Origin: Microcoleus sp. EPA2
Lineage (GTDB): Bacteria; Cyanobacteriota; Cyanobacteriia; Cyanobacteriales; Microcoleaceae
Length of the DNA stretch: 64,000 bases
Reading direction: 5' to 3'
NCBI GenBank assembly: GCA_020882975.1
Contig: JAHRFD010000001.1
Coordinates: 104,336 to 168,335, forward strand
Below the pieces are notes generated by a model. The model ran no database searches and had not been told where the DNA came from. It was given only the letters and a program-made list of their open reading frames with translations. The position numbers and the translations under genes were made by a program. How positions within the stretch are numbered: the stretch's first letter is position 1; every line of letters begins with the position of its first letter. This document shows, piece by piece, positions 1-64,000 of this stretch.

Positions 1-372
1 GGTTAGCTTGCTGTTGTTGCGCCGTCTCTAATTGACTTTGCATTTCGGCAATTTGCGTATAATATTGCGATCGCTCTTGATTTGCTGTTTCCCATTCTGA
101 CTGTAATTGGGAGCGACTCTGCTCTAATTCGGATACTTGAGCTGTCAGGTTAGTTTGCTGTTGTTGCGCCGTCTCTAATTGACTTTGCATTTCCTGAAGT
201 TGGGTATAATATTGCGATCGCTCTTGATGTGCTGTTTCCCATTCTGACTGTAATTGGGAGCGACTTTGCTCTAATTCGGATACTTGAGCTGTCAGGTTAG
301 TTTGCTGTTGTTGCGCCGTCTCTAATTGACTTTGCATTTCGGCAATTTGCGTATAATATTGCGATCGCTCTT
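1..372. repeat. 147-bp coding tandem repeat (about 2.5 copies visible)
   Basis: Units start at 1, 148 and 295, exactly 147 bp apart, and are nearly identical at the nucleotide level; the third decays after about 372. 147 bp is 49 codons, or seven heptads, so each unit adds whole coiled-coil turns without changing frame or register. More copies may lie to the left of the window. Confidence 0.93.
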
Positions 373-1591
373 GGTGAGATTTTTCTAAATCAGCTTGTAG
401 TTGCGAACACTGAGATTGAAACTGCGATAAAGCTTGCTCATTTTGATTGATTTTATCCTCGACAGCAGCTAATTGTAGTACCAACTCTTCTCGCTCTTGC
501 AAAATATTCCTTGACTGATTTTCCCCAGCCACAATTAGAGCTTTTAATTCACTTATCTCTTGATTCGCTGCTTCTAAATTAGATTGAGCTTCCGATAGTT
601 CCCGTTTCATTTCAGAGAGTTCTTCATGCTCTGATTCTAACTGGACTTGCGATTCAGACAGTCGATCGTTCAGTTGGGCTTTTTCTTGAGTTACATTTGC
701 CAATTTAGGCTCTAATTCTAAAATTTGATAACTTAAAGCTTCCCGTTCCTCAATCAGAGACTCCAACTGTTTTTCCAGATTTAATAATTGGGGTTGAATT
801 TCCCTTTGCTTTTGGCTAGCACTTTGTAATTGAATATGTAACAATTGTCGTTCAGTATTAGAATTTTTAAGCTGATATTCTACTTCGGACAACTGATTTA
901 TGAATTGCAATTTTTCTTCTTCTAGAATATCTAGCTTAGCTTGTAGATTAGATTTTTGAAATAAAATTTGCTCTTTTTCTTTCAAGGCGCGATCGCACTT
1001 AATTTTGGTTTCTGCCACTTGGTACTGTAGCTGCAAATTTTCTTGATTAGCAGCGGCTAATTCTCCTTCTACTTCCGCTATTTTCGCCTGAAACAAGCCA
1101 ATTTCTTGGTACAATGGTTCTAAGTCTGCTTGAGTTTGATCTACTTGGAATTTCAGTTGCGATCGCTCTTGTTCGGCTATTTCTAATTGATGTTTAACTT
1201 CGGCCAATTCCGACAGCGATAACTGATTTTCTCTAGCACTTTCTAATTGAAATTGCAAGTCTAAAACCAGAGCATCAACCTGGACTCTATCTTCAGTCAT
1301 TAGTGCCAACATCTCTTCCAATTCCGAGACTTGCGTATTTAACAAGTATTGTTGCTCATTCCTTTGGTTCAAGGAATTTTCCAGCTCCGAAATTTGAAAG
1401 TTTAGCTGATTTTCTTCCTGAATTTTCTGCCTAATTTCCGCATTTTTTACCCCCAACTCCGAGGCTAACTGCGACAGAGCCTGCTGCGATTTGTCTATCC
1501 GCATCAAGTTGCGCTTATTTCGCTCATTCAAAATTACCCAACCTACTAACAACCCGCCCCCAAATCCTATTAATAAGAGTAATGCTTCCAT
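1..1591 (-). CDS. Membrane-anchored long coiled-coil protein (3' end beyond window)
   Basis: Reading leftwards from an ATG at 1589-1591 the frame stays open for 530 codons to the window edge, so the C-terminus is missing. Residues 1-20 (starting MEALLLLIGFGGGLLVGWVI) form one hydrophobic segment, probably an N-terminal membrane anchor. Everything after that is Gln/Glu/Leu-rich heptad sequence without Pro or Gly, typical of a continuous coiled coil. The part nearest the left edge is made of 49-residue repeats (see 1-372) carrying QERSQYYTQ and SQLETAQQQQ. It resembles cyanobacterial SMC-like or filament-type coiled-coil proteins only in composition; I recognise no catalytic domain. A structural, scaffold or cell-shape role is an inference. 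It is followed in the same direction only by sequence outside the window. Confidence 0.85.
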   Translation of the reverse strand, partial: MEALLLLIGFGGGLLVGWVILNERNKRNLMRIDKSQQALSQLASELGVKNAEIRQKIQEENQLNFQISELENSLNQRNEQQYLLNTQVSELEEMLALMTEDRVQVDALVLDLQFQLESARENQLSLSELAEVKHQLEIAEQERSQLKFQVDQTQADLEPLYQEIGLFQAKIAEVEGELAAANQENLQLQYQVAETKIKCDRALKEKEQILFQKSNLQAKLDILEEEKLQFINQLSEVEYQLKNSNTERQLLHIQLQSASQKQREIQPQLLNLEKQLESLIEEREALSYQILELEPKLANVTQEKAQLNDRLSESQVQLESEHEELSEMKRELSEAQSNLEAANQEISELKALIVAGENQSRNILQEREELVLQLAAVEDKINQNEQALSQFQSQCSQLQADLEKSHQERSQYYTQIAEMQSQLETAQQQQTNLTAQVSELEQSRSQLQSEWETAHQERSQYYTQLQEMQSQLETAQQQQTNLTAQVSELEQSRSQLQSEWETANQERSQYYTQIAEMQSQLETAQQQQAN

Positions 1592-1779
1592 TTGCTTTAT
1601 TTAATTGATAAATTTTAAAGATTCTTAATCTGTTATGACACAAAATATACCTTTGTCAATAGGTAATCCGGTCAATTATATCACAAATTATTCCAAAATT
1701 TATTTTTTTTAACACTATTTATATTTCTTTACAACCTCCGCAGCGATGGCAGAGGTTGAAGTTATCAGCCGTTACAGAG

Positions 1780-2964
1780 CTAGGAGAAATGAAGCAAATC
1801 CACAATATGAGAAATAATACCAATATCTTTCCTGAGTAAATAATCTAGGCGATCGGCGATCAAACTCAAAATCAAATCATTATAAGTCATGTTATATTCC
1901 GCCAAACCAAGAGCAACTAAACTGGTCACATTTTCCGCAGGGCGTTTCAGATCCGGTTTGGGATTAGCTTCCAAAACATAAAGTTCCCCATTCTCATCGC
2001 ACCTGACATCAATCCGCACCAAACTATTGAGACTAAACTCCCAATAAATTTTTTGGGCTAATTCAATTAACTCCTGCTTTAATTGCGGTTCTTCTGGGCC
2101 AATCAACTTTCCGCGATCGGGAGTAATCGTTTTTTTGTCCATAGAAGTAAAGATTAATTCATCAGATTCTAAAACCCGTTCGATCGTGGAAAAAGCAAAG
2201 GGTTTGTGCTGTTTATAAAAACTGCCTTGAGCGTGAGTAACGTAGCCACAAACAGCAACACAAAACTCTCTTCCAGGTAAATATTTTTCAATCAAAGCAG
2301 TATTGTGAGTTGCCAAATGAACAGCAGAAACAGCTTGAGACAAACCGTCAATTGTTTCTACAAAATGAACGTGCAACGAAGCTCGACCGGATACTGGCTT
2401 GACGATAAAAGGTCCAGAATAATCACCAAAAGCCAGGGCAAAACGGTCTTGCAATTTTGGTTTAAATATTCCTTGAGAAGGATGCCAAATAATAAACGGA
2501 GCAGTTTTGAATCCGACTGATTGCAGTTCCCGTTTAAAGGCGTGCTTGTTATCTAAAATAGAGCTATTTAAAGGGTTGTGACCAATATAAGGCATTCCCA
2601 ACATTTCTAACAAAGCGGGAGTGTGACAAACCGGATTGTATCCCTGAACGCCTCCAGTATTCAGCCAGACTAAATGGATATTTTCTGCCTTGAGTTTGTC
2701 TGGCAAATTCAGATCGTCAGGCATCAGAAAAACCTGCTTAAATCCTACTTCTTTTAAGGAAGTGGCGATTTCTTTCGCTACCACTTCATAACTTTTCCAA
2801 GCGCGAGGATTGTGAGTTTTGTAAATCACAGAGCCTGGTTTGTTGCAGTCGCCACCGAATACCACCGCAATCCGCAATTTAGTAAAAAATACTTTCAAAT
2901 ATTCAGGTAGCAGACTAAAGTCGTAATGCCAGGAATTCATCCCAATTGATGATGTTTCAACCAT
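1780..2964 (-). CDS. D-alanine--D-alanine ligase-like ATP-grasp protein
   Basis: 394 residues, ATG start preceded by a GGAAGTAGGAAAT purine stretch. The N-terminal part has the Ddl-like Rossmann start LRIAVVFGGDCN (about 31-42) and NTGGVQG (103-109). The ATP-grasp core follows, with PFIVKPVSGRAS and, near the end, RIDVRCDENGELYVLEANP, where Asp, Glu and Asn supply the metal-binding residues of the family. Such enzymes join a carboxylate to an amine using ATP. The family match is clear, but the protein is longer than true Ddl (about 310-360) and diverges in the substrate part, so peptide-bond formation in another pathway is as likely as peptidoglycan synthesis. The next gene downstream in the same direction is the coiled-coil gene; upstream is a DMT transporter only 26 bp away, so the two may be cotranscribed. 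Confidence 0.8.
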   Translation of the reverse strand: MVETSSIGMNSWHYDFSLLPEYLKVFFTKLRIAVVFGGDCNKPGSVIYKTHNPRAWKSYEVVAKEIATSLKEVGFKQVFLMPDDLNLPDKLKAENIHLVWLNTGGVQGYNPVCHTPALLEMLGMPYIGHNPLNSSILDNKHAFKRELQSVGFKTAPFIIWHPSQGIFKPKLQDRFALAFGDYSGPFIVKPVSGRASLHVHFVETIDGLSQAVSAVHLATHNTALIEKYLPGREFCVAVCGYVTHAQGSFYKQHKPFAFSTIERVLESDELIFTSMDKKTITPDRGKLIGPEEPQLKQELIELAQKIYWEFSLNSLVRIDVRCDENGELYVLEANPKPDLKRPAENVTSLVALGLAEYNMTYNDLILSLIADRLDYLLRKDIGIISHIVDLLHFS

Positions 2965-2990
2965 ATTTCCTACTTCCTATCTGTCTAATT

Positions 2991-4073
2991 TTATTGTTTT
3001 TGTTTGATGTTTTTTTCCGCAGACTCGCTAGATTTGGCTATGTATATCCCAGCCAAAACGACAGAAAAAGCCAGCCAGTTAAACAAACTCAAATTTTCGG
3101 TAAAGAGTATCCAAGCTAATATGGCAGTAATCACAGGTTCTAACAGCAGGAAAAGACCCACAAAACCTGATGATAAACGACCGAGACTGTGGATGAGAAG
3201 TCCTTGACCGAAAGCTTGGCAAATCACGGCTAGAGCAATTACAGCTAGCCATCCTTGCCAAGAATAAGGGAAAATGCGATCGCCCGCCAGCAACACCAGT
3301 GGCAACATCAAGAGACTGCCAATAAAACAGCGCCACATTAATATAGTTGTCGCCGGGAATTTGGTCCGTAAATGTTCTGCTATCAGCAGATTTCCTGCAT
3401 AGAACATTGCCGATAAAAGAGCCGCCAAATCGCCAGTCAGATTCTCTTCTGCTGTTTGTAAATCATCAAAGCCGATGGCGATAGCCCCCGCCAAAGCTAC
3501 CGCCATTCCGACTAAAAACCTGCGGTCAAAACGGCGGCCCAATAGCAGCCAACCTCCCAAAGTTGTAAACAAAGGAGTTAAGTTTCTCAGTACAGTAGAA
3601 TTAGCGACATTCGTCCTCGTCAAAGACCAAGCCCAAAAACCCAAGGAAGCCGAAGAAACTATACCTACCGCGATTAATAGCATCAAATCGCGGTAGGTAT
3701 AGTTCGATCGCACTTGAGGTTCTGCATCAGAGATGCGACGGCGGGCTTCACCGACACCATTCCAGACTGCAAACACCAAAGTTGCGATCCACAAACGGTT
3801 AAAAACAGTAGCATTAGCACTGATTTCCCCTTCGCTTAACCGAATAAAAATGGCAGCAAAAGAGACAGCTAACAGGGCCGCCGAAAGTGAAACTATCGCC
3901 CAAAACTTCCCTTGAGTATCCCTTGGTTTATTGTTGTTAACATCATCATCCTGGTTTGCCAAAACAAGACTGGTTTTAGGTTGAGGTTTTAAGGCAGGAT
4001 TTAAACCATTTACCTCTAATTTTTCCTGTTGTATATCGATATTTGTTTCTGGCATTTCCAGTTGTTTTGACAT
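2991..4073 (-). CDS. DMT-superfamily (EamA) membrane transporter
   Basis: About 360 residues with ten hydrophobic segments arranged as two EamA repeats, for example WAIVSLSAALLAVSFAAIFI in the first and FVGLFLLLEPVITAILAWIL in the second. A hydrophilic N-terminal tail of about 55 residues precedes the first helix. The frame extends to a GTG at 4118, but the ATG at 4071-4073 sits directly behind an AAGAAGGAAA ribosome-binding stretch and is preferred. These proteins export or import small metabolites; the substrate cannot be read from sequence. It lies 26 bp upstream of the ATP-grasp ligase and 57 bp downstream of the thioesterase, all on the minus strand, suggesting a three-gene transcription unit. 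Confidence 0.85.
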   Translation of the reverse strand: MSKQLEMPETNIDIQQEKLEVNGLNPALKPQPKTSLVLANQDDDVNNNKPRDTQGKFWAIVSLSAALLAVSFAAIFIRLSEGEISANATVFNRLWIATLVFAVWNGVGEARRRISDAEPQVRSNYTYRDLMLLIAVGIVSSASLGFWAWSLTRTNVANSTVLRNLTPLFTTLGGWLLLGRRFDRRFLVGMAVALAGAIAIGFDDLQTAEENLTGDLAALLSAMFYAGNLLIAEHLRTKFPATTILMWRCFIGSLLMLPLVLLAGDRIFPYSWQGWLAVIALAVICQAFGQGLLIHSLGRLSSGFVGLFLLLEPVITAILAWILFTENLSLFNWLAFSVVLAGIYIAKSSESAEKNIKQKQ

Positions 4074-4130
4074 TTTCCTTCTTCCTGGTTCCTTGTTCCT
4101 TATTCCTTCTGCTATCACAGCAGTTTCGGA

Positions 4131-4625
4131 TCAAGGTTTAATAGAAAGTCTTGCAAAAGCATCCTTCAGCAGGGGTGGTAACTGGCGAATAATTTTACCC
4201 TTCTCGCCATCTACCGCCACCAAAGTTACCTGGGCTGTCGCATACAACTCCTCGCCGTCAGCCGATCGAATTTCGTAGTCCCAAAGCAGCCGGACACCTT
4301 CACTAGCAGACATCCGCGTTTTGATGGCTACAGCTTGTCCCATCTGTGGGGCGCGGTGGTAGCGCAAGGAAAGTTCCACCACGGGCAATTCTAAGCCCTG
4401 GGCCACCCAATCAGCATACTCAATGCCGATCGATCGCAAACTTTCTACGCGGGCTTCCTCCATCCAGGTAACATAAGTACCATGCCAAACGGCACCGCTG
4501 TAGTCAGTATGGTGAGGGTATACTCGCACCAAATATTCAAACCAGCCTCCTGATTCCATCGAAGATAGGCTTTGAATAGCGCCCACTGGTGGGAGTTTAG
4601 GTTGAGTTCGATCGTTCTCTAACAC
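4131..4625 (-). CDS. Hotdog-fold acyl-CoA thioesterase (YbgC/4HBT type)
   Basis: 164 residues from a GTG; an in-frame ATG at 4557-4559 (MESGGWFEY) is an alternative start. The hotdog signature HTDYSGAVWHGTYVTWMEEA (residues 39-58) carries the expected Asp41, His48 and the helix Glu residues of 4-hydroxybenzoyl-CoA thioesterase relatives. The rest fits a single hotdog domain. It should hydrolyse acyl-CoA or aryl-CoA thioesters in the cytosol. In cyanobacteria one such enzyme acts in phylloquinone synthesis, but the active-site motif here is of the general YbgC type, so I do not assign it. It is the first gene of the minus-strand group ending with the ATP-grasp ligase. Confidence 0.8.
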   Translation of the reverse strand: MLENDRTQPKLPPVGAIQSLSSMESGGWFEYLVRVYPHHTDYSGAVWHGTYVTWMEEARVESLRSIGIEYADWVAQGLELPVVELSLRYHRAPQMGQAVAIKTRMSASEGVRLLWDYEIRSADGEELYATAQVTLVAVDGEKGKIIRQLPPLLKDAFARLSIKP

Positions 4626-4875
4626 TTTACAAATCGTTCCAAAACGCTACATTTCTACAAATCATAAAGCAAACTTCAAGCTTATGCTTGACTTTAGCAA
4701 ACTAGATTCCTCAACTCCGACTACCCGAAGGCAGAAGTGACCTATGCTGAAGGCAGAAAGTCAAAATGTTGATATCTGATGTTTTGACTGGATCTGTAGC
4801 TAACGAGTTCTGCCTTTGGGCGGCGAGTTCAACCTCGTACAAAAAAACTCAACTTTTTTCGACACGAAAGAAACC

Positions 4876-5727
4876 ATGATAGAAAAAATTTTAGTAGCGG
4901 TGGCTGGCCGCGGTCTGTGCGAAGAGATGTTTAATATGTTGATGGACATCCCTTCCTTGCAACAAAGTTCTGTCACTGTTTTGCACGTCGTGCCACCTCA
5001 AGTAACATCGGAGGGAATGGCAGACAAGTTAGAAGAAGGAGGCAAGATCTTAGCACAAGCGGTTCAATCTTTAAAAATAGATCCGAGCAAAGTCAATCCC
5101 CGCCTCAAACAAGGAGACCCGAAAACCACTGTTTGCCAAGTGGCAGAAGAAGAACAGTCTGACTTGATCATCATGGGTTCGCGGGGGTTTGGTAGACTGC
5201 AATCAATTCTGGAAAATTCGGTCAGTCAGTACGTTTTCCAGCTAACATCCCGGCCGATGCTATTAGTAAAAGACGATATTTACGTCAAAAAAATTAAGCG
5301 TGTTATGGTGGCGATCGACAAATCGGAATCCGCCAAACAATCTTTAGACCTGGCCCTATCTTTAGTCAAGGATATTAATGGCGGACAACTAATTTTAGTC
5401 CACGTCACGAAAGATTTGACAGGAAAATCGACGGAAGATGTGACAGCAAATGCTGAAAAAGACCCCGTATTAGCGCCCGCAGTAGCACTGGCGAAACAAA
5501 TGGGAGTTAGCTACCGCTGCGTTAGTGCCACAGGCAAGCCTGGGGAAGCAATTTGTAGGTTTACAGATGAACTGAATGCTGACTTATTAGTAATTGGTTC
5601 ACCGGATCGCCGTCCTAGTGTTGCCAAGTCCTTTGTCGATCTCGATCGACTCCTAGGAAACTCTCTTTCCGACTACGTGCGAGTCTATGCCAATTGTCCC
5701 GTATTGCTGGCCCGGACGACAGGCTAA
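4876..5727 (+). CDS. Tandem universal stress protein (two UspA domains)
   Basis: 283 residues from the ATG at 4876 behind GAAAGAAACC; the frame reaches back to a TTG at 4816, which is unlikely. Two UspA domains lie in tandem: residues about 1-137 begin MIEKILVAVAGRG and end with the nucleotide-binding loop MGSRGFGRLQSI; residues about 145-280 begin KRVMVAIDKSESAK. The G-x2-G-x9-G type loop is recognisable in the first half but weaker in the second (IGSPDRRPS), so only one half may bind ATP. It is a single gene followed by a strong hairpin terminator. Family members help cells survive stress; the specific trigger is unknown. Confidence 0.9.
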   Translation: MIEKILVAVAGRGLCEEMFNMLMDIPSLQQSSVTVLHVVPPQVTSEGMADKLEEGGKILAQAVQSLKIDPSKVNPRLKQGDPKTTVCQVAEEEQSDLIIMGSRGFGRLQSILENSVSQYVFQLTSRPMLLVKDDIYVKKIKRVMVAIDKSESAKQSLDLALSLVKDINGGQLILVHVTKDLTGKSTEDVTANAEKDPVLAPAVALAKQMGVSYRCVSATGKPGEAICRFTDELNADLLVIGSPDRRPSVAKSFVDLDRLLGNSLSDYVRVYANCPVLLARTTG

Positions 5728-5764
5728 ATTCAAAATTCCCAATCTAAAATCGGTATGAAAAATT

Positions 5765-5802
5765 AAAAAAGCGCCAAAGCAAAAAGCTCTGGGCGCTTTT
5801 TT
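5765..5802. terminator. Bidirectional intrinsic terminator
   Basis: An 11-bp perfect stem, AAAAAAGCGCC (5765-5775) with GGCGCTTTTTT (5792-5802). It has an A-run on one side and a T-run on the other, so it can end both the universal-stress gene (plus) and psbM (minus). Confidence 0.88.
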
Positions 5803-5838
5803 ATAATACACAAAGCTAGACAAAAATAGCAGAAATTA

Positions 5839-5952
5839 CTAATCTTTTCTGCCTTCGCGACTAGCTGTTTGAATGTACAGAATGATTAGAAAAACACTGG
5901 GAACCAGTACAAATAGAATGGTTGCCACAAACCCTAGATCGTTAACTTCCAT
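5839..5952 (-). CDS. psbM: Photosystem II reaction centre protein M (PsbM)
   Basis: A 37-residue protein read from ATG 5950-5952 to TAG 5839-5841. It starts [20 protein letters not shown], continues as one transmembrane helix, and ends with a short polar tail ([10 protein letters not shown]). The MEVN-LGF start, the LFVLVP core and the Y-x-x-T tail are the PsbM pattern. PsbM is a single-helix subunit at the PSII dimer interface in the thylakoid. The next gene upstream, in the same direction 320 bp away, encodes a 2Fe-2S ferredoxin, and a bidirectional terminator lies 37 bp downstream. Confidence 0.95.
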
Positions 5953-6010
5953 GAAGACGCCAGCCTCTATCTAAAAAGTATGAAAATACACACAACTAGG
6001 ATACCACTCA

Positions 6011-6154
6011 TACCAGTTTTTTATGAGGCTGCATAGAATCTGATCCCCCCTAACCCCCCTTAATAAGGGGGGAACAAGATTCTGCTCAAAGTCCCCCTTA
6101 TTAAGGGGGATGCGAGGGGGATCGAGATATATGCAACTTCACATTAAATTGGTA
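6011..6154. repeat. MITE-like repeat with TTATTAAGGGGG core
   Basis: The ends are imperfect inverted repeats: TACCAG...ATGAGGCTGCAT at 6011-6034 against ATGCAACTTCAC...GGTA at 6131-6154. The interior holds two CCCCCTTAATAAGGGGG-type palindromes (6049-6072 and 6092-6110). The same core recurs at 18241-18296 and 27719-27832, so this is a dispersed family. Together with the next repeat it fills the gene-free stretch 5953-6272. Confidence 0.75.
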
Positions 6155-6181
6155 TCAAAGGCAGAAGGCAGAGAAGGGGAT

Positions 6182-6250
6182 CGGGTAGGGGTAGGCACAG
6201 AAAGGCACTACCCCTACCCGATCCCTGTTTTTCGGAGAATGAAACAGCCG
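6182..6250. repeat. Hairpin plus dispersed CTGTTTTT..GAATGAAACAG element
   Basis: CGGGTAGGGGTAG (6182-6194) pairs perfectly with CTACCCCTACCCG (6208-6220), a 13-bp stem that could terminate the ferredoxin gene on the minus strand. It is followed by CTGTTTTTCGGAGAATGAAA and CAG, which recurs almost unchanged at 39199-39220. Confidence 0.7.
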
Positions 6251-6272
6251 TGGGCCTAATTCCCAGTGGCAG

Positions 6273-6569
6273 TTATGGCTTGGTCTTGACGCTCACTGGG
6301 CCATTGACCAAAGCTTGACAAGCCAACCGATAGTTTTCGGGCTTTTTCTTGAGCTTGCGGTTCTCAAAGTCAGTGCGGGGGGAAAGATTTTCACTTCCTT
6401 CGACAATTTCCACGATGCAAGTGCCACATTGACCGTAGCCTCCGCAATTCATCATCTTTCCCGAAAAAGTGTACAAATCGATGCGGTTTTCTAGAGCTTT
6501 GAGCCTTAAATTGGCTCCGTCTGCTGCGATGACTTCCTGATTTTCCTTCACAAACTTGATATTGCCCAT
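6273..6569 (-). CDS. 2Fe-2S ferredoxin-type protein
   Basis: 98 residues, ATG start. The 2Fe-2S ligand pattern is [11 protein letters not shown] in the middle plus a late Cys in [10 protein letters not shown], giving C-x5-C-x2-C-x(n)-C of plant-type ferredoxins. The charge is much more basic than photosynthetic PetF ([13 protein letters not shown]), so it is probably a specialised electron carrier and not the main PSI acceptor. The position directly upstream of psbM fits a photosynthesis-linked role, but this is inference. Confidence 0.87.
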
Positions 6570-6685
6570 TACCGATTCCTTAACGCAGTGACTTGGTTCT
6601 CTATTACAAAATATTAACTATTGTATCGGACATTTAATCCCCGATCGCCTATTTTTCTGTTCGTCCCAGGAAAATGCCCCCAGCT

Positions 6686-8542
6686 CTAAGGAGTTCTGGA
6701 GAGATTGTTACCAGGAAGATTGCTCACCGCGCGCTGGAGAGACGAAAGCGAGCGGTTGTAGCCAATAATTGCCAAAAGTCGGTTTCTTTCAGCCCTAGTC
6801 AAATCCGTTTCCGCCTGAATCACATCCGTCTGAGTACCGACACCAGCTTGAAAGCGCAGTCTGGCCAAACGCAGGGCTTCCCTCGACTGCAAAACCCCAG
6901 CCTCTGAAGTTTCGATATTCTCAAAACTAGACTCCAAGCCAAAATAAGCTTGTTCCACTTCCCGGCGCACCTGGTTGCGGGTTTGATCGAATCTACTTTC
7001 GGCGATGGCAATATCAGCATCCCGCTGTTTCACCCTTGCCTTGGCTGCGCCACCGTCAAAGATACTCCAAGTCAGACTTGCCTGGATGGCATAGCCGTCC
7101 GCCCAGCCGCGAGCGGCAAAGCGGTTAGGGTTATCAGAGTTTTGCCCCTGCACGTTATAACTACCCGAAACATTCAGTTGAGGCAAACGCCCGGCCAAAA
7201 GCGATCGACGCTGCTGCTTGCTCAGATCCCTCTGTACCAACTGCTGTTCCAACTCAGCGCGATTTTTAAAGGCCTGTACGATACTTTCTTCTAAAGACAG
7301 CCTCCAAGAACCGGCTTGCTCCACCGGGTCCGCGGCAGTCAAGTTCGAGGACTGACTGATATTTAAGATCTCAGACAATTGACGCTGGCGGATGCGCTGA
7401 TCGCGGCGGGCATTGGCTAGCTGCTGCTGTTCGTTAGCCAAATTTGCCTGGGCCTGCAACACGGCAAAGCGAGTTCCTACTCCTGCCCGTTCCAGGGCTT
7501 CGGCATCCCGCAAACTTTGTTGAGCATTTCTCACCGATGCTTCGCGAATCGCCACTTGTCCGTCTGCATCTTGCAGGTTGTAGTAAGCATCTGTCACATC
7601 AAAGCGGAGTTGCTCGGTTTGGCGTTCCACTTCCAGTTCTCGCAACCGCAACTGTTCCTGGGCGGCGCGGATGTTAGCACTTCGGCGGCCGAACAAATCA
7701 ACGTCGTAGTTTAACTGCAAAGTGCTGTTGAGACTGTTACTGGCGAAGTTTGGGGTGGCTTGGGTGGCCGGCCGTCCGGTTTGGTTTGCTTGAAAATTGT
7801 TGATTCGCTGCTGACTCCGCACTTGGATTTCTCCACCGGCGCTCAAAGAGCGGGTCGCGTTCATTTGAAAATTGAGGTCTGGATATAAAGCTGCTTGTTG
7901 TTCCCGCACGGCTGCTTGAGTTTGTTGTAATTGCAGTTGAGAAATTTGCAGAGTTTGGCTGTTGCGACGGGCGAGGTCAACTGCTTGTTGCAAGCTAATG
8001 GACTGAGTTTCTTCAATCCTGACATCAAGAGGTTGAGTTGGAAACAACAGCGGATTGGAGTTGGGTTCCAGGGTTCTGGGAGGCTGGGTTTCTAGTATGC
8101 CTTTGGGAGTTGGAGGGGGGAAACTTTCGCCCGGAGTATTTCTTGGTGGTGGTGTCAGGGAACTCGGCACTGGAATGATGTTGGGGTTTTGGGGGGAAGG
8201 TACGCCCTGGGCGATCGCAGTTGGTGCTGGTGTGGCACTTTCCACTGCAACTACTGGTGGAGTTTGGTCAGCATTTTGGGAATTAGAGCCTAGTGGCTGG
8301 GGATTAGCTGTCGCCCAGTTTTCCTGAGACTGATTTGAGGGGGAAAGGGCGATCGACTCTGATGGTTGTTCTGGCGTTGTTTGCGATTCTAATTTAACAT
8401 TCTCTTCCACAGGGAGCTGATTACTTTGGGCCGAATTCTCCGGGGACTGAGCCGCAGACTGTGCAGCAGCACTGTGTCCCACATTGCCGAAAGTAATTGC
8501 AGCACCTACTCCTACTACCACGATTTGACGAAAAACACGCAT
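6686..8542 (-). CDS. TolC-family outer-membrane efflux channel
   Basis: About 618 residues from the ATG at 8540-8542 (MRVFRQIVVV); the frame continues to a TTG at 8575 that is less likely. A signal peptide is followed by a Pro/Ser/Gln-rich region of about 160 residues, then the two OEP repeats. The first begins ISLQQAVDLARRNSQTLQIS and the second ISLEESIVQAFKNRAELEQQ-like (here LSLEESIVQAFKNRAELEQ). Long heptad segments match the periplasmic alpha-barrel. TolC proteins form trimers in the outer membrane and serve type I secretion and multidrug efflux. The extended low-complexity N-terminal linker is common in cyanobacterial members. No inner-membrane partner is encoded next to it. Confidence 0.88.
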   Translation of the reverse strand: MRVFRQIVVVGVGAAITFGNVGHSAAAQSAAQSPENSAQSNQLPVEENVKLESQTTPEQPSESIALSPSNQSQENWATANPQPLGSNSQNADQTPPVVAVESATPAPTAIAQGVPSPQNPNIIPVPSSLTPPPRNTPGESFPPPTPKGILETQPPRTLEPNSNPLLFPTQPLDVRIEETQSISLQQAVDLARRNSQTLQISQLQLQQTQAAVREQQAALYPDLNFQMNATRSLSAGGEIQVRSQQRINNFQANQTGRPATQATPNFASNSLNSTLQLNYDVDLFGRRSANIRAAQEQLRLRELEVERQTEQLRFDVTDAYYNLQDADGQVAIREASVRNAQQSLRDAEALERAGVGTRFAVLQAQANLANEQQQLANARRDQRIRQRQLSEILNISQSSNLTAADPVEQAGSWRLSLEESIVQAFKNRAELEQQLVQRDLSKQQRRSLLAGRLPQLNVSGSYNVQGQNSDNPNRFAARGWADGYAIQASLTWSIFDGGAAKARVKQRDADIAIAESRFDQTRNQVRREVEQAYFGLESSFENIETSEAGVLQSREALRLARLRFQAGVGTQTDVIQAETDLTRAERNRLLAIIGYNRSLSSLQRAVSNLPGNNLSRTP

Positions 8543-8724
8543 AAATTTTAAATTATTCTGCAATTCCAGAGACAATTTTCAAGCAAGACAGAGGTCTCTA
8601 ATTTCAGTTTAAACTCAGAAGTTCCAGCTTAGAATAAGTGCCGAGGTGAGTACCTGCAAATTTCCCGATCGGCAAAACCGCTCTCACCATATCTCCATTC
8701 TGAAACTCAAAAAAGGTGTTACAC

Positions 8725-10128
8725 CTATTTTGTCTGTTGATTAGTCGATCGCACCTCAGCATTCACCAGACCGATCGCCACAGAGATTAGTTCCTCAACT
8801 CCTGTAACGGGGAAAATCTCCGTTTTCAGGACGCTAGCAAGCTCTAAGACGGTCATGTCATCCAAAAAACGCGGTTCCCCTTGTTTTAGCATCACACTAG
8901 GCAGTAAGATGCCGTCTCCCAGGTCTTTTCCCTGCAAAGCTGCGAGCAAGTCTTGGCCTGTCAGCAAACCTGTGACAGTAATTTTTTGCCCCCAATAGTC
9001 GCTGCACAATGCTACCATCTTAACTTCTAAGCCGGGAATTTGATTGAGTCGTTGGGCGATCGGCTCAAAAGCTTTTTCTACAGCATTTCCGACTACCCAA
9101 ATTAATTTGCGCGCCGAATTAACTTGCAGCGGTTGCAGTTTAGCGAAAGCAGTTTCAAACTGTTGGATAAATTGGCGGATCGAACCCACACCATTACCAA
9201 TTTGGGGATAATCTGCATAGTCAGAGGCGATCGGCAAATCCAAACCTGCAATTAAAAACCATTCATCAGCCAGCCAAATACAGCGCGATTGAGAATTCTG
9301 CTTTTTCGCCGTTGTGCCTTTTTTACCTTGACTCAAAACAGCTTGAATTTTCTGCACTTGCGCGATTACTTCTCGCGCTTTTTCAGGTGTGACAGCGATT
9401 AGTTCATCTTCGGCTGGACGAAAGCGAGTTAAACCCACCGGCACCACAGCCACCGATGCAACCGTGGGGATATTTCCCCTATGAAACTTTGCCAAATCTA
9501 ACAAAGTCCGTTCTAAATGTTCGCCGTCATTAATGCCAGGACAAACAACAACTTGAGCGTGAATTTGTAGGCGACGTTCTTGAAACCATTTGATTTGTTC
9601 TAAAATTTTCCCAGCCCGCAGATTTTTCAGCAACCTAATTCGCACTTCCGGTTCCGTAGCGTGTACGGAAACATAGAGAGGAGAAAGTCGCATTTGTTCG
9701 ATTCTGTCCCACTCTTTTTGAGTAAGATTTGTGAGAGTGAGATAGCTACCATAGAGAAAACTTAATCGATAGTCATCATCCTTGAGATAGAGAGTTTCGC
9801 GCTTTCCCGGTGGCTGTTGATCGATGAAGCAGAAAGGACAGCGATTATTGCACTGAATCAGCCCGTCAAAAAGCGCTGTTTCAAATTCTAAACCTAAATC
9901 TTCGTCGTAATCTTTTTCGATTTCTAATTTGTGAACTTTGCCTTTGCTATCTAATACTTCTAGTTCGATAAATTCATCGGCGCACAGGAATTGATAGTCG
10001 ATTAAATCGCGGGGTTTTTCACCGTTGATGGCAAGGATTGAGTCACCGACATCAAATCCAATTTCGGCGGCGATGCTGTCGGGGATGACTTTGGTGATCC
10101 GGGCTGGCTTTGTTGATAATTCGCTCAT
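8725..10128 (-). CDS. DUF512 PDZ-radical SAM protein (cyanobacterial FeS oxidoreductase family)
   Basis: 467 residues, ATG start. Residues 10-60 form a PDZ-like domain (ITKVIPDSIAAEIGFDVGDS). An FeS motif Cys93-x3-Cys97-x2-Cys100 (CNNRCPFC) follows, then FIDQQPPGKR and a radical SAM-like barrel (LYVSVHATEPEVR, VVCPGINDG). The C-terminal third is the DUF512 domain (GNGVGSIRQF, VTGLLTGQDLL, DGILLPSVMLK). The family is conserved across cyanobacteria with no firm function known to me. It stands alone between the TolC and the FeS-fusion genes. Confidence 0.9.
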   Translation of the reverse strand: MSELSTKPARITKVIPDSIAAEIGFDVGDSILAINGEKPRDLIDYQFLCADEFIELEVLDSKGKVHKLEIEKDYDEDLGLEFETALFDGLIQCNNRCPFCFIDQQPPGKRETLYLKDDDYRLSFLYGSYLTLTNLTQKEWDRIEQMRLSPLYVSVHATEPEVRIRLLKNLRAGKILEQIKWFQERRLQIHAQVVVCPGINDGEHLERTLLDLAKFHRGNIPTVASVAVVPVGLTRFRPAEDELIAVTPEKAREVIAQVQKIQAVLSQGKKGTTAKKQNSQSRCIWLADEWFLIAGLDLPIASDYADYPQIGNGVGSIRQFIQQFETAFAKLQPLQVNSARKLIWVVGNAVEKAFEPIAQRLNQIPGLEVKMVALCSDYWGQKITVTGLLTGQDLLAALQGKDLGDGILLPSVMLKQGEPRFLDDMTVLELASVLKTEIFPVTGVEELISVAIGLVNAEVRSTNQQTK

Positions 10129-10310
10129 AATTTTGCACGACTTTTTTCAAGTTTGATAAATTATTTTTGAATTTATTTTTTTATTTTTGATTCTCAAATT
10201 TATCACAATTCAACCCTTTTGTCAACCGCGCCCTGCGGGATAAAAATAGCAGTTTGTGAAGTGCGATCGACTGAAAATACGCCAGCTTGAATCGTCGGCT
10301 ATAAATTATT

Positions 10311-12869
10311 TTAGTTACCCACGATCGCATACCACAAACTTACCATCAGACACAAACTCGCTAAATGCTGTGGCATCAAAGATTTCAGGGAGCGCTTGGC
10401 AATTTTTTGAGTCACAAATATCGTTACTAAAAATGCTATAATTAAAGTTAAGCCCTGCAAGAAACTAATCACCGCTGGATCGCCGACAAAACTCGGTAAA
10501 TCCTCTCTAATTTGTCCGAAAGTGGCAAAAGTTACGGGAATCAATCGGCCACCTTCCTGCAAACCCAATCGCCAATAGTGAGCCAAGCTCCCGCCCCAGA
10601 CTAGGGGTAAATAACCGTAAGCGAGGGAGACAAAGGACAGAGGTTTATAGGTAGTAAATGGCATGGTTTCTGCTTTTCCCAATTGATAAATTGCCTGCAT
10701 GACTGCGTAGGCGCTTAGGGGAATCAGGGGCGGAATAATTAACAGCGCGATCGAAATTCCTAAATGAGGGATAAATTGGTCTAAATTGATGCCTAGTCCT
10801 AATAAATCATTGATTTCAGGTAAGCGATGGAGATAGATGCCGCCTAATAATAGAAATAACAGGGCGACTTCATAACTGTGGGGAACATGGGTAGTCCATA
10901 ATTCGATGCCGGGGGGGCGTAGATTTAATTCTACCGATCGATGGGGGCAGGCTTTTAAGCAAGTCATGCACAAGACGCAATCTTTATTATCACTTAATTG
11001 GGCGGGATGGGAATAAATCGGACATCCATTAGTGGTTAATCCTTCTCCCAAGCCAGGGCCGCCTTTATAACACTGGTAGGTGGTACATTCAGCGGCACAG
11101 GTTCCTTGTTGGGCGCGGAGTTCGATAATTGAGAGTTTAGCAAATAAGCCATTCATCCCCCCGATTGGGCATAAATAACGACACCACAATCGTCGCTCAA
11201 AGATGAGGGAAAAAATTACTGCTCCGGCGGTGATAAGTAACAATAAACAACTGGATAAATAGGCGGTGTTTTCTAAATTCCACAACTCTTCCCACAGAAA
11301 TATGAGGGTAAATAGTCCGAAGAGAAACCAACCACCCCATTTTTCAGCTTGTTGGCGCGGCCATTTATGGAGAGTTCGAGGGAAAATTTTTAGCGATAGT
11401 TTTTGGACGATTTCCCCATAAATCATAAAGGGGCAAAAAGCGCACCACAACCGCCCAATCAGGGGAAATAATAATAAAATTAAGGGCCACCACCAAGCCC
11501 AAAAAATATTGAGGGCAAAATTATGTTGTCTATCTTGGGGGGCGACAAACAGGATGATTACCACCAATGCAAATATCCAACTGGTAAACCAATAATTCAC
11601 GCGATCGGGATACCAATCGCTCCGTAAAAATTGCCGAAATTTAGGATAGATATTTAATAAATTCAGCCGAAACTTTTGTTTCTTAGTTGCTTGAGCCCAA
11701 AACACTTCTTCCGTTAATACCTGATTTCCCTGTGCTTGAACTAAAGCGCGATCGACCATTCCTTCTAATTCTCGTAAGTTCCCTGGAAAGTCGTAGGCTT
11801 GTAAACGGCGAATAGCTTCCGGCGTGACTTGGGGTTTTTCTAATTTCTTTTGGCGACAAAGGAGGTTGAGATAATAGTTAACCTGTGCCTCTAAATCTGC
11901 TTTCCTGACCCGCAATGAGGGTACTTTAATCTTATGGTGTGTCAGTTTATCGAGCTGGGGTTGAACGCTTTCTGAAATTAAAATTATCCGAGCATTACTA
12001 GAACGCGGTGGCGGTGGTATTTGTCCTTCTTTTACTGCTAGTGTATAGGTTCCATCAGTTAATAATTGCTGAATTTGAGGGCATAATTGCTCTGGTAATT
12101 CTTGGACATCATTTAAAATTAATGTCCCTTCACCCAACCATTCCAAGAGTCCCGGTTTACCGCCCAAACGCCCGAATAATTCGGCTCCATTGGTTTGAAG
12201 CAAGGCACTTTTTAGCTGAATTACTGGCTCGCTGCGGCGATGAGAACCGAAATGAATTAAAGCGGCTAAATTATCTTTTTCTAACCCCGGTTCGCCAGAG
12301 ATTAATACGGCTCGATCGTCGCTAGATGCTGCGCGAATTTGTTGGCGCAATTTCACCGCATAACGGCTATTCCCAATTACTCCCCGTTTCGCCCTGGGTA
12401 CTAGATAGCTACGGAGGGCATTTTGACGCTCTCGCTCGTAGGCGATTTCTGTTTCTAGCTGCTCTAATTTCGTTGCTAAACGTTGGGTATAGGCTTCGGT
12501 GATGGGTGGATATGTTGCGAGCAAACTGCGCCAGCGATCGGCATTAATTACCAAAAATTGACATTCTGTCCGAGCGATAATTCGACTATCTGCTGGTTGT
12601 GAACGTTGGAGGGCGGATAAATTGACGATCGCCCCTGGTAATAAACTACTAGCCCACATCAAGCCCGGTTGTTTGCGCCGGTATCGATCGGCCTGTCCTT
12701 GCTTGAGGATATAAAGATTTGTGACAGGCGTGTCTTCGAGTACCACTCGAAATCCAGGCCCAAAGGTTGCCAGTTGTATTTCACTAGCGATCGCCTGTAA
12801 AATCTCGCGGGATAATATGCCTAATTCGGTGTTGGATTCTAGCCAGTTAATTAATGTTTCGGTAGACAT
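10311..12869 (-). CDS. Fusion: cNMP-binding domain + degenerate sigma-54-type AAA + membrane polyferredoxin
   Basis: 852 residues, ATG start. Residues 1-130 form a cyclic-nucleotide-binding-like domain. Residues 165-390 are an AAA domain of the sigma-54 activator type, with Walker A altered to GEPGLEKD (192-199) and Walker B to LILNDVQELP (250-259). The GAFTGA loop is absent: ELFG at about 230 runs straight to LLEWLGEGT. Residues 425-850 hold about ten membrane helices with two NapH/CcoG-like motifs (RLWCAFCP near 474-480; RLWCRYLCP) and a ferredoxin-type cluster motif CVLCMTCLKACP. Cyanobacteria lack sigma-54, so this is probably a redox-linked membrane protein with a regulatory head, not a transcription activator. 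Confidence 0.85.
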   Translation of the reverse strand: MSTETLINWLESNTELGILSREILQAIASEIQLATFGPGFRVVLEDTPVTNLYILKQGQADRYRRKQPGLMWASSLLPGAIVNLSALQRSQPADSRIIARTECQFLVINADRWRSLLATYPPITEAYTQRLATKLEQLETEIAYERERQNALRSYLVPRAKRGVIGNSRYAVKLRQQIRAASSDDRAVLISGEPGLEKDNLAALIHFGSHRRSEPVIQLKSALLQTNGAELFGRLGGKPGLLEWLGEGTLILNDVQELPEQLCPQIQQLLTDGTYTLAVKEGQIPPPPRSSNARIILISESVQPQLDKLTHHKIKVPSLRVRKADLEAQVNYYLNLLCRQKKLEKPQVTPEAIRRLQAYDFPGNLRELEGMVDRALVQAQGNQVLTEEVFWAQATKKQKFRLNLLNIYPKFRQFLRSDWYPDRVNYWFTSWIFALVVIILFVAPQDRQHNFALNIFWAWWWPLILLLFPLIGRLWCAFCPFMIYGEIVQKLSLKIFPRTLHKWPRQQAEKWGGWFLFGLFTLIFLWEELWNLENTAYLSSCLLLLITAGAVIFSLIFERRLWCRYLCPIGGMNGLFAKLSIIELRAQQGTCAAECTTYQCYKGGPGLGEGLTTNGCPIYSHPAQLSDNKDCVLCMTCLKACPHRSVELNLRPPGIELWTTHVPHSYEVALLFLLLGGIYLHRLPEINDLLGLGINLDQFIPHLGISIALLIIPPLIPLSAYAVMQAIYQLGKAETMPFTTYKPLSFVSLAYGYLPLVWGGSLAHYWRLGLQEGGRLIPVTFATFGQIREDLPSFVGDPAVISFLQGLTLIIAFLVTIFVTQKIAKRSLKSLMPQHLASLCLMVSLWYAIVGN

Positions 12870-12971
12870 CGCTTAGCATCGGCGAAAGCCGAATGGTGAT
12901 AGCTTGCTGTCGGATCTATCATAGCTTGTAGAAGTCCTCACGGCGCGATCGCCCTCCTCTCAAACGGTACA

Positions 12972-13661
12972 TTAGCCAAAAATTGTTTTCCAAGCAATAA
13001 TTGACAGGGCTAAATCGGCGATCGCGTGACTGATGTAACTAGCCCAAAGCGAACGATAGGTGAGATAACACCACGACCAAATTACCCCAGCTAGGAATAC
13101 TGCTAAGGAGCCTAACATCACTCCTTGCCACTGCGTATAAGCTGCTAAAACAATGATATGATGAAGAGTAAAAAATATAGCACTCAGAAATATTGATCCG
13201 GTTCCAGGTATGAGAATCTCACACTTTTTGTAGACAAACCAGCGCCAAATAAATTCTTCAATCAATGAGTTGATTAGTACAAAATAGCCTTGGACTATTA
13301 AAAAAAATATAGGATTGACCAGCCCCATTTGTTGCACCTTGGTTTTGGCATCAGCCGCATCGAGCCACTGTTGACCGAACAGCCAGTAAGTACCCATAAT
13401 TATCCCGAACATTAACAGTCCCAAAACCATGCCTACTAACAATTCTTGATATTTGGGTGGGGATAAATGCAGTTGGTAGCGATCGCGCAAAACAGACCAG
13501 ACGAGGGGTAAAAATATTAGCCAAAGTCCGCCCAATACTGAAATTATGGTTCCGACTATTCCGGGAGCAATAAATAAGGACATTGCTACACCAATGCTAG
13601 CGGCAGGAACTACCAGAATTAGAGCTAATTTCGCATTTTGGCGATCGCTATGTTCGACCAT
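12972..13661 (-). CDS. CPBP-family intramembrane glutamic protease
   Basis: 229 residues, ATG start, about seven hydrophobic segments. The three conserved motifs are present: EEFIWR (Glu135-Glu136, Arg140), FTLHH (Phe164 to His168) and SHAIAD (His212, Asp216). They form the active site of the Abi/CAAX-processing family (the Rce1-like type). In bacteria these proteins cleave or mature membrane or peptide substrates; the target here is unknown. It is in the same direction as uppP but 150 bp downstream with a hairpin between, so probably transcribed separately. Confidence 0.88.
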   Translation of the reverse strand: MVEHSDRQNAKLALILVVPAASIGVAMSLFIAPGIVGTIISVLGGLWLIFLPLVWSVLRDRYQLHLSPPKYQELLVGMVLGLLMFGIIMGTYWLFGQQWLDAADAKTKVQQMGLVNPIFFLIVQGYFVLINSLIEEFIWRWFVYKKCEILIPGTGSIFLSAIFFTLHHIIVLAAYTQWQGVMLGSLAVFLAGVIWSWCYLTYRSLWASYISHAIADLALSIIAWKTIFG

Positions 13662-13738
13662 GATATTGACTCCCGTAAAATTTCTATAATTATCAGGCGT
13701 TATAGATGCTTATTCTACCGATTTGGGAGCGACCAAAT

Positions 13739-13798
13739 AGCCTGTTACCACATGATGAAACAGGCTTTATGGCCTGTTTGTTTATTGTGAAACAGGCC
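13739..13798. repeat. AACAGGC hairpin cluster downstream of uppP
   Basis: AAACAGGC (13758-13765) pairs with GCCTGTTT (13772-13779) around a 6-nt loop, and the outer GCCTGTT (13739-13745) pairs with AACAGGCC (13791-13798). The nested structure can end the uppP transcript on the minus strand. The same palindrome type appears inside a coding region at 42556-42578. Confidence 0.65.
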
Positions 13799-13810
13799 GG
13801 AAAGTAGGTT

Positions 13811-14722
13811 CTATAATAATGATGGATCTTTCAATGCACCGCCAGCAAGGGCAGTTAAAATCGCTACACCAAAGGCCAGCCGATACCAGACAAAAATCCA
13901 GGTCTTCTGAGTTTGCAGAAATTTCATCAACCAGGCGATGGAAATATAGGAAAATATAAAGGATGAAATTGTTCCCACTATCAAAGCGACAACAGTACCT
14001 TCACCAACCCCTTCACCCAAAGCACTTTTCAACTCAACTAAACCAGCCAGAGTAATTGCCGGAATTCCTAACAAGAAAGAAAACCTTGCCGCCGCAGCTC
14101 TTTGTAATCCGATGAATAATCCTGCTGTCAGGGTAGAACCCGATCGCGAAACACCGGGAATTATTGCCATTGCTTGAGCTAATCCCATGATAATGCCATC
14201 TTTGACTTCTAATTTTTCGTAATCCCGTTGACGCTTGCCAGTTTTTTCGGCTATTGCTAATAGTAAGGACATGACGATGGAAGCAATGGCGATCGCCCCC
14301 AAACTCCGCAGTGGCGATTTGTCAAAATCTTTAACAAATATCTTGATTAACAGTCCAAAAAGCATAATAGGTATAGTACCCAAACCAATTCCCAGGGCCA
14401 TCCGAAACTCTTGAGAATCATAGTCAGAGCGGGTAATAGCTTTAAATGCACCAATAGTTATAGTTGTCAAGTCTTTCCAAAAATATAACAACACAGCCAC
14501 AATGCTGCCCAATTGAATTACACCAACATAAGCAACACCGGGATCGCGGCCCCAAAGAGCCACTGGAACTACCTTCAAATGAGCAGTGCTGCTGATGGGC
14601 AAAAATTCAGTTAATCCTTGGACAATTCCTAAAACAATCGCCTCAAATACACTAATTGGATCGGGTCCGGCAACATTAGCAGCCGGGGTTTGAGCTAGAA
14701 TTACGTCAAGCAAAGCAATCAT
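13811..14722 (-). CDS. uppP: Undecaprenyl-diphosphatase UppP (BacA)
   Basis: 303 residues, ATG start, about eight transmembrane helices. It carries the family active-site motifs GLTEFLPISSTAHL (36-49) and PGVSRSGSTLTAGLF (about 198-212). The enzyme dephosphorylates undecaprenyl diphosphate at the plasma membrane, recycling the lipid carrier for peptidoglycan and polysaccharide synthesis. A short N-terminal extension before the first helix is slightly longer than in E. coli. It is divergent from the thioredoxin-like gene at 14912, with the shared 190-bp gap holding both promoters. Confidence 0.95.
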   Translation of the reverse strand: MIALLDVILAQTPAANVAGPDPISVFEAIVLGIVQGLTEFLPISSTAHLKVVPVALWGRDPGVAYVGVIQLGSIVAVLLYFWKDLTTITIGAFKAITRSDYDSQEFRMALGIGLGTIPIMLFGLLIKIFVKDFDKSPLRSLGAIAIASIVMSLLLAIAEKTGKRQRDYEKLEVKDGIIMGLAQAMAIIPGVSRSGSTLTAGLFIGLQRAAAARFSFLLGIPAITLAGLVELKSALGEGVGEGTVVALIVGTISSFIFSYISIAWLMKFLQTQKTWIFVWYRLAFGVAILTALAGGALKDPSLL

Positions 14723-14911
14723 TTGTTGTCAATTCCTAGTTGTCAGTTCCTATTCGAGCTGAATCTTAGTGCCGATCGCAACTAAAAACATCTTAAAATA
14801 GGTAGTCAAGAACCAATTTAACCCACTGACCAGCATTTGCCGACATTTGCTGATAAAATTAATCGTGTTTTGCACGCTTTTTCGCCACTTTACAGCAACT
14901 GCCAACAAACT

Positions 14912-15523
14912 ATGATATTTTCCAACTACCAAAATTTAATTGCTACTATTGCTTCTGGCAAAAGCTGGCAGCGGCGAATCTTGTCTGCTAGTGTTTTAAC
15001 TTTGGCGATCGCCCTTAGCTTCATCCTGTTCATTAGCCCAGCACCAGCCTACGCAACTCTCACAGACGATCGCTTCGACGGTACAATTTTTGCCCTCTAT
15101 GGTGGCAACGGTTCCCTAGTCCCTCCCAAAGTCACGATCAAAGATTCTTTCAAACGCAAAAAACCAGTATTACTGGTATTTTACACTGATGATAGTAGCG
15201 ACTGCAAGCAATACGCTATAGTTGTCTCTAACCTCCAGGAATTTTACGGTCGGGCAGCCGATTTTATCCCTGTATCCATCGATTCGCTTCCTGCAAAACC
15301 AGCAGCAGAATTAACCAATCCGAGCCATTATTACGAAGGTTTTGTACCTCAAACAGTGATTCTCGATCAATCGGGTAAAGTTGTTTTTAATGCGAAAGGA
15401 CAAGTGCCCTTTGAGCAGGTAGATGATGCCTTTAGGAAAGTATTTGATTTGCTACCTAGAGACAAATCACTCCCGTTAAAACGGCGGATTGTGAACGAAC
15501 TAAATACTGAGCTATCGAAGTAG
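14912..15523 (+). CDS. Thioredoxin-like thylakoid protein (PSI accumulation-factor type)
   Basis: About 203 residues from the ATG at 14912 (MIFSNYQNLI); the frame extends to a less likely start at 14837. A hydrophobic segment (VLTLAIALSFILFISPAPAYA) acts as signal or anchor. A thioredoxin-like fold follows (KPVLLVFYTDDSSDCKQYA, FVPQTVILDQSGKVVFNAKG). The CxxC site is reduced to one Cys (DSSDC), so it is not a dithiol oxidoreductase. It resembles the cyanobacterial thylakoid thioredoxin-like proteins linked to photosystem I accumulation, an assignment from memory of the family that needs a homology search. Confidence 0.75.
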   Translation: MIFSNYQNLIATIASGKSWQRRILSASVLTLAIALSFILFISPAPAYATLTDDRFDGTIFALYGGNGSLVPPKVTIKDSFKRKKPVLLVFYTDDSSDCKQYAIVVSNLQEFYGRAADFIPVSIDSLPAKPAAELTNPSHYYEGFVPQTVILDQSGKVVFNAKGQVPFEQVDDAFRKVFDLLPRDKSLPLKRRIVNELNTELSK

Positions 15524-15701
15524 TAATTGGTTATTTGTTGTTGTGTGTTGTTGGCAGTACCCTGAGCGAAGGGTCTAAGGGTTATGGGTTATTAGTTATT
15601 AGTCAGGAATGAGCTATTAGCAGTAATCAGGAATTTGTGAGGAGCTGTCAATAACAAATAAACAACAGCGAACAACGAATAACCAACAACAAAATTCTTA
15701 A

Positions 15702-15745
15702 ACTCTCTCTTCTCTTCCTTCGCGCCTTCGCGGTTAAATCATTCC
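15702..15745. repeat. CTTCGCG...CGCGGTT dispersed repeat, single arm
   Basis: The sequence TTCCTTCGCGCCTTCGCGGT followed by TAAATCATTCC recurs as arms at 36889-36977, 45608-45730 and 58238-58290. It lies in the 358-bp gene-free stretch 15524-15881, which otherwise holds AT-rich simple sequence and presumably the promoter of the guanylyltransferase gene. Confidence 0.8.
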
Positions 15746-15768
15746 GATACAACTGGAATTTATCTAAC

Positions 15769-15821
15769 AAATAACCAATCACAAATAACCAATCACAAAT
15801 AACCAATCACAAATAACCAAT
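15769..15821. repeat. 14-bp tandem repeat AAATAACCAATCAC
   Basis: Units begin at 15769, 15783 and 15797, followed by a partial fourth at 15811. The array lies about 60 bp upstream of the guanylyltransferase start. It is too short and lacks spacers, so it is not a CRISPR. Confidence 0.92.
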
Positions 15822-15881
15822 AACCCTTGCATCCCTAAAGCTATCAAGGCAAAATAGATGTGAACTGTTTAACCTCAAATC

Positions 15882-16943
15882 ATGACCAGAACCTTAATTC
15901 CCGTGATTCTCGCCGGCGGTAAAGGCGAACGTTTTTGGCCGCTAAGTCGCAAGCAGCGCCCCAAGCAGTTTTTGAGTCTCGATGGTAGCGGTAAGAGTTT
16001 GCTGCAAGCTACTGCTGAAAGACTATTAACATTAGGTAACGGCTGGGAAGATTTGTGGGTAGTAACATCAGAAATGTTGGCCGATGGTGTGCGAGAACAG
16101 TTACCGCTGCTACCTCCTGAGAATTTGCTGGCGGAACCGGAGGGGAGGGATACTGCGCCCGCGGTGGCTTGGACGGCTATAGAAACGGCTAAGCGTTACG
16201 GTGAGGATGCGGTTGTCGGGTTTTTCCCCGCGGATCACTGGATTGGGGAACCGGAGGAGTTTGAGAAGACTTTGGCCGCGGCGGCGGATTTGGCGAAAAA
16301 TCAGGATGCGATCGCCACTTTGGGAGTCAAACCGAGTTATGCTTCCACTGGCTACGGCTACATCGAACAAGGGGAGGAAATCGGCAGTTTTGGCGGTTTT
16401 CCGGCGTACCGCGTCGCCCGGTTTACCGAAAAGCCCGATCGCGCCACCGCTGAGGAATTTGTAGCCAGCGGCAAATTTAGTTGGAATGGCGGAATTTTTG
16501 TATTTCGAGTTGGCACTGTCTTGACAGAATTGCGAAATTATGTACCGGAAATGATGGCTGCTTTGGAGGCAAAAGGGGCCCAGGCTTACTCAGAATTGCC
16601 GAAAATTAGCATTGATTATGCGCTGATGGAAAAGACGCAAAAAGCTTGTGTTTTGCCTGTAGGATTTAGTTGGGACGATTTGGGAGATTGGAATGCGATC
16701 GCCCGTTTGCTGCAAGGAGACAAACCGAATGTCGAATTAGCAAAACACGTCGGCATTGATACCAAAGGAGGCATTTTCTATGCAGCGGATGAGAATGAAG
16801 TCATTGTCACCATTGGTTTAGAAGATGTGGTAGTTGTCAGAGATGGCAATGTGACTTTGATTGTGAAAAAAGAGAGAACCCAGGAGATTAAACAAGTAAT
16901 CAAAGTATTGGGAGAAGATGAGAAATTGCAAAATTTGCTGTAA
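15882..16943 (+). CDS. manC: Mannose-1-phosphate guanylyltransferase (GDP-mannose pyrophosphorylase)
   Basis: 353 residues, ATG start. The nucleotidyltransferase signature LAGGKGERFWPLSRK is at residues 10-24, followed by PKQF. FPADHWIG, FTEKPD, WNGGIFVFR and SIDYALMEK occur in the expected order, ending with GFSWDDLGDW. The length equals the short single-domain GMP family; the isomerase cupin of bifunctional ManC is absent. It makes GDP-mannose from mannose-1-phosphate and GTP, feeding exopolysaccharide, GDP-fucose and glycosylation. The gene stands alone, divergent in neighbourhood from the protease cluster. Confidence 0.93.
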   Translation: MTRTLIPVILAGGKGERFWPLSRKQRPKQFLSLDGSGKSLLQATAERLLTLGNGWEDLWVVTSEMLADGVREQLPLLPPENLLAEPEGRDTAPAVAWTAIETAKRYGEDAVVGFFPADHWIGEPEEFEKTLAAAADLAKNQDAIATLGVKPSYASTGYGYIEQGEEIGSFGGFPAYRVARFTEKPDRATAEEFVASGKFSWNGGIFVFRVGTVLTELRNYVPEMMAALEAKGAQAYSELPKISIDYALMEKTQKACVLPVGFSWDDLGDWNAIARLLQGDKPNVELAKHVGIDTKGGIFYAADENEVIVTIGLEDVVVVRDGNVTLIVKKERTQEIKQVIKVLGEDEKLQNLL

Positions 16944-16961
16944 CGACTGAGACGACGATAT

Positions 16962-17030
16962 CAGAAACCCGTTTTCTTCATAAATTTTTCGTTATCTAAC
17001 GCAAAAATTGTAGAAACCGGGTTTCTCGCC
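16962..17030. repeat. GAAACC..GGGTTTC repeat, same family as 24122-24310
   Basis: AGAAACCCGTTTTCTTCATA with the following TTTTTCGTTATCTAACGC and GTAGAAACCGGGTTTCTCGC matches, with a few changes, the 84-bp unit at 24122-24310. It lies between the convergent guanylyltransferase and protease genes and may act as terminator. Confidence 0.82.
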
Positions 17031-17114
17031 TGCGGGCGCGGGCAATATTTACCCTTTAGTTAGTGTTATTTTTTCAGGGTGTTATATATAGTGTGGGGAT
17101 TCTCATCTGTTTAG

Positions 17115-18194
17115 CTAAAGCTGAGTGCAATTTTTAGCAGCAGCAGCCTGTTGTCGCATCAGGTTAGCAGTGTTACAAGCAGATTGAGATACTCTTAAAT
17201 TAGATTTCCCAACGCCATGAGCCAACAACTGAGATGGTGGCTCTAAACTAATATCTTTAGGTTGTTTCTCTGCCATTTTCTTGGAAAACTGTGGCGCTGA
17301 TTCCAGAAACTTTTCGATGGGAATTCCCCAACTCGATCGCACCATTAATTCCCGCATCGGTTCACAGGGTTTCGATCCATCCTGAAACACATAAGGATCT
17401 CCCCAAAGCGGATAAGCGTGCATTCCGTTGACAGCTACCACCTCACCAGCCAAATTCAGCACAGGACCACCGCTCATCCCTTTTTCAATCTGATTGTCAT
17501 AACCCAGTTGATAGCCATCTTCGAGGGATTTTTCAGGTATGAGCGATACTCGTCCGGTAGTGAATTTCCATCCGGCTCGATCTGACTTTTTAACTTCAGC
17601 AGGAAACCCAGCAGCATATACTTTATCCCCTTCTTTAACCATTGCAGAACTTCCCAATATACCTATTGTGTAGTCGGATTTGGTACTGGTAAATTGCAAC
17701 ATTGCTAAATCTTTCCCGGCAAATTGAGTTGGCAAAAATCTGGTAGCAGAGTGAATTTTACCGTCGGGAGTTTGGATGCGATAGGTTTCCCCTGACTGCA
17801 ATACATGATCGTTCGTAATCACAGTATAAACTCGATCTTGACGCTGAATGATAATCCCGGAACCCCAATTATCCCCCGAAAACACTTTCACAGTAATTGA
17901 ACGAGCTTTCTGAAACATCGCTGTTTTGGCTAAATCTTCCGCCCTCTGGGGAAGCGGTTGTTTCTGGTTCTCCCGTGACAATGGTTTGACTGTTTTTCCC
18001 GGCAAATTTAGTGGTTGAGCCGCTAGTGAATTCACAGGGAGTTTTGTGAGTTGAACTTTCGATTCTTGAGGTTGCAGTGCTGCATCTGTGCGGACAATTT
18101 CTGTCCCAGAAAAACCTCGACTGTGTACTTGAATGGCTACTCCGGTTAAGATACCAGTAGTACAGCTAAAAATTACTAGGGAAAGCCAATTCAT
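17115..18194 (-). CDS. Membrane-anchored trypsin-like serine protease
   Basis: 359 residues from ATG 18192-18194, which follows a TTG that the frame would also allow. Residues 2-22 form a signal or anchor helix. A Pro/Gln linker to about 95 is followed by an S1/S46-type chymotrypsin fold: NDHVLQSG (catalytic His near 130), GKDLAMLQF (Asp near 162) and EKGMSGGPVLN (Ser near 241). All triad residues are present, so it should be active outside the plasma membrane. The C-terminal 70 residues hold two Cys (in ACNTANL and NCTQL) that may form a disulphide. It is the last gene of the minus-strand run starting at 32422. Confidence 0.87.
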   Translation of the reverse strand: MNWLSLVIFSCTTGILTGVAIQVHSRGFSGTEIVRTDAALQPQESKVQLTKLPVNSLAAQPLNLPGKTVKPLSRENQKQPLPQRAEDLAKTAMFQKARSITVKVFSGDNWGSGIIIQRQDRVYTVITNDHVLQSGETYRIQTPDGKIHSATRFLPTQFAGKDLAMLQFTSTKSDYTIGILGSSAMVKEGDKVYAAGFPAEVKKSDRAGWKFTTGRVSLIPEKSLEDGYQLGYDNQIEKGMSGGPVLNLAGEVVAVNGMHAYPLWGDPYVFQDGSKPCEPMRELMVRSSWGIPIEKFLESAPQFSKKMAEKQPKDISLEPPSQLLAHGVGKSNLRVSQSACNTANLMRQQAAAAKNCTQL

Positions 18195-18240
18195 CAAAAT
18201 TACATAATTTAGTTAATGGGAAGGGGGACTAAACAGAAGC

Positions 18241-18296
18241 ATCTTGTCCCTTATTAAGGGGGGTTGGGGGGTTCAAATTCTATGCAGTCTTACCAA
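18241..18296. repeat. Partial TTATTAAGGGGGG repeat
   Basis: On the minus strand this reads GACTGCATAGAATTTGAACC followed by CCCCAACCCCCCTTAATAAG. This is the left half of the element at 6011-6154. It lies just downstream of the COP23 gene and overlaps its stop region. Confidence 0.75.
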
Positions 18297-18844
18297 ACAG
18301 GAGTATTATCAGATTGCGAATTCCGCTCACTTTCTACAGCAGCCTGTTCGAGATATTGGCTCATATCTATATAAAGACGAGATGTGCTTTCATTGAGTGG
18401 GCCTGAAGCGCGGACGCGCACAGCCATGAGACTCTTTAATACTTGATTTGGATCGCTGCCTGGTTTGAGGGTGAATAGTAATCCACTGCAATTACCTCCT
18501 TCGCTATTGGCAATACAAATTACTTGCTGGTTGTTCATCATACCAGTCGTTAGGTAGTTCAGTTTTCCGTTTAGGAAGTATTGCTGAAATCTGGCAGATA
18601 CTTCCAGACAGCGCCGTTGCTCACTGTAGCCTGCTTCGCGGAAACGATCGGAAGTCCACCGGATCACCGGTACGTCACCGCGATTAGTCTGAGCAATGGT
18701 TGCAGGAACACCGTTGCTTTGACCGCAGACAAATGCTTTGGTTTGAAGGCCAGTTTGAGCACTAGCATAGCTCCCGATCGCACTAAAAGCAAAGGCGATC
18801 GATCCTGCCGCAACACTCAATCTCAATAGCTTGTGTTTGTTCAT
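18290..18844 (-). CDS. COP23-domain secreted protein (paralogue 1)
   Basis: 184 residues from ATG 18842-18844, preceded by GGAGTTTTGAGG. A signal peptide (KLLRLSVAAGSIAFAFSAIGSY) is followed by the COP23 domain: KAFVCGQSNGVPATIAQT, VIRWTSDRF, RRCLEVSARFQQYF, QVICIANSEGGNCSGLLFTL and LKSLMAVR. Four Cys residues in the pattern FVCG, RRC, VIC, NC are shared with the two paralogues here. The family is named after a circadian-oscillating cyanobacterial protein (COP23); its molecular role is not known to me. It sits 33 bp downstream of the protease-TPR gene, so cotranscription is likely. Confidence 0.9.
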   Translation of the reverse strand: MNKHKLLRLSVAAGSIAFAFSAIGSYASAQTGLQTKAFVCGQSNGVPATIAQTNRGDVPVIRWTSDRFREAGYSEQRRCLEVSARFQQYFLNGKLNYLTTGMMNNQQVICIANSEGGNCSGLLFTLKPGSDPNQVLKSLMAVRVRASGPLNESTSRLYIDMSQYLEQAAVESERNSQSDNTPVW

Positions 18845-18876
18845 CCTCAAAACTCCTGGTTTTTTTAGTTAAAAAC

Positions 18877-20652
18877 TTAATTACTAGCACCCACCGGCGA
18901 GGTACCAGGACGGCAAATGGGTTTACCCTGAACGTATAGGGGATCTGGCGGGCGGATGTTGCTGGCTTCATCGGTTTCGCAGACGATCGACACTGTGACA
19001 GGATTGCTATTATTAGCTGTTTCCGTCAAAAACACTGCTCCCACATAGGCTTTTTGACTGGGGTTGAGAGGAATAGCATAGTGATATGCTCCCCTAGTAG
19101 TCGTGTGAATCGCAAAGTTGAACTTCGACATGGGAAGTTGAATATTAAAGGAGCGTTGCAGCAAACTGACAGTACCAGTAAATGCACCGTTGCGCGTGCG
19201 GAAGGTTTGCTGGCCGCGAATTAAGGCTTGAAGTGCTGATTCGGCTCCCGGCGATGTAGCCTGTCGCATCGCTTGAGGTGCTGGCTGACTAATTGGCTCT
19301 GGTTTTGGCGCAGGTATTACCCTTGGTTGCTTAGCTTCTAGGGAGTTATTGGGTGCTGGAGCTGTTTGTGACACACTCCGGGAAGCCTGCTGTGGCTCCA
19401 TTCTTGCGACTTGGTTTCTCGGTAAAGATATTCCCAGCCCGCTGTTGAGTGCCATTTGGAAGCCATCTTCATTTCCTGCTGCTCCCGCGAGGGATGCTGC
19501 TTTTTGATTGTCTTCATTGGCTCCTTCGCTGTCCCCGACTATCCGACGTACTTCGCTGCGACGGTTGTACCCAACGGGGCTGTTGGGAGCTAGGCGGATG
19601 GCTTGGGCTATGTCAGCGTTGGCGCCTATGTAGTCTTTGATTTGAGCGCGGCTGACACCCCGCAGGCCGTAGGCATCTGCAAAGTTAGAATTGATTTGGA
19701 TAGCTCGATCGAAGTCGGCGATCGCTTCTTTATGATTTGCCAATTGAGCGTTGCTAGCACCACGAACCCGGTGAGCTTCGGCTAATTGGGGATTGTTTTG
19801 GATAGCTTTGATGGCATTTTCTAGAGCTGCTCTGTAATTTTTTTGAGCGAAGTTAGCATAAGCTAGACCGTTGAAAACATCGGCGGAGTTTTGATTGAAT
19901 CGCAGTCCTTGGCTGAAATCGGCGATCGCCCCTTGATAATTTTGCCGTTTCAGTTTTTCTTTTCCCTGTTCGGCGTAAGCTTTAGGAGCCAGTTCCACAA
20001 AGGTATTGATGGGAATTCCTAAGTTTACCCAGGCTTTGGCGATAGTCTCTTCTCTGTTTGCATCTGTACGTCCGTGAATGCCAATCACACGGCCGCGAAG
20101 ATCGAGAATTGGCCCTCCGCTCATTCCCTGACGAGTGGGGTTGGTATAGATTAATTCATACCCGTCATTTACCCGCTCGCGAGCTGAAATTTGTCCGGCT
20201 GTCATCTGACGAATTTGTCTTGTAATCGTTTCCCCTGGCTTTGGCCAACCGGAAACGTAGACTTGTTCTCCGACGGTGACTGTTTTAGAATCTCCCAATT
20301 GTGCTATCTCGTAATTGCCAGAGCTGACAAAGGGTACGATCGCCAAATCGACTCCCGGTAATTCGATAATGTTGCTGCTTTCGACTCGGAAGGAATTGCG
20401 ATCGGGGGTGAGAATTTTAAATTCGCCTCCTCCCTCTATTACGTGTTTGGCAGTCAGTACATAATAGGTACTTCCTTCCCTAGCAATAATTATCCCTGAA
20501 CCCTGAGTTTGTCCTTCAATTAATACTGTAATTTGTTCAGCAATTTTGTTGACTTGTTCGGCGGTTTGTGCTACCGCATTTTGCATCTGGACCACTGCTA
20601 TGGTTGCACCGATCAGCGCTGCTGAAAGTCCGTATTTAAACTTAATTGTCAT
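18877..20652 (-). CDS. Secreted serine protease fused to TPRs and a type IV pilin-like domain
   Basis: About 591 residues from ATG 20650-20652; further in-frame starts lie at 20664 and 20670. A signal peptide precedes a trypsin-like domain with TAKHVIEGG (His76 in the longest frame), GVDLAIVPF (Asp108) and RQGMSGGPILD (Ser184). Four to five TPRs follow (about 235-395), then a Pro/Gln linker. The last 120 residues (ALQALIRGQQTFRTRNGAF onward) look like the globular part of cyanobacterial type IV pilins and GspH, without the usual N-terminal pilin helix. The combination suggests an extracytoplasmic protease that docks partners. It lies between COP23 paralogues. Confidence 0.87.
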   Translation of the reverse strand: MTIKFKYGLSAALIGATIAVVQMQNAVAQTAEQVNKIAEQITVLIEGQTQGSGIIIAREGSTYYVLTAKHVIEGGGEFKILTPDRNSFRVESSNIIELPGVDLAIVPFVSSGNYEIAQLGDSKTVTVGEQVYVSGWPKPGETITRQIRQMTAGQISARERVNDGYELIYTNPTRQGMSGGPILDLRGRVIGIHGRTDANREETIAKAWVNLGIPINTFVELAPKAYAEQGKEKLKRQNYQGAIADFSQGLRFNQNSADVFNGLAYANFAQKNYRAALENAIKAIQNNPQLAEAHRVRGASNAQLANHKEAIADFDRAIQINSNFADAYGLRGVSRAQIKDYIGANADIAQAIRLAPNSPVGYNRRSEVRRIVGDSEGANEDNQKAASLAGAAGNEDGFQMALNSGLGISLPRNQVARMEPQQASRSVSQTAPAPNNSLEAKQPRVIPAPKPEPISQPAPQAMRQATSPGAESALQALIRGQQTFRTRNGAFTGTVSLLQRSFNIQLPMSKFNFAIHTTTRGAYHYAIPLNPSQKAYVGAVFLTETANNSNPVTVSIVCETDEASNIRPPDPLYVQGKPICRPGTSPVGASN

Positions 20653-20720
20653 AGGATAATCCATTTCCAATCTTAACTAATATTCTTTGATTCGGAACGA
20701 CTTACTTATCGAGATCGTTA

Positions 20721-21278
20721 TCACCACAAGGGAAGCTCCGGCTCTGAGTCGTTTTTTTTGATGTTAGTGGGAGATGGGGCCATGGGCAAAATATTTCGAT
20801 CGCCTGGAATGCCGACTCTTGGGGGAAACTCGTTTAGGAACAAATTCCTTTGCATATCAACAGAAACGGTTGAGTTTTTTGCAGGAGGAAATTGTGAGAG
20901 TTGACTGTCTGAACCCCAAAGAGGTGGTAATTGCTCATATGAACCACTTCCCCCAGAGGAAGTGCCACCTTGAATGATGTTGCAAACTGCTATTGGCTCC
21001 CTACCCTCCGCAGGTTTAACGCAATCTTTTTGCAATTTTTGTGCCATTTGTTCGCATTGCGATCTAGAATTAATTCCTAAAACTTGGAAATCCTCAGATA
21101 CCCACCTAATTACTGGTATATTACCCTGGGCTGTTTGAGCTATGATTGTTGGCTCTTCATTAATTGTGCCGCAAATAAAAGTTAATTCTTGAGCCTTGCT
21201 GACACCGATCGAGCTAATGGTGTTTGCCCAAGTCAATGCTAATGTTGTGCAAATTGCATTTAACACTTTCAATTTCAA
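20721..21278 (-). CDS. COP23-domain secreted protein (paralogue 2)
   Basis: 185 residues. The start is a TTG at 21276-21278, supported by a perfect GGAGGTGAT ribosome-binding site 4-5 bases upstream. A signal peptide is followed by the COP23 start LTFICGTINEEPTIIAQT, VIRWVSEDFQ and RSQCEQMAQKLQK. The second half is divergent: it lacks the NC-LLFTL region of the other two copies and is Ser/Pro rich. It is probably a decaying or specialised paralogue. It lies 51 bp upstream of the protease-TPR gene. Confidence 0.85.
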   Translation of the reverse strand: MKLKVLNAICTTLALTWANTISSIGVSKAQELTFICGTINEEPTIIAQTAQGNIPVIRWVSEDFQVLGINSRSQCEQMAQKLQKDCVKPAEGREPIAVCNIIQGGTSSGGSGSYEQLPPLWGSDSQLSQFPPAKNSTVSVDMQRNLFLNEFPPRVGIPGDRNILPMAPSPTNIKKNDSEPELPLW

Positions 21279-21420
21279 AAATCACCTCCTTCTCCCTGAA
21301 CAATCCTCTCATATTTACTTACAAGTTTTGATTTTTTTTGAGGAAGACGGGTTTTTCAATAATTCATCTATTATCTTCCACTTGCTCCCGTCTACCCCTT
21401 AATCCTCATAAAAATTCCTC

Positions 21421-22026
21421 TTAAAAAAGTGGGCCACTAGCATCAGCTTCCACAGACTGCGGGGAGCTAGATTCTGCATTTTGGCTGTTGATATATTCAC
21501 CCATGTTAACATATATTCGATCGTTCATTTCGATATATACTGGGTTAGAAGGCGCGCTTTCATTCAGTGCATTTGCGCCACTAGCTCTATCTCGTAAATT
21601 CAACAGGCGTTTTAATGTATCTCGCGCATCGCTCCCCGGTTTAACTGTAAATAGCAAGCCGTTGTTTGGCAAGTCGCTGGCACAGTTACCACCCTTGGCG
21701 CGGGCTACACAAATTACGGATTGCCGGTTGATAACTCCTGTGGTTAGGTATTTCAGCATTCCGGCTTTGTGATACTGTTCAAATCTGCCAGATACCAGTT
21801 CGCACCTGCGCTCTGTATCGAATCCTGACTCTGAGAAACTATTAGAAACCCACCGGATTACTGTGACGTTTCCTTGCGCTCTTTGTAGAATAGTTGCTGG
21901 CTGACCTCCACTTTTGCCACAGACAAAGCCTGTGGTTTGGGCGGATATTGGACTGCTATGGATAATAGTGGTAACAAGTGCGATCGCAGATGCAGTAATC
22001 AGCGATATCGTTGGCTGAATTTTCAT
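21421..22026 (-). CDS. COP23-domain secreted protein (paralogue 3)
   Basis: 201 residues, ATG start, signal peptide to about residue 30. It has the full COP23 pattern: GFVCGKSGGQPATILQRA, VIRWVSNSF, RRCELVSGRFEQYH, LKYLTTGVINRQSVICVARA, NCASDL and LLFTVKPGSDARDTLKRLLN. It is closest to paralogue 1 (both have YLTTG and LLFT-KPGSD). The C-terminus NDRIYVNMGEYINSQ parallels SRLYIDMSQYLEQA of paralogue 1. It is exported, probably to the periplasm or cell surface. Confidence 0.9.
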   Translation of the reverse strand: MKIQPTISLITASAIALVTTIIHSSPISAQTTGFVCGKSGGQPATILQRAQGNVTVIRWVSNSFSESGFDTERRCELVSGRFEQYHKAGMLKYLTTGVINRQSVICVARAKGGNCASDLPNNGLLFTVKPGSDARDTLKRLLNLRDRASGANALNESAPSNPVYIEMNDRIYVNMGEYINSQNAESSSPQSVEADASGPLF

Positions 22027-22392
22027 GGGGATTTTTATTCCTGATTTGCTTGATGGATGTTTGGGGATGAATAGGATTGCTAATTCTGATTAGGTATATC
22101 TTAAATCAACGCCATTTCGGGCCAAGGATTTGGGAATGGATAACTGACTCGCAGCAAACATCCTGATTCAACTAGCCTTCGCTGTCGGCTGACTATTTTT
22201 GTCTACCTGCCTGTTGCTTGTAATTATAAAGCAAAACTTAGAAATAAAATTTAAACATTTAAGGAAGAACAGGACCAACGGAAATGTGATGATTCTTTAA
22301 CCTGACCTTTTGCATCATTCTCAATCAGCCTTGTATGAACAGGAGCGATGGCTGGTTCCACAATAGAATTAAATTTGATTCTAGATTCGAGA
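22027..22392. other. Intergenic stretch without recognisable feature
   Basis: 366 bases between the kinase stop and the third COP23 gene, AT-rich. I see no repeat, hairpin with T-run, RNA gene or credible reading frame here. It presumably holds the promoter of the COP23/protease group. Confidence 0.6.
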
Positions 22393-24066
22393 TTAGAAGA
22401 GGGGGTCTTTGTCAGGTTCAGGAGTTGGAGAATGGGGGAGAGAGGGCGATGATTCTGGGGTTGATGGCGACTTGGTACTCTCAGATGGGGGTCGAAAAAG
22501 GTCGTCAGGAGTTGGTGTTGCTTGGGGGCTAGCCGGTGGCGGGACGGAATTTTCAATGTCTTGAATCTCACGATCGCATTCTGCTAAACTAGCTTTCACT
22601 TTGTCAGCTACGAAGGAATCAGAAGCAATTGCTTTGAGCTTGTCTGCTGCTTGAGTCCACAGAGCTTTCTGTTTTGATAATTCGGTTTCTTTTGGTGCAT
22701 CGGCTGCGATCGCCAGAGCTTCTTCCAATTGTTTCTGGGCTTGTTGTTCCCTTGTCAAACGCGCTTCCATCCCCGTCAACTCGCTTTGATAGGAAGGTAG
22801 CAGCTTTTGGGTGTCGGCGTGGACTTTGGCAGTTTGCGGAATGCTTGATAGTTGGTCGATCGCGCTTTTCATGCGATCGCGAGCCGTCTCCAACTCTGGG
22901 GCTGTTTGAGCATTTTGTCCTAAAACACGAGCGTCACCAGCCTGTTTGACCGCGCTGTTGTAACTTTCATTAAAGGGTTTATCTGCAAGACAGTTATTGA
23001 GAGCACCGCATAAAAAACCGATGCGCGGGGACTCAAGGGCGACGACTCCACCGACTAACAGCAGAGTTGGGAAGGCAATTAGGGCGATTGTTTTCCATGG
23101 ACTTGAATTGCGATCGGGCTTTCTAGGATTGTCTGGATTGTCTGGATATTGATTATTATCTGGAGAAAGTTCAGTCGGAGGTAAGCCAGAACCTTGACTC
23201 ACTTCAGTTTTTGATGAACTCATCATAGTTTTTTTGTGTATTTGGCTATTATTATCGAGAGCATTTAATACTTCTCTAGCGGACTGATAGCGATCGCTCG
23301 GTTTTTTCTCCAACATCCTATCAAGTATCCCAGCCAGTTTGTCCGTGACATTCGCGTGCGATCGCCACTCCCACTCCCCATCATAATTAATCAAAGTATT
23401 GGGTGCTTTACCAGTTAACAAGACAATCGCCGTCACCGCCAAAGCATACAAATCGCTATTCGGGTAACACTCGCCGCCCCGCAACTGTTCCGATGGAGCA
23501 TAAGATCCTTTTCCTACATGAGTATATTGGTTTGAATTCCCAGTTGTACTTAGCTGTGTCTCCGCATATTTAACCACACCGAAATCAATCAGCAATGGCT
23601 TTTGTTTGCCATTTGGCAGCATGATATTGTCCGGGGAAATATCACGGTGAATAATCCCTTTTCCGTGAATATATATGAGAACATCGAGAAGAACTCGCAG
23701 CCATTGAATAATCTCCTTTTCGGAAAATATTTGACCTTGCAGTAGTAAATTCCAGTATGTTTGACCGTTGACAAATTCCTGCACAATAAATAAGCGTCCA
23801 TTGTCCTCAAACCACTCCAGAAACTCTGGGATTTGGCGGTGATTTAGCTTGGATAAAATCTTGGCTTCTCGCTCAAATAATTCCCTAGATTTTTGCAAGG
23901 CTGCTGGCGTGGTATTGCTGGGAGCAAACTCCTTGAGAACGCAGTTATGATTATTTTTTATATCTAACGCTAAATAGGTGCGACCAAATCCACCTTGACC
24001 CAAAAGTCGGTCAATTTGGTAGCGATTTTTCATCAAAGTTCCAGCCGATAATTCTGGTATTATCAC
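22393..24066 (-). CDS. Membrane Ser/Thr protein kinase with extracytoplasmic coiled-coil region
   Basis: 557 residues from a GTG at 24064-24066; the kinase lobe starts so early (LLGQGGFGRTYLA, residues 21-33) that a shorter start is unlikely. Lys45 (VLKEF), HRDISPDNIML (140-150) and DFG (161-163) are all present, so it is a PknB/SPK-type active kinase. After a linker, one transmembrane helix (TIALIAFPTLLLVGGVVAL, about 325-343) leads to a helical, coiled-coil-like domain and a Pro/Ser-rich tail, probably outside the membrane. It lies 261 bp downstream of the tubulin-like gene on the same strand and is a natural candidate to phosphorylate that module. Confidence 0.92.
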   Translation of the reverse strand: MIIPELSAGTLMKNRYQIDRLLGQGGFGRTYLALDIKNNHNCVLKEFAPSNTTPAALQKSRELFEREAKILSKLNHRQIPEFLEWFEDNGRLFIVQEFVNGQTYWNLLLQGQIFSEKEIIQWLRVLLDVLIYIHGKGIIHRDISPDNIMLPNGKQKPLLIDFGVVKYAETQLSTTGNSNQYTHVGKGSYAPSEQLRGGECYPNSDLYALAVTAIVLLTGKAPNTLINYDGEWEWRSHANVTDKLAGILDRMLEKKPSDRYQSAREVLNALDNNSQIHKKTMMSSSKTEVSQGSGLPPTELSPDNNQYPDNPDNPRKPDRNSSPWKTIALIAFPTLLLVGGVVALESPRIGFLCGALNNCLADKPFNESYNSAVKQAGDARVLGQNAQTAPELETARDRMKSAIDQLSSIPQTAKVHADTQKLLPSYQSELTGMEARLTREQQAQKQLEEALAIAADAPKETELSKQKALWTQAADKLKAIASDSFVADKVKASLAECDREIQDIENSVPPPASPQATPTPDDLFRPPSESTKSPSTPESSPSLPHSPTPEPDKDPLF

Positions 24067-24121
24067 TATTTGCTAATCCTAATTCTATAGTTCCTTAACT
24101 GGTTCCCAGGCTCTGCCTGGG

Positions 24122-24310
24122 AAAACTCGGTTTCTCGCCCTAGCTATGTGACCTCAGAAACCGGGTTTCTTCGTGAATTTCTCGTTACCAAACGCCAAAT
24201 TCGTAGAAACTCGGTTTCTCGCCCTAGCTATTTGCTCTCAGAAACCGGGTTTCTTCGTGAATTTCTCGTTACCAAACGCCAAACTCGTAGAAACCCGGTT
24301 TCTCGCCCAG
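24122..24310. repeat. 84-bp tandem repeat with GAAACCGGGTTTC palindromes (about 2.2 copies)
   Basis: The landmark TTTCTCGCCC occurs at 24131, 24215 and 24299, exactly 84 bp apart. Each unit contains AGAAACCGGGTTTCTTCGTG and ATTTCTCGTTACCAAACGCC. It occupies the gap between the tubulin-like and kinase genes. A 90-codon frame through it is an artefact of the repeat. Confidence 0.95.
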
Positions 24311-24327
24311 CATAACTACAAAAACCC

Positions 24328-27300
24328 TCAACCAACTGAAGTTAGTCGCGTACCGCACTTAGCACAAAATTTAGAGCTAGTGGGATTTTTGTGCCCGCAG
24401 CTAGTACAAAACACAAAGTTTTGTACAGGTACTGTCGGCGGTTGAATTGGCGGTGCCGCAATATCAGTAGATACTGCCGTTCCAGATTGAGGCTGTGGCA
24501 CAACTGGACTGCCAGCCTCCGGCGCAGACAACTTGTAAGTTTGGATCGCCTCTTGAATAATCTTGAGTTCTCGTTTATAAACAGGGCTTTCATTTCCTCC
24601 TTCTTTGTCTAACTCAATTTCCCGCTCGTCGAGATATGCCTTCAATTGGCTGAATAGTTGTTGTTTTTGTGGCAAAGTTTCCGCCGCAGTCAGGATTGCC
24701 TTCACCTGTTTTTCAATCTCTTCCTTATCAGGACGACACGCCACCACTTCCAAAAGTTGCACCGTTTCTTCCCAGCTAGAAGCCAGATCCACATTCTCTT
24801 GACCCAGCACAGTTCTTACCGTGTAGCGAATCACATTTTCCTTAGTATTACGGTTTTCTTCCCGCCGCAAAACGCCCAAAGCTCGTGCTTGCACCACCAA
24901 TTCTAAAATTTTATTATCCTCTGGAAATACATCCCAAAAAGGCGGTTCTTTTTGAATGTGAACTGGGATCGGAGGATCTTTGCTTTCTCCCTTCGCTTTT
25001 GCCCGTTTTGCTTGAATCGATTGCCCTTTCCAATCTTGATAAGACTGTCGCAATTCCCGCATTCCTTCAATACACCGCAGCGAAAAACCGCCGACTTCTT
25101 GCACAAAAACAATCCGGTGGCGTTCGTCTTCTCCGAGCGGGGTAATTGCATCATTGCTACCCACCCGTTCTCTGAGCAAAGGAATTAATTTGATGGCGGC
25201 TGCTTCAGTGCTGTTACGCCCACCAACCAGGGCGGCTTTGGTGTTGAGTGCTTCCGTAAACCCTGCATCTCTGCCACTCATAATCGGCCTGGAAAGCAAA
25301 ATTAAGGGTTTAGATTTGTCGTAGGCGATCGCCAATTGACTGCGGATTTCGCCTTCGTCATTTTTAAACATTTTGAACAGTCCGTCGCAGGCTGCTAAAT
25401 CTCGCTTCAAGCGACTGCTATTAGGTACTGTATTGATAACTAACCGCGTTTTTCGATCGATAATTTCCTTGAAATCGGGATCTTGCACGTCCTGCAATTG
25501 CGGCAAATCAAACAGCCGCATCACCTCATTCGCCTCGCGGTTTTGTTTCCACATCGGACTAGCTTCTGCGAGGACTTGGCTTGACAAATTGCTGCAAGTT
25601 CCGTCCATCCCCAATTCATACTTGCTTTTCGCACCTTCGGAAGCACCTGCTAATTGCTCGATCGCATCTCGATACAAATCATTTAGCTGTTGACGGTCAA
25701 ATAACTTGATACCGTTAATTACCAACACATCAGCACTATCTGCTTGTTGATTTGCTGCTTTTTGAAATTCATCACGATTTTGGCGCAACTTTTGATTTAA
25801 GCGAGCCAAACGAGTTTCTAACTCTGTTAAATGCTCTTGCAGCCTGACAATTACTTCTAATCCCAAGGCTCTAGATTTGCGCTGAACAATTGCAATCAAA
25901 CTCCCCTCTAACCCGCTAAGAGCCGTAGCACAATACTTTTCCATAGCATCTTGTTTGCTCAAACCAAACTGCTCTTGGGAGTGTCGAATATCTTCCAAAC
26001 CCTTTTGGTATTGTTGTTGGAAACGAGCCTCATTTGGCTCCCAAACTTTTTCTCCTTCCCGGCGAAACTTCTCAACAGCATTTTCAAAAATCTGCCGCAC
26101 TTGTATGATAAAAGCATCAGCAAATTTTGGCCCTTTGTTGCGGTCTTCCAGAATCGTATAAAACTCGGCTTCTAGATTTTTGCGTCCTTCTTTGATAATT
26201 CGGTTGCGGTTATCGTACATTTTTTGCAGGTAATCGCCGTGCAGCCGTTCGTCGGGACTCATTTCGCGCAGGTGATCGCTGCGATATTCCTCGACTTTTT
26301 TCTGCAAATAATTGACAAATTCCAGAATGTTGCCTTTTTCTGAGCCGAAAATACCCAATAATCCTTGTTGGGTGCATTGCATTTTTTTATCTGCATTAAT
26401 TTCATTACGGATACTATTTACCCAGTTAGAAAGTTCTGCTAAATAAGATTTATCGCCCGCTGCGCTCAAGTCAATCAGCATTTCCATTTCTGTCAACCGA
26501 ATCCGTTTGAGGTCGCTTTGTACCACCTCCAAGAGATTGGGAACTAATTGCACAGATTCGTTCAGCCACCAAGTCACAAAATCAGCAGCTAGCCGATTGG
26601 ATAAAGATGTGCGAATTTGGGCGATCGGAATTTCAATTGTTGACAGCCCAAAACTCATAAATTGTTTGGAATAGCCGCGGCCGCCAGGGTCTTGTGCAGC
26701 CCAGGAACCTTTAATGTTATCTCGGATCGATCGCTTGTGCGGAGCAAAATCTGAGGTCAAGTCCAGAAAGATATTTTGACCGATCATTTCCCGAATTTGG
26801 TCTAGGGGAAATTCAGTTTCACCGTTTTTAGTGCCGACTAAATAAGTGAAGTCAAAGGCTGGTCTTTTGTCCCGAATTTCATCCATCAAACCGGCGCTGT
26901 ACTGCACTGCATACTCTGTGCGATAATCGGAAAAATAGCTCAATTCCATTAACGCTGCGTAACCGTTAGCTACAACCCGATCGCCTACATTGATGCCAGC
27001 AAAAGCGTTAGGCATCGGTACAATGGCTGTAGTTGTCACGCTCGATTGTCCTTGCAGCCACTTGCGGACAGCATAGCCAATATCGATCAGCATTCCACTG
27101 CCGGTACCCCCAGAAATTGAGCCGGTGATAAACACGTTGATGGAGTTAGTGTTTACGTTAACTTTGTATTGGTCTCGCATAAAATTCTCGTGATTTTTTA
27201 CGCGATCGCACGCTGAATTAAATGCTTGTTTAATCTTATGATAGTTACAGAAAAAAGCAAACCGACCGCAGGCACGAATCTGTCCGGCTCCCGCTTCTAA

Positions 27301-27630
27301 AGCCGTCATATTTCGCTCTAATTCATTGGGAAACCAAGATTCTATCCAGGGGAAGTTCCCCATATTGGACATGATATTTTCAACTTCATTACCGCTGACT
27401 TTAGCAAAGTATTTCTCGTTGTCTTTAAACGGAGTTCCACCCGCACCAGGATTGTTGAGTTTGTATTCTTTGTCCGTATCAATAATCAAAAAACTGATAA
27501 TTGGAAAATTGTTTAAGCTTCCGTAAGTTTCTTCTACTAACCGGCGCACTCTTGCCAGCACTTCATTACCCGTTCCTCCTACTCCGATTAAAATTGTAGG
27601 AACCATACTTTTTTCATCAACAGTAGCCAT
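24328..27630 (-). CDS. Large tubulin-like GTPase with C-terminal zinc ribbon
   Basis: 1100 residues, ATG start. The N-terminal 450 residues look like the bacterial tubulin-like family: ILIGVGGTGNEV (13-24, nucleotide-binding loop 1), SFLIIDTDKEY (46-56) and the tubulin/FtsZ signature ITGSISGGTGSGMLIDIGYA (168-187), with GGTGSG at 174-179. A long alpha-helical, partly coiled-coil middle follows. The last 30 residues are a zinc ribbon, FCTSCGHKNPTSSKFCAKCG. True FtsZ is about 400 residues and lacks the rest. It is predicted to bind GTP and perhaps polymerise in the cytosol. Neighbours are a kinase, a vWA protein and a membrane-tethered binding protein. Confidence 0.88.
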   Translation of the reverse strand: MATVDEKSMVPTILIGVGGTGNEVLARVRRLVEETYGSLNNFPIISFLIIDTDKEYKLNNPGAGGTPFKDNEKYFAKVSGNEVENIMSNMGNFPWIESWFPNELERNMTALEAGAGQIRACGRFAFFCNYHKIKQAFNSACDRVKNHENFMRDQYKVNVNTNSINVFITGSISGGTGSGMLIDIGYAVRKWLQGQSSVTTTAIVPMPNAFAGINVGDRVVANGYAALMELSYFSDYRTEYAVQYSAGLMDEIRDKRPAFDFTYLVGTKNGETEFPLDQIREMIGQNIFLDLTSDFAPHKRSIRDNIKGSWAAQDPGGRGYSKQFMSFGLSTIEIPIAQIRTSLSNRLAADFVTWWLNESVQLVPNLLEVVQSDLKRIRLTEMEMLIDLSAAGDKSYLAELSNWVNSIRNEINADKKMQCTQQGLLGIFGSEKGNILEFVNYLQKKVEEYRSDHLREMSPDERLHGDYLQKMYDNRNRIIKEGRKNLEAEFYTILEDRNKGPKFADAFIIQVRQIFENAVEKFRREGEKVWEPNEARFQQQYQKGLEDIRHSQEQFGLSKQDAMEKYCATALSGLEGSLIAIVQRKSRALGLEVIVRLQEHLTELETRLARLNQKLRQNRDEFQKAANQQADSADVLVINGIKLFDRQQLNDLYRDAIEQLAGASEGAKSKYELGMDGTCSNLSSQVLAEASPMWKQNREANEVMRLFDLPQLQDVQDPDFKEIIDRKTRLVINTVPNSSRLKRDLAACDGLFKMFKNDEGEIRSQLAIAYDKSKPLILLSRPIMSGRDAGFTEALNTKAALVGGRNSTEAAAIKLIPLLRERVGSNDAITPLGEDERHRIVFVQEVGGFSLRCIEGMRELRQSYQDWKGQSIQAKRAKAKGESKDPPIPVHIQKEPPFWDVFPEDNKILELVVQARALGVLRREENRNTKENVIRYTVRTVLGQENVDLASSWEETVQLLEVVACRPDKEEIEKQVKAILTAAETLPQKQQLFSQLKAYLDEREIELDKEGGNESPVYKRELKIIQEAIQTYKLSAPEAGSPVVPQPQSGTAVSTDIAAPPIQPPTVPVQNFVFCTSCGHKNPTSSKFCAKCGTRLTSVG

Positions 27631-27695
27631 AAGACTCCTCCTTTTTGTTTTTAATTAACCCTGGATCAACTTAAGACTGAAACCCATAATAAATG

Positions 27696-27851
27696 TCGCT
27701 TGTAGTCGAGTCTCGATCCCCCTAAATCCCCCTTAATAAGGGGGACTTTGAACGGTATTGTTACTCTTATTAAGGGAGGGCGGACTTTGAATGCTCTTGT
27801 TCCCCCCTTATTAAGGGGGGCTAGGGGGGATCGAGACTCGACTACAAGCGA
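27696..27851. mobile_element. MITE-like element with 27-bp terminal inverted repeats
   Basis: TCGCTTGTAGTCGAGTCTCG followed by ATCCCCC at 27696-27722 matches the reverse complement of 27825-27851 perfectly over 27 bp. The 156-bp element carries three TTATTAAGGGG palindromes inside (from 27726, 27765 and 27803). It has no coding capacity. It separates the vWA gene from the tubulin-like gene. Confidence 0.88.
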
Positions 27852-27872
27852 GATAGATCGTTGATTTCAGGC

Positions 27873-28787
27873 TTAACAACCATCGCCAAAAATTGGCAAA
27901 CCAACTAATTTCCACATAATGCTAGGCGTAAAAGCAGTCCAGAAAAAGGCATTTCCCAACGCAGCCCTACCTGCTACAGTCATGTTCATTTTCATCATGC
28001 CTTGAAACAACCACCGATCGAGTGGCATAGTCAGCGTCCACATCAAGGCAATCCAAGCAGCACCCAACCAAAAAATTACCCATTTGATGTTACTATTGAG
28101 CTTGGGAAAAATTTTCTCTGTGAATGAAGTATTGAGATTTACATCGGCACCGGAAATATAAATGCCTCCTGTTTCTATAGTAGCTTGTTTGAGCGGCTCG
28201 AAACTTTTACCCCCGAAGGTAATGCCATTAATTTTAACTTTTTGAGCGGTGGCTTCGCTGACGCTTTGCGGGGAAAGTTCTATTCCGGCATCGCTAACAA
28301 TTACAATTTCGCGGCAGCTACTTGGCGCTGTTTTAAAAGCATTTAATGCCTGCCGGATGGGAACATCTAGGCTGTCTTGGGGTGGTTCGGGTTGGATAGA
28401 TTTAGGCAGGTTGGGATCTTGCAAAGCTCGGACTAATTCTGCTTCTACTTTTTTGGTATCTGCACTAAAGTTACTGGTTAATGCTGGAGCTTTCCCACCG
28501 CCAATCCCAAAGACTTGAATTGTATTTGGGTTTGTTCCTAATTTAGAATTTACCTCTAAATAGGCTTTGACTGCTGCTACTTCTTGCTGCATAATTGTGC
28601 CGGGAGCATTGAAGGCTTGGGGCTGGTAGGTGCTGCTGCTGAGATCGAGGGCGATCGCCACTGCAATATTGGGTCTACCAAACCCGAATATGCCAAACAG
28701 TGCTGCTGCAATTAAACAGAAGCACAGCAAGATTAATGGTCTTTGAAATAACGGATGTTGCCACAGCGGGCGTTGAGTTCTAATCAC
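27873..28787 (-). CDS. Membrane protein with vWA domain
   Basis: 304 residues from a GTG at 28785-28787. One helix (about 17-35) precedes a von Willebrand A domain: IAVAIALDLSSSTYQ (41-55) with the MIDAS triad Asp48-x-Ser50-x-Ser52, a central FGIGGG, and EIVIVSDAGIELS for the second acidic site. A second helix (WVIFWLGAAWIALMWTLTM, about 236-254) and a hydrophobic C-terminus follow. The vWA should face the periplasm if the N-terminus is inside. Such domains bind protein partners through a divalent metal. It starts 47 bp after the binding-protein gene on the same strand, a clear operon pair. Confidence 0.88.
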   Translation of the reverse strand: MIRTQRPLWQHPLFQRPLILLCFCLIAAALFGIFGFGRPNIAVAIALDLSSSTYQPQAFNAPGTIMQQEVAAVKAYLEVNSKLGTNPNTIQVFGIGGGKAPALTSNFSADTKKVEAELVRALQDPNLPKSIQPEPPQDSLDVPIRQALNAFKTAPSSCREIVIVSDAGIELSPQSVSEATAQKVKINGITFGGKSFEPLKQATIETGGIYISGADVNLNTSFTEKIFPKLNSNIKWVIFWLGAAWIALMWTLTMPLDRWLFQGMMKMNMTVAGRAALGNAFFWTAFTPSIMWKLVGLPIFGDGC

Positions 28788-28834
28788 TGATCGACCTATA
28801 GGTAGAAGGAAGAGGGAGAGGGAGAGTCAACTGT

Positions 28835-30433
28835 TTATTTAACAGCATCGAACTGATATTTAGACCCCGGAGGGCCGTCTTTACCTTCGACAGCTTTGAC
28901 TAAGGGAATTTCTTTGAACAGGTCAAATTCCTTGGCAGTTCCCGATATCAAAGTTCCTGCGGTGAGGAATTTGACTGTTCCGTCGCGGGTGGGATTGCTG
29001 CTGGTTGCTGCTGCTAAAGCTTGGGTGGCATCGAAGGCAGTTGCAGTTCGCCAACTGACTCTTCCTTTCCAAATTTCTGAGGCTTGTTTGGAAAAAGGAT
29101 CGTCTTTTTCCCATCTCCAAGGAACGGCTAGCACTAAATCTTTAATAGTATCTCCTCCCTTGATTAAAGTAGTAGGATTATACAGTTCACTACCTCCCAT
29201 TAAGGCTAAAGGTGGGGATGTATCTTTGTTGGCGATCGCGATCGCGATCGCCTGTTCTACTTGGTCTTTGCTCATCGCCATAAATACCACATTTGCTCCG
29301 GCCTTGCTCGCATCAGCAACAGCAGATTTGGCATCAAAAGTTGCACCAGCTTTGATGTCAACTTCTTTGACAATTTTGCCGCTAGCTTTTGGCACTTCGA
29401 CAACTAATAGTTCCTTGAGTTGTTTGCTATAAACGCTGTCGGAGTTGTAGAAAATTGCGATCGCGGCGGGGGAGTGAGTTTTATTAGCATAATTTGCGAC
29501 TGTTTCCCCAAGTTTTTGGAGGTAAGTTTTGAGCATTTCATCGGTTTTTTCCAGCACCTTGGTTAGTTTCAAGGTCGCTTTGTTGGAAGAGTCGATGGTA
29601 ACGCTGGAACTGACAGGTGAAATGGCTGCTAATCCTGCGGTTTCATAGGTTTTGATGGCATCTTGAGAACTGCTGTCAATGCCGTGTCCCAAAACTCCCA
29701 ATACGCTGGGAGAGTTAACTAAGTCTTGGGCGATGGAGACAGTTTTGCCAATTTCGTCATTAACAATTACAATTTCTAATAACCGACCGGGAACAGTCGG
29801 ACTTTTGTTAAATTGATCTTGATATAAAGCAGCTCCTCGAAGCACTTCTTTGGCTGCATCAGCGCTGGCACCAATGGGAACAACTACGGCAATTGTCAGG
29901 GGATTACCTGTTTTTTGAGCCGTCGCATTGTTGAAGTATATTTTAGTTTCCGGGTCGTTGGGGTCGGTTTTGGTAGCTGCTTCATATTTGGCGATCGCCT
30001 CATCCCAATTCTTGCCTACAAATGCAGCAGCCCCAGCTTGTTTCTCAGCATCAGCTTTGCCGCCTGTTAGCAGAATTTTTTCCCCTTGACTAATCAGCGC
30101 GGCGCTGACTGCTTTAGAACTGATGAGATCCCCTGGTGAAACAGTTATGGTGGGACTAGAAGAAGGTGTGCCTCCACCCGTTGACCCGGAACTACCGCCT
30201 GACAACGCTTTGTACAAGCCAAATCCGACACCGCCTAAGACTAATACTCCTAATACTCCTGCTAAAGCCATCAGAATTGGTTTTGTTGGCGGTTTTGGAG
30301 GCTCATCAACCATAGCGTCTTTCGGTAAGCCACACATACAGAATGACCCGTCGTTGTCACAAGGTTGGTGGGGGCCAGTACCGTTATATTTTTCTGGATT
30401 ATGTTTGGGTACGCCGTCGCAGGTCCAACTCAT
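28835..30433 (-). CDS. Single-pass membrane periplasmic-binding protein (Peripla_BP_6-like)
   Basis: 532 residues, ATG start. The N-terminus has a Cys-rich segment with Cys5, Cys25, Cys32, Cys34 and His11/His22 that could bind metal. A helix (about 52-76) follows, then a Gly/Ser linker, a short TPR-like helix pair (GKNWDEAIAKYEAATKTDP) and an ABC-type leucine/amide-binding domain from about residue 175 (NPLTIAVVVPIGASADAAKE, GVLGHGIDSSSQ, LAAISPVSSSV, ANVVFMAMSKDQVEQAIAIA). No lipobox or cleavable signal is visible, so the domain is tethered. No permease genes are nearby; a receptor role is more likely than transport. It contains the triple HIP1 stretch 29232-29251. Confidence 0.85.
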   Translation of the reverse strand: MSWTCDGVPKHNPEKYNGTGPHQPCDNDGSFCMCGLPKDAMVDEPPKPPTKPILMALAGVLGVLVLGGVGFGLYKALSGGSSGSTGGGTPSSSPTITVSPGDLISSKAVSAALISQGEKILLTGGKADAEKQAGAAAFVGKNWDEAIAKYEAATKTDPNDPETKIYFNNATAQKTGNPLTIAVVVPIGASADAAKEVLRGAALYQDQFNKSPTVPGRLLEIVIVNDEIGKTVSIAQDLVNSPSVLGVLGHGIDSSSQDAIKTYETAGLAAISPVSSSVTIDSSNKATLKLTKVLEKTDEMLKTYLQKLGETVANYANKTHSPAAIAIFYNSDSVYSKQLKELLVVEVPKASGKIVKEVDIKAGATFDAKSAVADASKAGANVVFMAMSKDQVEQAIAIAIANKDTSPPLALMGGSELYNPTTLIKGGDTIKDLVLAVPWRWEKDDPFSKQASEIWKGRVSWRTATAFDATQALAAATSSNPTRDGTVKFLTAGTLISGTAKEFDLFKEIPLVKAVEGKDGPPGSKYQFDAVK

Positions 30434-30676
30434 TTTTGCTACCTTTCTTTTTTACCCTTTTGGGTATTGTACAGCTTGACATCTGTCTTGAGAAAGGTTA
30501 ACTGGATAAAATACGAAATCTTTAAAATAGCCGGAAGGAAATCCCCCCCACGGAGGCAAGGAGGGAGGGGAGAAATTAGCCACTAAAATCAAAAAGGGGG
30601 TGAGTCACCCAGAGTTGGGATAAAACACCCGTAAAGTCCTTAGTCAAAAATCATTCCGGTGTCACCAGAATTGATG

Positions 30677-32422
30677 TTAAGCCTTAGCCTCAACCCAAAC
30701 TGTCAGCCCTTCAACCCTCAAACCTTTGCCGCGACTGCCGCAATATTGACCGTTAGAAGCAGTGGGAGTATCGCCGATATTCTGAATGTGAGCAGTGTAA
30801 AGTACGTTGTATTTATCAGCTTGGGCTCCTGTTAGCCGCACCGCAAATCCTTCAATCCGCTTAGCTTTTCCCCGGAATCCTGCTAACTCTCCTTCTTCGA
30901 TCCAAGCGGTATCGCCAACACCTTCGACGTGGGCCATGTACTGCAATTTGAGACCGGCGACGGGAGGGTCTATTTTAATCTGAAACCCTTCGACGCGACG
31001 TTTTTGAGCGCGAGTGCCGGCATATTCTCGATCGCTAAAAGTGCGATCGCCAATTCCTTGAATATGTGTTAACACTTTTAAGCTGACTGGTTGGGCTGGT
31101 TGAGCCTTGGCTGATGGCACAACCCAAACTGTGATACCTTCTACTCTCAAAGCTTTCCCGCGAGTGCCACAATATTCACCGTTGGAGGCTACTTTTGTGT
31201 CGCCGATATTCTGAATGTGAGCATTGTAAAATATGTCGTATTGACTAGCTTGGTCCCCGCTCAATCGCAGAGCAAATCCTTCAATTCGTTTCCCTTTACC
31301 CCGGAAACCTGCTAATTCCTGTTCGCTCACCCAAGGAGTGTCGCCGACACCTTCAACGTGAGCCATATACTCGACTTTTAAGCCGGGAATTGCTGGCTCT
31401 AAATTCACTTGAAATCCTTCGACGCGCCGCCCTTGAGCTTTGGTTCCTGCGTATTGTTGAGAACCAAAAGTGCGATCGCCAATTCCTTGAATGTGCACCA
31501 AAACTTTTAATCCCACAGCCCCCTCTACGGGTGCTGGTTTCACCGCCGTGGGTGCCCCAAAGACAATGTTCCCGGAGCCCTTTGTCTGGATAGATTTAGG
31601 CATTTCCATGCTGGGAACAATAATCACCTCGTGCATGGGGGCTGAGGGCGCGGGTGATTCCAAAATTTTGATATCTGGCACCACTGCAACTTGTTTCGGA
31701 GGCGTGACATTTCCCGACGGGATGACGATGACTTCTGGTAATGGTTCAGCAACTGCTGCTGGTACGGGTTTAACTGTGGCTGGTGCGGCTATTTGAGGGG
31801 CGATTTGTGTTTCGGTAACGGTCAATTTGCCTCTGGAAATGGCAACAGCTATTTGTTTACCAAAGGCGGCGCTGACGGTTTCTTCCAGGATGACCCACTG
31901 TTCGTCATCTAGTTGATCTTGTTGTTCGACGAGGGCGAGCACTGCCGCCACTGGGTGTTTGCCGCTGACTAAGGATTCTGCATCGGAGTGCAGTTGGGCT
32001 GGGGTTGATTCGGCAATGGCGCGCTGAAGCTCGCGGGCTTTACTATGTACTGATTGTAGTGGCCCAAAGTCGCTTTGTTCCCGGTGGGCGATCGCTAATA
32101 CTCGATCGATCACTGTTAGGGCTTGGGAGCGAATTTCTGCTTTCCCTTCAGAGGCGGAGATTGTCTGGACTAAGTTTTGAATTTCTTGGAGGGAGGTAAT
32201 TTCTCCCGGTACTAGAGCACTGTTGCTGAGTTCAAGAGCTTGTTTTTGGACGACGGAAAAATTGCGACTGTAACTTACTATTTCTTGCAGCAAGTTTTCT
32301 GACGGAGGAAGACCTGATTGTTGGAGTTGTTTGGCGGAGTGTGCCAGTCGATCGGCCAAACTAGGATAGGTTTCCGATAGTCCGGCAATTTGTTGTAGCA
32401 AATCTTTATGAGTTGGTTCCAT
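30677..32422 (-). CDS. Protein with six ChW-type repeats
   Basis: About 581 residues from the ATG of MEPTHKDLL; the frame extends to a TTG at 32497. The first 200 residues are helical, followed by a Pro/Val-rich linker. From about residue 305 to the end, six repeats of about 45 residues match the ChW (clostridial hydrophobic W, PF07538) pattern: H-I/V-x2-I/V-G-D, then AGT or AGF or CGT, then RVEGF or RIEGF. They fall into two tandem triplets of types HIQGIGDRTF, HVEGVGDT and HIQNIGDT. Every repeat has Asp where the family has Trp after IG. There is no signal peptide, so it may be cytosolic. It is the first gene of the minus-strand run. Confidence 0.8.
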   Translation of the reverse strand: MEPTHKDLLQQIAGLSETYPSLADRLAHSAKQLQQSGLPPSENLLQEIVSYSRNFSVVQKQALELSNSALVPGEITSLQEIQNLVQTISASEGKAEIRSQALTVIDRVLAIAHREQSDFGPLQSVHSKARELQRAIAESTPAQLHSDAESLVSGKHPVAAVLALVEQQDQLDDEQWVILEETVSAAFGKQIAVAISRGKLTVTETQIAPQIAAPATVKPVPAAVAEPLPEVIVIPSGNVTPPKQVAVVPDIKILESPAPSAPMHEVIIVPSMEMPKSIQTKGSGNIVFGAPTAVKPAPVEGAVGLKVLVHIQGIGDRTFGSQQYAGTKAQGRRVEGFQVNLEPAIPGLKVEYMAHVEGVGDTPWVSEQELAGFRGKGKRIEGFALRLSGDQASQYDIFYNAHIQNIGDTKVASNGEYCGTRGKALRVEGITVWVVPSAKAQPAQPVSLKVLTHIQGIGDRTFSDREYAGTRAQKRRVEGFQIKIDPPVAGLKLQYMAHVEGVGDTAWIEEGELAGFRGKAKRIEGFAVRLTGAQADKYNVLYTAHIQNIGDTPTASNGQYCGSRGKGLRVEGLTVWVEAKA

Positions 32423-32694
32423 AGTCTGTCGTAAATATTTAACTTGCTGATTATAGACGTTGAGTGTCCTTGAGAGTGCCACAGATAGAATGCCCAAGCA
32501 CTTCTGGCTTCGGCGGAACCCAGATTTTTATTGCCATCCATAGAGGCTTTTGTGATCGAAGTCACATCTAGCTCCACTGCTAGTCACAGTCTACAACTGT
32601 TGCAGTCACTGCATGAAGGACACAATGTCACACCAACTAGACCTTAGCCGTCACCGTCAAATCCATCGCTATTGTTGATACTGAAGCTACCCCA

Positions 32695-32946
32695 ATGTTG
32701 AAAGCAATAAGTTTTATGGTACTGATTCGCGACCTTGCCCAAGAAGCTATGACCATCGGCTATCTGACTATTGAAGCAGAAAATCTCTTGCGCCGGATGC
32801 TAACCACCACAACCTATGAATTAGAAGACTTAAATGCTTTTATGACTTTGCAGCTAGCAACTATGTCTGGAATGGTGAAACAAGAGTCTCGTGAATTGAG
32901 AGAATGCCAATACTTTGCGGATGTCGTATCTAAGACTTCCAATTAG
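32695..32946 (+). CDS. Small conserved protein, tandem paralogue A
   Basis: 83 residues from ATG 32695; the paralogue alignment favours starting at Met8 (32716; MVLIRDLAQEAM). Pattern: IRD, GYLTIEAENLLR, YELEDLNAFMTLQLATMSG and VKQESREL. It is predicted to be all helical and cytoplasmic. The next gene is a clear duplicate. I do not recognise a domain and give no function. It is divergent from the ChW-repeat gene. Confidence 0.75.
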   Translation: MLKAISFMVLIRDLAQEAMTIGYLTIEAENLLRRMLTTTTYELEDLNAFMTLQLATMSGMVKQESRELRECQYFADVVSKTSN

Positions 32947-32996
32947 TAATGAATCGACTGTTTGTACAATGAGAATTAGTAAGGATTCTGAAAATT

Positions 32997-33209
32997 ATGG
33001 TGATTCGTGACGTTGTAAAAAAAGCTATTGCGGCTGGATATCTGACCTTGGAAGCCGAACATGAAATAGAGCACGTTTTCTCGTCAGCGAAGTGCGACTT
33101 GGAAGATTTGAATGCTTTTATGAGTTTGCAGTTGGCGGCGATGGCTGGCCGTGTGAAGCAGCAGTCTTTGGAATCTATCTACTTGCAAGACAATTCCGAG
33201 CGGGGTTGA
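32997..33209 (+). CDS. Small conserved protein, tandem paralogue B
   Basis: 70 residues from ATG 32997 with AAGGA 13 bases upstream. It aligns with paralogue A over nearly its whole length: MVIRDVVKKAI, GYLTLEAEHEIEHVF, CDLEDLNAFMSLQLAAMAG and RVKQQSLES. The gap between the two genes is 50 bp, so they are probably cotranscribed. All-helical; no known function. Confidence 0.78.
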   Translation: MVIRDVVKKAIAAGYLTLEAEHEIEHVFSSAKCDLEDLNAFMSLQLAAMAGRVKQQSLESIYLQDNSERG

Positions 33210-33300
33210 AAAATTTGGCAATAGGTGCATAATATCAGTTCGGTTACGCAGTCCGGGAAAGCGAGCTCGATAAAATGTCACCCGCTTTCACACAATTTGG

Positions 33301-33323
33301 GTGTCAACTGAAACAGTTGACAC
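33301..33323. terminator. Perfect 10-bp hairpin GTGTCAACTG-AAA-CAGTTGACAC
   Basis: The arms 33301-33310 and 33314-33323 pair perfectly around AAA. It lies between the convergent paralogue B and the 72-residue minus gene, so it can serve as a two-way terminator. It has no T-run; an operator is less likely because no promoter faces it. Confidence 0.55.
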
Positions 33324-33356
33324 AATCCCATCGCAAAATTAACTGCTTATCTGTAC

Positions 33357-33575
33357 TCAGTCGATCGAGATTGACTGAGGCCCGTTACTTGAGGGGTTGC
33401 TGGTTTCGCTGGCGGGTGGTGTGTAGGAAGTTGAACCCGCTTGCTCATCAATCCAGCTTTTAACTGGGTCTTCCTGAAGATTAAGTCGTAGCAGGCCCGA
33501 CACAAATCCGCCCGTAAATGCGATCGGCTGTTGGAACAATTCTTTGACTACCGGGATGAGTTCGTCGAGGAACAT
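33357..33575 (-). CDS. Small conserved cyanobacterial protein
   Basis: 72 residues from an ATG preceded by an excellent AAGGAGA site. The core MFLDELIPVVKELFQQPIAF then FTGGFVSGLLRLNLQEDPVK, ending SWIDEQ, is a pattern I associate with a small conserved cyanobacterial family, with a Gly-rich helix and a charged DPVKSW end. The Ser/Pro tail is variable. It may be peripheral to membranes; the function is unknown. It is divergent from egtC, whose gene starts 135 bp further right. Confidence 0.72.
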   Translation of the reverse strand: MFLDELIPVVKELFQQPIAFTGGFVSGLLRLNLQEDPVKSWIDEQAGSTSYTPPASETSNPSSNGPQSISID

Positions 33576-33710
33576 TCAAGATTCTCCTTGTGCTACTGGG
33601 GTGATACTGTTAATTAATCTTAACTGTTTTTGATAAAAGTTAAATATTGTAGTAAGTTCTAGCCTATTCGGGTAATACCTTCTGCTCTCTCAATTTCCTA
33701 GAAAAATTTT

Positions 33711-34499
33711 ATGTGCCGTTTGCTTGGCTATCTTGGCGGGCCGATTTTACTCGATTCTCTTCTGTACAAGCCGGAACATTCCTTAATTGTGCAGAGTTAC
33801 CAACCCCGCGAAATGACTTCAGGTCTACTCAATGCTGACGGTTTTGGCATTGGTTGGTATCACTCCCACCTAGATACCGACCCGTTTGTCTATAAAAATA
33901 TACAACCAATTTGGAGCGACATCAACCTTCCGAGTATCAGTAGATACGTGGAATCGGGATGTGCTCTCGCCTATGTTCGCAGTGCAACGGTAGGACAGGC
34001 TGTGGATTTGAGCAACTGTCAGCCTTTTGGGTACAACCGTCTGATGTTTGTCCACAATGGCTTTGTGAAGAATTTTCGGCAAAGTCTTTACAGACCAATT
34101 CGCGATCGCCTCAACGATGCCACCTATCAATTAATTAACGGTACTACAGATTCCGAGCATATTTTTGGTCTGTTTGTCAATGAATTAACAGTGCCAAATA
34201 TGACTCTAGAAGTGGCTTTGCAAAATGCACTAACAACTTTGGCAGAACTAGCCAACTTCCATGAAGTAGAATTTTCAGCTAATATAATTGTCAGCGATGG
34301 AAAACAGTTAGTTGCCTCTCGCTTTGCTTCCAAAAAGGCTCCTCCCTCCCTCTATTGGCTGCGGGACGATCCAAATTTTCCAGAAGCTGTGATGATTGCT
34401 TCGGAACCTTTATTTGTTGGCAATTGGCATCAGTGTCCACCACAAAGCATTATCAGTACGGGAAAAGACGGTGATCTCAAAATCAATTCTATCTTGTAG
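33711..34499 (+). CDS. egtC: EgtC-type class II glutamine amidotransferase
   Basis: 262 residues, ATG start with the catalytic Cys at position 2 (MCRLLGYLGGP). The class II amidotransferase domain shows NADGFGIGWY, ALAYVRSAT and LMFVHNGFVKNF. In the ergothioneine pathway EgtC hydrolyses the gamma-glutamyl group from the hercynyl-gamma-glutamylcysteine sulfoxide made by EgtB. The assignment rests on the fold plus the neighbouring egtB and egtD. Its last 29 bp overlap the proposed egtB start, so the two are translationally coupled. Confidence 0.88.
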   Translation: MCRLLGYLGGPILLDSLLYKPEHSLIVQSYQPREMTSGLLNADGFGIGWYHSHLDTDPFVYKNIQPIWSDINLPSISRYVESGCALAYVRSATVGQAVDLSNCQPFGYNRLMFVHNGFVKNFRQSLYRPIRDRLNDATYQLINGTTDSEHIFGLFVNELTVPNMTLEVALQNALTTLAELANFHEVEFSANIIVSDGKQLVASRFASKKAPPSLYWLRDDPNFPEAVMIASEPLFVGNWHQCPPQSIISTGKDGDLKINSIL

Positions 34500-35709
34500 A
34501 GAGGCTATTTACCGAAATTTGCAACAGTGTCGTCGCGACACTTTCGATCTATTTGCAGGCATGGATTATGATACTTTTTGCAGGCAAGTTCATCCAGAGT
34601 TTAGTCCGGTTGGCTGGCATTTAGGTCACATTGCTTATACGGAGGATTTGTGGATATTGCAGAAATTAGGTAAATTTAAACCAGTATTTCCTAAGTATCA
34701 CAAGCTGTTTGCTGCTGATATTTTACCGAAGCAAGAAAGGGTTTATTTGCCGACAATTGCCGAAGTAGAATTATATCTGGATGCGGTCAGAAAAAAAGTG
34801 CTGGATTATTTAGAAATAGCTCCCATTGAACAGCAAGAGCGTCTGTGGCAATTTATTATTCAACATGAAAGTCAGCACTGCGAAACCGTGGCTTTTTTGT
34901 TGCAAATGCAGCAGCAGGAGAGGGGCGAGGGAGAGAGGGGGCGACCCATTGCCGATGAATTGCCAATGGCCAATTCAGCGATTGAAATTCCGGCAGGGGA
35001 ATTTTACATAGGAAGCGATCGCCTTGAAGCTTTGGATAATGAGCGATCGCGCCACCTATGCTATTTGGACAAATACTCGATCGACCGCTATCCAGTTACT
35101 TGCGGTCAATACCGCCATTTCATGGCATCTGAAGGCTATCAAAACCCTCAGTGGTGGTCAGCAGAAGGTTGGAAATGGCTGCAATCTAATTTAGTCGATC
35201 GCCCGCTTTACTGGTCAGACAATCCCGCTAAGAACAATCACCCAGTTTGCGGTGTCAGTTGGTACGAAGCAGAAGCATACTGCAATTTCATCGGCAAGCG
35301 ACTACCCACAGAATCCGAATGGGAAAAAGCAGCCAGTTGGGATGCAGTAAATCAAACTCAGCGCACCTATCCTTGGGGAGAAGAATTACCGAATTCATCC
35401 CTATGCAACCACGGCAATAAGATTGGGAATACAGCCCCAGTTGATAAATTTCCCCAGGGAGCCAGTAGCTTTGGCTGCTGTGATATGTTAGGCAATGTTT
35501 GGGAGTGGACAGCTTCCACTTTTGATGCTTATCCAGGATTTGAAAGTTATCCTTATAGTGGCTATTCTCAAGCATATTTCGATGGAGAACACCGAGTTTT
35601 AAAAGGTGGCAGTTGGGCGACTCATGCTCCATCCCTGCGATCGAGTTTTCGCAATTGGTATTATCCGGGAGTGCGACAAATTATCGCTGGTTTTCGGTGC
35701 GCTCAATGA
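34471..35709 (+). CDS. egtB: EgtB-type hercynine oxygenase (DinB-like + FGE-sulfatase domain)
   Basis: About 413 residues from a GTG at 34471 behind GGGAAAAGAC; no in-frame ATG lies near. The N-terminal domain has WHLGHIAYTED and QHESQHCET, giving the iron-ligating His with the H-x3-H pair of EgtB. The C-terminal half is a formylglycine-generating-like fold: EIPAGEFYIGSD, YPVTCGQYRHFM, CGVSWYEAEAYCNFIGKRLP, MLGNVWEWT and KGGSWATHAPSLRSSFRN. EgtB joins the cysteine sulphur to hercynine using oxygen. The frame overlaps egtC by 29 bp in another frame, and egtD follows after a hairpin. Confidence 0.93.
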   Translation: MISKSILSCREAIYRNLQQCRRDTFDLFAGMDYDTFCRQVHPEFSPVGWHLGHIAYTEDLWILQKLGKFKPVFPKYHKLFAADILPKQERVYLPTIAEVELYLDAVRKKVLDYLEIAPIEQQERLWQFIIQHESQHCETVAFLLQMQQQERGEGERGRPIADELPMANSAIEIPAGEFYIGSDRLEALDNERSRHLCYLDKYSIDRYPVTCGQYRHFMASEGYQNPQWWSAEGWKWLQSNLVDRPLYWSDNPAKNNHPVCGVSWYEAEAYCNFIGKRLPTESEWEKAASWDAVNQTQRTYPWGEELPNSSLCNHGNKIGNTAPVDKFPQGASSFGCCDMLGNVWEWTASTFDAYPGFESYPYSGYSQAYFDGEHRVLKGGSWATHAPSLRSSFRNWYYPGVRQIIAGFRCAQ

Positions 35710-35763
35710 TTTTGGCTAATTGCTAAATAATGGGGCACAAATAAATGTAACCTAACAAAGAGC

Positions 35764-35797
35764 AGAAAGCCGGTTTCTTTAAAAAACCCGGCTTTCT
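35764..35797. terminator. Hairpin between egtB and egtD
   Basis: AGAAAGCCGG (35764-35773) pairs with CCGGCTTTCT (35788-35797) around a loop holding an A-run. It belongs to the GAAACCGGGTTTC repeat family. It may attenuate or separate egtD from egtCB, or just be a repeat insertion. Confidence 0.7.
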
Positions 35798-35846
35798 GGA
35801 TGAGTGAATACGTGCTTTAGCCCTTTGTGCATCTAAAATTTACGCT

Positions 35847-36884
35847 ATGACATCCTCAAGACTGTCTGAAACTACAAATTCAGCCTCAACGAAGGACAAT
35901 CGCTTACACCTAGAGCGACTGGTGAGTGTGAAGGCACCGACAGCCACAGAAATCAATGCAGGCTGCGATGTAGTCAGCGGGTTAACTCAAAGCCCAAAAT
36001 CCTTGCCGCCTAAGTATTTCTACGACGATCGCGGCTCGAACCTATTTGAGTTGATTTGTCAACTGCCGGAATATTACGTGACACGTACTGAGGCGGCGAT
36101 TTTGGAAGAATGTGCGGGGGCGATCGCCAACTTAACAGGCCCCTGTGAAATTGTCGAACTAGGTAGCGGTAGTTCCACCAAAACACGGATTCTCCTCGAT
36201 GCTTACAGTCAACGGGAATATCCCCTGCATTATTTACCCATAGACATCAGTCCCACCATCCTAGAAAGCAGCGCCTTTCAACTGTTAGCAGAGTATCCAT
36301 CACTCCAGATTCACGGACTTGTCAGCACCTACGAGTTAGCTTTGGCAAAAATTGCCCCATCGCCATTGCCAACCCGAATGATTTGTTTTTTAGGCAGCAC
36401 CCTTGGCAATCTTAGCCCTGAAGAATGCGATGTATTCTTCTCACAAATTGTCGGCGCATTGCAGCCTGGAGAGTATTTTTTGTTAGGCATTGACTTAGAC
36501 AAATCTAAGGAGATTTTAGAGCCAGCCTACGATGACAATCAAGGAGTGACGGCGGCATTTAATTTGAATATGCTGAGGCATTTGAATCGGAAATATGAGG
36601 GTAATTTTGATTTGACGCAGTTCGAGCATTGGGCATTTTACAATCAAGCAGAATGTCAAATAGAAATGCACTTAAAAAGCAAAAAAGCACAAACAGTCAA
36701 CTTGCGCGCTCTCAATTTAACGGTTGAATTTGCAGCAGGAGAAACTATCAGAAGTGAAATTTCCCGCAAGTTCAAACTCCCTAATATGCAGGAACAACTT
36801 GCCAGTCGCGGTTTAGTGCCTGTGCAAGTTTGGACCGATCCAAATCAGTGGTTTGGTTTGATACTTTGTCAGAGGTCAGTTTAA
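35847..36884 (+). CDS. egtD: EgtD L-histidine N-alpha-methyltransferase
   Basis: 345 residues, ATG start. EgtD hallmarks: LPPKYFYDDRGSNLFELIC, LPEYYVTRTEAAIL, the SAM-binding motif EIVELGSGSSTKTRILLDA, YLPIDIS, and MICFLGSTLGNLSPEEC near the histidine-binding part. Length is in line with the family (about 320-345). It makes hercynine by three methylations of histidine, the first step of ergothioneine synthesis, and supplies EgtB. It lies 137 bp after egtB with a hairpin between. Confidence 0.95.
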   Translation: MTSSRLSETTNSASTKDNRLHLERLVSVKAPTATEINAGCDVVSGLTQSPKSLPPKYFYDDRGSNLFELICQLPEYYVTRTEAAILEECAGAIANLTGPCEIVELGSGSSTKTRILLDAYSQREYPLHYLPIDISPTILESSAFQLLAEYPSLQIHGLVSTYELALAKIAPSPLPTRMICFLGSTLGNLSPEECDVFFSQIVGALQPGEYFLLGIDLDKSKEILEPAYDDNQGVTAAFNLNMLRHLNRKYEGNFDLTQFEHWAFYNQAECQIEMHLKSKKAQTVNLRALNLTVEFAAGETIRSEISRKFKLPNMQEQLASRGLVPVQVWTDPNQWFGLILCQRSV

Positions 36885-36888
36885 GATT

Positions 36889-36977
36889 AAATTAACCGCG
36901 AAGGCGCGTCTGACATTAAATCAGAGAAAAAAAGGAATGCAGCTCTTCCTTCGCGCTCTTCGCGTCTTCGCGGTTCA
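36889..36977. repeat. Palindromic CGCGAAG...CTTCGCG repeat
   Basis: The left arm TTAACCGCGAAGGCGCG and right arm CGCGTCTTCGCGGTTCATT are inverted relative to each other about 90 bp apart. The right arm matches 15702-15745. The element fills the gap after egtD. Confidence 0.8.
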
Positions 36978-37019
36978 TTCAAATCATTAAAAATCGCTAT
37001 AACCAATAACAACTCACAA

Positions 37020-37631
37020 TTAACAAATTGGTTTCTGTCCTGGTTTGACAGCATGAATGTACTCGCTTCCCGATGTTGGCCATCCCCGCTTGTAATAAGC
37101 TTCCTCCGGCTTCCCCCAGCCCAATTGCAACAATATTTCTAAAAAATCTAATTTTTCCCACTTCCAAAGATTAACCCATTCTGTGCGCTGGACGATCGCC
37201 TCTACATCCCTAGGCTCGATCGAGCGAAAATCCTTGCCACTATTAATACTTAAATATAAATCCATCTCCACAGTTACTTGCCGCCAGAATGCCAACATCG
37301 TCATCTTGGCTGCTTTAAGCGTGATTAAATCCACCGGTAAAGCAATTAATTCATCGTCCACTGCTGGATAATTAAGAGTTTTCCCTTTAACCGTCATTTC
37401 GCGCCAAACAATCCCAGAAACTTGATGTTCCCGTTGATATTCGTGTATGGCGGCCTTAAAATTTTGATAAGCAGTGAACTTTTGGACGCCCTCAGATTTC
37501 AGAAAGCGATCGATCACGGGGTTTCCTGTAGAATGAGTTTCAGTCAAGTTCAGACGCCGCCCGTGTAAGCAAGCTTGGCGTTCTGCTTCGAGGATGTTAA
37601 TGAGTTCCGCCTGGGTGTAGATCTTGGACAT
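37020..37631 (-). CDS. Conserved hypothetical protein, 203 residues
   Basis: ATG start. No domain recognised. It begins with a helical segment SKIYTQAELINILEAERQAC and contains NPVIDRFLKSEGVQKFTAYQ, MTMLAFWRQVTVEMDLYLSI, NLWKWEKLDFLEILLQLGWG and YYKRGWP. The many Trp and aromatic residues and the absence of a signal or helix-long hydrophobic stretch suggest a soluble globular protein. It stands alone. Confidence 0.7.
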   Translation of the reverse strand: MSKIYTQAELINILEAERQACLHGRRLNLTETHSTGNPVIDRFLKSEGVQKFTAYQNFKAAIHEYQREHQVSGIVWREMTVKGKTLNYPAVDDELIALPVDLITLKAAKMTMLAFWRQVTVEMDLYLSINSGKDFRSIEPRDVEAIVQRTEWVNLWKWEKLDFLEILLQLGWGKPEEAYYKRGWPTSGSEYIHAVKPGQKPIC

Positions 37632-37705
37632 CTTTAATTAAGGCAAAATCAATATTTCCCGTGGTTAATTCTTTTGATATCTCAAAATAATTCCGGTGAG
37701 ATAGA

Positions 37706-37736
37706 CCAAACAGCCTGTGGAAAACACGCTGTTTGG
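37706..37736 (-). terminator. Hairpin downstream of the RNA-binding protein gene
   Basis: CCAAACAGC (37706-37714) pairs with GCTGTTTGG (37728-37736). It lies about 65 bp downstream of the RRM gene stop on the minus strand. No long T-run. Confidence 0.55.
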
Positions 37737-37800
37737 AAGATGTCTAATGGCTCTCAACCACCAAAACTCAAATTTTCAATTCCAGTTTCAGTTTCAATGG

Positions 37801-38109
37801 TTAGTAGCGTCGTGAGGAGCGATTGTTTTCTCCCCAGCCACCGCCACCTGATGAGCGCTTGTTATCTTCGCGAGGCTTGGCTTTGTTGACTTTCAAGTCG
37901 CGGCCCATCCATTCAGCACCGTCTAAAGCTGCGATCGCTGCTGCTTCTTCGGCCTCGCTGGACATTTCCACGAAAGCAAAACCCCGCATCCTACCAGTTT
38001 CCCGGTCCATAGGGACTTGGACGCGACTGACAGTACCGTACTCGGCAAATACTTCATTGAGGTCCTCTGACGTTACCTCGTAGGAAAGATTACCAACGTA
38101 AATCGACAT
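37801..38109 (-). CDS. RRM-domain RNA-binding protein (cyanobacterial Rbp)
   Basis: 102 residues from ATG 38107-38109 with a GGAG site just upstream; a longer frame to 38187 is not credible. One RRM fills residues 1-82: RNP2 IYVGNL (3-8) and RNP1 MRGFAFVEM near 41-49. A Gly/Ser/Arg tail (KRSSGGGGWGENNRSSRR) ends it. These proteins bind single-stranded RNA and are often cold-induced in cyanobacteria. A 160-bp leader before the start could hold cold-responsive control, but I see no specific element. Confidence 0.93.
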   Translation of the reverse strand: MSIYVGNLSYEVTSEDLNEVFAEYGTVSRVQVPMDRETGRMRGFAFVEMSSEAEEAAAIAALDGAEWMGRDLKVNKAKPREDNKRSSGGGGWGENNRSSRRY

Positions 38110-38273
38110 AAAATCTCCAGAATCTTTAGGGTGCAGAGAGTTAGATTCGGAGAGACGCTTGTAAATCAAGAGCAACAAACTACACAACCGAATTTAATTC
38201 TTGAAACACCACTATAACATGAAGATAGCAGAATCAGCCATTATCGACTTTAAATTTGAGATTTAATATCAAA

Positions 38274-39062
38274 TTAAATTCCAGCAATGGCGACCCAAAA
38301 ATAATTTTCAAAAGATTTTTTCGGCAGATCTACGCGCATCTTTTTACCCCAAGTATATACATCAAAGCTGACTCGATCTCGATCGGAATTACCTAAATTG
38401 CCAGCAGGAATTGTCATATTTCCTAACAAGGCAACCCAATGACTGGGATAAGGTATCAGAGGCGGATTATTTCCTAACATTCCTTCAGCAGTAATTAAAG
38501 CAAAAGCAAAGCCACCTGATTTAATCGCTATATCGGCGGCCCGCAGGGCTGGAATATCGCCACTAAAATAAGCGTAATGAGATTTTACATCGCGACTTCC
38601 CAAAATTTCTCGCCCCCACCCAGCCATTTCCCAAGATTTAGTCATCCCACTAATATTACGAATAATTTCTGGAGCATTTGGTTCGACTGGAAATATCAAA
38701 TTGGCGGATTCCCGCAGTGTTGATAATAGCATCCAATCAACTTGAGGCATCCGCAAGTTTCCTTTGCTTTGTCGCAGGGGGATGGAGGGATAAATCGATC
38801 GCATAGATTTAGTCTGCAAACTGCCTATTTCAAAAAGATGGCGGCAAATTTCGACGTAGCGAAGAGGGTTTTTGTTAAGCAGCGTAAATGCTACGGCTGC
38901 GGGTCCACAAAAAGGTTGTCCGCTTTGATTGATTTGGAAAGGGTTTTGGATGCGATCGCGCATTTCTGCGATGATTTGGGTTTTATTCAAACCTGCCCAA
39001 ACTCCGGGAATCTGGGAGCGTTCAAATTCAGAAATTGCTGCATCTACTTTCTGTGATTCCAT
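38274..39062 (-). CDS. Putative papain-like cysteine peptidase
   Basis: 262 residues from ATG 39060-39062; the frame runs to a TTG at 39080. QPFCGPAAVAFTLL (Cys52) resembles the nucleophile helix of papain/C39-like peptidases. PSHWVALLGN (His208) and VSFDVYTWGK (Asp234) come in the order expected for a Cys-His-Asp site. No signal peptide. It stands between the RRM gene and a gene with another Cys motif. A secreted toxin or effector role is possible but unsupported by delivery signals. Assignment is by motif only. Confidence 0.5.
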   Translation of the reverse strand: MESQKVDAAISEFERSQIPGVWAGLNKTQIIAEMRDRIQNPFQINQSGQPFCGPAAVAFTLLNKNPLRYVEICRHLFEIGSLQTKSMRSIYPSIPLRQSKGNLRMPQVDWMLLSTLRESANLIFPVEPNAPEIIRNISGMTKSWEMAGWGREILGSRDVKSHYAYFSGDIPALRAADIAIKSGGFAFALITAEGMLGNNPPLIPYPSHWVALLGNMTIPAGNLGNSDRDRVSFDVYTWGKKMRVDLPKKSFENYFWVAIAGI

Positions 39063-39159
39063 TATATTTAATTGGGTCAATTTTATTTATTAGCTCGCTC
39101 AGATAAGTAGAAGAAAGAAGTTACTGTCCGTGCCCGTGTACCCAGGGCGGTTTTATTTT

Positions 39160-39249
39160 TGGTAGGGGCCGTGCCCCCGTGCCGGCCCTCCGAGTGCCTG
39201 TTTTTAGGAGAATGAAACAGCCCTGCCCCTGCCCCCCCCAAGGGGGGAA
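39160..39249. repeat. Composite of three dispersed repeats
   Basis: It holds TAGGGGCCGTGCCCCCGTG (about 39163; a close copy occurs near 58830), CTGTTTTTAGGAGAATGAAA (39199-39218; copy at 6224) and CCCCCCCCAAGGGGGGAA (39232-39249; copies at 52345-52467 and 55300-55735). It fills the gap between two minus-strand genes. Confidence 0.8.
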
Positions 39250-39265
39250 ATGTAGGAAGGATGAA

Positions 39266-39754
39266 TTAATTGGTTTCCTGGGTTTGAAAAATCTGTAATT
39301 CTTGGCATTTATCTAAAGCCAACATATAAGCGGTTTGATAGTCGGTACCGCCTAACATCAAATCCCCGTAATATTCATAGGGTACATCTCCATAAACTGG
39401 CAGTGGATCGTCCAGAGGGTAATCTTCCTTTGATTCTTCTAAAATTGCGGTCAATTGTTTGATACTGAGACTTTGGGCGGGAAAATAGTAAAGGTTTTCA
39501 GCGGTAACGCCAAGGTGGGGGAAGGTTGGGTCAATAATGCGATCGCCCAATTCCAGCCAGCCATATTCCAGAGGTTGCTCGGAGATTGCAGGTATCACCA
39601 AAAAGCCTTGAACATAGATTGTACCCTCGATCGCTAAAGCTGCTCGATAAGCATTGTCAAAGCATTTTTTAGGTTGACTTTTGATGCTAGTGGCAATTTC
39701 TTGGGAAAGTATCTCATCTAAGATTTTTGTCATTTTCTGCTGATTAATTACCAT
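39266..39754 (-). CDS. Hypothetical protein with transglutaminase/papain-like pattern
   Basis: 162 residues, ATG start. It has KKCFDNAYRAAL (Cys31, Asn34), GFLVIPA, EYGWLELGDRIIDPTFP (Trp66, Asp75). The layout C-x2-N, then xxGW, then DPT is that of small cysteine-protease-like domains, but the usual His before Trp is Tyr-Gly, so it may be inactive. It overlaps the TPR gene by 7 bp (39748-39754), so cotranslation with it is likely. Function unknown. Confidence 0.65.
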   Translation of the reverse strand: MVINQQKMTKILDEILSQEIATSIKSQPKKCFDNAYRAALAIEGTIYVQGFLVIPAISEQPLEYGWLELGDRIIDPTFPHLGVTAENLYYFPAQSLSIKQLTAILEESKEDYPLDDPLPVYGDVPYEYYGDLMLGGTDYQTAYMLALDKCQELQIFQTQETN

Positions 39755-41442
39755 TTTCCTGGCATTGTGTCCTTCAGTCTCAGTTCTTCTCGACTCATGA
39801 GAGCTTCGTAATAATCTGGTTTAATTTCTAGGGCAACTCCATAGGAACTAATGGCGTCCTGATTACGGTGCAATTTTTGCAATACATCGCCTCGATGAGA
39901 CCAAGCTTCCCAGTTATCTGGCTTGAGTTGAATTACTTTGTCAGCAGCTATAAGTGCTTCAGCATAGCGTGCCATTTTTGCTACTACCATGGAGCGGTGC
40001 ATCCAGGCTTGATAGTTGTCAGGCCAGATGGTAATTGCTCGATCGTAGGCTACCAGGGCTGGTTCGTACTGCTGCAAATTTTCGAGAGCCTTGCCACGTT
40101 TTAACCAAGCTTCAAAATTGTCGGGCATGATTTGAATGACTTGGTTGTAGGCGGCGATGGCTTCTTGATAGCGCTCTAATTTTTCTAGGGCTGCCCCTTG
40201 TTGTAAACCAACTTTGGAGGAAATTTGTGCTTCCGAACTCATAGAAATTACTTTATCGTAACAGGCGATCGCCTCTTCGTATTGTTGTAATTGTTCGAGA
40301 GCTGCCCCTCGCAGGTTCCAAGCTTCTAGAAAATTGCTTTGAATTTGCAGGGCATTACTGTAAGCGATGATTGCATCTTTATATCGTTCCAATCCGGCTA
40401 AAGCGATGCCTCTACCTAGCCAAGCTTCGGGGAAATTGGGATTGATTTGAATTGCTTTGTCAAAAGCTGCGATCGCCCCTTCATAGTCTGCTGATTCTGA
40501 CAGAGTTTGACCGCGGCCGATCCAGACTTCTGGATAAAACTGATTAATTTGAATAGCGCGATCGAAACAAGCAATAGCCGCATCATGCTGCTGGTGTTTC
40601 AGGGCCATACCCTTATAAAACCAAGCTTCGTAATCATTAGGTTGTAGTTGAATTACCCGATCGTAAGCTCTAACTGCTTCTGAGTATCGGTGAAGTTTTG
40701 CCGATGCTATGCCTCGATTGAACCAAGCCAGACAATTTGCTGGTTGTAATTGCAGGGCGCGATCGTAAGAAGTGACAGCTTCAGGATAACGCTCGGTCTT
40801 CATCAGAGCCAAGCCTCGGTTCAACCAAGCTTCCCAATGAGTTGGTACGAGCTTGAGGGCGCGCTCGTAAGCAGCCACGGCCTCCGAGTTCCGTTCGGCT
40901 TGCAACAGTACATTACCTTGACGAAACCACATGGCGGGCAAATTAGGATGAATTTGTGTGGCTCTTTTGTAACTACTTGCTGCTAGTTCCCACTGTTGCA
41001 ATTCTTCCAGAGCTCGGCCGCGCTGATACCAAGCTTCGTGTTTTTCCGCATTAATTTCAATTGCTTTGTCAAAACCCGCGATCGCCTCGGAGTAATTTTG
41101 TAAGCTTAACAGTGCCGTACCGCGTAGCATCCATGCCCAATATTCTTCTGGTTTGAGAGCTATAGCTCGATCGCAACAGGCTACGGTTTGTAGATATTGC
41201 TCCAATTGCTTGTAAGCCTTACCCAAATTCAGCCATGCCCTAACCCAGTCTGGCTTAATTTGCAATGCTTTTCCGTAACAATCCACGGCTGCTTCATATC
41301 TTCCCGATGCGTACAATCTATTGCCCCGATCGTAATCAGGAAAGGCTGCAAAAATCCTGAAAATTGGTGGCAGTAAGGTTCCTTGGGGGGTTAAAAATTT
41401 GTCATTGGAGGTTGGAGGGGGAGAAGTTGATAAGTCTGACAT
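39748..41442 (-). CDS. Long TPR protein (about 15 repeats)
   Basis: 564 residues, ATG start. From about residue 35 the whole protein is 34-residue TPRs with the cyanobacterial consensus EAIACYDKAIQINPDY, AWxxRGxALxxLQQYEEAI. No signal peptide, membrane helix or catalytic domain. It is a cytoplasmic protein-interaction scaffold. The downstream gene overlaps by 7 bp and may encode its partner. Confidence 0.92.
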   Translation of the reverse strand: MSDLSTSPPPTSNDKFLTPQGTLLPPIFRIFAAFPDYDRGNRLYASGRYEAAVDCYGKALQIKPDWVRAWLNLGKAYKQLEQYLQTVACCDRAIALKPEEYWAWMLRGTALLSLQNYSEAIAGFDKAIEINAEKHEAWYQRGRALEELQQWELAASSYKRATQIHPNLPAMWFRQGNVLLQAERNSEAVAAYERALKLVPTHWEAWLNRGLALMKTERYPEAVTSYDRALQLQPANCLAWFNRGIASAKLHRYSEAVRAYDRVIQLQPNDYEAWFYKGMALKHQQHDAAIACFDRAIQINQFYPEVWIGRGQTLSESADYEGAIAAFDKAIQINPNFPEAWLGRGIALAGLERYKDAIIAYSNALQIQSNFLEAWNLRGAALEQLQQYEEAIACYDKVISMSSEAQISSKVGLQQGAALEKLERYQEAIAAYNQVIQIMPDNFEAWLKRGKALENLQQYEPALVAYDRAITIWPDNYQAWMHRSMVVAKMARYAEALIAADKVIQLKPDNWEAWSHRGDVLQKLHRNQDAISSYGVALEIKPDYYEALMSREELRLKDTMPGKW

Positions 41443-41562
41443 AGGCTTTGTACATAAAAATTTTGTTGAACAACCAGCAAGGCGGTCTTAATATTAACTT
41501 ATGCTGTGCTTAACTCGCTGCTATAGTCAGATAAATTTAACATATTTTCAATCAAATTTTGT

Positions 41563-43221
41563 ATGGTTTTTGTGCACGCAGTTTTAGATTTTACCGATGC
41601 TAATTGGGACTCGATAGCCTTTAGCTCCAATTATTGCTATCAAGGTCTTTGCGTTCAAAGCGGTGAGTTGCTGAGATTGCATCGTACAGTTCAGTGTGAG
41701 GCGATCGCCCGTGGTTTGATGCAGCACCTTGCCCAGGACGAGTCTTATTCCCGCGAGGGCAAAATGTATGGAGTCTTGCTAGTTGAAACCCTCGGAGGGG
41801 AAAAAAGGGTACTCAAAGCATTTTCCGGGCTTTTGAATGGTTCTAGCCACGTTCCCGGCTGGGTAACGCCCATTCCCGGACGCGATCGAGTGGCCTTGAC
41901 AGAGGCCCGAACCTTGACTGAATTGGAGTCGATGAAACAGGAACTGATGCGGCTCCAACAGCTTCCCCAGCGGCAGGAATATGACAGACTATTCCGCGAG
42001 TGGGAATTGAAATTACAGGCTGTGAACGAGCGACACAAAATTTGCAAGCAGAAACGAGATATCACGCGGGATTTACTGTGCAGAACTTTGGCAGGAGAAA
42101 CACGGGAAATAGACCTAGAAGAACTGAATCAAGCCAGTCGATTAGAAGGAATTGAACGCAGGCAACTTAAGCGAGAGCGGGATGATAAATTGCAGCCCTT
42201 AAAACAATTAATAGAAGCCGCCGATGGGCGGATAACTGAACTGAAACAGCAGCGGAAAAAACTGTCTCGCGAACTGCAAATGCAGATGCACGAAGCTTAT
42301 ACTTTGGTAAATTTTTTGGGAAATTCGCGATCGCTCCAGCAATTGATGCCCAGCGGTTCGATCCCGACTGGAACCGGCGATTGTTGTGCACCAAAACTGC
42401 TCCACTACGCGGCTTTACACAATCTGAAACCCTTGGCAATGGCTGAGTTTTGGTGGGGGCCATCCTTGGGGGACAAAGTTCAGGGAGAGTTTTATGGTGC
42501 TTGTGGCGATCGGTGTCAGCCATTGATGGGGTTTTTGCTATCAGGATATGATGGTGGAACAGGCATCTTGCCTGTTCCTGAACCGAGAAAAATGCTACCA
42601 ATTATTTATGAGGATAAATGGTTAATAATTATCAATAAACCTGCAAATTTACTCTCAGTTGCTGGTCGTTACCTAGAAAATCAAGATAGTGTATTAAGTC
42701 GTTGCCGCAACTTGCTACCCGATGGGCTGAATTTGAAGGCAGTGCATCGTTTAGATTTCGATACATCGGGAATTTTGATATTAGCACGGGACCAAGATAC
42801 TTACCGAAAACTTAGTCTACAATTTGAAAAAAAACAAGTACATAAAATTTATGAAGCTGTACTTTCTGGGATAACAAATATGAATATGGGGTCGATCGCC
42901 CTCCCACTGTGGGGCAATCCAGAAAATCGACCGATTCAAGAAGTTAATTGGGAACGTGGAAAACCCAGTGTGACAGAGTTTCAGGTGATTGGAAGAGAAG
43001 GAAATGGCTCGCGCATCGAATTTGTGCCGCTCACGGGACGGACTCATCAATTGAGAGTTCATGCAGCGGATGTGAGAGGATTGGGAATACCGATTTTGGG
43101 CGATCGACTTTACGGATGCAAAGCCGATGGAATACGATTACACTTACACGCCAGGGAAATTTCTTTTGAGCATCCGCAGTTGGAAAACAGGCTATACCTA
43201 AAGGCAGAAATGCCATTTTGA
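41563..43221 (+). CDS. RluA-family pseudouridine synthase with large N-terminal coiled-coil domain
   Basis: 552 residues, ATG start. Residues about 1-335 contain a helical, Lys/Glu-rich section (ELNQASRLEGIERRQLKRER) and a Cys-rich part (GDCCAPKLL, GACGDRCQP). The synthase domain follows with IIYEDKWLIIINKPANLLSV, HRLDFDTSGILILARD (catalytic Asp in HRLD-x-D) and PLTGRTHQLRVHA. It isomerises uridine in rRNA or tRNA. The fused N-terminal half is typical of a subset of long RluA proteins. A palindromic repeat encodes GGTGILPVPE at the domain border (42556-42578). Confidence 0.9.
   Translation: MVFVHAVLDFTDANWDSIAFSSNYCYQGLCVQSGELLRLHRTVQCEAIARGLMQHLAQDESYSREGKMYGVLLVETLGGEKRVLKAFSGLLNGSSHVPGWVTPIPGRDRVALTEARTLTELESMKQELMRLQQLPQRQEYDRLFREWELKLQAVNERHKICKQKRDITRDLLCRTLAGETREIDLEELNQASRLEGIERRQLKRERDDKLQPLKQLIEAADGRITELKQQRKKLSRELQMQMHEAYTLVNFLGNSRSLQQLMPSGSIPTGTGDCCAPKLLHYAALHNLKPLAMAEFWWGPSLGDKVQGEFYGACGDRCQPLMGFLLSGYDGGTGILPVPEPRKMLPIIYEDKWLIIINKPANLLSVAGRYLENQDSVLSRCRNLLPDGLNLKAVHRLDFDTSGILILARDQDTYRKLSLQFEKKQVHKIYEAVLSGITNMNMGSIALPLWGNPENRPIQEVNWERGKPSVTEFQVIGREGNGSRIEFVPLTGRTHQLRVHAADVRGLGIPILGDRLYGCKADGIRLHLHAREISFEHPQLENRLYLKAEMPF
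42556..42578. repeat. Palindrome inside the pseudouridine synthase linker
   Basis: GGAACAGGCA pairs with TGCCTGTTCC around TCT. It lies at the border of the two domains and codes for GGTGILPVPE. The same palindrome type occurs intergenically at 13739-13798. Confidence 0.85.
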
Positions 43222-43357
43222 TTTGGCTCAAAATTACGCAAATTCTGAATTTTTGGCGATTTTGTGATGTCCTTATCATTGCCCTGGTTCGATTCAAGCT
43301 ATGGTAAGAAACAAACGCGAATTTCCCGAATTTTTCAGTTGACAAACTAGCAAAACC

Positions 43358-44476
43358 ATGAACATCCAAACCACATCGCCAGCCCTGCTAAGTTCTTTCA
43401 AACTTGGAGATTTATCCCTAAAAAACCGAGTAGTTCTTGCACCCTTGACTCGTGGCAGAGCCGGTGAAGCGCGGATGCCCAACGCCTTAATGGCAAAGTA
43501 TTACGCTCAGCGGGCTGCGGCGGGTTTAATCATTACCGAAGCCACAGTGATTTCGACTCAAGCCCTGGGCTGGGAAAATACACCCGGAATATATTCCGAC
43601 GAGCAGCTTGAAGCCTGGAAACAGATTGTAACTGCGGTGCAAACTCACGAAACACCGATTTTTATGCAGCTTTGGCACTGCGGGCGAGCTTCCCACAGCA
43701 GTTTTCATGAAAATGGTGAATTACCCGTAGCAGCCTCTGCGATCGCCATAAATGGAGAAGGACTTCATACCCCTGTAGGTAAACAACCTTACGAAACTCC
43801 TCGCGCTTTAGAAACCCATGAAATTGGGCTGATTGTAGAAGACTATCGCAAGGCAGCAGAACGGGCAAAAAAAGCAGGTTTTGACGGTGTAGAAATTCAC
43901 GCGGCTAACGGCTACCTAATTGATACATTTTTGCAAAGCAAAACCAATCACCGCACTGATGCCTATGGCGGTGGAATTGAAAACCGCTACCGTTTTCTCA
44001 AAGAAATTGTCGAGGCAATTATCACCGTATTTCCGGCAAATAGAGTAGGAGTCAGACTTTCTCCCAACGGTGTTTACAACGACATGGGTTCTCCAGATTA
44101 TCGTCCAAGTTTTCTGTACATTGCAGGGCAGTTAAATACCTACAACTTAGCTTATCTTCACCTGATGGATGGCTTAGCTTTTGGCTTTCATGAATTGGGA
44201 ACACCGATGACGTTAGCAGAATTTCGTGAGGTATTTGCAGGTACTCTGATTGGTAACTGCGGATATACCCAAGAACTGGCCGAAACCGCAATTAGTAGCG
44301 GAGTGGCGGACTTAATCGCCTTTGGTCGAGATTTCATCAGCAATCCCGACTTGGTAGAGCGTTTCACTCATGGCTGGCCGCTCAATGCCCTCGCTGAAAT
44401 GAACACCTGGTATTCTTTTGGTCCAGAAGGTTATGTGGACTTTCCTACCTATGAGGCATCTCAAGCAGCTTCTTAA
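43358..44476 (+). CDS. Old Yellow Enzyme-family alkene reductase
   Basis: 372 residues, ATG start. FMN-dependent TIM-barrel motifs: LSLKNRVVLAPLTRGRAG-like start, GLIITEATVIS, MQLWHCGRASH, DGVEIHAANGYLIDTFLQ, NHRTDAYGGGIENRYRFL, and FGRDFISNPDLVER. His and Asn in the IHAANGYL stretch are the usual substrate-binding pair of the family. It reduces activated C=C bonds with NADPH. It ends at a strong terminator before por. Confidence 0.95.
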   Translation: MNIQTTSPALLSSFKLGDLSLKNRVVLAPLTRGRAGEARMPNALMAKYYAQRAAAGLIITEATVISTQALGWENTPGIYSDEQLEAWKQIVTAVQTHETPIFMQLWHCGRASHSSFHENGELPVAASAIAINGEGLHTPVGKQPYETPRALETHEIGLIVEDYRKAAERAKKAGFDGVEIHAANGYLIDTFLQSKTNHRTDAYGGGIENRYRFLKEIVEAIITVFPANRVGVRLSPNGVYNDMGSPDYRPSFLYIAGQLNTYNLAYLHLMDGLAFGFHELGTPMTLAEFREVFAGTLIGNCGYTQELAETAISSGVADLIAFGRDFISNPDLVERFTHGWPLNALAEMNTWYSFGPEGYVDFPTYEASQAAS

Positions 44477-44550
44477 TCGAAGGACCAGATGGATGAGTGC
44501 CAGTTGAGATCTAGAACGTTTCCCCATATCCTAAAACCATAGGGTACTAA

Positions 44551-45590
<1,040 letters not shown>

Positions 45591-45607
45591 TCAAATGAAG
45601 TAAGATT

Positions 45608-45730
45608 AAATGAACCGCGAAGACGCTAAGGACGCGAAGGAAGAACCCCGCCTGCTGCCCCAATGGGGGAAAGAAAAAGTCTATCTTCTTCCTTTCTTCC
45701 TTCGCGCTCTTCGCGCCTTCGCGGTTTAAT
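45608..45730. repeat. Palindromic CCGCGAAG...CTTCGCGG repeat, long version
   Basis: Arms AAATGAACCGCGAAGACGCT and TTCGCGCCTTCGCGGTTTAA are inverted about 90 bp apart; CGCGAAGGAAG and CTTCCTTCGCG form an inner pair. It is the same family as 36889-36977 and shares the flank TAAGATTAAAT with it. Confidence 0.82.
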
Positions 45731-45755
45731 TTCATTATTCAATTATATAAATAAT

Positions 45756-47561
45756 ATGACTTACCGCTCCAACAAACTACTTATATTTATAGTCATTTCT
45801 GCATTTTTATTGTTAGGAATGCCAGCCAAAGCAACTGCGAGTAAAGTTGAAAATTCCCTCTCAAATATTGATAATTTAGAAATCCCCAACCCCCAAAACT
45901 TACCCACAGAAATCGATCGCCCTTCCCAACTGAGCCAACTCCCCAACCCCATTCAACCCAGAGAACCGGAATTACCAACTCCTCAACCACCACAACCCCT
46001 ACCGCCATCTCCCCTCCAACCTACTAGCCCAACACCCGTTGAGGGCGAAGTGAGACCAGATATACCGGGTACAATTAGAGTCGATCGCTTTGAATTTGAG
46101 GGAAACACAGCCTTTAGCGATCGCGAACTGACAGAAATCACTAAATCCTACGTGGGTAGGGAAATCACCTTCGCGGAACTGATCGCAGCGGAAGCAGCAG
46201 TAACTCAAAAATACTTAGCAGCGGGATATCTCAATTCCGGTGCGGTAATTCCCGCCAACCAAACCTTTCCCAGAGATGGCGCAGTGGTTAAAATTCAGAT
46301 TGTCGAAGGGGGAGTAGAAGAAATTGCAATTACTGGCAACCGTCGGCTAAAGTCAAGTTATCTGCGATCGCGCCTCGCCATCGCTACGGGGAGGCCGCTA
46401 AATCGCGATCGACTGCTGTCCGCCTTGCAAATGCTGCAACTAGACCCCTTAATTGCCAATATTTCCGCCGAATTGCAAGCCGGAAGCCGCCCCGAAAAAA
46501 GTCGCTTAGAAGTCCGAGTCAAAGAAGCAGATAGCTTTAGTGGGGAAGTCTTTGCAGACAACAATCGATCGCCAAGCGTCGGCAGTTTTCGGCGTGGAGT
46601 GGAAATCAATCAAGCCAATTTGCTCGGTTTGGGCGATGGGCTGGAGGTATCCTACGCTAACACTGATGGTAGCAATGAATTCAACGGCAGCTATACAGTT
46701 CCAGTCAATCCCCACAACGGCACAATTCGGTTGGCGGTGGGTGCTGCTAGCACGAATATTATTGAGGAACCCTTTGATAATGCTGGGATTGAGGGAAAGT
46801 CGCGCACTTACGAATTAACTTACCGCCAGCCGATTCTGGAAAAGCCCGATCGCAACTTGGCTGTGGGAGTAACATTATCGCGGCAAGAAAGCAATACATT
46901 CTTGCAGGGTGAAAGATTTCCGCTGTCGCAGGGTGCAAACGATCGCGGCCAAACCCGTGTTTCTGCTGTCCGCTTTTTTCAAGAATACGTGCAACGTAGT
47001 TCCAATCAAGTGTTTGCAGCGCGATCGCAATTCTCCGTTGGTACTAATTTGTTGGGCGCTACTGTCAATGATAGCGGGCCCGATAGTCGGTTTCTGGCGT
47101 GGCGCGGACAAGCCCAATACGTGCGACTGCTAGCACCAGAAACCTTGCTGATTGTACGTTCTGACATTCAATTAGCCGATCGCTCTTTGCTTTCTCTCGA
47201 ACAAATCGGGATCGGTGGCGTGCAGAGTGTACGCGGATATCGCCAAGATTTGCTGTTGACTGATAGCGGTGCGATCGCCAGTGCGGAAGTGCGTATCCCC
47301 GTGTGGCGAGTGCCACAAGTCAAAGGATTGTTGCAGGTGGCTCCATTTATCGATTTGGGAGTAGGCTGGAACCATTCTGGCGAAAAAGCTAATCCTGATT
47401 CTGACCAGCTTCTGGGCGCAGGTGTGGGGCTGTTGTGGCAAATGGGCGATCGGTTTAACGCGCGTCTAGATTATGGTATTCCGTTGATAAATGTCGGAGG
47501 GGGCGATCGAACTTTTCAGGAAAAGGGCATCTACTTTAGAGTCAATTATTTTGCGTTTTAA
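45756..47561 (+). CDS. TpsB outer-membrane transporter (ShlB/FhaC/HecB family)
   Basis: 601 residues from ATG 45756; a longer frame to 45663 runs into the repeat and is rejected. A signal peptide (LLIFIVISAFLLLGMPAKA) and Pro-rich linker are followed by two POTRA domains (IRVDRFEFEGNTAFSDRELT and VEEIAITGNRRLKSSYLRS) and a 16-strand barrel ending in YFRVNYFAF with a terminal Phe, the Bam signal. IGGVQSVRGYRQD carries the VRGY motif of the barrel lid loop. It exports haemagglutinin-type TpsA proteins, of which two and a fragment lie downstream (49003-52608 and 59412-63995). Confidence 0.94.
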   Translation: MTYRSNKLLIFIVISAFLLLGMPAKATASKVENSLSNIDNLEIPNPQNLPTEIDRPSQLSQLPNPIQPREPELPTPQPPQPLPPSPLQPTSPTPVEGEVRPDIPGTIRVDRFEFEGNTAFSDRELTEITKSYVGREITFAELIAAEAAVTQKYLAAGYLNSGAVIPANQTFPRDGAVVKIQIVEGGVEEIAITGNRRLKSSYLRSRLAIATGRPLNRDRLLSALQMLQLDPLIANISAELQAGSRPEKSRLEVRVKEADSFSGEVFADNNRSPSVGSFRRGVEINQANLLGLGDGLEVSYANTDGSNEFNGSYTVPVNPHNGTIRLAVGAASTNIIEEPFDNAGIEGKSRTYELTYRQPILEKPDRNLAVGVTLSRQESNTFLQGERFPLSQGANDRGQTRVSAVRFFQEYVQRSSNQVFAARSQFSVGTNLLGATVNDSGPDSRFLAWRGQAQYVRLLAPETLLIVRSDIQLADRSLLSLEQIGIGGVQSVRGYRQDLLLTDSGAIASAEVRIPVWRVPQVKGLLQVAPFIDLGVGWNHSGEKANPDSDQLLGAGVGLLWQMGDRFNARLDYGIPLINVGGGDRTFQEKGIYFRVNYFAF

Positions 47562-47655
47562 ATTTGTAGGTTGGGTTGAGTGCGATCGAACCCTACGCTT
47601 CGCCTCGCCCAACACTTCTCAAAATTCTGATTTATGGCTATTAAAAGTTTATTGT

Positions 47656-47703
47656 CCGAGATTGATATTATCAACTAAAAATAGTTGATAATATCAATCT
47701 CGG
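47656..47703. repeat. Perfect 22-bp hairpin with AAAA loop
   Basis: Bases 47656-47677 (CCGAGATTGATATTATCAAC then TA) are the exact complement of 47682-47703. It lies between convergent genes and could terminate both; its length and perfection are more like a mobile palindrome. It ends 8 bp from the stop of the truncated ClpP frame. Confidence 0.93.
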
Positions 47704-47710
47704 TTGCACA

Positions 47711-48166
47711 TTATCTATTCGATCTGAGTGAGACTATAGTATCATATATAGCCATACCCGATGTTACTGAACCCCCAGGGGAATTTATGTATAGATAAAT
47801 ATCTTTTCCTGGTGCTTGAGAATCTAGGTAAAGCAATTGAGCTACAACTGTTCTTGCCAAATCATCATTTATAGGTTGACTAATGATTACAATCCTTTTC
47901 TTAAGTAGTCCCTCAATAGTTTTCTTATCCGAATTACAGATAGCTGTGTTTGTAGTATAGGTATTTGGGCTCTGAGCTAGTTCTAAGCTTATTTCACCCC
48001 CCTTTAAAGTATCAGCCATCGCTCTATCAAGATTGAAAACAAAAATAACAATTCCCGTAAAACTGGGATAGAAAAATAACAGAAAATATCTAAAATGCTT
48101 CTTCTTAATTAAGCTGCTCATAGTGCAAAACCTTATTGCTTTATGGTTTGGATTTAGTGGAAGCAT
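47711..48166 (-). pseudogene. Truncated ClpP-like protease with added membrane segment
   Basis: 151 residues, ATG start. Residues about 20-45 form a membrane segment ([20 protein letters not shown]). From about residue 86 it matches Clp[21 protein letters not shown], then [20 protein letters not shown] and [17 protein letters not shown]. It stops after IVSLRSNR, before the catalytic Ser and His of ClpP, so it cannot be proteolytic. It is either a remnant or a dominant-type partner. A perfect hairpin touches its 3' end. Confidence 0.75.
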
Positions 48167-48193
48167 TAATTGACGACTATTTCTACTGACGCT

Positions 48194-48520
48194 TTAAACT
48201 GTCCAATCTTCGATCGATAACCCTGCTACTTTAGCAAAATCTCTATGATTACGGCTTAACAAAATTAACCCACGGAACATTGCAATTGCCGCGATCCGAG
48301 CATCCATCTTTGCCAGTTGAATCCCTTTCACTACGTCATCCGGGTTACGAGCACGATTAATATAAGCGTGACAGCCAAGCATCTGTTCATGAAACGTTAC
48401 AGTCGATACGGCAAAATCTGATAGCGGGTACTGAGCCATGCGCGTCGAAAGGTTGCTAAAATCTCTCCCTGCTTGACGTTGAAGAATACTCAGATGATCT
48501 GTATCCAGTAAATATTTCAT
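48194..48520 (-). CDS. PIN-domain VapC-type toxin with internal deletion
   Basis: 108 residues, ATG start. It keeps LLDTDHLSILQR (first acidic), STVTFHEQMLGCHAYINRAR (Glu), KMDARIAAIA (Asp) and NHRDFAKVAGLSIEDWT. Compared with family members of about 140-147 residues it lacks about 37 residues between DVVKG and IQLAKMDAR, where the helical middle of the PIN fold normally lies. The frame is kept. It overlaps the antitoxin by 4 bp (ATGA). The toxin is probably inactive or altered. Confidence 0.75.
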   Translation of the reverse strand: MKYLLDTDHLSILQRQAGRDFSNLSTRMAQYPLSDFAVSTVTFHEQMLGCHAYINRARNPDDVVKGIQLAKMDARIAAIAMFRGLILLSRNHRDFAKVAGLSIEDWTV

Positions 48521-48732
48521 AGCTCATCTTGAGCTTCGAGGAGAGACTCATCCCCTTGGCGAATCGCTCGTCCATAGGCAAGTACCTCCTCAAAGGCAGG
48601 TTCATCTTTGAAAGACCCTATAATTTGTTGCAACCAATTCGTCGGTCCAGATGCCACAATTTGCTTCTGCAACTGGGCGATCGCTGCTTCCACTGCTGCA
48701 AGCCGTTCCTCTAAAGAAGTGTTAATAGCCAT
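48517..48732 (-). CDS. VapB-type antitoxin of the PIN toxin
   Basis: 71 residues, ATG start. It begins with a short coiled coil (SLEERLAAVEAAIAQLQKQI), then WLQQIIGSFKDEPAFEEVLA and YGRAIRQGDE. The last part is the toxin-binding tail common in these antitoxins (FEEVLAYGRAIRQ). Its stop overlaps the toxin start by 4 bp. It would bind and silence the PIN protein and repress the operon. Confidence 0.82.
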   Translation of the reverse strand: MAINTSLEERLAAVEAAIAQLQKQIVASGPTNWLQQIIGSFKDEPAFEEVLAYGRAIRQGDESLLEAQDEL

Positions 48733-48772
48733 TTGAGTTTCCCTAATTAATCCTTCCTATTCTAAAGTAATT

Positions 48773-48970
48773 TTATGCGGATAAGGTCGCAGTCATAAAC
48801 CGACGCTCACGGTCAGCAGCATAAGCAATGCAGGCTTTTAAATCTTCTCGCGTCAAATCGGGGAAATCATCTAGAATTTCTGCTTCGGTCATCTCGGAAG
48901 CCAGATATTCAAGCACTTCATAAACCGTAATTCGCAAGCCACGTACACAAGGCTTACCAAAAAACTGGGT
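48773..48970 (-). pseudogene. DUF433-family antitoxin gene lacking its start
   Basis: The frame reads GKPCVRGLRITVYEVLEYLA, then SEMTEAEILDDFPDLTREDL and KACIAYAADRERRF to a TAA at 48773-48775. This is the DUF433 core. Going upstream, homology ends at GKPC and a TAG (48971-48973) interrupts the frame; no start codon exists. About 10-20 N-terminal codons are lost. The break is next to the hairpin 48972-49000. It is on the same strand as the VapBC pair. Confidence 0.8.
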
Positions 48971-48971
48971 C

Positions 48972-49000
48972 TAAAGCCCCGTCCTTAGAGGACGGCTTTA
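48972..49000. other. Bulged palindrome at a rearrangement junction (possible IS200/IS605 end scar)
   Basis: TAAAGCCCCGTCCT (48972-48985) pairs with AGGACGGCTTTA (48989-49000) with two extra C on the left. Hairpins of this look are typical of IS200/IS605-type element ends in cyanobacteria. Two unrelated broken genes end on either side of it. Confidence 0.6.
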
Positions 49001-49002
49001 AT

Positions 49003-49401
49003 TTTCAAGGGGCGGTCACATTTAATGCTGCTGGGGTAAATCCCGCTCAAGGATTAGTTGAACTACCACAAAATGCGATCGATCGTGCCAGTTTAATCGC
49101 TGCAAATCCCTGCATTCAAGGGCGAGAGAACGAATTTAATGTGACTGGAAAAGGAGGAGTACCGTCCTCTCGGAGTGAACCCCTCAATAGCGATGCTAGC
49201 CCGTTTGCCTGGATCGATCCGGTTTTAGGGGAGAAAGCCGCGAGAAGTGATGCACCGAAGGTTTCCCCGTCACCTGACATTGTTCCGGCTGAAGGTTGGG
49301 TACTGAATGCTACGGGGAACGTGACTCTTGTTGGATACAATTCTGGTGGTGCGGTTTCTGCTCGTGGCGTAAAACCTAGAAGTGTTTGCATACCCCGATA
49401 G
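49003..49401 (+). pseudogene. C-terminal fragment of a haemagglutinin-type TpsA
   Basis: 133 codons in frame to a TAG. They match the end of the full gene at 49507-52608: GVNPAQGLVELPQNAIDRAS (GVNPAQGLVELPQNITNPSQ in the full copy), NPCIQGRENEFNVTGKGGVP, GWVLNATGNVTLVGYNS and SVCIPR. The N-terminal secretion domain is missing and the fragment starts abruptly at FQGAVTF 3 bp after the palindrome. It has no own start and is a remnant. Confidence 0.9.
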
Positions 49402-49506
49402 GTGTTCTTCACTGCTTTATGTCAATTGGGGTGCCACGAGCCAGCTCATAGTTGACTGTTGACTGGAAGTCAAACAACTGAAAACTTCTAAATATTTGGT
49501 GATACC

Positions 49507-52500
49507 ATGATTCTACTTGATAATTCCGATCGGCGAATTAACAGGATGGAAGCTATAGCGGTTCTCAAAAAAGTGAGGTATGCCCGATGCCCGATAACAC
49601 CTCATGTTACTGAGACAGGCTATAGATCTCGCCTATTTTATTCCCTGGTTTTTATTTGCTTACTACTCTTGCCCTCGAAAACCTGTGCCCAAATTACCCC
49701 AGACAATACTTTGGGTTCTGAAAGCTCTCGCACAGTTTCCGATACGATCGATAACTTACCAAGCGATCGCATTGAAGGCGGCGCAACACGAGGCTCAAAT
49801 CTCTTTCACAGTTTCCGAGAATTCAACATCCGTGAAGGCAGGGGAGCTTATTTTACCAACCCCAAAGGCATTACTAATATTTTCACCCGCGTCACCGGCA
49901 ACAATTCCTCCAATATTTTAGGCACATTAGGAGTCCAAGGAAACGCCAACTTATTTTTAATTAACCCAAAAGGAATTGTCTTCGGTCCTAACGCTCGGTT
50001 AGATTTACGGGGTTCATTTATCGGTTCAACTGCTGAAAGTATAGTATTTAATAACGGTTTTGAATTCAGCAGTACGAAACCCCAAATATCGCCACTATTA
50101 ACGGTAAATATTCCCGTAGGCTTGAGATTTCGAGATAACCCCGGTACAATTGTCAACCAATCAACAGCGACTGGAGTAGTAAACCAGCTACCAGCTTCGT
50201 CAGTCCCAATTCCAATTACCAATCAAGTCGGTTTAGCCGTAGACCCCGGTCAAACCTTAGCCTTAGTTGGTGGCGATATCCATGTTAATAGTGGTATATT
50301 AACAGCTAACAACGGACAAATATTCCTCGGTAGTGTGGCCAATTCCGGTTTAGTTAATTTTGGTTCAACTCCCTTGGGTCTAAGTTTTAATTATGACAAT
50401 ATTCAAAATTTCGGTAACATCAACATATCCGCAGGTAGCCTGATTAATACTAGCGGACAAGGAGGCGGTAAAATTGATATTAGAGGTGGAAATATTACCG
50501 TCAGTAATTCCAGAATTTATGGGCTGACCCTGGGCAATATTGATAGTAGAGGCATCGATATTAATTCCCAAAATTTGCAAATCAAGGATGGGACAAAAAT
50601 TTCTACATTCACCCTAGGAAATGGTGCGGGGGGAAATATCAACATCTTTGCTAGGGATTCAGTAGAGATGAGCGGACTGGGAGTAGAGGGTTATCAACAG
50701 GTTGTAATTAATTATTTAATATCAGGAACTGTAGACCCCTTTGACCCACAATTTGCTTTGTTTAATGGTACTTCGGGTAGTGGAGCTGGGGGCATTATTA
50801 CCATTGATACTGGTAGGCTGCTGATGCGTAATGGCCTCACCGGTAGTGGCATCACCCTTGGTGCTGGAAATGGTGGCAATCTCAATATCCGTGCCAATAC
50901 TTTTGAAATGGTGGGTTCTGGAATTAACAACGCCACAGCTAAAGATAGTACCGGTGCAGGAGGAAGTATTAATCTGGATCTTGAAAGGTTAATTATGCGT
51001 GATGGTTCTCTGCTGGGTAGCACGAGTTACAGCGACGGGCGATCGGGAAATATTAATGTGAAAGCTAGGGAATCTGTAGAATTGTCCAACACTGGACCGA
51101 GAACTGCTGTATCAACGGGAATCAGCACTTTGAGTATCGGTGCTAATGGAAATGCAGGAGATATTAACGTTGAAACCAAGCGATTGAGTCTTTCTGATGG
51201 CTCTGCTTTCACCTTGGGAACGGGTGTATTAGTGGGCAGGTTTCTGTTTTCCAGAAATGGCGGTCCCGCTGGAAATTTAACAGTTAGGGCGAGTGAATCA
51301 GTGGAAATTTCAGGGATTTCTCAGCTTTTGACTAGCGGGAATCAAAATGCTAGTGCCTTCACTTCCGCCACTTTGAGTTCCAGTCGGGGCGGGAATATCC
51401 GGGTTGATACGCCGAGGTTGACGGTGCGGGATGGGGGGATAATTTCTACGAGTTCTTTGGGTGTGGGAAATGTGGGTGATATTACGATTAATGCCGATCG
51501 CATCGAAGTAATTGGTAGTGGCAATAACGGTCTATTTATTAGTGAAATTGATGCTTCTGTGGGCAAAGTGTTTGGTAATAATGCCGAGGCGACAGCAAAT
51601 GCGGGTTCGGTGAATCTCAATACCCGTCAATTGAGCGTGCGGGATGGAGCGACGGTGACGGTTTTGGCTAGGGGAACTGGACGGGCTGGTAATATCAATG
51701 TGGTAGCAGATTCAATTTCTCTTGACAACAAAGGTCGTATTGATGGTACTACTGTCTCCGGTACGGGAGCGAATATTAACCTACAAGCACAAAGCATCCA
51801 GTTGCGGCGTGGTAGCCGAATTACTACCGATGCGGGTACTTCCGAGGGCGGTAATATTAACCTCCGAGGCGACATTCTAGTGGCTCTCCCAGGGGAAAAT
51901 AACGATATCACGGCTAATGCGCGCACGGCTCAAGGTGGTCGTGTTAATGTCAACGTACCCACTGTTTTGGGATTTCGAGCAGTGGGCCGGGAAGAGGTTA
52001 GAAGCAGTTTGGGGTTGACAGATGCTCAATTTGCACAGTTACAGGTAAGCCCTACTTCCTTGATTTCTACTAGCGATATTGCGGCTATTTCCCAAACTGG
52101 AGGTCCGGCTTTGCAAGGGACTGTCACATTTAGTTCTTCTGGGGTGAATCCTGCTCAAGGGTTGGTGGAATTGCCGCAAAATATTACCAATCCGTCGCAG
52201 TTAATTGCTACTAATCCCTGTCTCCAAGGGGCACAGAACGAATTTATTGTGACTGGTAAAGGGGGTGTGCCACCTAGTCCTAATGATACTCTCAGCAGCG
52301 AATCTGTGCCGTTTACATGGGTTGATTTTAGTCAGGGAAGAGTTACCCCCCCCTACCCCCCCCAAGGGGGGAATCCTGAAGCCAGAATTGCCCCCCCCTA
52401 CCCCCCCCAAGGGGGGAATCAAGCAGAAGGAAGTAGAATGTCTTCCAACTACTCTCAAGGGGGGAATGAAGAAGAGAAGAGGAAAGAAGTTGTTCCGGCG

Positions 52501-52608
52501 CAAGGTTGGGTGATGAATTCTCAGGGGGATGTGATGCTTGTTGGGTACAATTCTACACATACCACTTCACGGATTCTTCGGCAGAATCCTGTTTGTATAC
52601 CACGTTGA
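49507..52608 (+). CDS. Filamentous haemagglutinin-type TpsA protein
   Basis: 1033 residues, ATG start, with later in-frame ATGs. A hydrophobic signal (FYSLVFICLLLLPSKTCAQ, about 44-62) precedes the TPS secretion domain (LGSESSRTVSD, IEGGATRGSNLFHSFREFNI, GNANLFLINPKGIVFGPNAR). A beta-helical region of about 600 residues follows with repeats of GGNINI and VELSNTG types. The end NPCLQGAQNEFIVTGKGGVP then GWVMNSQGDVMLVGYNS is the signature of cyanobacterial members. It is exported by TpsB. Near the C-terminus it carries in-frame palindromic repeats (52345-52467). A broken copy precedes it. Confidence 0.93.
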   Translation: MILLDNSDRRINRMEAIAVLKKVRYARCPITPHVTETGYRSRLFYSLVFICLLLLPSKTCAQITPDNTLGSESSRTVSDTIDNLPSDRIEGGATRGSNLFHSFREFNIREGRGAYFTNPKGITNIFTRVTGNNSSNILGTLGVQGNANLFLINPKGIVFGPNARLDLRGSFIGSTAESIVFNNGFEFSSTKPQISPLLTVNIPVGLRFRDNPGTIVNQSTATGVVNQLPASSVPIPITNQVGLAVDPGQTLALVGGDIHVNSGILTANNGQIFLGSVANSGLVNFGSTPLGLSFNYDNIQNFGNINISAGSLINTSGQGGGKIDIRGGNITVSNSRIYGLTLGNIDSRGIDINSQNLQIKDGTKISTFTLGNGAGGNINIFARDSVEMSGLGVEGYQQVVINYLISGTVDPFDPQFALFNGTSGSGAGGIITIDTGRLLMRNGLTGSGITLGAGNGGNLNIRANTFEMVGSGINNATAKDSTGAGGSINLDLERLIMRDGSLLGSTSYSDGRSGNINVKARESVELSNTGPRTAVSTGISTLSIGANGNAGDINVETKRLSLSDGSAFTLGTGVLVGRFLFSRNGGPAGNLTVRASESVEISGISQLLTSGNQNASAFTSATLSSSRGGNIRVDTPRLTVRDGGIISTSSLGVGNVGDITINADRIEVIGSGNNGLFISEIDASVGKVFGNNAEATANAGSVNLNTRQLSVRDGATVTVLARGTGRAGNINVVADSISLDNKGRIDGTTVSGTGANINLQAQSIQLRRGSRITTDAGTSEGGNINLRGDILVALPGENNDITANARTAQGGRVNVNVPTVLGFRAVGREEVRSSLGLTDAQFAQLQVSPTSLISTSDIAAISQTGGPALQGTVTFSSSGVNPAQGLVELPQNITNPSQLIATNPCLQGAQNEFIVTGKGGVPPSPNDTLSSESVPFTWVDFSQGRVTPPYPPQGGNPEARIAPPYPPQGGNQAEGSRMSSNYSQGGNEEEKRKEVVPAQGWVMNSQGDVMLVGYNSTHTTSRILRQNPVCIPR
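52345..52467. repeat. CCCCCCC-AAGGGGGG repeats in frame within tpsA
   Basis: Two full copies (52345-52374 and 52390-52419) encode PPYPPQGGN and a degenerate third (52452-52467) encodes YSQGGN. The same palindrome is intergenic at 39232-39249 and 55300-55735. Confidence 0.92.
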
Positions 52609-52672
52609 AAGTCTGTTTTCTTCAACGGCAAATTCAGGTGAATTTAGGCAAATTACCAATTAACATTTACCT

Positions 52673-55288
52673 ATGAGATTTACTCGATCGCTCCGTCAAG
52701 CAATTTTGTTATTTTTAATTTCTTGTTGGCTGGCAATTGCCATTCCTCCTGTTGTTGCTCAAGTTCAGCCCAAAGATGGGATGCAGCTTGTTCGACAAGC
52801 TCGCAGTCTTTATGATGCGGAACGGTTTTCCCAGGTGGTGCCGCTTTTACAGCAAGCAGCGGTGGTGTTTGAGGGGAAAGGACAAAATCTGGATCGAGCT
52901 ACGGCTTTGAGCAATTTGGCTGCTACTTTTGGACAACTTAATGACTGGGAGCAGGCTGAAGTTGCAATTAATTCGAGTTTGTCGGTGGTGCGTCAGTTGC
53001 CGAAAACGATGGAACAGCAGCGGGTTTTGGGTCAAAGTCTGAATATTCAAGGACAATTGCAACTGGAACGGGGACGGACTCAGGAGGCGATCGATATTTG
53101 GACTCAAGCTGCTAAAATTTTTGAGGAAATTCAGGCTAAAGACCTGTTATTTCAAATTCATATTAGTCAAAGTAGGGCTTGGGAAACTCTGGGACTTTAT
53201 CCGAGAGCTTGCAAAGTTTTGTTGGATTCTTTTAAGTTGGAACACACAACTTGTGAGGTTTCAAGTGCTAGTTTGGCAAGTTTGAAAAATCAGCCCATTT
53301 CGCCGGAAAATGTTCGGGGAATTAATGCTTTAGGTAGGGTGCTGCGGGTTTTGGGAAAACTCGATCGCTCCCAGGAGATTCTTTTAGTAGGACTTGAAGC
53401 GGCACAAAAGTTGGGACTCCGACAAGAGGAGGCTCAAATCGATCTTAATCTTGGTAATACGGAACGGGCTAAAAGTAATATAGCTGGTTTAAGCCCTCAA
53501 CAACGGGATAATAGCGAGCGATCGGCTCTTTCGTATTATGTTCGATCGGCAGATAGAGGTGCGGGGGCATTGCCCCTAGAGATGCAGGCAAGGTTGAACC
53601 AATTGAGTCTGTTGGTAGAGCGCCAAAAGTGGTCGGAAGCAGGGGTTTTGTGGCGTTCGATCCAACCTCAAGTCGATGGATTGTCGTGGAATCGCGCTGG
53701 AATTTATGCTCGAATTAATCTGGCAGAAAGTTTGCTCAAATTGGATCGGTTTCCGATCGCGACTCCGGGTTTGAGGGATATTGACAAAATGCTCTCCGCA
53801 GCTTTGGAACCGGCAAACCGTTTGGGCGATAAGCGGATACAAGCTTATATTCTGGGAACTCGTGGGAAGGTGTACGAACTCCAGCACCAGTATTCTCTGG
53901 CTGAAACTATAACAATTCAAGCTTTGAGTTTAGCACCAGCATTTCAGTCTCCTGATATTGCTTATCAATTGTTGTGGCAACTCGGACGGATTAGCAAAGC
54001 CCAGGGCAATCTGGAAGGGGCGATCGCCCAATATACTCAAGCTGTGAATGTATTGTCTTCTCTCCGGGGAGATTTGGTGACAGTTAATCCAGAAGTGCAA
54101 TTTTCGTTTCGCGAAAGTGCTGAACCAGTTTATCGCCAATTAGTTGAACTGCTGTTGCAAGAGGAATCTCCCAGTCAAGATAAGTTAAAGCTGGCTCGCC
54201 AAACAGTTGAATCTTTGCAGTTGGCAGAATTGGATAACTTTTTTCGCGATGCTTGTGCTGATGCTAAACCAAAGTCGATCGAGGAAATCGATCCTAGGGC
54301 GGCGGTGATTTATCCGATTATTTTGAGCGATCGTTTGGAGGTGATTTTATCTATTCCTGGTAAACCCCTGCGTCGCTACAGCACTAAGAAGACTCAGGCA
54401 GATTTGGAAACTGCTTTCAGACAAGCTAAAAATGTCATCAGACCTGCTGGTTTTCCGCGAGATAGGTTGCAACCTGTTCAACAAGTTTATGACTGGTTAA
54501 TCCGCCCTGCGGAGGCAGATTTGACTGCTAGCGGGATTAAAACTTTAGTATTTGTACTGGATGGCTATTTGCGAAATTTGCCGATGGCGATTCTTCATGA
54601 CGGTGAAAGGTTTCTGCTGGAAAAATACAGCATTGCCTTGGCGCCGGGACTGCAATTGCTTGCTCCCAAACCTCTAAGCACCGTCAAGTTAAAAGTGTTA
54701 ACGGCCGCCCTCTCAGAAGCTCGTCAAGGCTTTGCGGCTTTGCCGGGGGTTACTGAGGAAATTCAGCTAATTGCAGATCGGATGCCAGCCACTCGACTGC
54801 TGAATCAAGAGTTTGTCAGTTGGCAGTTGCAAGCTCGAATTAAAGAGGTGTCCTACCCGATCGTGCATTTGGCAACTCACGGACAGTTTAGTTCCAATGC
54901 AGCGGATACTTTTATTGTGACTTGGGACCAGAAAGTGAATGTTAAGGAGTTCGATCGACTGTTGCGATCGCGCAGTGCCCAAAAACAACAGGCGATCGAA
55001 CTTTTGGTGTTGAGTGCTTGCGAAACTGCTTCGGGGGATAATCGCGCGACTTTAGGTTTGGCGGGGGCTGCAATTCGATCTGGTGCCCGCAGCACTGTGG
55101 CGACTCTTTGGCAAGTCAATGACGAATCTACTGCTATATTTATGGCTGAGTTCTATCGGCAACTGGCTTTGCCTAAAATTAGCAAAGTGGAAGCTCTCCG
55201 CAATGCTCAATTAACCCTGCTCAACAACCCACTGTATAAAAATCCCTATTTCTGGGCACCTTTTGTACTTGTGGGGAATTGGCAATAA
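52673..55288 (+). CDS. Secreted TPR-CHAT protein
   Basis: 871 residues, ATG start. A signal peptide (ILLFLISCWLAIAIPPVVAQ) is followed by about 500 residues of TPR-like helices. The CHAT domain fills about 590-871: IKTLVFVLDGYLRNLPMAIL, HLATHGQF (catalytic His736) and LVLSACETASGD (catalytic Cys783), then STVATLWQVNDESTAIFMAE. CHAT is a caspase-like cysteine protease fold. The exported, TPR-bearing type suggests proteolysis of a periplasmic or surface partner. It lies 65 bp downstream of tpsA, probably one operon. Confidence 0.93.
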   Translation: MRFTRSLRQAILLFLISCWLAIAIPPVVAQVQPKDGMQLVRQARSLYDAERFSQVVPLLQQAAVVFEGKGQNLDRATALSNLAATFGQLNDWEQAEVAINSSLSVVRQLPKTMEQQRVLGQSLNIQGQLQLERGRTQEAIDIWTQAAKIFEEIQAKDLLFQIHISQSRAWETLGLYPRACKVLLDSFKLEHTTCEVSSASLASLKNQPISPENVRGINALGRVLRVLGKLDRSQEILLVGLEAAQKLGLRQEEAQIDLNLGNTERAKSNIAGLSPQQRDNSERSALSYYVRSADRGAGALPLEMQARLNQLSLLVERQKWSEAGVLWRSIQPQVDGLSWNRAGIYARINLAESLLKLDRFPIATPGLRDIDKMLSAALEPANRLGDKRIQAYILGTRGKVYELQHQYSLAETITIQALSLAPAFQSPDIAYQLLWQLGRISKAQGNLEGAIAQYTQAVNVLSSLRGDLVTVNPEVQFSFRESAEPVYRQLVELLLQEESPSQDKLKLARQTVESLQLAELDNFFRDACADAKPKSIEEIDPRAAVIYPIILSDRLEVILSIPGKPLRRYSTKKTQADLETAFRQAKNVIRPAGFPRDRLQPVQQVYDWLIRPAEADLTASGIKTLVFVLDGYLRNLPMAILHDGERFLLEKYSIALAPGLQLLAPKPLSTVKLKVLTAALSEARQGFAALPGVTEEIQLIADRMPATRLLNQEFVSWQLQARIKEVSYPIVHLATHGQFSSNAADTFIVTWDQKVNVKEFDRLLRSRSAQKQQAIELLVLSACETASGDNRATLGLAGAAIRSGARSTVATLWQVNDESTAIFMAEFYRQLALPKISKVEALRNAQLTLLNNPLYKNPYFWAPFVLVGNWQ

Positions 55289-55299
55289 TTTTAGATCGC

Positions 55300-55735
55300 G
55301 GGGCATGGGGCATGGGGCAACCCCCCCCAGCCCCCCCTTGGGGGGAATTCAAGACGTCAAGGGTGGAGTGGAGGGGCATGGGGCAACTCCCCCTGCCCCC
55401 CCCAAGGGGGGAATTCAAGGAGCCAAGGCGGGTATTGGGCATGGGGCAACCCATTGGTGTCAACTTAACGTCAAACCGATAGTCCGACAGGGAATGAATT
55501 CCCTGTCTCAAAGCGAAAGTCCTCCCTATGAGGACTGAGAACAACACTTTTCAACTCATTAGTCCTCTTGAGAGGACTTTCGCTATTAGCCAGGGGTTTC
55601 AACCCCTGGCGGACTCGCGGACTCGCAGATGATCTACTTAAGTTGACACCAATGGGGCAACCCCCCCAGGCCCCCCAAGGGGGGAATTCAAGGAGCCAAG
55701 GGGGGAGTGGAGGGGCATGGGGCATGGCCTGGGGC
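55300..55735. repeat. Array of GGGGCATGGGGCAAC...AAGGGGGGAATTCAAGG units
   Basis: Units begin near 55304, 55374 and 55651. Each has GGCATGGGGCAAC, a CCCCCC(C)AAGGGGGG palindrome and GAATTCAAGG. The third is split from the others by the MITE-like element 55450-55656. Small frames over this region are artefacts. With the MITE it fills the 557-bp gene-free stretch 55289-55845, whose last part should hold the cruF promoter. Confidence 0.88.
55450..55656. mobile_element. MITE-like element with 19-bp terminal inverted repeats
   Basis: CCCATTGGTGTCAACTTAA (55450-55468) is the exact reverse complement of 55638-55656. Inside are several hairpins: GACAGGGAATGAATTCCCTG (then TC), AGTCCTC...GAGGACT twice and CCAGGGGTTTCAACCCCTGG. 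There is no coding capacity. It sits inside the GGGGCAAC repeat array. Confidence 0.9.
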
Positions 55736-55845
55736 ATCAATTGCCAATGCCAACTACCAAGTAACTCAAATACGCTTGGTTTTTTGTTAAAGTTTGTAAA
55801 CTGTTAAAAGTGCTTGACGCATTTGATATTTTTCCGAGGATTTCT

Positions 55846-56787
55846 ATGAAGCAACTTTTAATTGCTGAGCGCATCTGCCTAATTGCCCATGTTTTATCGA
55901 TGGCTTTTGGATTGGCAGGGTTACTACTGATTTTACCCAGGCCCGAATTGGTGATGAGTTTACCTCCGGCTGGGCAAACTTTGTTCCAGTGGGGGATGGC
56001 TGGAGGTGGAGTAGTTTATATCATTTTTGGTGCAGCAGCGGTTGCTATCTATGCCTATCGAACCTTGGGCTTAGGTGCTACTCTCACTTTTTTACTGCCT
56101 TCGGTATTTTTATCTTTGGGTAGTGAGTTATTGGGTACGAGTACAGGTTTTCCCTTCGGCCACTACCACTATTTGAGCGGTTTGGGCTACAAAATTGCAG
56201 GGTTGGTGCCGTTTACCATCCCGCTGTCGTGGTTTTATCTGGGAATGGTTTGTTATGTGATTGCTCGCGCTGGATTGAGCTCTGGTAAAGGGGAACTCAA
56301 CTGGGTGCGTCAGCTTGGGGCGATCGCCCTTGGTGCTGTGTTACTAACAGCATGGGATTTTGTACTAGATCCGGCGATGAGTCAGACTTCTGTGCCTTTT
56401 TGGGAGTTTGAGGAACTTGGAGCTTTCTTCGGGATGCCTTACCGCAATTTGGCGGGATGGATGGGTACGGGAGCGCTGTTTATGTCTGTAGCTGCTTTTT
56501 TCTGGAGAAAAACTCCGATTCATTTGGATCGCTCAGAAATGGGTTTGCCCTTAATTGTGTATGTGGTAAATTTTGCTTTCGGAGCAATTATTACTGTAAC
56601 TTCTTTGGATTCTCGGTTCTGGTTCCCCACAATGCTAGCTGTGCTTCTGGGTGTAGTGCCGGCGATCGTCTTAAGTTCGATGGCGAAACCTTCAGCAGGT
56701 AAGGCGACAGAAACAATTCCGTCTCTGGATAAATCTGCTGTGACAGCGGAAATTCCACCTCAGCCGGTTGGCGCTGTACGCAAGTAA
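55846..56787 (+). CDS. cruF: Carotenoid 1',2'-hydratase CruF
   Basis: 313 residues from ATG 55846 with a CGAGGA site 5 bases upstream; an upstream TTG at 55810 is rejected. About eight membrane helices. The family region ELLGTSTGFPFGHYHYLSGL, then GYKIAGLVPFTIPLSWFYLG, and TAWDFVLDPAMS is the DUF422/CruF signature. CruF adds water to the psi end of gamma-carotene, a step to myxoxanthophyll. The next gene is cruG, as in other cyanobacteria. Confidence 0.9.
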   Translation: MKQLLIAERICLIAHVLSMAFGLAGLLLILPRPELVMSLPPAGQTLFQWGMAGGGVVYIIFGAAAVAIYAYRTLGLGATLTFLLPSVFLSLGSELLGTSTGFPFGHYHYLSGLGYKIAGLVPFTIPLSWFYLGMVCYVIARAGLSSGKGELNWVRQLGAIALGAVLLTAWDFVLDPAMSQTSVPFWEFEELGAFFGMPYRNLAGWMGTGALFMSVAAFFWRKTPIHLDRSEMGLPLIVYVVNFAFGAIITVTSLDSRFWFPTMLAVLLGVVPAIVLSSMAKPSAGKATETIPSLDKSAVTAEIPPQPVGAVRK

Positions 56788-56814
56788 GATCTAATCAGGA
56801 ATTTTACAGCTATT

Positions 56815-56851
56815 AAAAAAACCCGGTTTCTTAATGAAACCGGGTTTTTTT
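56815..56851 (+). terminator. Strong terminator between cruF and cruG
   Basis: AAAAAAACCCGGTTTC (56815-56830) pairs perfectly with GAAACCGGGTTTTTTT (56836-56851), ending in seven T. It belongs to the GAAACCGGGTTTC repeat family. Confidence 0.92.
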
Positions 56852-58132
56852 GCGATATTTTCCGGCGCAATTCCTGTAATATGTTTGGAGTTAAAAATTT
56901 ATGAAATTTTTCAATTTAATTTGATTTCCCCGATCGCCCCGAACCTTCCCCCAAATCTCTTGACAAGTATCATCTGTGTCACACTCCTGCTGCTGCAATT
57001 ACCCGCCGTGGCAATTCTGATGTCGCGCTTAATCAAAGGCCCCTCGCGCATCCCGCCCCTAGAACCCGCATCGCCGACACTGGATTTGCTTGGTGCTTGT
57101 ACAGTAGTTGTCCCGACTTTGAATGAAGCCGATCGCCTGGGGCCTTGTTTAGATGGATTAACCAACCAAAGTTACGAACTCCGCGAAGTTATTGTGGTTG
57201 ATAGCTATTCCGTTGACGGCACCGCAGATTTAGTTAAAGCCACAGCAGCAAAAGACCCCCGGTTTCGCGTCATTAATGACGATCCACTACCGGCTGGTTG
57301 GGTGGGGCGTCCTTGGGCTTTACACACTGGTTTTTTGGCAAGTTCCGACAAATGCGAGTGGATTTTGGGGATAGATGCCGATACTGTGCCGCATCCGGGT
57401 TTGATTGCAAGTTTGCTCAAAACGGCGATCGCCAAAAATTATGATTTAATTTCCCTGTCGCCGCAGTTTATTCTCAAGTATCCAGGGGAATTGTGGCTGC
57501 AACCGGCGCTGTTGATGACTTTGGTTTATCGCTTCGGACCGACCGGGACTGGTGGAGATGTACCGGAATTGGTGATGGCCAACGGTCAATGTTTTTTGTG
57601 TCGGCGCGAGGTTTTGGTGGAATTGGACGGCTACGAGTCGGCTAGGGGTTCCTTTTGCGATGATGTGACTCTGGCTCGCTATGCGGCTGCTAAGGGCTTT
57701 AAGGTGGGCTTTTTGGATGGGGCTAAGGTGTTGAAGGTGCGGATGTATGAGGGGGCGATGGAGACTTGGAATGAGTGGGGGCGATCGCTCGATTTGAAGG
57801 ATGCTGCTTCTAGGACTCAAATTTGGGGCGATTTGTGGCTGTTGTTTGCAGTTCAAGGTTTGCCGATATTGATTTTGTTGTGCTATTTGCTGTTTGGTTG
57901 GCGATCGCCTATGGCAGTTTTTCCCTACGGTTTGCTGTTGGGATTGAATGTATTTTTGGTGGCGGTGCGATGGGCTTTGTGTTTGGCGATCGCACCTTCC
58001 TACGATCGGACAAAAGCATCGGGTAAATGGCTGTTTTGGCTTTCTCCTTTAGCCGATCCTTTAGCATTTTTGCGGATTCTGATTTCTGCATTGAATCAGC
58101 CGACTCAGTGGCGCGGCCGCAAGTATAGTTAG
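56834..58132 (+). CDS. cruG: Carotenoid glycosyltransferase CruG
   Basis: 432 codons if begun at the ATG 56834, but that ATG lies in the terminator hairpin and the first 30 codons look untranslated. No other in-frame ATG precedes the domain, so a TTG at 56885, 56921 or 56960 is more likely. One helix (LTSIICVTLLLLQLPAVAIL) leads to a GT2 domain: ACTVVVPTLNEADRLGPCLD, VIVVDSYSVDGTAD, GIDADTVPHPG (DxD-type) and FCDDVTLARYAAAKGF, then three membrane helices. CruG adds the sugar in myxoxanthophyll (myxol 2'-fucoside type) synthesis. The pair with cruF supports this. Confidence 0.85.
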   Translation: MKPGFFAIFSGAIPVICLELKIYEIFQFNLISPIAPNLPPNLLTSIICVTLLLLQLPAVAILMSRLIKGPSRIPPLEPASPTLDLLGACTVVVPTLNEADRLGPCLDGLTNQSYELREVIVVDSYSVDGTADLVKATAAKDPRFRVINDDPLPAGWVGRPWALHTGFLASSDKCEWILGIDADTVPHPGLIASLLKTAIAKNYDLISLSPQFILKYPGELWLQPALLMTLVYRFGPTGTGGDVPELVMANGQCFLCRREVLVELDGYESARGSFCDDVTLARYAAAKGFKVGFLDGAKVLKVRMYEGAMETWNEWGRSLDLKDAASRTQIWGDLWLLFAVQGLPILILLCYLLFGWRSPMAVFPYGLLLGLNVFLVAVRWALCLAIAPSYDRTKASGKWLFWLSPLADPLAFLRILISALNQPTQWRGRKYS

Positions 58133-58152
58133 CCTAGGAGAGCATTTCTGTA

Positions 58153-58210
58153 GGGGCGGGTTTCACCAACAATCTTTCGTTCAGACTAACAATCTAAATA
58201 AACCCGCCCC
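58153..58210. repeat. GGGGCGGGTTT inverted repeat
   Basis: GGGGCGGGTTT (58153-58163) pairs with AAACCCGCCCC (58200-58210) around 36 nt. It lies 21 bp after cruG and may terminate it. It is one part of the 305-bp gene-free stretch 58133-58437. Confidence 0.78.
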
Positions 58211-58237
58211 GATCGCGACTGGGATGGGAATGATTTA

Positions 58238-58290
58238 ACCGCGAAGGCGCGAAGTACGCGAAGGAAGAGAAGAGAGAGTTTAATACAGGA
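58238..58290. repeat. TTAACCGCGAAGG repeat, single arm
   Basis: TTTAACCGCGAAGGCGCGAA followed by GTACGCGAAGGAAGAGAAG is the reverse complement of the 15702-15745 copy. Confidence 0.82.
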
Positions 58291-58365
58291 CGATGAAGAG
58301 AGGATTTTATATCAGCGGGCGAGGACTGTCTAACCAAGAGGCGATCGCAGCAGTAAAAAAAACTG

Positions 58366-58402
58366 GCAGAAAGCAGTATTTTGATGAAATACTGCTTTCT
58401 GC
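58366..58402. terminator. 16-bp hairpin downstream of rnhA
   Basis: GCAGAAAGCAGTATTT (58366-58381) pairs perfectly with AAATACTGCTTTCTGC (58387-58402) around TGATG. It lies 36 bp beyond the rnhA stop and between convergent genes. Confidence 0.75.
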
Positions 58403-58437
58403 TTTCTGGCAACTGACTAATAACTAATAACTAATAA

Positions 58438-59331
58438 TTAATCAACTGTACTTACGTGGTCTATGCGTTCCAATTGCCAGAGAATTTGATTTCCCTCGCG
58501 GCGCACCCGCGAAACTACCCAGTTTCGCCAAACCCAGTTGTCTCCACGACTGGTAACAGCACTGGCATTTACATCCATCAAGTCAGCTAATTCAGAACTT
58601 GTGATCAAGTAGCCTTTAGTGGCAACTTCATCGGCTATATGCAAGGTTTCGATCAGGTTTCGGAGGTCCTGAACCCTCACCTCGCGGGGCAAGTTCTCCA
58701 GAGTATCGGCAGTAGAATCCATCATGGCAGCATTGGAGATGAGAAGGTCAGAAGTTATGACATAGGATTCTATCGTTTTGTTACCAATTGTTTCCGTTTC
58801 ATCTGAAACATTTGTGTTTTCCGACTGTAGGGGCAGTGCCCCCGTGGCTGCCCCAACCCCTTTGTGTTGTTGCAGTTCGGGAACGAGATTCTGCGAAAAG
58901 CTGCGGGCGATTTCGTCGCATCTATCGTTATAGAAATCCCCAGAGTGACCCCGGACGTGTTCCCACTTCACTTGCCGGGAATTCAGCTTGTCTAGCAGGT
59001 GCCAGAGGTCTTGATTGACGACATCTTTGCCTGTGGAAGTTTTCCAGCCTTTGTTTTTCCAGCCTTGAATCCATTTGGTGATACCGTTTTTAACATACTC
59101 GCTGTCGGTGTAAAGGGTGACTGCTTCGGTTTGACCGGAATTGGCAAAAAACTCTAAGGCGGCGATCGCAGCCTGCATTTCCATGCGGTTATTGGTACTT
59201 TGGGACTGTGCACCTCCTAGTTCGTGACAGTTGCCATCGGCGAAGCAAACTACTGCGCCCCAGCCGCCTGGGCCTGGATTGCCGGAACAAGCGCCGTCTG
59301 TGTACAAGCTTTTGATTTGGGGAAGTGTCAT
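58438..59331 (-). CDS. rnhA: Ribonuclease HI with C-terminal extension
   Basis: 297 residues, ATG start. RNase HI fills residues 1-150: LYTDGACSGNPGPGGWG (first Asp), NNRMEMQAAIAAL (Glu), TLYTDSEYVKNGI (Asp) and VRGHSGDFYNDRCDEIA (His, Asp). It cuts RNA in RNA:DNA hybrids. A linker with GVGAATGALPLQ comes from a dispersed repeat. The last 110 residues (LIETLHIADEVATKGYLITS, SELADLMDVNASAVT, NWVWRNWVVSRVRR) look like a helix-turn-helix-type extension. The fusion makes it about twice normal length. Confidence 0.93.
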   Translation of the reverse strand: MTLPQIKSLYTDGACSGNPGPGGWGAVVCFADGNCHELGGAQSQSTNNRMEMQAAIAALEFFANSGQTEAVTLYTDSEYVKNGITKWIQGWKNKGWKTSTGKDVVNQDLWHLLDKLNSRQVKWEHVRGHSGDFYNDRCDEIARSFSQNLVPELQQHKGVGAATGALPLQSENTNVSDETETIGNKTIESYVITSDLLISNAAMMDSTADTLENLPREVRVQDLRNLIETLHIADEVATKGYLITSSELADLMDVNASAVTSRGDNWVWRNWVVSRVRREGNQILWQLERIDHVSTVD

Positions 59332-59411
59332 GGGCGAGTTAATCTATTTTTTAGAGGTATGTTGTTGCCAGATGTCATAATTTAAGAGAATCGCGATCGG
59401 ACCTAGATGCT

Positions 59412-62400
59412 ATGAAAAATGCCAACTTAAAGATTAAAAAGGTCTGTCTATTTATTTCTCCGTTTTCTTTGTTAATTTTTAATACTTTCGCCCAAGCCCA
59501 AACAGTCATCCCAGCGGCGGATGGTACTGGCACTAATGTGACACGCACTGACAACCGCTACGATATTGGTGGTGGCAGTTTGTCGGGGGACGGGGCGAAT
59601 CTTTTTCATAGTTTTCAGAAGTTCGGTATCCCGGAAGGTCAGGTTGCTAATTTTTTGACCAATCCAGCGATTCAAAATATATTAGGTCGCATTTCTGGCG
59701 GGGATGCTTCCCTAATTAATGGTTTAATTACTGTCACTGGTGGCAACTCTAATCTGTTTTTAATTAATCCTGCGGGGATAGTGTTTGGTCCCAACGCGAG
59801 TTTGAATGTGCCGGCGGCTTTCACTGCAACTACTGCTAGTGGGGTAGGTTTTGGTTCTAATTGGTTTAATGCTACGGGCATAAATGATTTTAGCACGCTA
59901 GTTGGTACTCCTAATGGTTTTTATTTTGGGGTGGCTCCACCGGGAAGTATTGTGAATGCTGCTAATTTGGCTGTGGCACCTGGCCAAAGTTTGGCTTTGT
60001 TGGGCGGTACTGTGATTAGTACGGGGAATTTGTCGGCACCGGGAGGTAACATTACTGTTGCTAGTGTGGGAAGTGGAAGTGCTATTCGCATTAGTCAACC
60101 AGGGCATTTGTTGAGTTTAGAAATTGCTACTGGTGGCAATTTACCGAATTCTCCCTTGCTTGCAAATCCTCTGTCTTTGCCGCAGTTGCTGACTGGTAGC
60201 GGTGTGAATGGTGCGACTGGTGTTGCTGTGGCGACTGATGGTACGGTGCGACTGGTGGGCTCTGGTTTGCAGGTGAATTCGGGGGATGTGGCGATCGCTA
60301 AAAGTAATCTTACCCCCATTTCTGATTTAACGGCGGCAAATGCTCGCCTCTGGGCCGCTAATAATCTCACATTAGATGGGGTTCAATTATACACAAGTGG
60401 TAACTTGACTTTGACCGCGGGAAATGCTGCGCAAGTGCGTGACAGTGCGACGCATCCGTTTTTGGCTCAGGCTGGGGGTAATTTATACATTCAGGGCGAT
60501 CGCACTATCGATATTCTGACTCAAAATGCGATCGGTGCTTTGGCTCTGGCTCCCCAATTTCAGGCGGGCGGCGCTTTGACTTTAGTTAGTAATGGCGTGA
60601 TTTCTGGGGATACTCACTTTGTTTCTGGTGGCAATTTTTCGATTCGTAATCTGTCAGGAATGCCGGGAAATTTTGTGAGTTTATTTGACCCGATTATTAG
60701 TTCTGAGGCTGATGTTTTTTTGGGAGATTATACTGGTGCTTCTCTGAAAGTGGAGGCTAAGGGAAGTATTGTGGCACAGGATATTACAATTACTCGCCCG
60801 GATACTGCCCTCGATATTGGAAATGTTAGTGCTGATTCCGATATTGCTATTTTAACTAGGACTCCGGCATTGATTTTGCGGGCTGGAGTTCGGAATTTGG
60901 CTAATACTCCGAATGTTCCTAATGCTGTTGAGGGGAGTTTTGATGATAATGAAACTACTTCTTTAGGTGAGGAGGCTATATTTAATCCGGGGATTATTAA
61001 CTCGACTCCCTTAATTATTGTAGATAATCTTTCTGCTGGGGGGCTGGTGAGTTTATCGGCACCGGGAACAGTCGCAACTAGAGATATTAATAGTGGAGAA
61101 ATTAAGGTCGAAAGCGGACAGGGTGTTGTGGTTGGTGGCCGATTGACTTCTAGTTCGACAATTAATATTCAGGCTGCTGATAATATTATCTTGACAAATG
61201 ACATTTCCCGTGGTGATGTAAATGGTAATGTGAGTTTCAACAGCAGTGGGGGTAGTATAGTCACTGGGGCGATCGATACGGGGAATTCTGGGGCGATCGA
61301 ACTTAGAGCTTTTGGAAATGTGAATTTTGGGAATTTACAGGGCACTAAGGTTGATGTTGCTAGTAACTCCGGGGAATTGGGAGTTTTGAGCGATCCTAAT
61401 GTCATAGTCCCTAATACTATACCAGTGGATATTGCAGCAACTACAAATATCAGTTTGAGGGCTTCTAGGGACTTAACGGTAGGTAATCTTAATGCTGCTA
61501 CTGTCAATGCTACCAGCAATACGGGCAATGTCACCACGGGGGCGATCGCTACTACTGGTGATGTCAGAATTTTAGCCAGACAAGTAATTAATACTGGGGT
61601 GGTAACTGTTAATTCTGTTGGGCTAAATTTCATTCCCACAGTCAATCTGGATGCTCAAACTAACATTGCTACGCCCTCTATTAATGCTCCCGCGGCCACC
61701 ATTGCTGTGAGAGCATCTAGGGACTTAAATATCGGGAATTTGCAGGGGGGGGCAGTTGATGTTAGTAGTGATGGGGGCCAAATTGCGATCGGCAATAGTG
61801 TGACAACTGGAAATATTAATGTTGCTGCTTCCGGTAATGTAAAATCAGGAATTTTGCAGGGACTTAGAGTTAATGTTAAGAGTGATTCTGGAAGTATTGA
61901 AACTGCCAATACTACTGCAACTCTAAATGTAAATTTAGCCGCAGCAGGCGATGTAAATGCAGCAATTTTGCGGGGAGTTGCAGTTGATGTTAACAGCAGC
62001 AGGGGGAGTGTTACGACTGGTAATATAAATGCTACCGAGACTGTGGGGGTTTTAGCGGGAAGGCAAATCACAGTAGGGCGTATAGATGTTAATTCTGTTG
62101 GGGGCGATCGCACTGCTACGGTAAATCTGAATGCTCGCAATGATATTAGTGTAGCATCGATTAATGCGACTGGAGGTACGGTGGCGATCGGCACTCCGGG
62201 TTTTGTGCGAATCACCAATTCTTTTTTAAACCAAAACGGTACTCCTGTTAGCATCTCAACTGTTGGTGCTAATCGACCAGGTTCCGTTACTATTAATCAC
62301 GGTGGCGCTAATACTAACCCGCCAACGCCTTTTGCGATCGGAGATGCCAGAATTAACGGTAGTGCCGCAGCGATCGATTCTGGCAATGTTAATATTATTC

Positions 62401-63995
62401 CACCAACACCAACACCACCAACACCAACACCACCACCACCACCAACACCAACACCACCACCACCAACACCAACACCACCACCACCAACACCAACACCACC
62501 ACCACCACCAACACCAACACCACTAACACCGCCAACACCATTAAATAGATTTTTATCGCTCTTTCCAGGGCCAAACCAAGCCTTAACACCAGAACAACTG
62601 CTAAATCAAAACATCATTTTGCGAAACATAGAAGCACCGCGACAAATGATAGTTGGACTCGAAAAAAACTTACCTCCCAAAGCTATCTTAGATTTCATCC
62701 GTTCAAATCCCCCAAATTTAGCCTTCCTGTCAGCATTTCGCAGCAACATCGGCAGTAACTTTGACCAAGGAAAACTCTCGGAAGGTATAGCTTTACTAGA
62801 CAAATCTTTCAGCCAAGAATACCAACAATATTTCGGCCTAAACTTCCCCGACATTGAAGACGAACTAATCTCCACCGAAGCAACTCAAAAAAAATTAGCA
62901 GCCCTCTCCGCAGAAACCGGTATTAAACCCAGTTTTATTTATCTCTTTTCCCGACCCGAAAAATTAGATTTAGTTTTAATTACAGCTTCAGGTTCTGTCA
63001 TTCACCAAACTGTGCCACAAGCTAACCGCAAAGAACTGATGCAACTTGTCAGTAAATTCCGGGAAGAAATTACCAAACTGGGTGCGCGGGGAACTACCAG
63101 TTATCTCCCCTATTCCCAACAACTTTATCAGTGGATAATTGCTCCTTTACAGCCAACTTTAAAAGAGCGGGGAATTGATACAATCTCATTCATCGCTGAT
63201 AAAGGATTGCGAGGCTTTCCTTTTTCCGCTTTGCACGACGGACAGCAATTTTTGGTGGAAAATTACAATATCAGTCTAATTCCCAGCGTTAGTTTAACCG
63301 ACACTCGTTACATTGATATTAGAAACGTTCAGGTTTTAGCCATGGGTGCGTCACAATTTTCTGAGTTGAAACCTTTGCCGGCAGTTCCTGCTGAAATAGC
63401 GGCTATTTCCAGAGATTGGCCGGGAATTAGTTTTCTGAATGAGGGCTTTACTTTGGAGAATTTGAGGCGACAGCATCAAAGTCGGCCCTTTGGGATTATT
63501 CACTTAGCTACTCATGGCGAATTTAAACCTGGATTACCAAGTAATTCTTTTATTCAGTTGTGGAATAGCCGACTGCAACTGGATCAATTGCGACAGTTGA
63601 GATTGAACGATCCCCAGGTAAATTTATTGGTTTTGAGTGCTTGTCGCACTGCGGTGGGAGATGAGGAAGCGGAGTTAGGTTTTGGCGGATTGGCGGTACA
63701 ATCTGGGGTGCAAACGGCCTTGGGGAGTTTGTGGTATGTGAGTGATGAAGGTACTTTGGGATTGATGAGTGAATTTTATCAACAGTTGAAGACTGCGCCA
63801 ATTAGGGCGGCCGCCCTGCGAAAAGCGCAAATTGCAATGTTGCGAGGAGATGTGCGTTTGGAGGGTGGTCAATTGCGGGGTTCGAGTCGGGGTGGAGGGG
63901 TGGATTTACCACCGTCGCTGCGAGGTTTTGCAGATACAAATTTGTCCCATCCTTTTTATTGGTCGGCTTTTGTGATGGTTGGAAGTCCTTGGTGA
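59412..63995 (+). CDS. TpsA haemagglutinin fused to a C-terminal CHAT protease
   Basis: 1527 residues, ATG start. A signal peptide (VCLFISPFSLLIFNTFAQA) leads to the TPS secretion domain (GTGTNVTRTDNRYDIGGGS, DGANLFHSFQKFGIPEG, NLFLINPAGIVFGPNASL). A long beta-helical region follows to about 990, then a Pro/Thr linker (62401-62537). The last 300 residues are CHAT: GIDTISFIADKGLRGFPFSA, HLATHGEF (His1368) and LVLSACRTAVGDEEAELGFG (Cys1411), then TALGSLWYVSDEGTLGLMSE. All parts are in one frame and end at TGA. TpsB at 45756 is the candidate exporter. The combination would display a caspase-like protease at the cell surface. Confidence 0.93.
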   Translation: MKNANLKIKKVCLFISPFSLLIFNTFAQAQTVIPAADGTGTNVTRTDNRYDIGGGSLSGDGANLFHSFQKFGIPEGQVANFLTNPAIQNILGRISGGDASLINGLITVTGGNSNLFLINPAGIVFGPNASLNVPAAFTATTASGVGFGSNWFNATGINDFSTLVGTPNGFYFGVAPPGSIVNAANLAVAPGQSLALLGGTVISTGNLSAPGGNITVASVGSGSAIRISQPGHLLSLEIATGGNLPNSPLLANPLSLPQLLTGSGVNGATGVAVATDGTVRLVGSGLQVNSGDVAIAKSNLTPISDLTAANARLWAANNLTLDGVQLYTSGNLTLTAGNAAQVRDSATHPFLAQAGGNLYIQGDRTIDILTQNAIGALALAPQFQAGGALTLVSNGVISGDTHFVSGGNFSIRNLSGMPGNFVSLFDPIISSEADVFLGDYTGASLKVEAKGSIVAQDITITRPDTALDIGNVSADSDIAILTRTPALILRAGVRNLANTPNVPNAVEGSFDDNETTSLGEEAIFNPGIINSTPLIIVDNLSAGGLVSLSAPGTVATRDINSGEIKVESGQGVVVGGRLTSSSTINIQAADNIILTNDISRGDVNGNVSFNSSGGSIVTGAIDTGNSGAIELRAFGNVNFGNLQGTKVDVASNSGELGVLSDPNVIVPNTIPVDIAATTNISLRASRDLTVGNLNAATVNATSNTGNVTTGAIATTGDVRILARQVINTGVVTVNSVGLNFIPTVNLDAQTNIATPSINAPAATIAVRASRDLNIGNLQGGAVDVSSDGGQIAIGNSVTTGNINVAASGNVKSGILQGLRVNVKSDSGSIETANTTATLNVNLAAAGDVNAAILRGVAVDVNSSRGSVTTGNINATETVGVLAGRQITVGRIDVNSVGGDRTATVNLNARNDISVASINATGGTVAIGTPGFVRITNSFLNQNGTPVSISTVGANRPGSVTINHGGANTNPPTPFAIGDARINGSAAAIDSGNVNIIPPTPTPPTPTPPPPPTPTPPPPTPTPPPPTPTPPPPPTPTPLTPPTPLNRFLSLFPGPNQALTPEQLLNQNIILRNIEAPRQMIVGLEKNLPPKAILDFIRSNPPNLAFLSAFRSNIGSNFDQGKLSEGIALLDKSFSQEYQQYFGLNFPDIEDELISTEATQKKLAALSAETGIKPSFIYLFSRPEKLDLVLITASGSVIHQTVPQANRKELMQLVSKFREEITKLGARGTTSYLPYSQQLYQWIIAPLQPTLKERGIDTISFIADKGLRGFPFSALHDGQQFLVENYNISLIPSVSLTDTRYIDIRNVQVLAMGASQFSELKPLPAVPAEIAAISRDWPGISFLNEGFTLENLRRQHQSRPFGIIHLATHGEFKPGLPSNSFIQLWNSRLQLDQLRQLRLNDPQVNLLVLSACRTAVGDEEAELGFGGLAVQSGVQTALGSLWYVSDEGTLGLMSEFYQQLKTAPIRAAALRKAQIAMLRGDVRLEGGQLRGSSRGGGVDLPPSLRGFADTNLSHPFYWSAFVMVGSPW
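62401..62537 (+). repeat. Pro-Thr-Pro microsatellite linker
   Basis: Tandem CCACCAACACCAACACCA-type units encode about 46 residues of PTPPPPTPTP between the beta-helix and CHAT domains. The repeat keeps the frame. A His/Gln-rich frame through it is a shadow. Confidence 0.93.
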
Positions 63996-64000
63996 TTGGG

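Follow-up and report, generated by a model that had tools for sequence, protein, structure and literature searches.

The stretch of Microcoleus sp. EPA2 DNA analysed here, referred to as the window, extends over 64,000 nucleotides. Pfam searches located in it a TpsB gene, a TpsA gene, a gene for a TPR-CHAT protein whose N-terminus looks like a signal peptide and a gene in which a TPS domain and a CHAT domain are fused, all four of which had been named in a first-pass annotation of the sequence. Their features are summarised in Table 1. The TpsB is given a start at 45663; 45756, the start used in the first-pass annotation, is a downstream Met codon directly ahead of the likely signal peptide. 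Three TpsB matches, this one among them, occur in the source genome. Between TpsB and TpsA lie a ClpP-like fragment, further minus-strand ORFs and the C-terminal remnant of a second TpsA, while only 64 bp separate the TpsA stop codon from the TPR-CHAT gene. The latter is followed by a carotenoid gene, a glycosyltransferase gene and an RNase H gene which precede the fusion, itself 12 kb distant from TpsB. With TpsB parted from TpsA, and TPR-CHAT from the fusion, by these intervening genes, the four do not make up a single operon.

Table 1. Features of the TPS and CHAT genes in the window (positions are those of the window).
Feature	Coordinates	Strand	Basis
TpsB (POTRA and Omp85-type barrel)	45663..47561	+	Pfam: ShlB 113 bits, POTRA_2 60.9
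Second TpsA, reduced to a C-terminal remnant that retains the two cysteines of its terminal domain	49003..49401	+	
TpsA, 1033 aa	49507..52608	+	Pfam TPS 191.7 bits, aa 61-324
Two-cysteine C-terminal domain of TpsA (about aa 905-1030), putative periplasmic anchor	52219..52596	+	Cysteine count
TPR-CHAT protein, 871 aa: signal-like start (by eye), TPR, CHAT	52673..55288	+	Pfam CHAT 197.4 bits, TPRs; T-type clade
CHAT domain of the TPR-CHAT protein (aa 601-869)	54473..55279	+	Pfam
TPS-CHAT fusion, 1527 aa	59412..63995	+	Pfam
TPS secretion domain of the fusion (aa 37-232)	59520..60107	+	PF05860 132.4 bits; TIGR01901 match
Variable repetitive stalk of the fusion, probable beta-helix judged from sequence	60108..62399	+	
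Proline/threonine-rich linker of the fusion, encoded by tandem repeats	62400..62540	+	15-bp tandem array at 62400-62530
CHAT domain of the fusion (aa 1233-1525)	63108..63986	+	Pfam 232.4 bits; AlphaFold model
His1368 codon, putatively catalytic by analogy with Csx29 H615	63513..63515	+	
Cys1411 codon, putatively catalytic by analogy with Csx29 C658	63642..63644	+	

The set that recurs is TpsB/TpsA/TPR-CHAT. It is found again at locus L047 of the source genome, where the genes run TpsA-TpsB-TPR-CHAT, and at three loci of relatives (L135, L137 and L141) two tandem TpsA genes are followed by TPR-CHAT, an arrangement to be compared with the TpsA remnant of the window. The proposal of a two-partner secretion locus carrying CHAT proteases was justified in that the link is real and recurrent, but not in the sense of a single operon.

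The presence of a TPS domain, a PT linker and an intact His/Cys CHAT within one chain was borne out by the Pfam domains, the 15-bp repeat array and the dyad H1368/C1411. CHAT and TPS were the sole families detected in the fusion at E<=0.01, and the orthocaspase/metacaspase family PF00656 (Peptidase_C14) was absent. The His-Cys spacing of 43 residues is the same as that of Csx29, for which the catalytic residues are given as H615 and C658 (PMC10028731, in the excerpted text). The AlphaFold model of aa 1063-1527 (pLDDT 89.7) matches the protease region of Csx29, and the fold of the CHAT is predicted to be that of Csx29 and separase, such that the C-terminus of the fusion is, on the modelled structure, a caspase-like CHAT of clan CD cysteine protease fold with an intact dyad and putative activity. 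DdvA also appeared among the fold matches. A search of PDB chains with a CHAT sequence profile yielded a single, spurious repeat-protein match, in contrast to the fold search. A defence role was considered using PADLOC and set aside: its matches were weak local ones to BovA for each of the three proteins examined, plus a TPR match for one.

The first-pass annotation had made its case dependent on the conservation of H1368 and C1411 among relatives. Neither residue varies among the source genome's five complete fusions, and the His/Cys dyad is retained throughout the wider sets, in all 83 F rows and all 60 T rows (143/143), where the His, and not the Cys, belongs to one of the two scan patterns used to find the F set. 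This result bears on the idea that the CHAT is a folded plug for which proteolysis is not needed. The C-terminal position of the domain and the poorly ordered linker preceding it (that of the short paralogue F4 lies mostly below pLDDT 50) would suit such a plug, but conservation of the dyad in every row is stricter than a mere plug requires, and we consider this explanation very improbable.

TPS-CHAT fusions occur in 49 of 80 named cyanobacterial loci, these being the best 80 of 545 relatives and all cyanobacterial, and both domains share a frame in at least 25 of 146 genomes; since the locus sets may overlap, as for L133 (G195) and L053, whose contigs are equally long at 59549, they are not independent samples. 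A fusion is also present in the 2.6-Mb genome G089. The CHATs of the fusions and those of the TPR-CHAT proteins form sister clades. Genes of the TPR-CHAT type lie near, or are fused with, TPS or TpsB genes at 38 of 60 loci, and near TPS alone at 24 of 40 against about 3% expected; the remaining 22 of the 60 lack TPS and TpsB in the DNA examined, and some, but not all, of these are near contig ends. In one genus an independent fusion of TpsA with TPR-CHAT has arisen. Gene neighbourhoods and sister clades agree with a recurrent link between two-partner secretion and intact CHATs.

The first-pass annotation had proposed looking in other genomes for fusions with a nearby TpsB. The fusions recur, but TpsB is encoded in the flanks of only 2 of 50 named fusion frames, flanks that are often short, so that the exporter would have to work remotely, unless the chain stays inside the outer membrane.

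Like the TPS exoproteins FHA, HMW1 and HxuA, the fusions exhibit an N-terminal TPS domain with an NPxG-type motif (TIGR01901), a long repetitive stalk and a putative signal-like N-terminus, with TpsB in the genome as a candidate partner. They differ in that TpsB is mostly missing from the flanks examined and in their C-termini: where the fusions have CHAT, the ordinary TpsA proteins here close with a two-cysteine domain. Exactly two cysteines occur in the last 200 aa of 38 of 43 TPS-only frames, including the TpsA of the window, and their spacing in the cyanobacterial C-terminal domain has a median of 94 aa (35 measured). This ending is perhaps a periplasmic anchor by analogy with HMW1 and HxuA, whose C-terminal end of this kind is expected to remain periplasmic in the excerpted text of a review (PMC5422565). 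Most F and T CHATs carry a single cysteine, that of the dyad, although for F the count in the same 300-aa segment is 66 of 83, weaker than 77 of 83. More than one cysteine beyond residue 150 was found in 22 of 50 fusion frames, some being close pairs in the stalk, and the fusions at L162 and L165 have kept the anchor motif and lost its last cysteine.

A crude rule assigned signal peptides to 40 of 49 fusions against 203 of 555 controls (37%), the fusion of the window being judged by eye; 9 of the 49 did not pass, nor did 3 of the 10 short F frames or 6 of the 8 remaining F frames that lack TPS. From these sequence features, the CHATs of both the fusions and the TPR-CHAT proteins look extracytoplasmic, as had been supposed.

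The reading nearest to the first-pass annotation would have the whole chain, including the CHAT, passing through TpsB to act at the surface on sheath, neighbours, prey or nutrients, with the stalk setting a variable distance. We regard this as possible but somewhat unlikely, given that the CHAT occupies the place of the putative anchor in ordinary TpsA. Moreover, the sister TPR-CHAT and solo CHAT proteins have signal-like starts and, in lacking a TPS domain, no evident path past the periplasm.

We tentatively favour, with a probability of about 0.4, a separase-like envelope CHAT protease linked to two-partner secretion and acting at the periplasmic side of TpsB in maturation or release. Computation established that the fusions exist, which fold is predicted for them, that the dyad is intact, that the clades are sisters, which genes lie nearby and how the cysteines are distributed, and we infer the periplasmic side, the proteolytic activity, the substrate and the trigger. 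Weighing against this reading are the 22 TPR-CHAT loci without TPS or TpsB, the rarity of TpsB beside the fusions, the cysteine lost at L162 and L165, the frames that fail the crude signal-peptide rule together with its 37% rate among controls, and the fusion frames with additional cysteines. There would then be a cyanobacterial clade of extracytoplasmic CHAT cysteine proteases working with two-partner secretion either in trans, as a TPR-CHAT protein with a signal peptide, in many cases encoded next to TpsA/TpsB, or in cis, where a TPS exoprotein ends in the CHAT. In the latter case, the chain would be exported by Sec, its TPS domain would dock on TpsB and the stalk would begin to thread outward, until the disordered linker spanned the barrel and the CHAT, in the place of the two-cysteine domain, folded on the periplasmic side and plugged the chain in position. 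On a signal, the CHAT might cleave the linker of its own chain or further proteins of the envelope, such that surface stalks are matured or released, as in the LapG/CdrA system. A more specific form, which we rate as rather unlikely, is a self-releasing two-partner secretion, in which anchor and scissors are both built into the exoprotein, the CHAT plug at the periplasmic mouth of TpsB freeing the stalk on a signal, and the operon-encoded TPR-CHAT does likewise in trans for ordinary TpsA.

The fold of LapG differs from that of CHAT (clan CD). The analogy, a mechanistic one, is that a cysteine protease, presumably at the periplasmic face, is tied to a TpsA protein (PMC5422565, as excerpted); the difference is that here the CHAT is part of the TPS protein or encoded next to it, while the same excerpt has genes of maturation proteases appearing outside TPS operons. 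If the favoured reading is correct, a protease gene is placed within TPS gene sets, contrary to the picture in that review, and cyanobacteria possess a caspase-family envelope enzyme which could control surface display.

A further reading retains the envelope location and makes the CHAT a sensor which, switched on by occupancy of the stalk, cuts a periplasmic or membrane regulator for signalling rather than maturation. It appears improbable, given that no widely recurrent gene was found downstream of the fusions, the downstream side being the one covered.

The same downstream regions bear on contact delivery, kin recognition and cell death, roles suggested earlier which the evidence does not support. 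A toxin resembling those of contact-dependent inhibition, with the CHAT released by cleavage and passed into neighbouring cells while kin are immune, shares with CdiA and polymorphic toxins the gross layout of TPS domain, stalk and C-terminal enzyme. Moreover, in the excerpt of PMC3482391, polymorphic systems use caspase-like domains both as toxins and as processing proteases, and the rows for Tox-REase-1 and Tox-Doc name T5SS as one of the routes and Caspase as one of the proteases. Yet the Tox-Caspase row of that excerpt gives T2SS, T6SS, T7SS and PVC and omits T5SS, and its T5SS toxin/TpsB neighbourhoods are from proteobacteria, bacteroidetes, fusobacteria and negativicutes only. In the fusions, unlike CdiA, it is the enzyme that is conserved (mean pair identity 62%, similar to the 59% of TPS; 50 frames) and the stalk that varies, the stretch from TPS to CHAT ranging from 239 to 2707 aa in 50 frames, and TpsB seldom adjoins. 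At 65 fusion sites no downstream group among the ten largest exceeded six sites, a test which mutually unrelated immunity genes would escape; the two widest, at six sites each, are near-orthologues (48-98% identity), and one of four sites with identity down to 26% lies on both strands. Such a toxin is, in our judgement, highly doubtful.

The most familiar CHAT proteases are separase, that of the Craspase CRISPR complex and those of cell division and development (HetF), and caspase-like genes of cyanobacteria need not mean cell death. From Csx29/TPR-CHAT of type III-E CRISPR and from separase, the present clade differs in having a signal-like start or TPS domain, in carrying mostly one CHAT cysteine and in its ties to secretion genes. 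No description of CHAT combined with two-partner secretion was found in the open-licence literature, and this holds for the literature searched only, since the automatic Pfam/InterPro domain listings almost certainly display the TPS-CHAT architecture already.

At five loci TPS and CHAT lie in separate frames. Phase variation was considered as a cause and is not claimed; three of the loci (L053, L066 and L078) contain N runs, that is, assembly gaps, and two (L061 and L110) do not. A tblastn search of plasmids with F4 matched 51 records, but no single site in any of them accounted for 80% of F4; in the 15 listed the match was confined to the CHAT half, and some are annotated as "CHAT domain-containing protein".

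The combination of a TPS domain with a CHAT protease is widespread in cyanobacteria; its component parts were already known, and no description of the two combined was found in the literature searched. With the 888-aa fusion of the same genome (F4) as query, matches at E ≤ 1e-25, whether to fusions, solo CHATs or TPR-CHATs, were obtained in 53 of 146 genomes of the phylum, all in the class of the window's genome (64 of the 146, by table order) and none in the 82 genomes outside it; at least 25 of the 146 carry TPS and CHAT in one open frame. A scan of named genomes covered the best 80 of 545 relatives, all titled cyanobacterial, and frames were sorted by HMMs built from proteins of the window's genome. 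Among 83 F-type rows (CHATs of the fusion or solo kind, excluding frames open at the 3' end), 50, in 49 of the 80 loci, have TPS and CHAT in one frame, one of them (in L087) truncated by the locus edge; 15 extend beyond the 5' end, 10 are short and eight are longer without TPS in frame, including L160, from the second set of loci, which scored nearly equally with both CHAT models. The first-pass annotation had proposed a search for such fusions with nearby TpsB in other genomes; the fusions are there, but TpsB lies in the available flanks of only two of the 50 (L121 and L126; total flank 641 kb). L087, and L114 with L086, from Oscillatoria sp. PCC 10802 and O. princeps RMCB-10, hold adjoining same-strand TPS-CHAT genes, which suggests local amplification. 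In L061 and L110 the TPS and CHAT of the fusion occupy overlapping but different frames, without runs of N, reflecting a frameshift, an assembly error or phase variation.

The window fusion (1527 aa) consists of a TPS domain (aa 37–232), a stalk of repetitive sequence, a P/T linker whose coding DNA is a tandem repeat, and CHAT (aa 1233–1525). The intact His/Cys dyad noted at first reading was borne out: H1368 and C1411 are invariant across the five complete fusions of the genome, all 143 F and T rows (T being CHATs of the TPR-CHAT kind) have Cys at the aligned catalytic position, and the spacing of 43 residues from H1368 to C1411 equals that of the catalytic pair reported for Csx29, H615/C658 (PMC10028731). 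In the 50 fusion frames TPS matches extend over 271 ± 6 aa and CHAT matches over 327 ± 5 aa, lengths that are partly HMM-determined, with mean pair identities, which are not, of 59% and 62%, respectively; the middle measures 1119 ± 623 aa (range 239–2707). Proline reaches 20% or more over a 40-aa stretch in 39 of the 50.

All four genes assigned at first reading to one secretion locus, for TpsB, TpsA, a TPR-CHAT protein with a signal-like start and the fusion, were found on the plus strand. They are present together but do not form a single operon: minus-strand ORFs, including a ClpP-like fragment, and then a TpsA remnant follow TpsB, while a carotenoid gene, a glycosyltransferase and an RNase H separate TPR-CHAT from the fusion. 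Two tandem TpsA genes precede TPR-CHAT in the relatives L135, L137 and L141, and the ancestral set was therefore probably TpsB-TpsA-TpsA-TPR-CHAT. By eye, a short hairpin-like stretch resembling an insertion-element end precedes the remnant, and the minus-strand ORFs may have arrived with it. In the ClpP-like fragment (151 aa, PF00574 profile 8–75 of 182) the N-terminal segment is hydrophobic, which is unusual for ClpP, and the fragment is probably truncated; a 108-aa ORF, adjoined by small minus-strand ORFs, has by eye the look of a PIN-type toxin and gave no match in a Pfam search at 1e-4.

Features of the window, with positions in nucleotides
Feature	Position	Strand	Evidence
Tubulin_2-like protein adjoining a protein kinase	22393-27630	-	
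Protein with six ChW repeat stretches	30677-32497	-	
Three genes resembling an ergothioneine set	33711-36884		
TpsB	45663-47561	+	Pfam profiles
ClpP-like fragment	47711-48166	-	
108-aa ORF	48194-48520	-	
C-terminal remnant of a second TpsA, both cysteines retained	49003-49401	+	
TpsA	49507-52608	+	Pfam profiles
TPR-CHAT protein with signal-like start	52673-55288	+	Pfam profiles
TPS-CHAT fusion	59412-63995	+	Pfam profiles

In the whole of this genome (6.26 Mb, 72 contigs) there are 36 CHAT matches, a few being two pieces of one frame, nine TPS and three TpsB matches. Five frames combine TPS and CHAT (1527, 1549, 1710, 888 and 2945 aa), and a sixth fusion is probably divided between the ends of contigs C46 and C29. 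A second set (L047) has the order TpsA-TpsB-TPR-CHAT, and a solo CHAT on contig C45 has, by eye, a signal-like start.

T-type genes were examined at 60 loci in 57 genomes (58 of 244 searched genomes matched), taken as the best match per genome, excluding the window's own, plus three second matches. TPS or TpsB is nearby or fused at 38 loci, and neither is present in the available DNA at 22; a separate TPS occurs at 32, TpsB at 18, both at 14 and a fused TPS at two. The distance is at most 1 kb, or the genes are fused, at 29 of the 60; at 26 they are fused, or share a strand and lie no more than 300 bp apart. For the 40 genomes with TPS genes counted (384 in 236 Mb), TPS stands beside the T gene in 24 (22 nearby, two fused), against a Poisson expectation of 3.0%; the excess is large, and the binomial tail of about 1e-26 is not a true probability because the genomes are related.

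In a tree of 83 rows, which omits roughly alternate fusion and T rows, frames that are incomplete or below 450 aa, L054 and L078, the fusion/solo F clade (99/99) and the TPR-CHAT T clade (96/99) are sisters (100/100), separate from ten further CHATs in the window's genome (98/90); the outer placement is rough, with unsettled bootstrap values and long branches meeting. Solo CHATs are nested in the F clade at two places. The L162 and L165 proteins, in which TpsA is fused to TPR-CHAT, are nested in the T clade; they represent a second fusion, independent of that in F, counted as a single event since the genomes are of one genus.

Exactly one cysteine is present in the last 270 aa of 77/83 F and 60/60 T rows, and in the last 300 aa of 66/83 and 60/60. 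Among 19 other CHAT frames of the window's genome, ten ending in CHAT have four to nine cysteines in the last 300 aa, two TPR-CHATs (L005 and L007) have one, and in seven this stretch is not a CHAT end (1–11 cysteines). L007 and L005, adjoining on contig C7 with signal-like starts and outside the F and T clades, are perhaps a further group of exported CHATs. A crude signal-peptide rule was positive for 55/58 unfused and 2/2 fused T proteins, 40/49 fusions, 7/10 short F and 2/8 other F proteins, and is supportive only, given a control rate of 203/555. Of 43 TPS-only frames above 500 aa, 38 contain exactly two cysteines within their final 200 aa; the five exceptions comprise four parts of split fusions and L191, which ends early. 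In the 35 measured, the median distance is 4 aa between the last cysteine and the end, and 94 aa between the two cysteines. Of 39 ordinary TpsA frames, 34 carry a motif of this two-cysteine domain, as do none of the 83 F rows, where the C-terminus is CHAT in its place; L162 and L165 keep the motif and have lost the last cysteine at the TPR-CHAT junction.

A functional tie between TPS and an exported CHAT is likely (probability about 0.9), given that the two are paired both in cis and in trans, that they have been fused on two separate occasions, that the F and T clades are sisters and that most of these CHATs have a single cysteine. We prefer a site of action at the periplasmic face of the outer membrane, because no way out of the periplasm is evident for the sister TPR-CHAT and the solo CHAT proteins and because CHAT replaces the two-cysteine domain. 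The C-termini of HxuA and HMW1 are both expected to remain in the periplasm, locked in the TpsB pore by a disulphide-bonded region (PMC5422565). By analogy with LapG and CdrA, CHAT would likely mature or release TPS stalks. According to that review, TpsA maturation protease genes apparently lie outside TPS operons (PMC5422565), whereas here the CHAT protease gene is tied to TPS genes. Orphan fusions may be exported by a distant TpsB; relaxed specificity has been reported for BcpB transporters (PMC10449530).

Contact delivery, also raised in the first-pass annotation, fits poorly with a conserved enzyme, a variable stalk and the lack of a widespread downstream partner among the groups listed. 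CDI-type toxins have a variable C-terminus and carry immunity genes, whereas here the C-terminal CHAT is conserved and the stalk varies. Among the ten largest groups of downstream genes listed for 65 fusion sites, the most widespread cover six sites, all near-orthologues, and one four-site group has identities down to 26% and occurs on both strands. In its Tox-Caspase entry, a survey of polymorphic toxins names T2SS, T6SS, T7SS and PVC, not T5SS, and its T5SS toxin/TpsB neighbourhoods are given only for proteobacteria, bacteroidetes, fusobacteria and negativicutes; its entries for Tox-REase-1 and Tox-Doc give caspase as processing protease, with routes including T5SS, so that there is some precedent for caspase-like domains beside T5SS (PMC3482391).

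Among other genes of the window, three have the look of an ergothioneine set (GATase class II, FGE-sulfatase with DinB, and histidine methyltransferase), and a 606-aa protein carries six ChW (clostridial hydrophobic W) repeat stretches, unexpected for a cyanobacterium. The Tubulin_2-like protein (1100 aa, with a terminal zinc ribbon) and the adjoining protein kinase may be part of a larger unstudied module.
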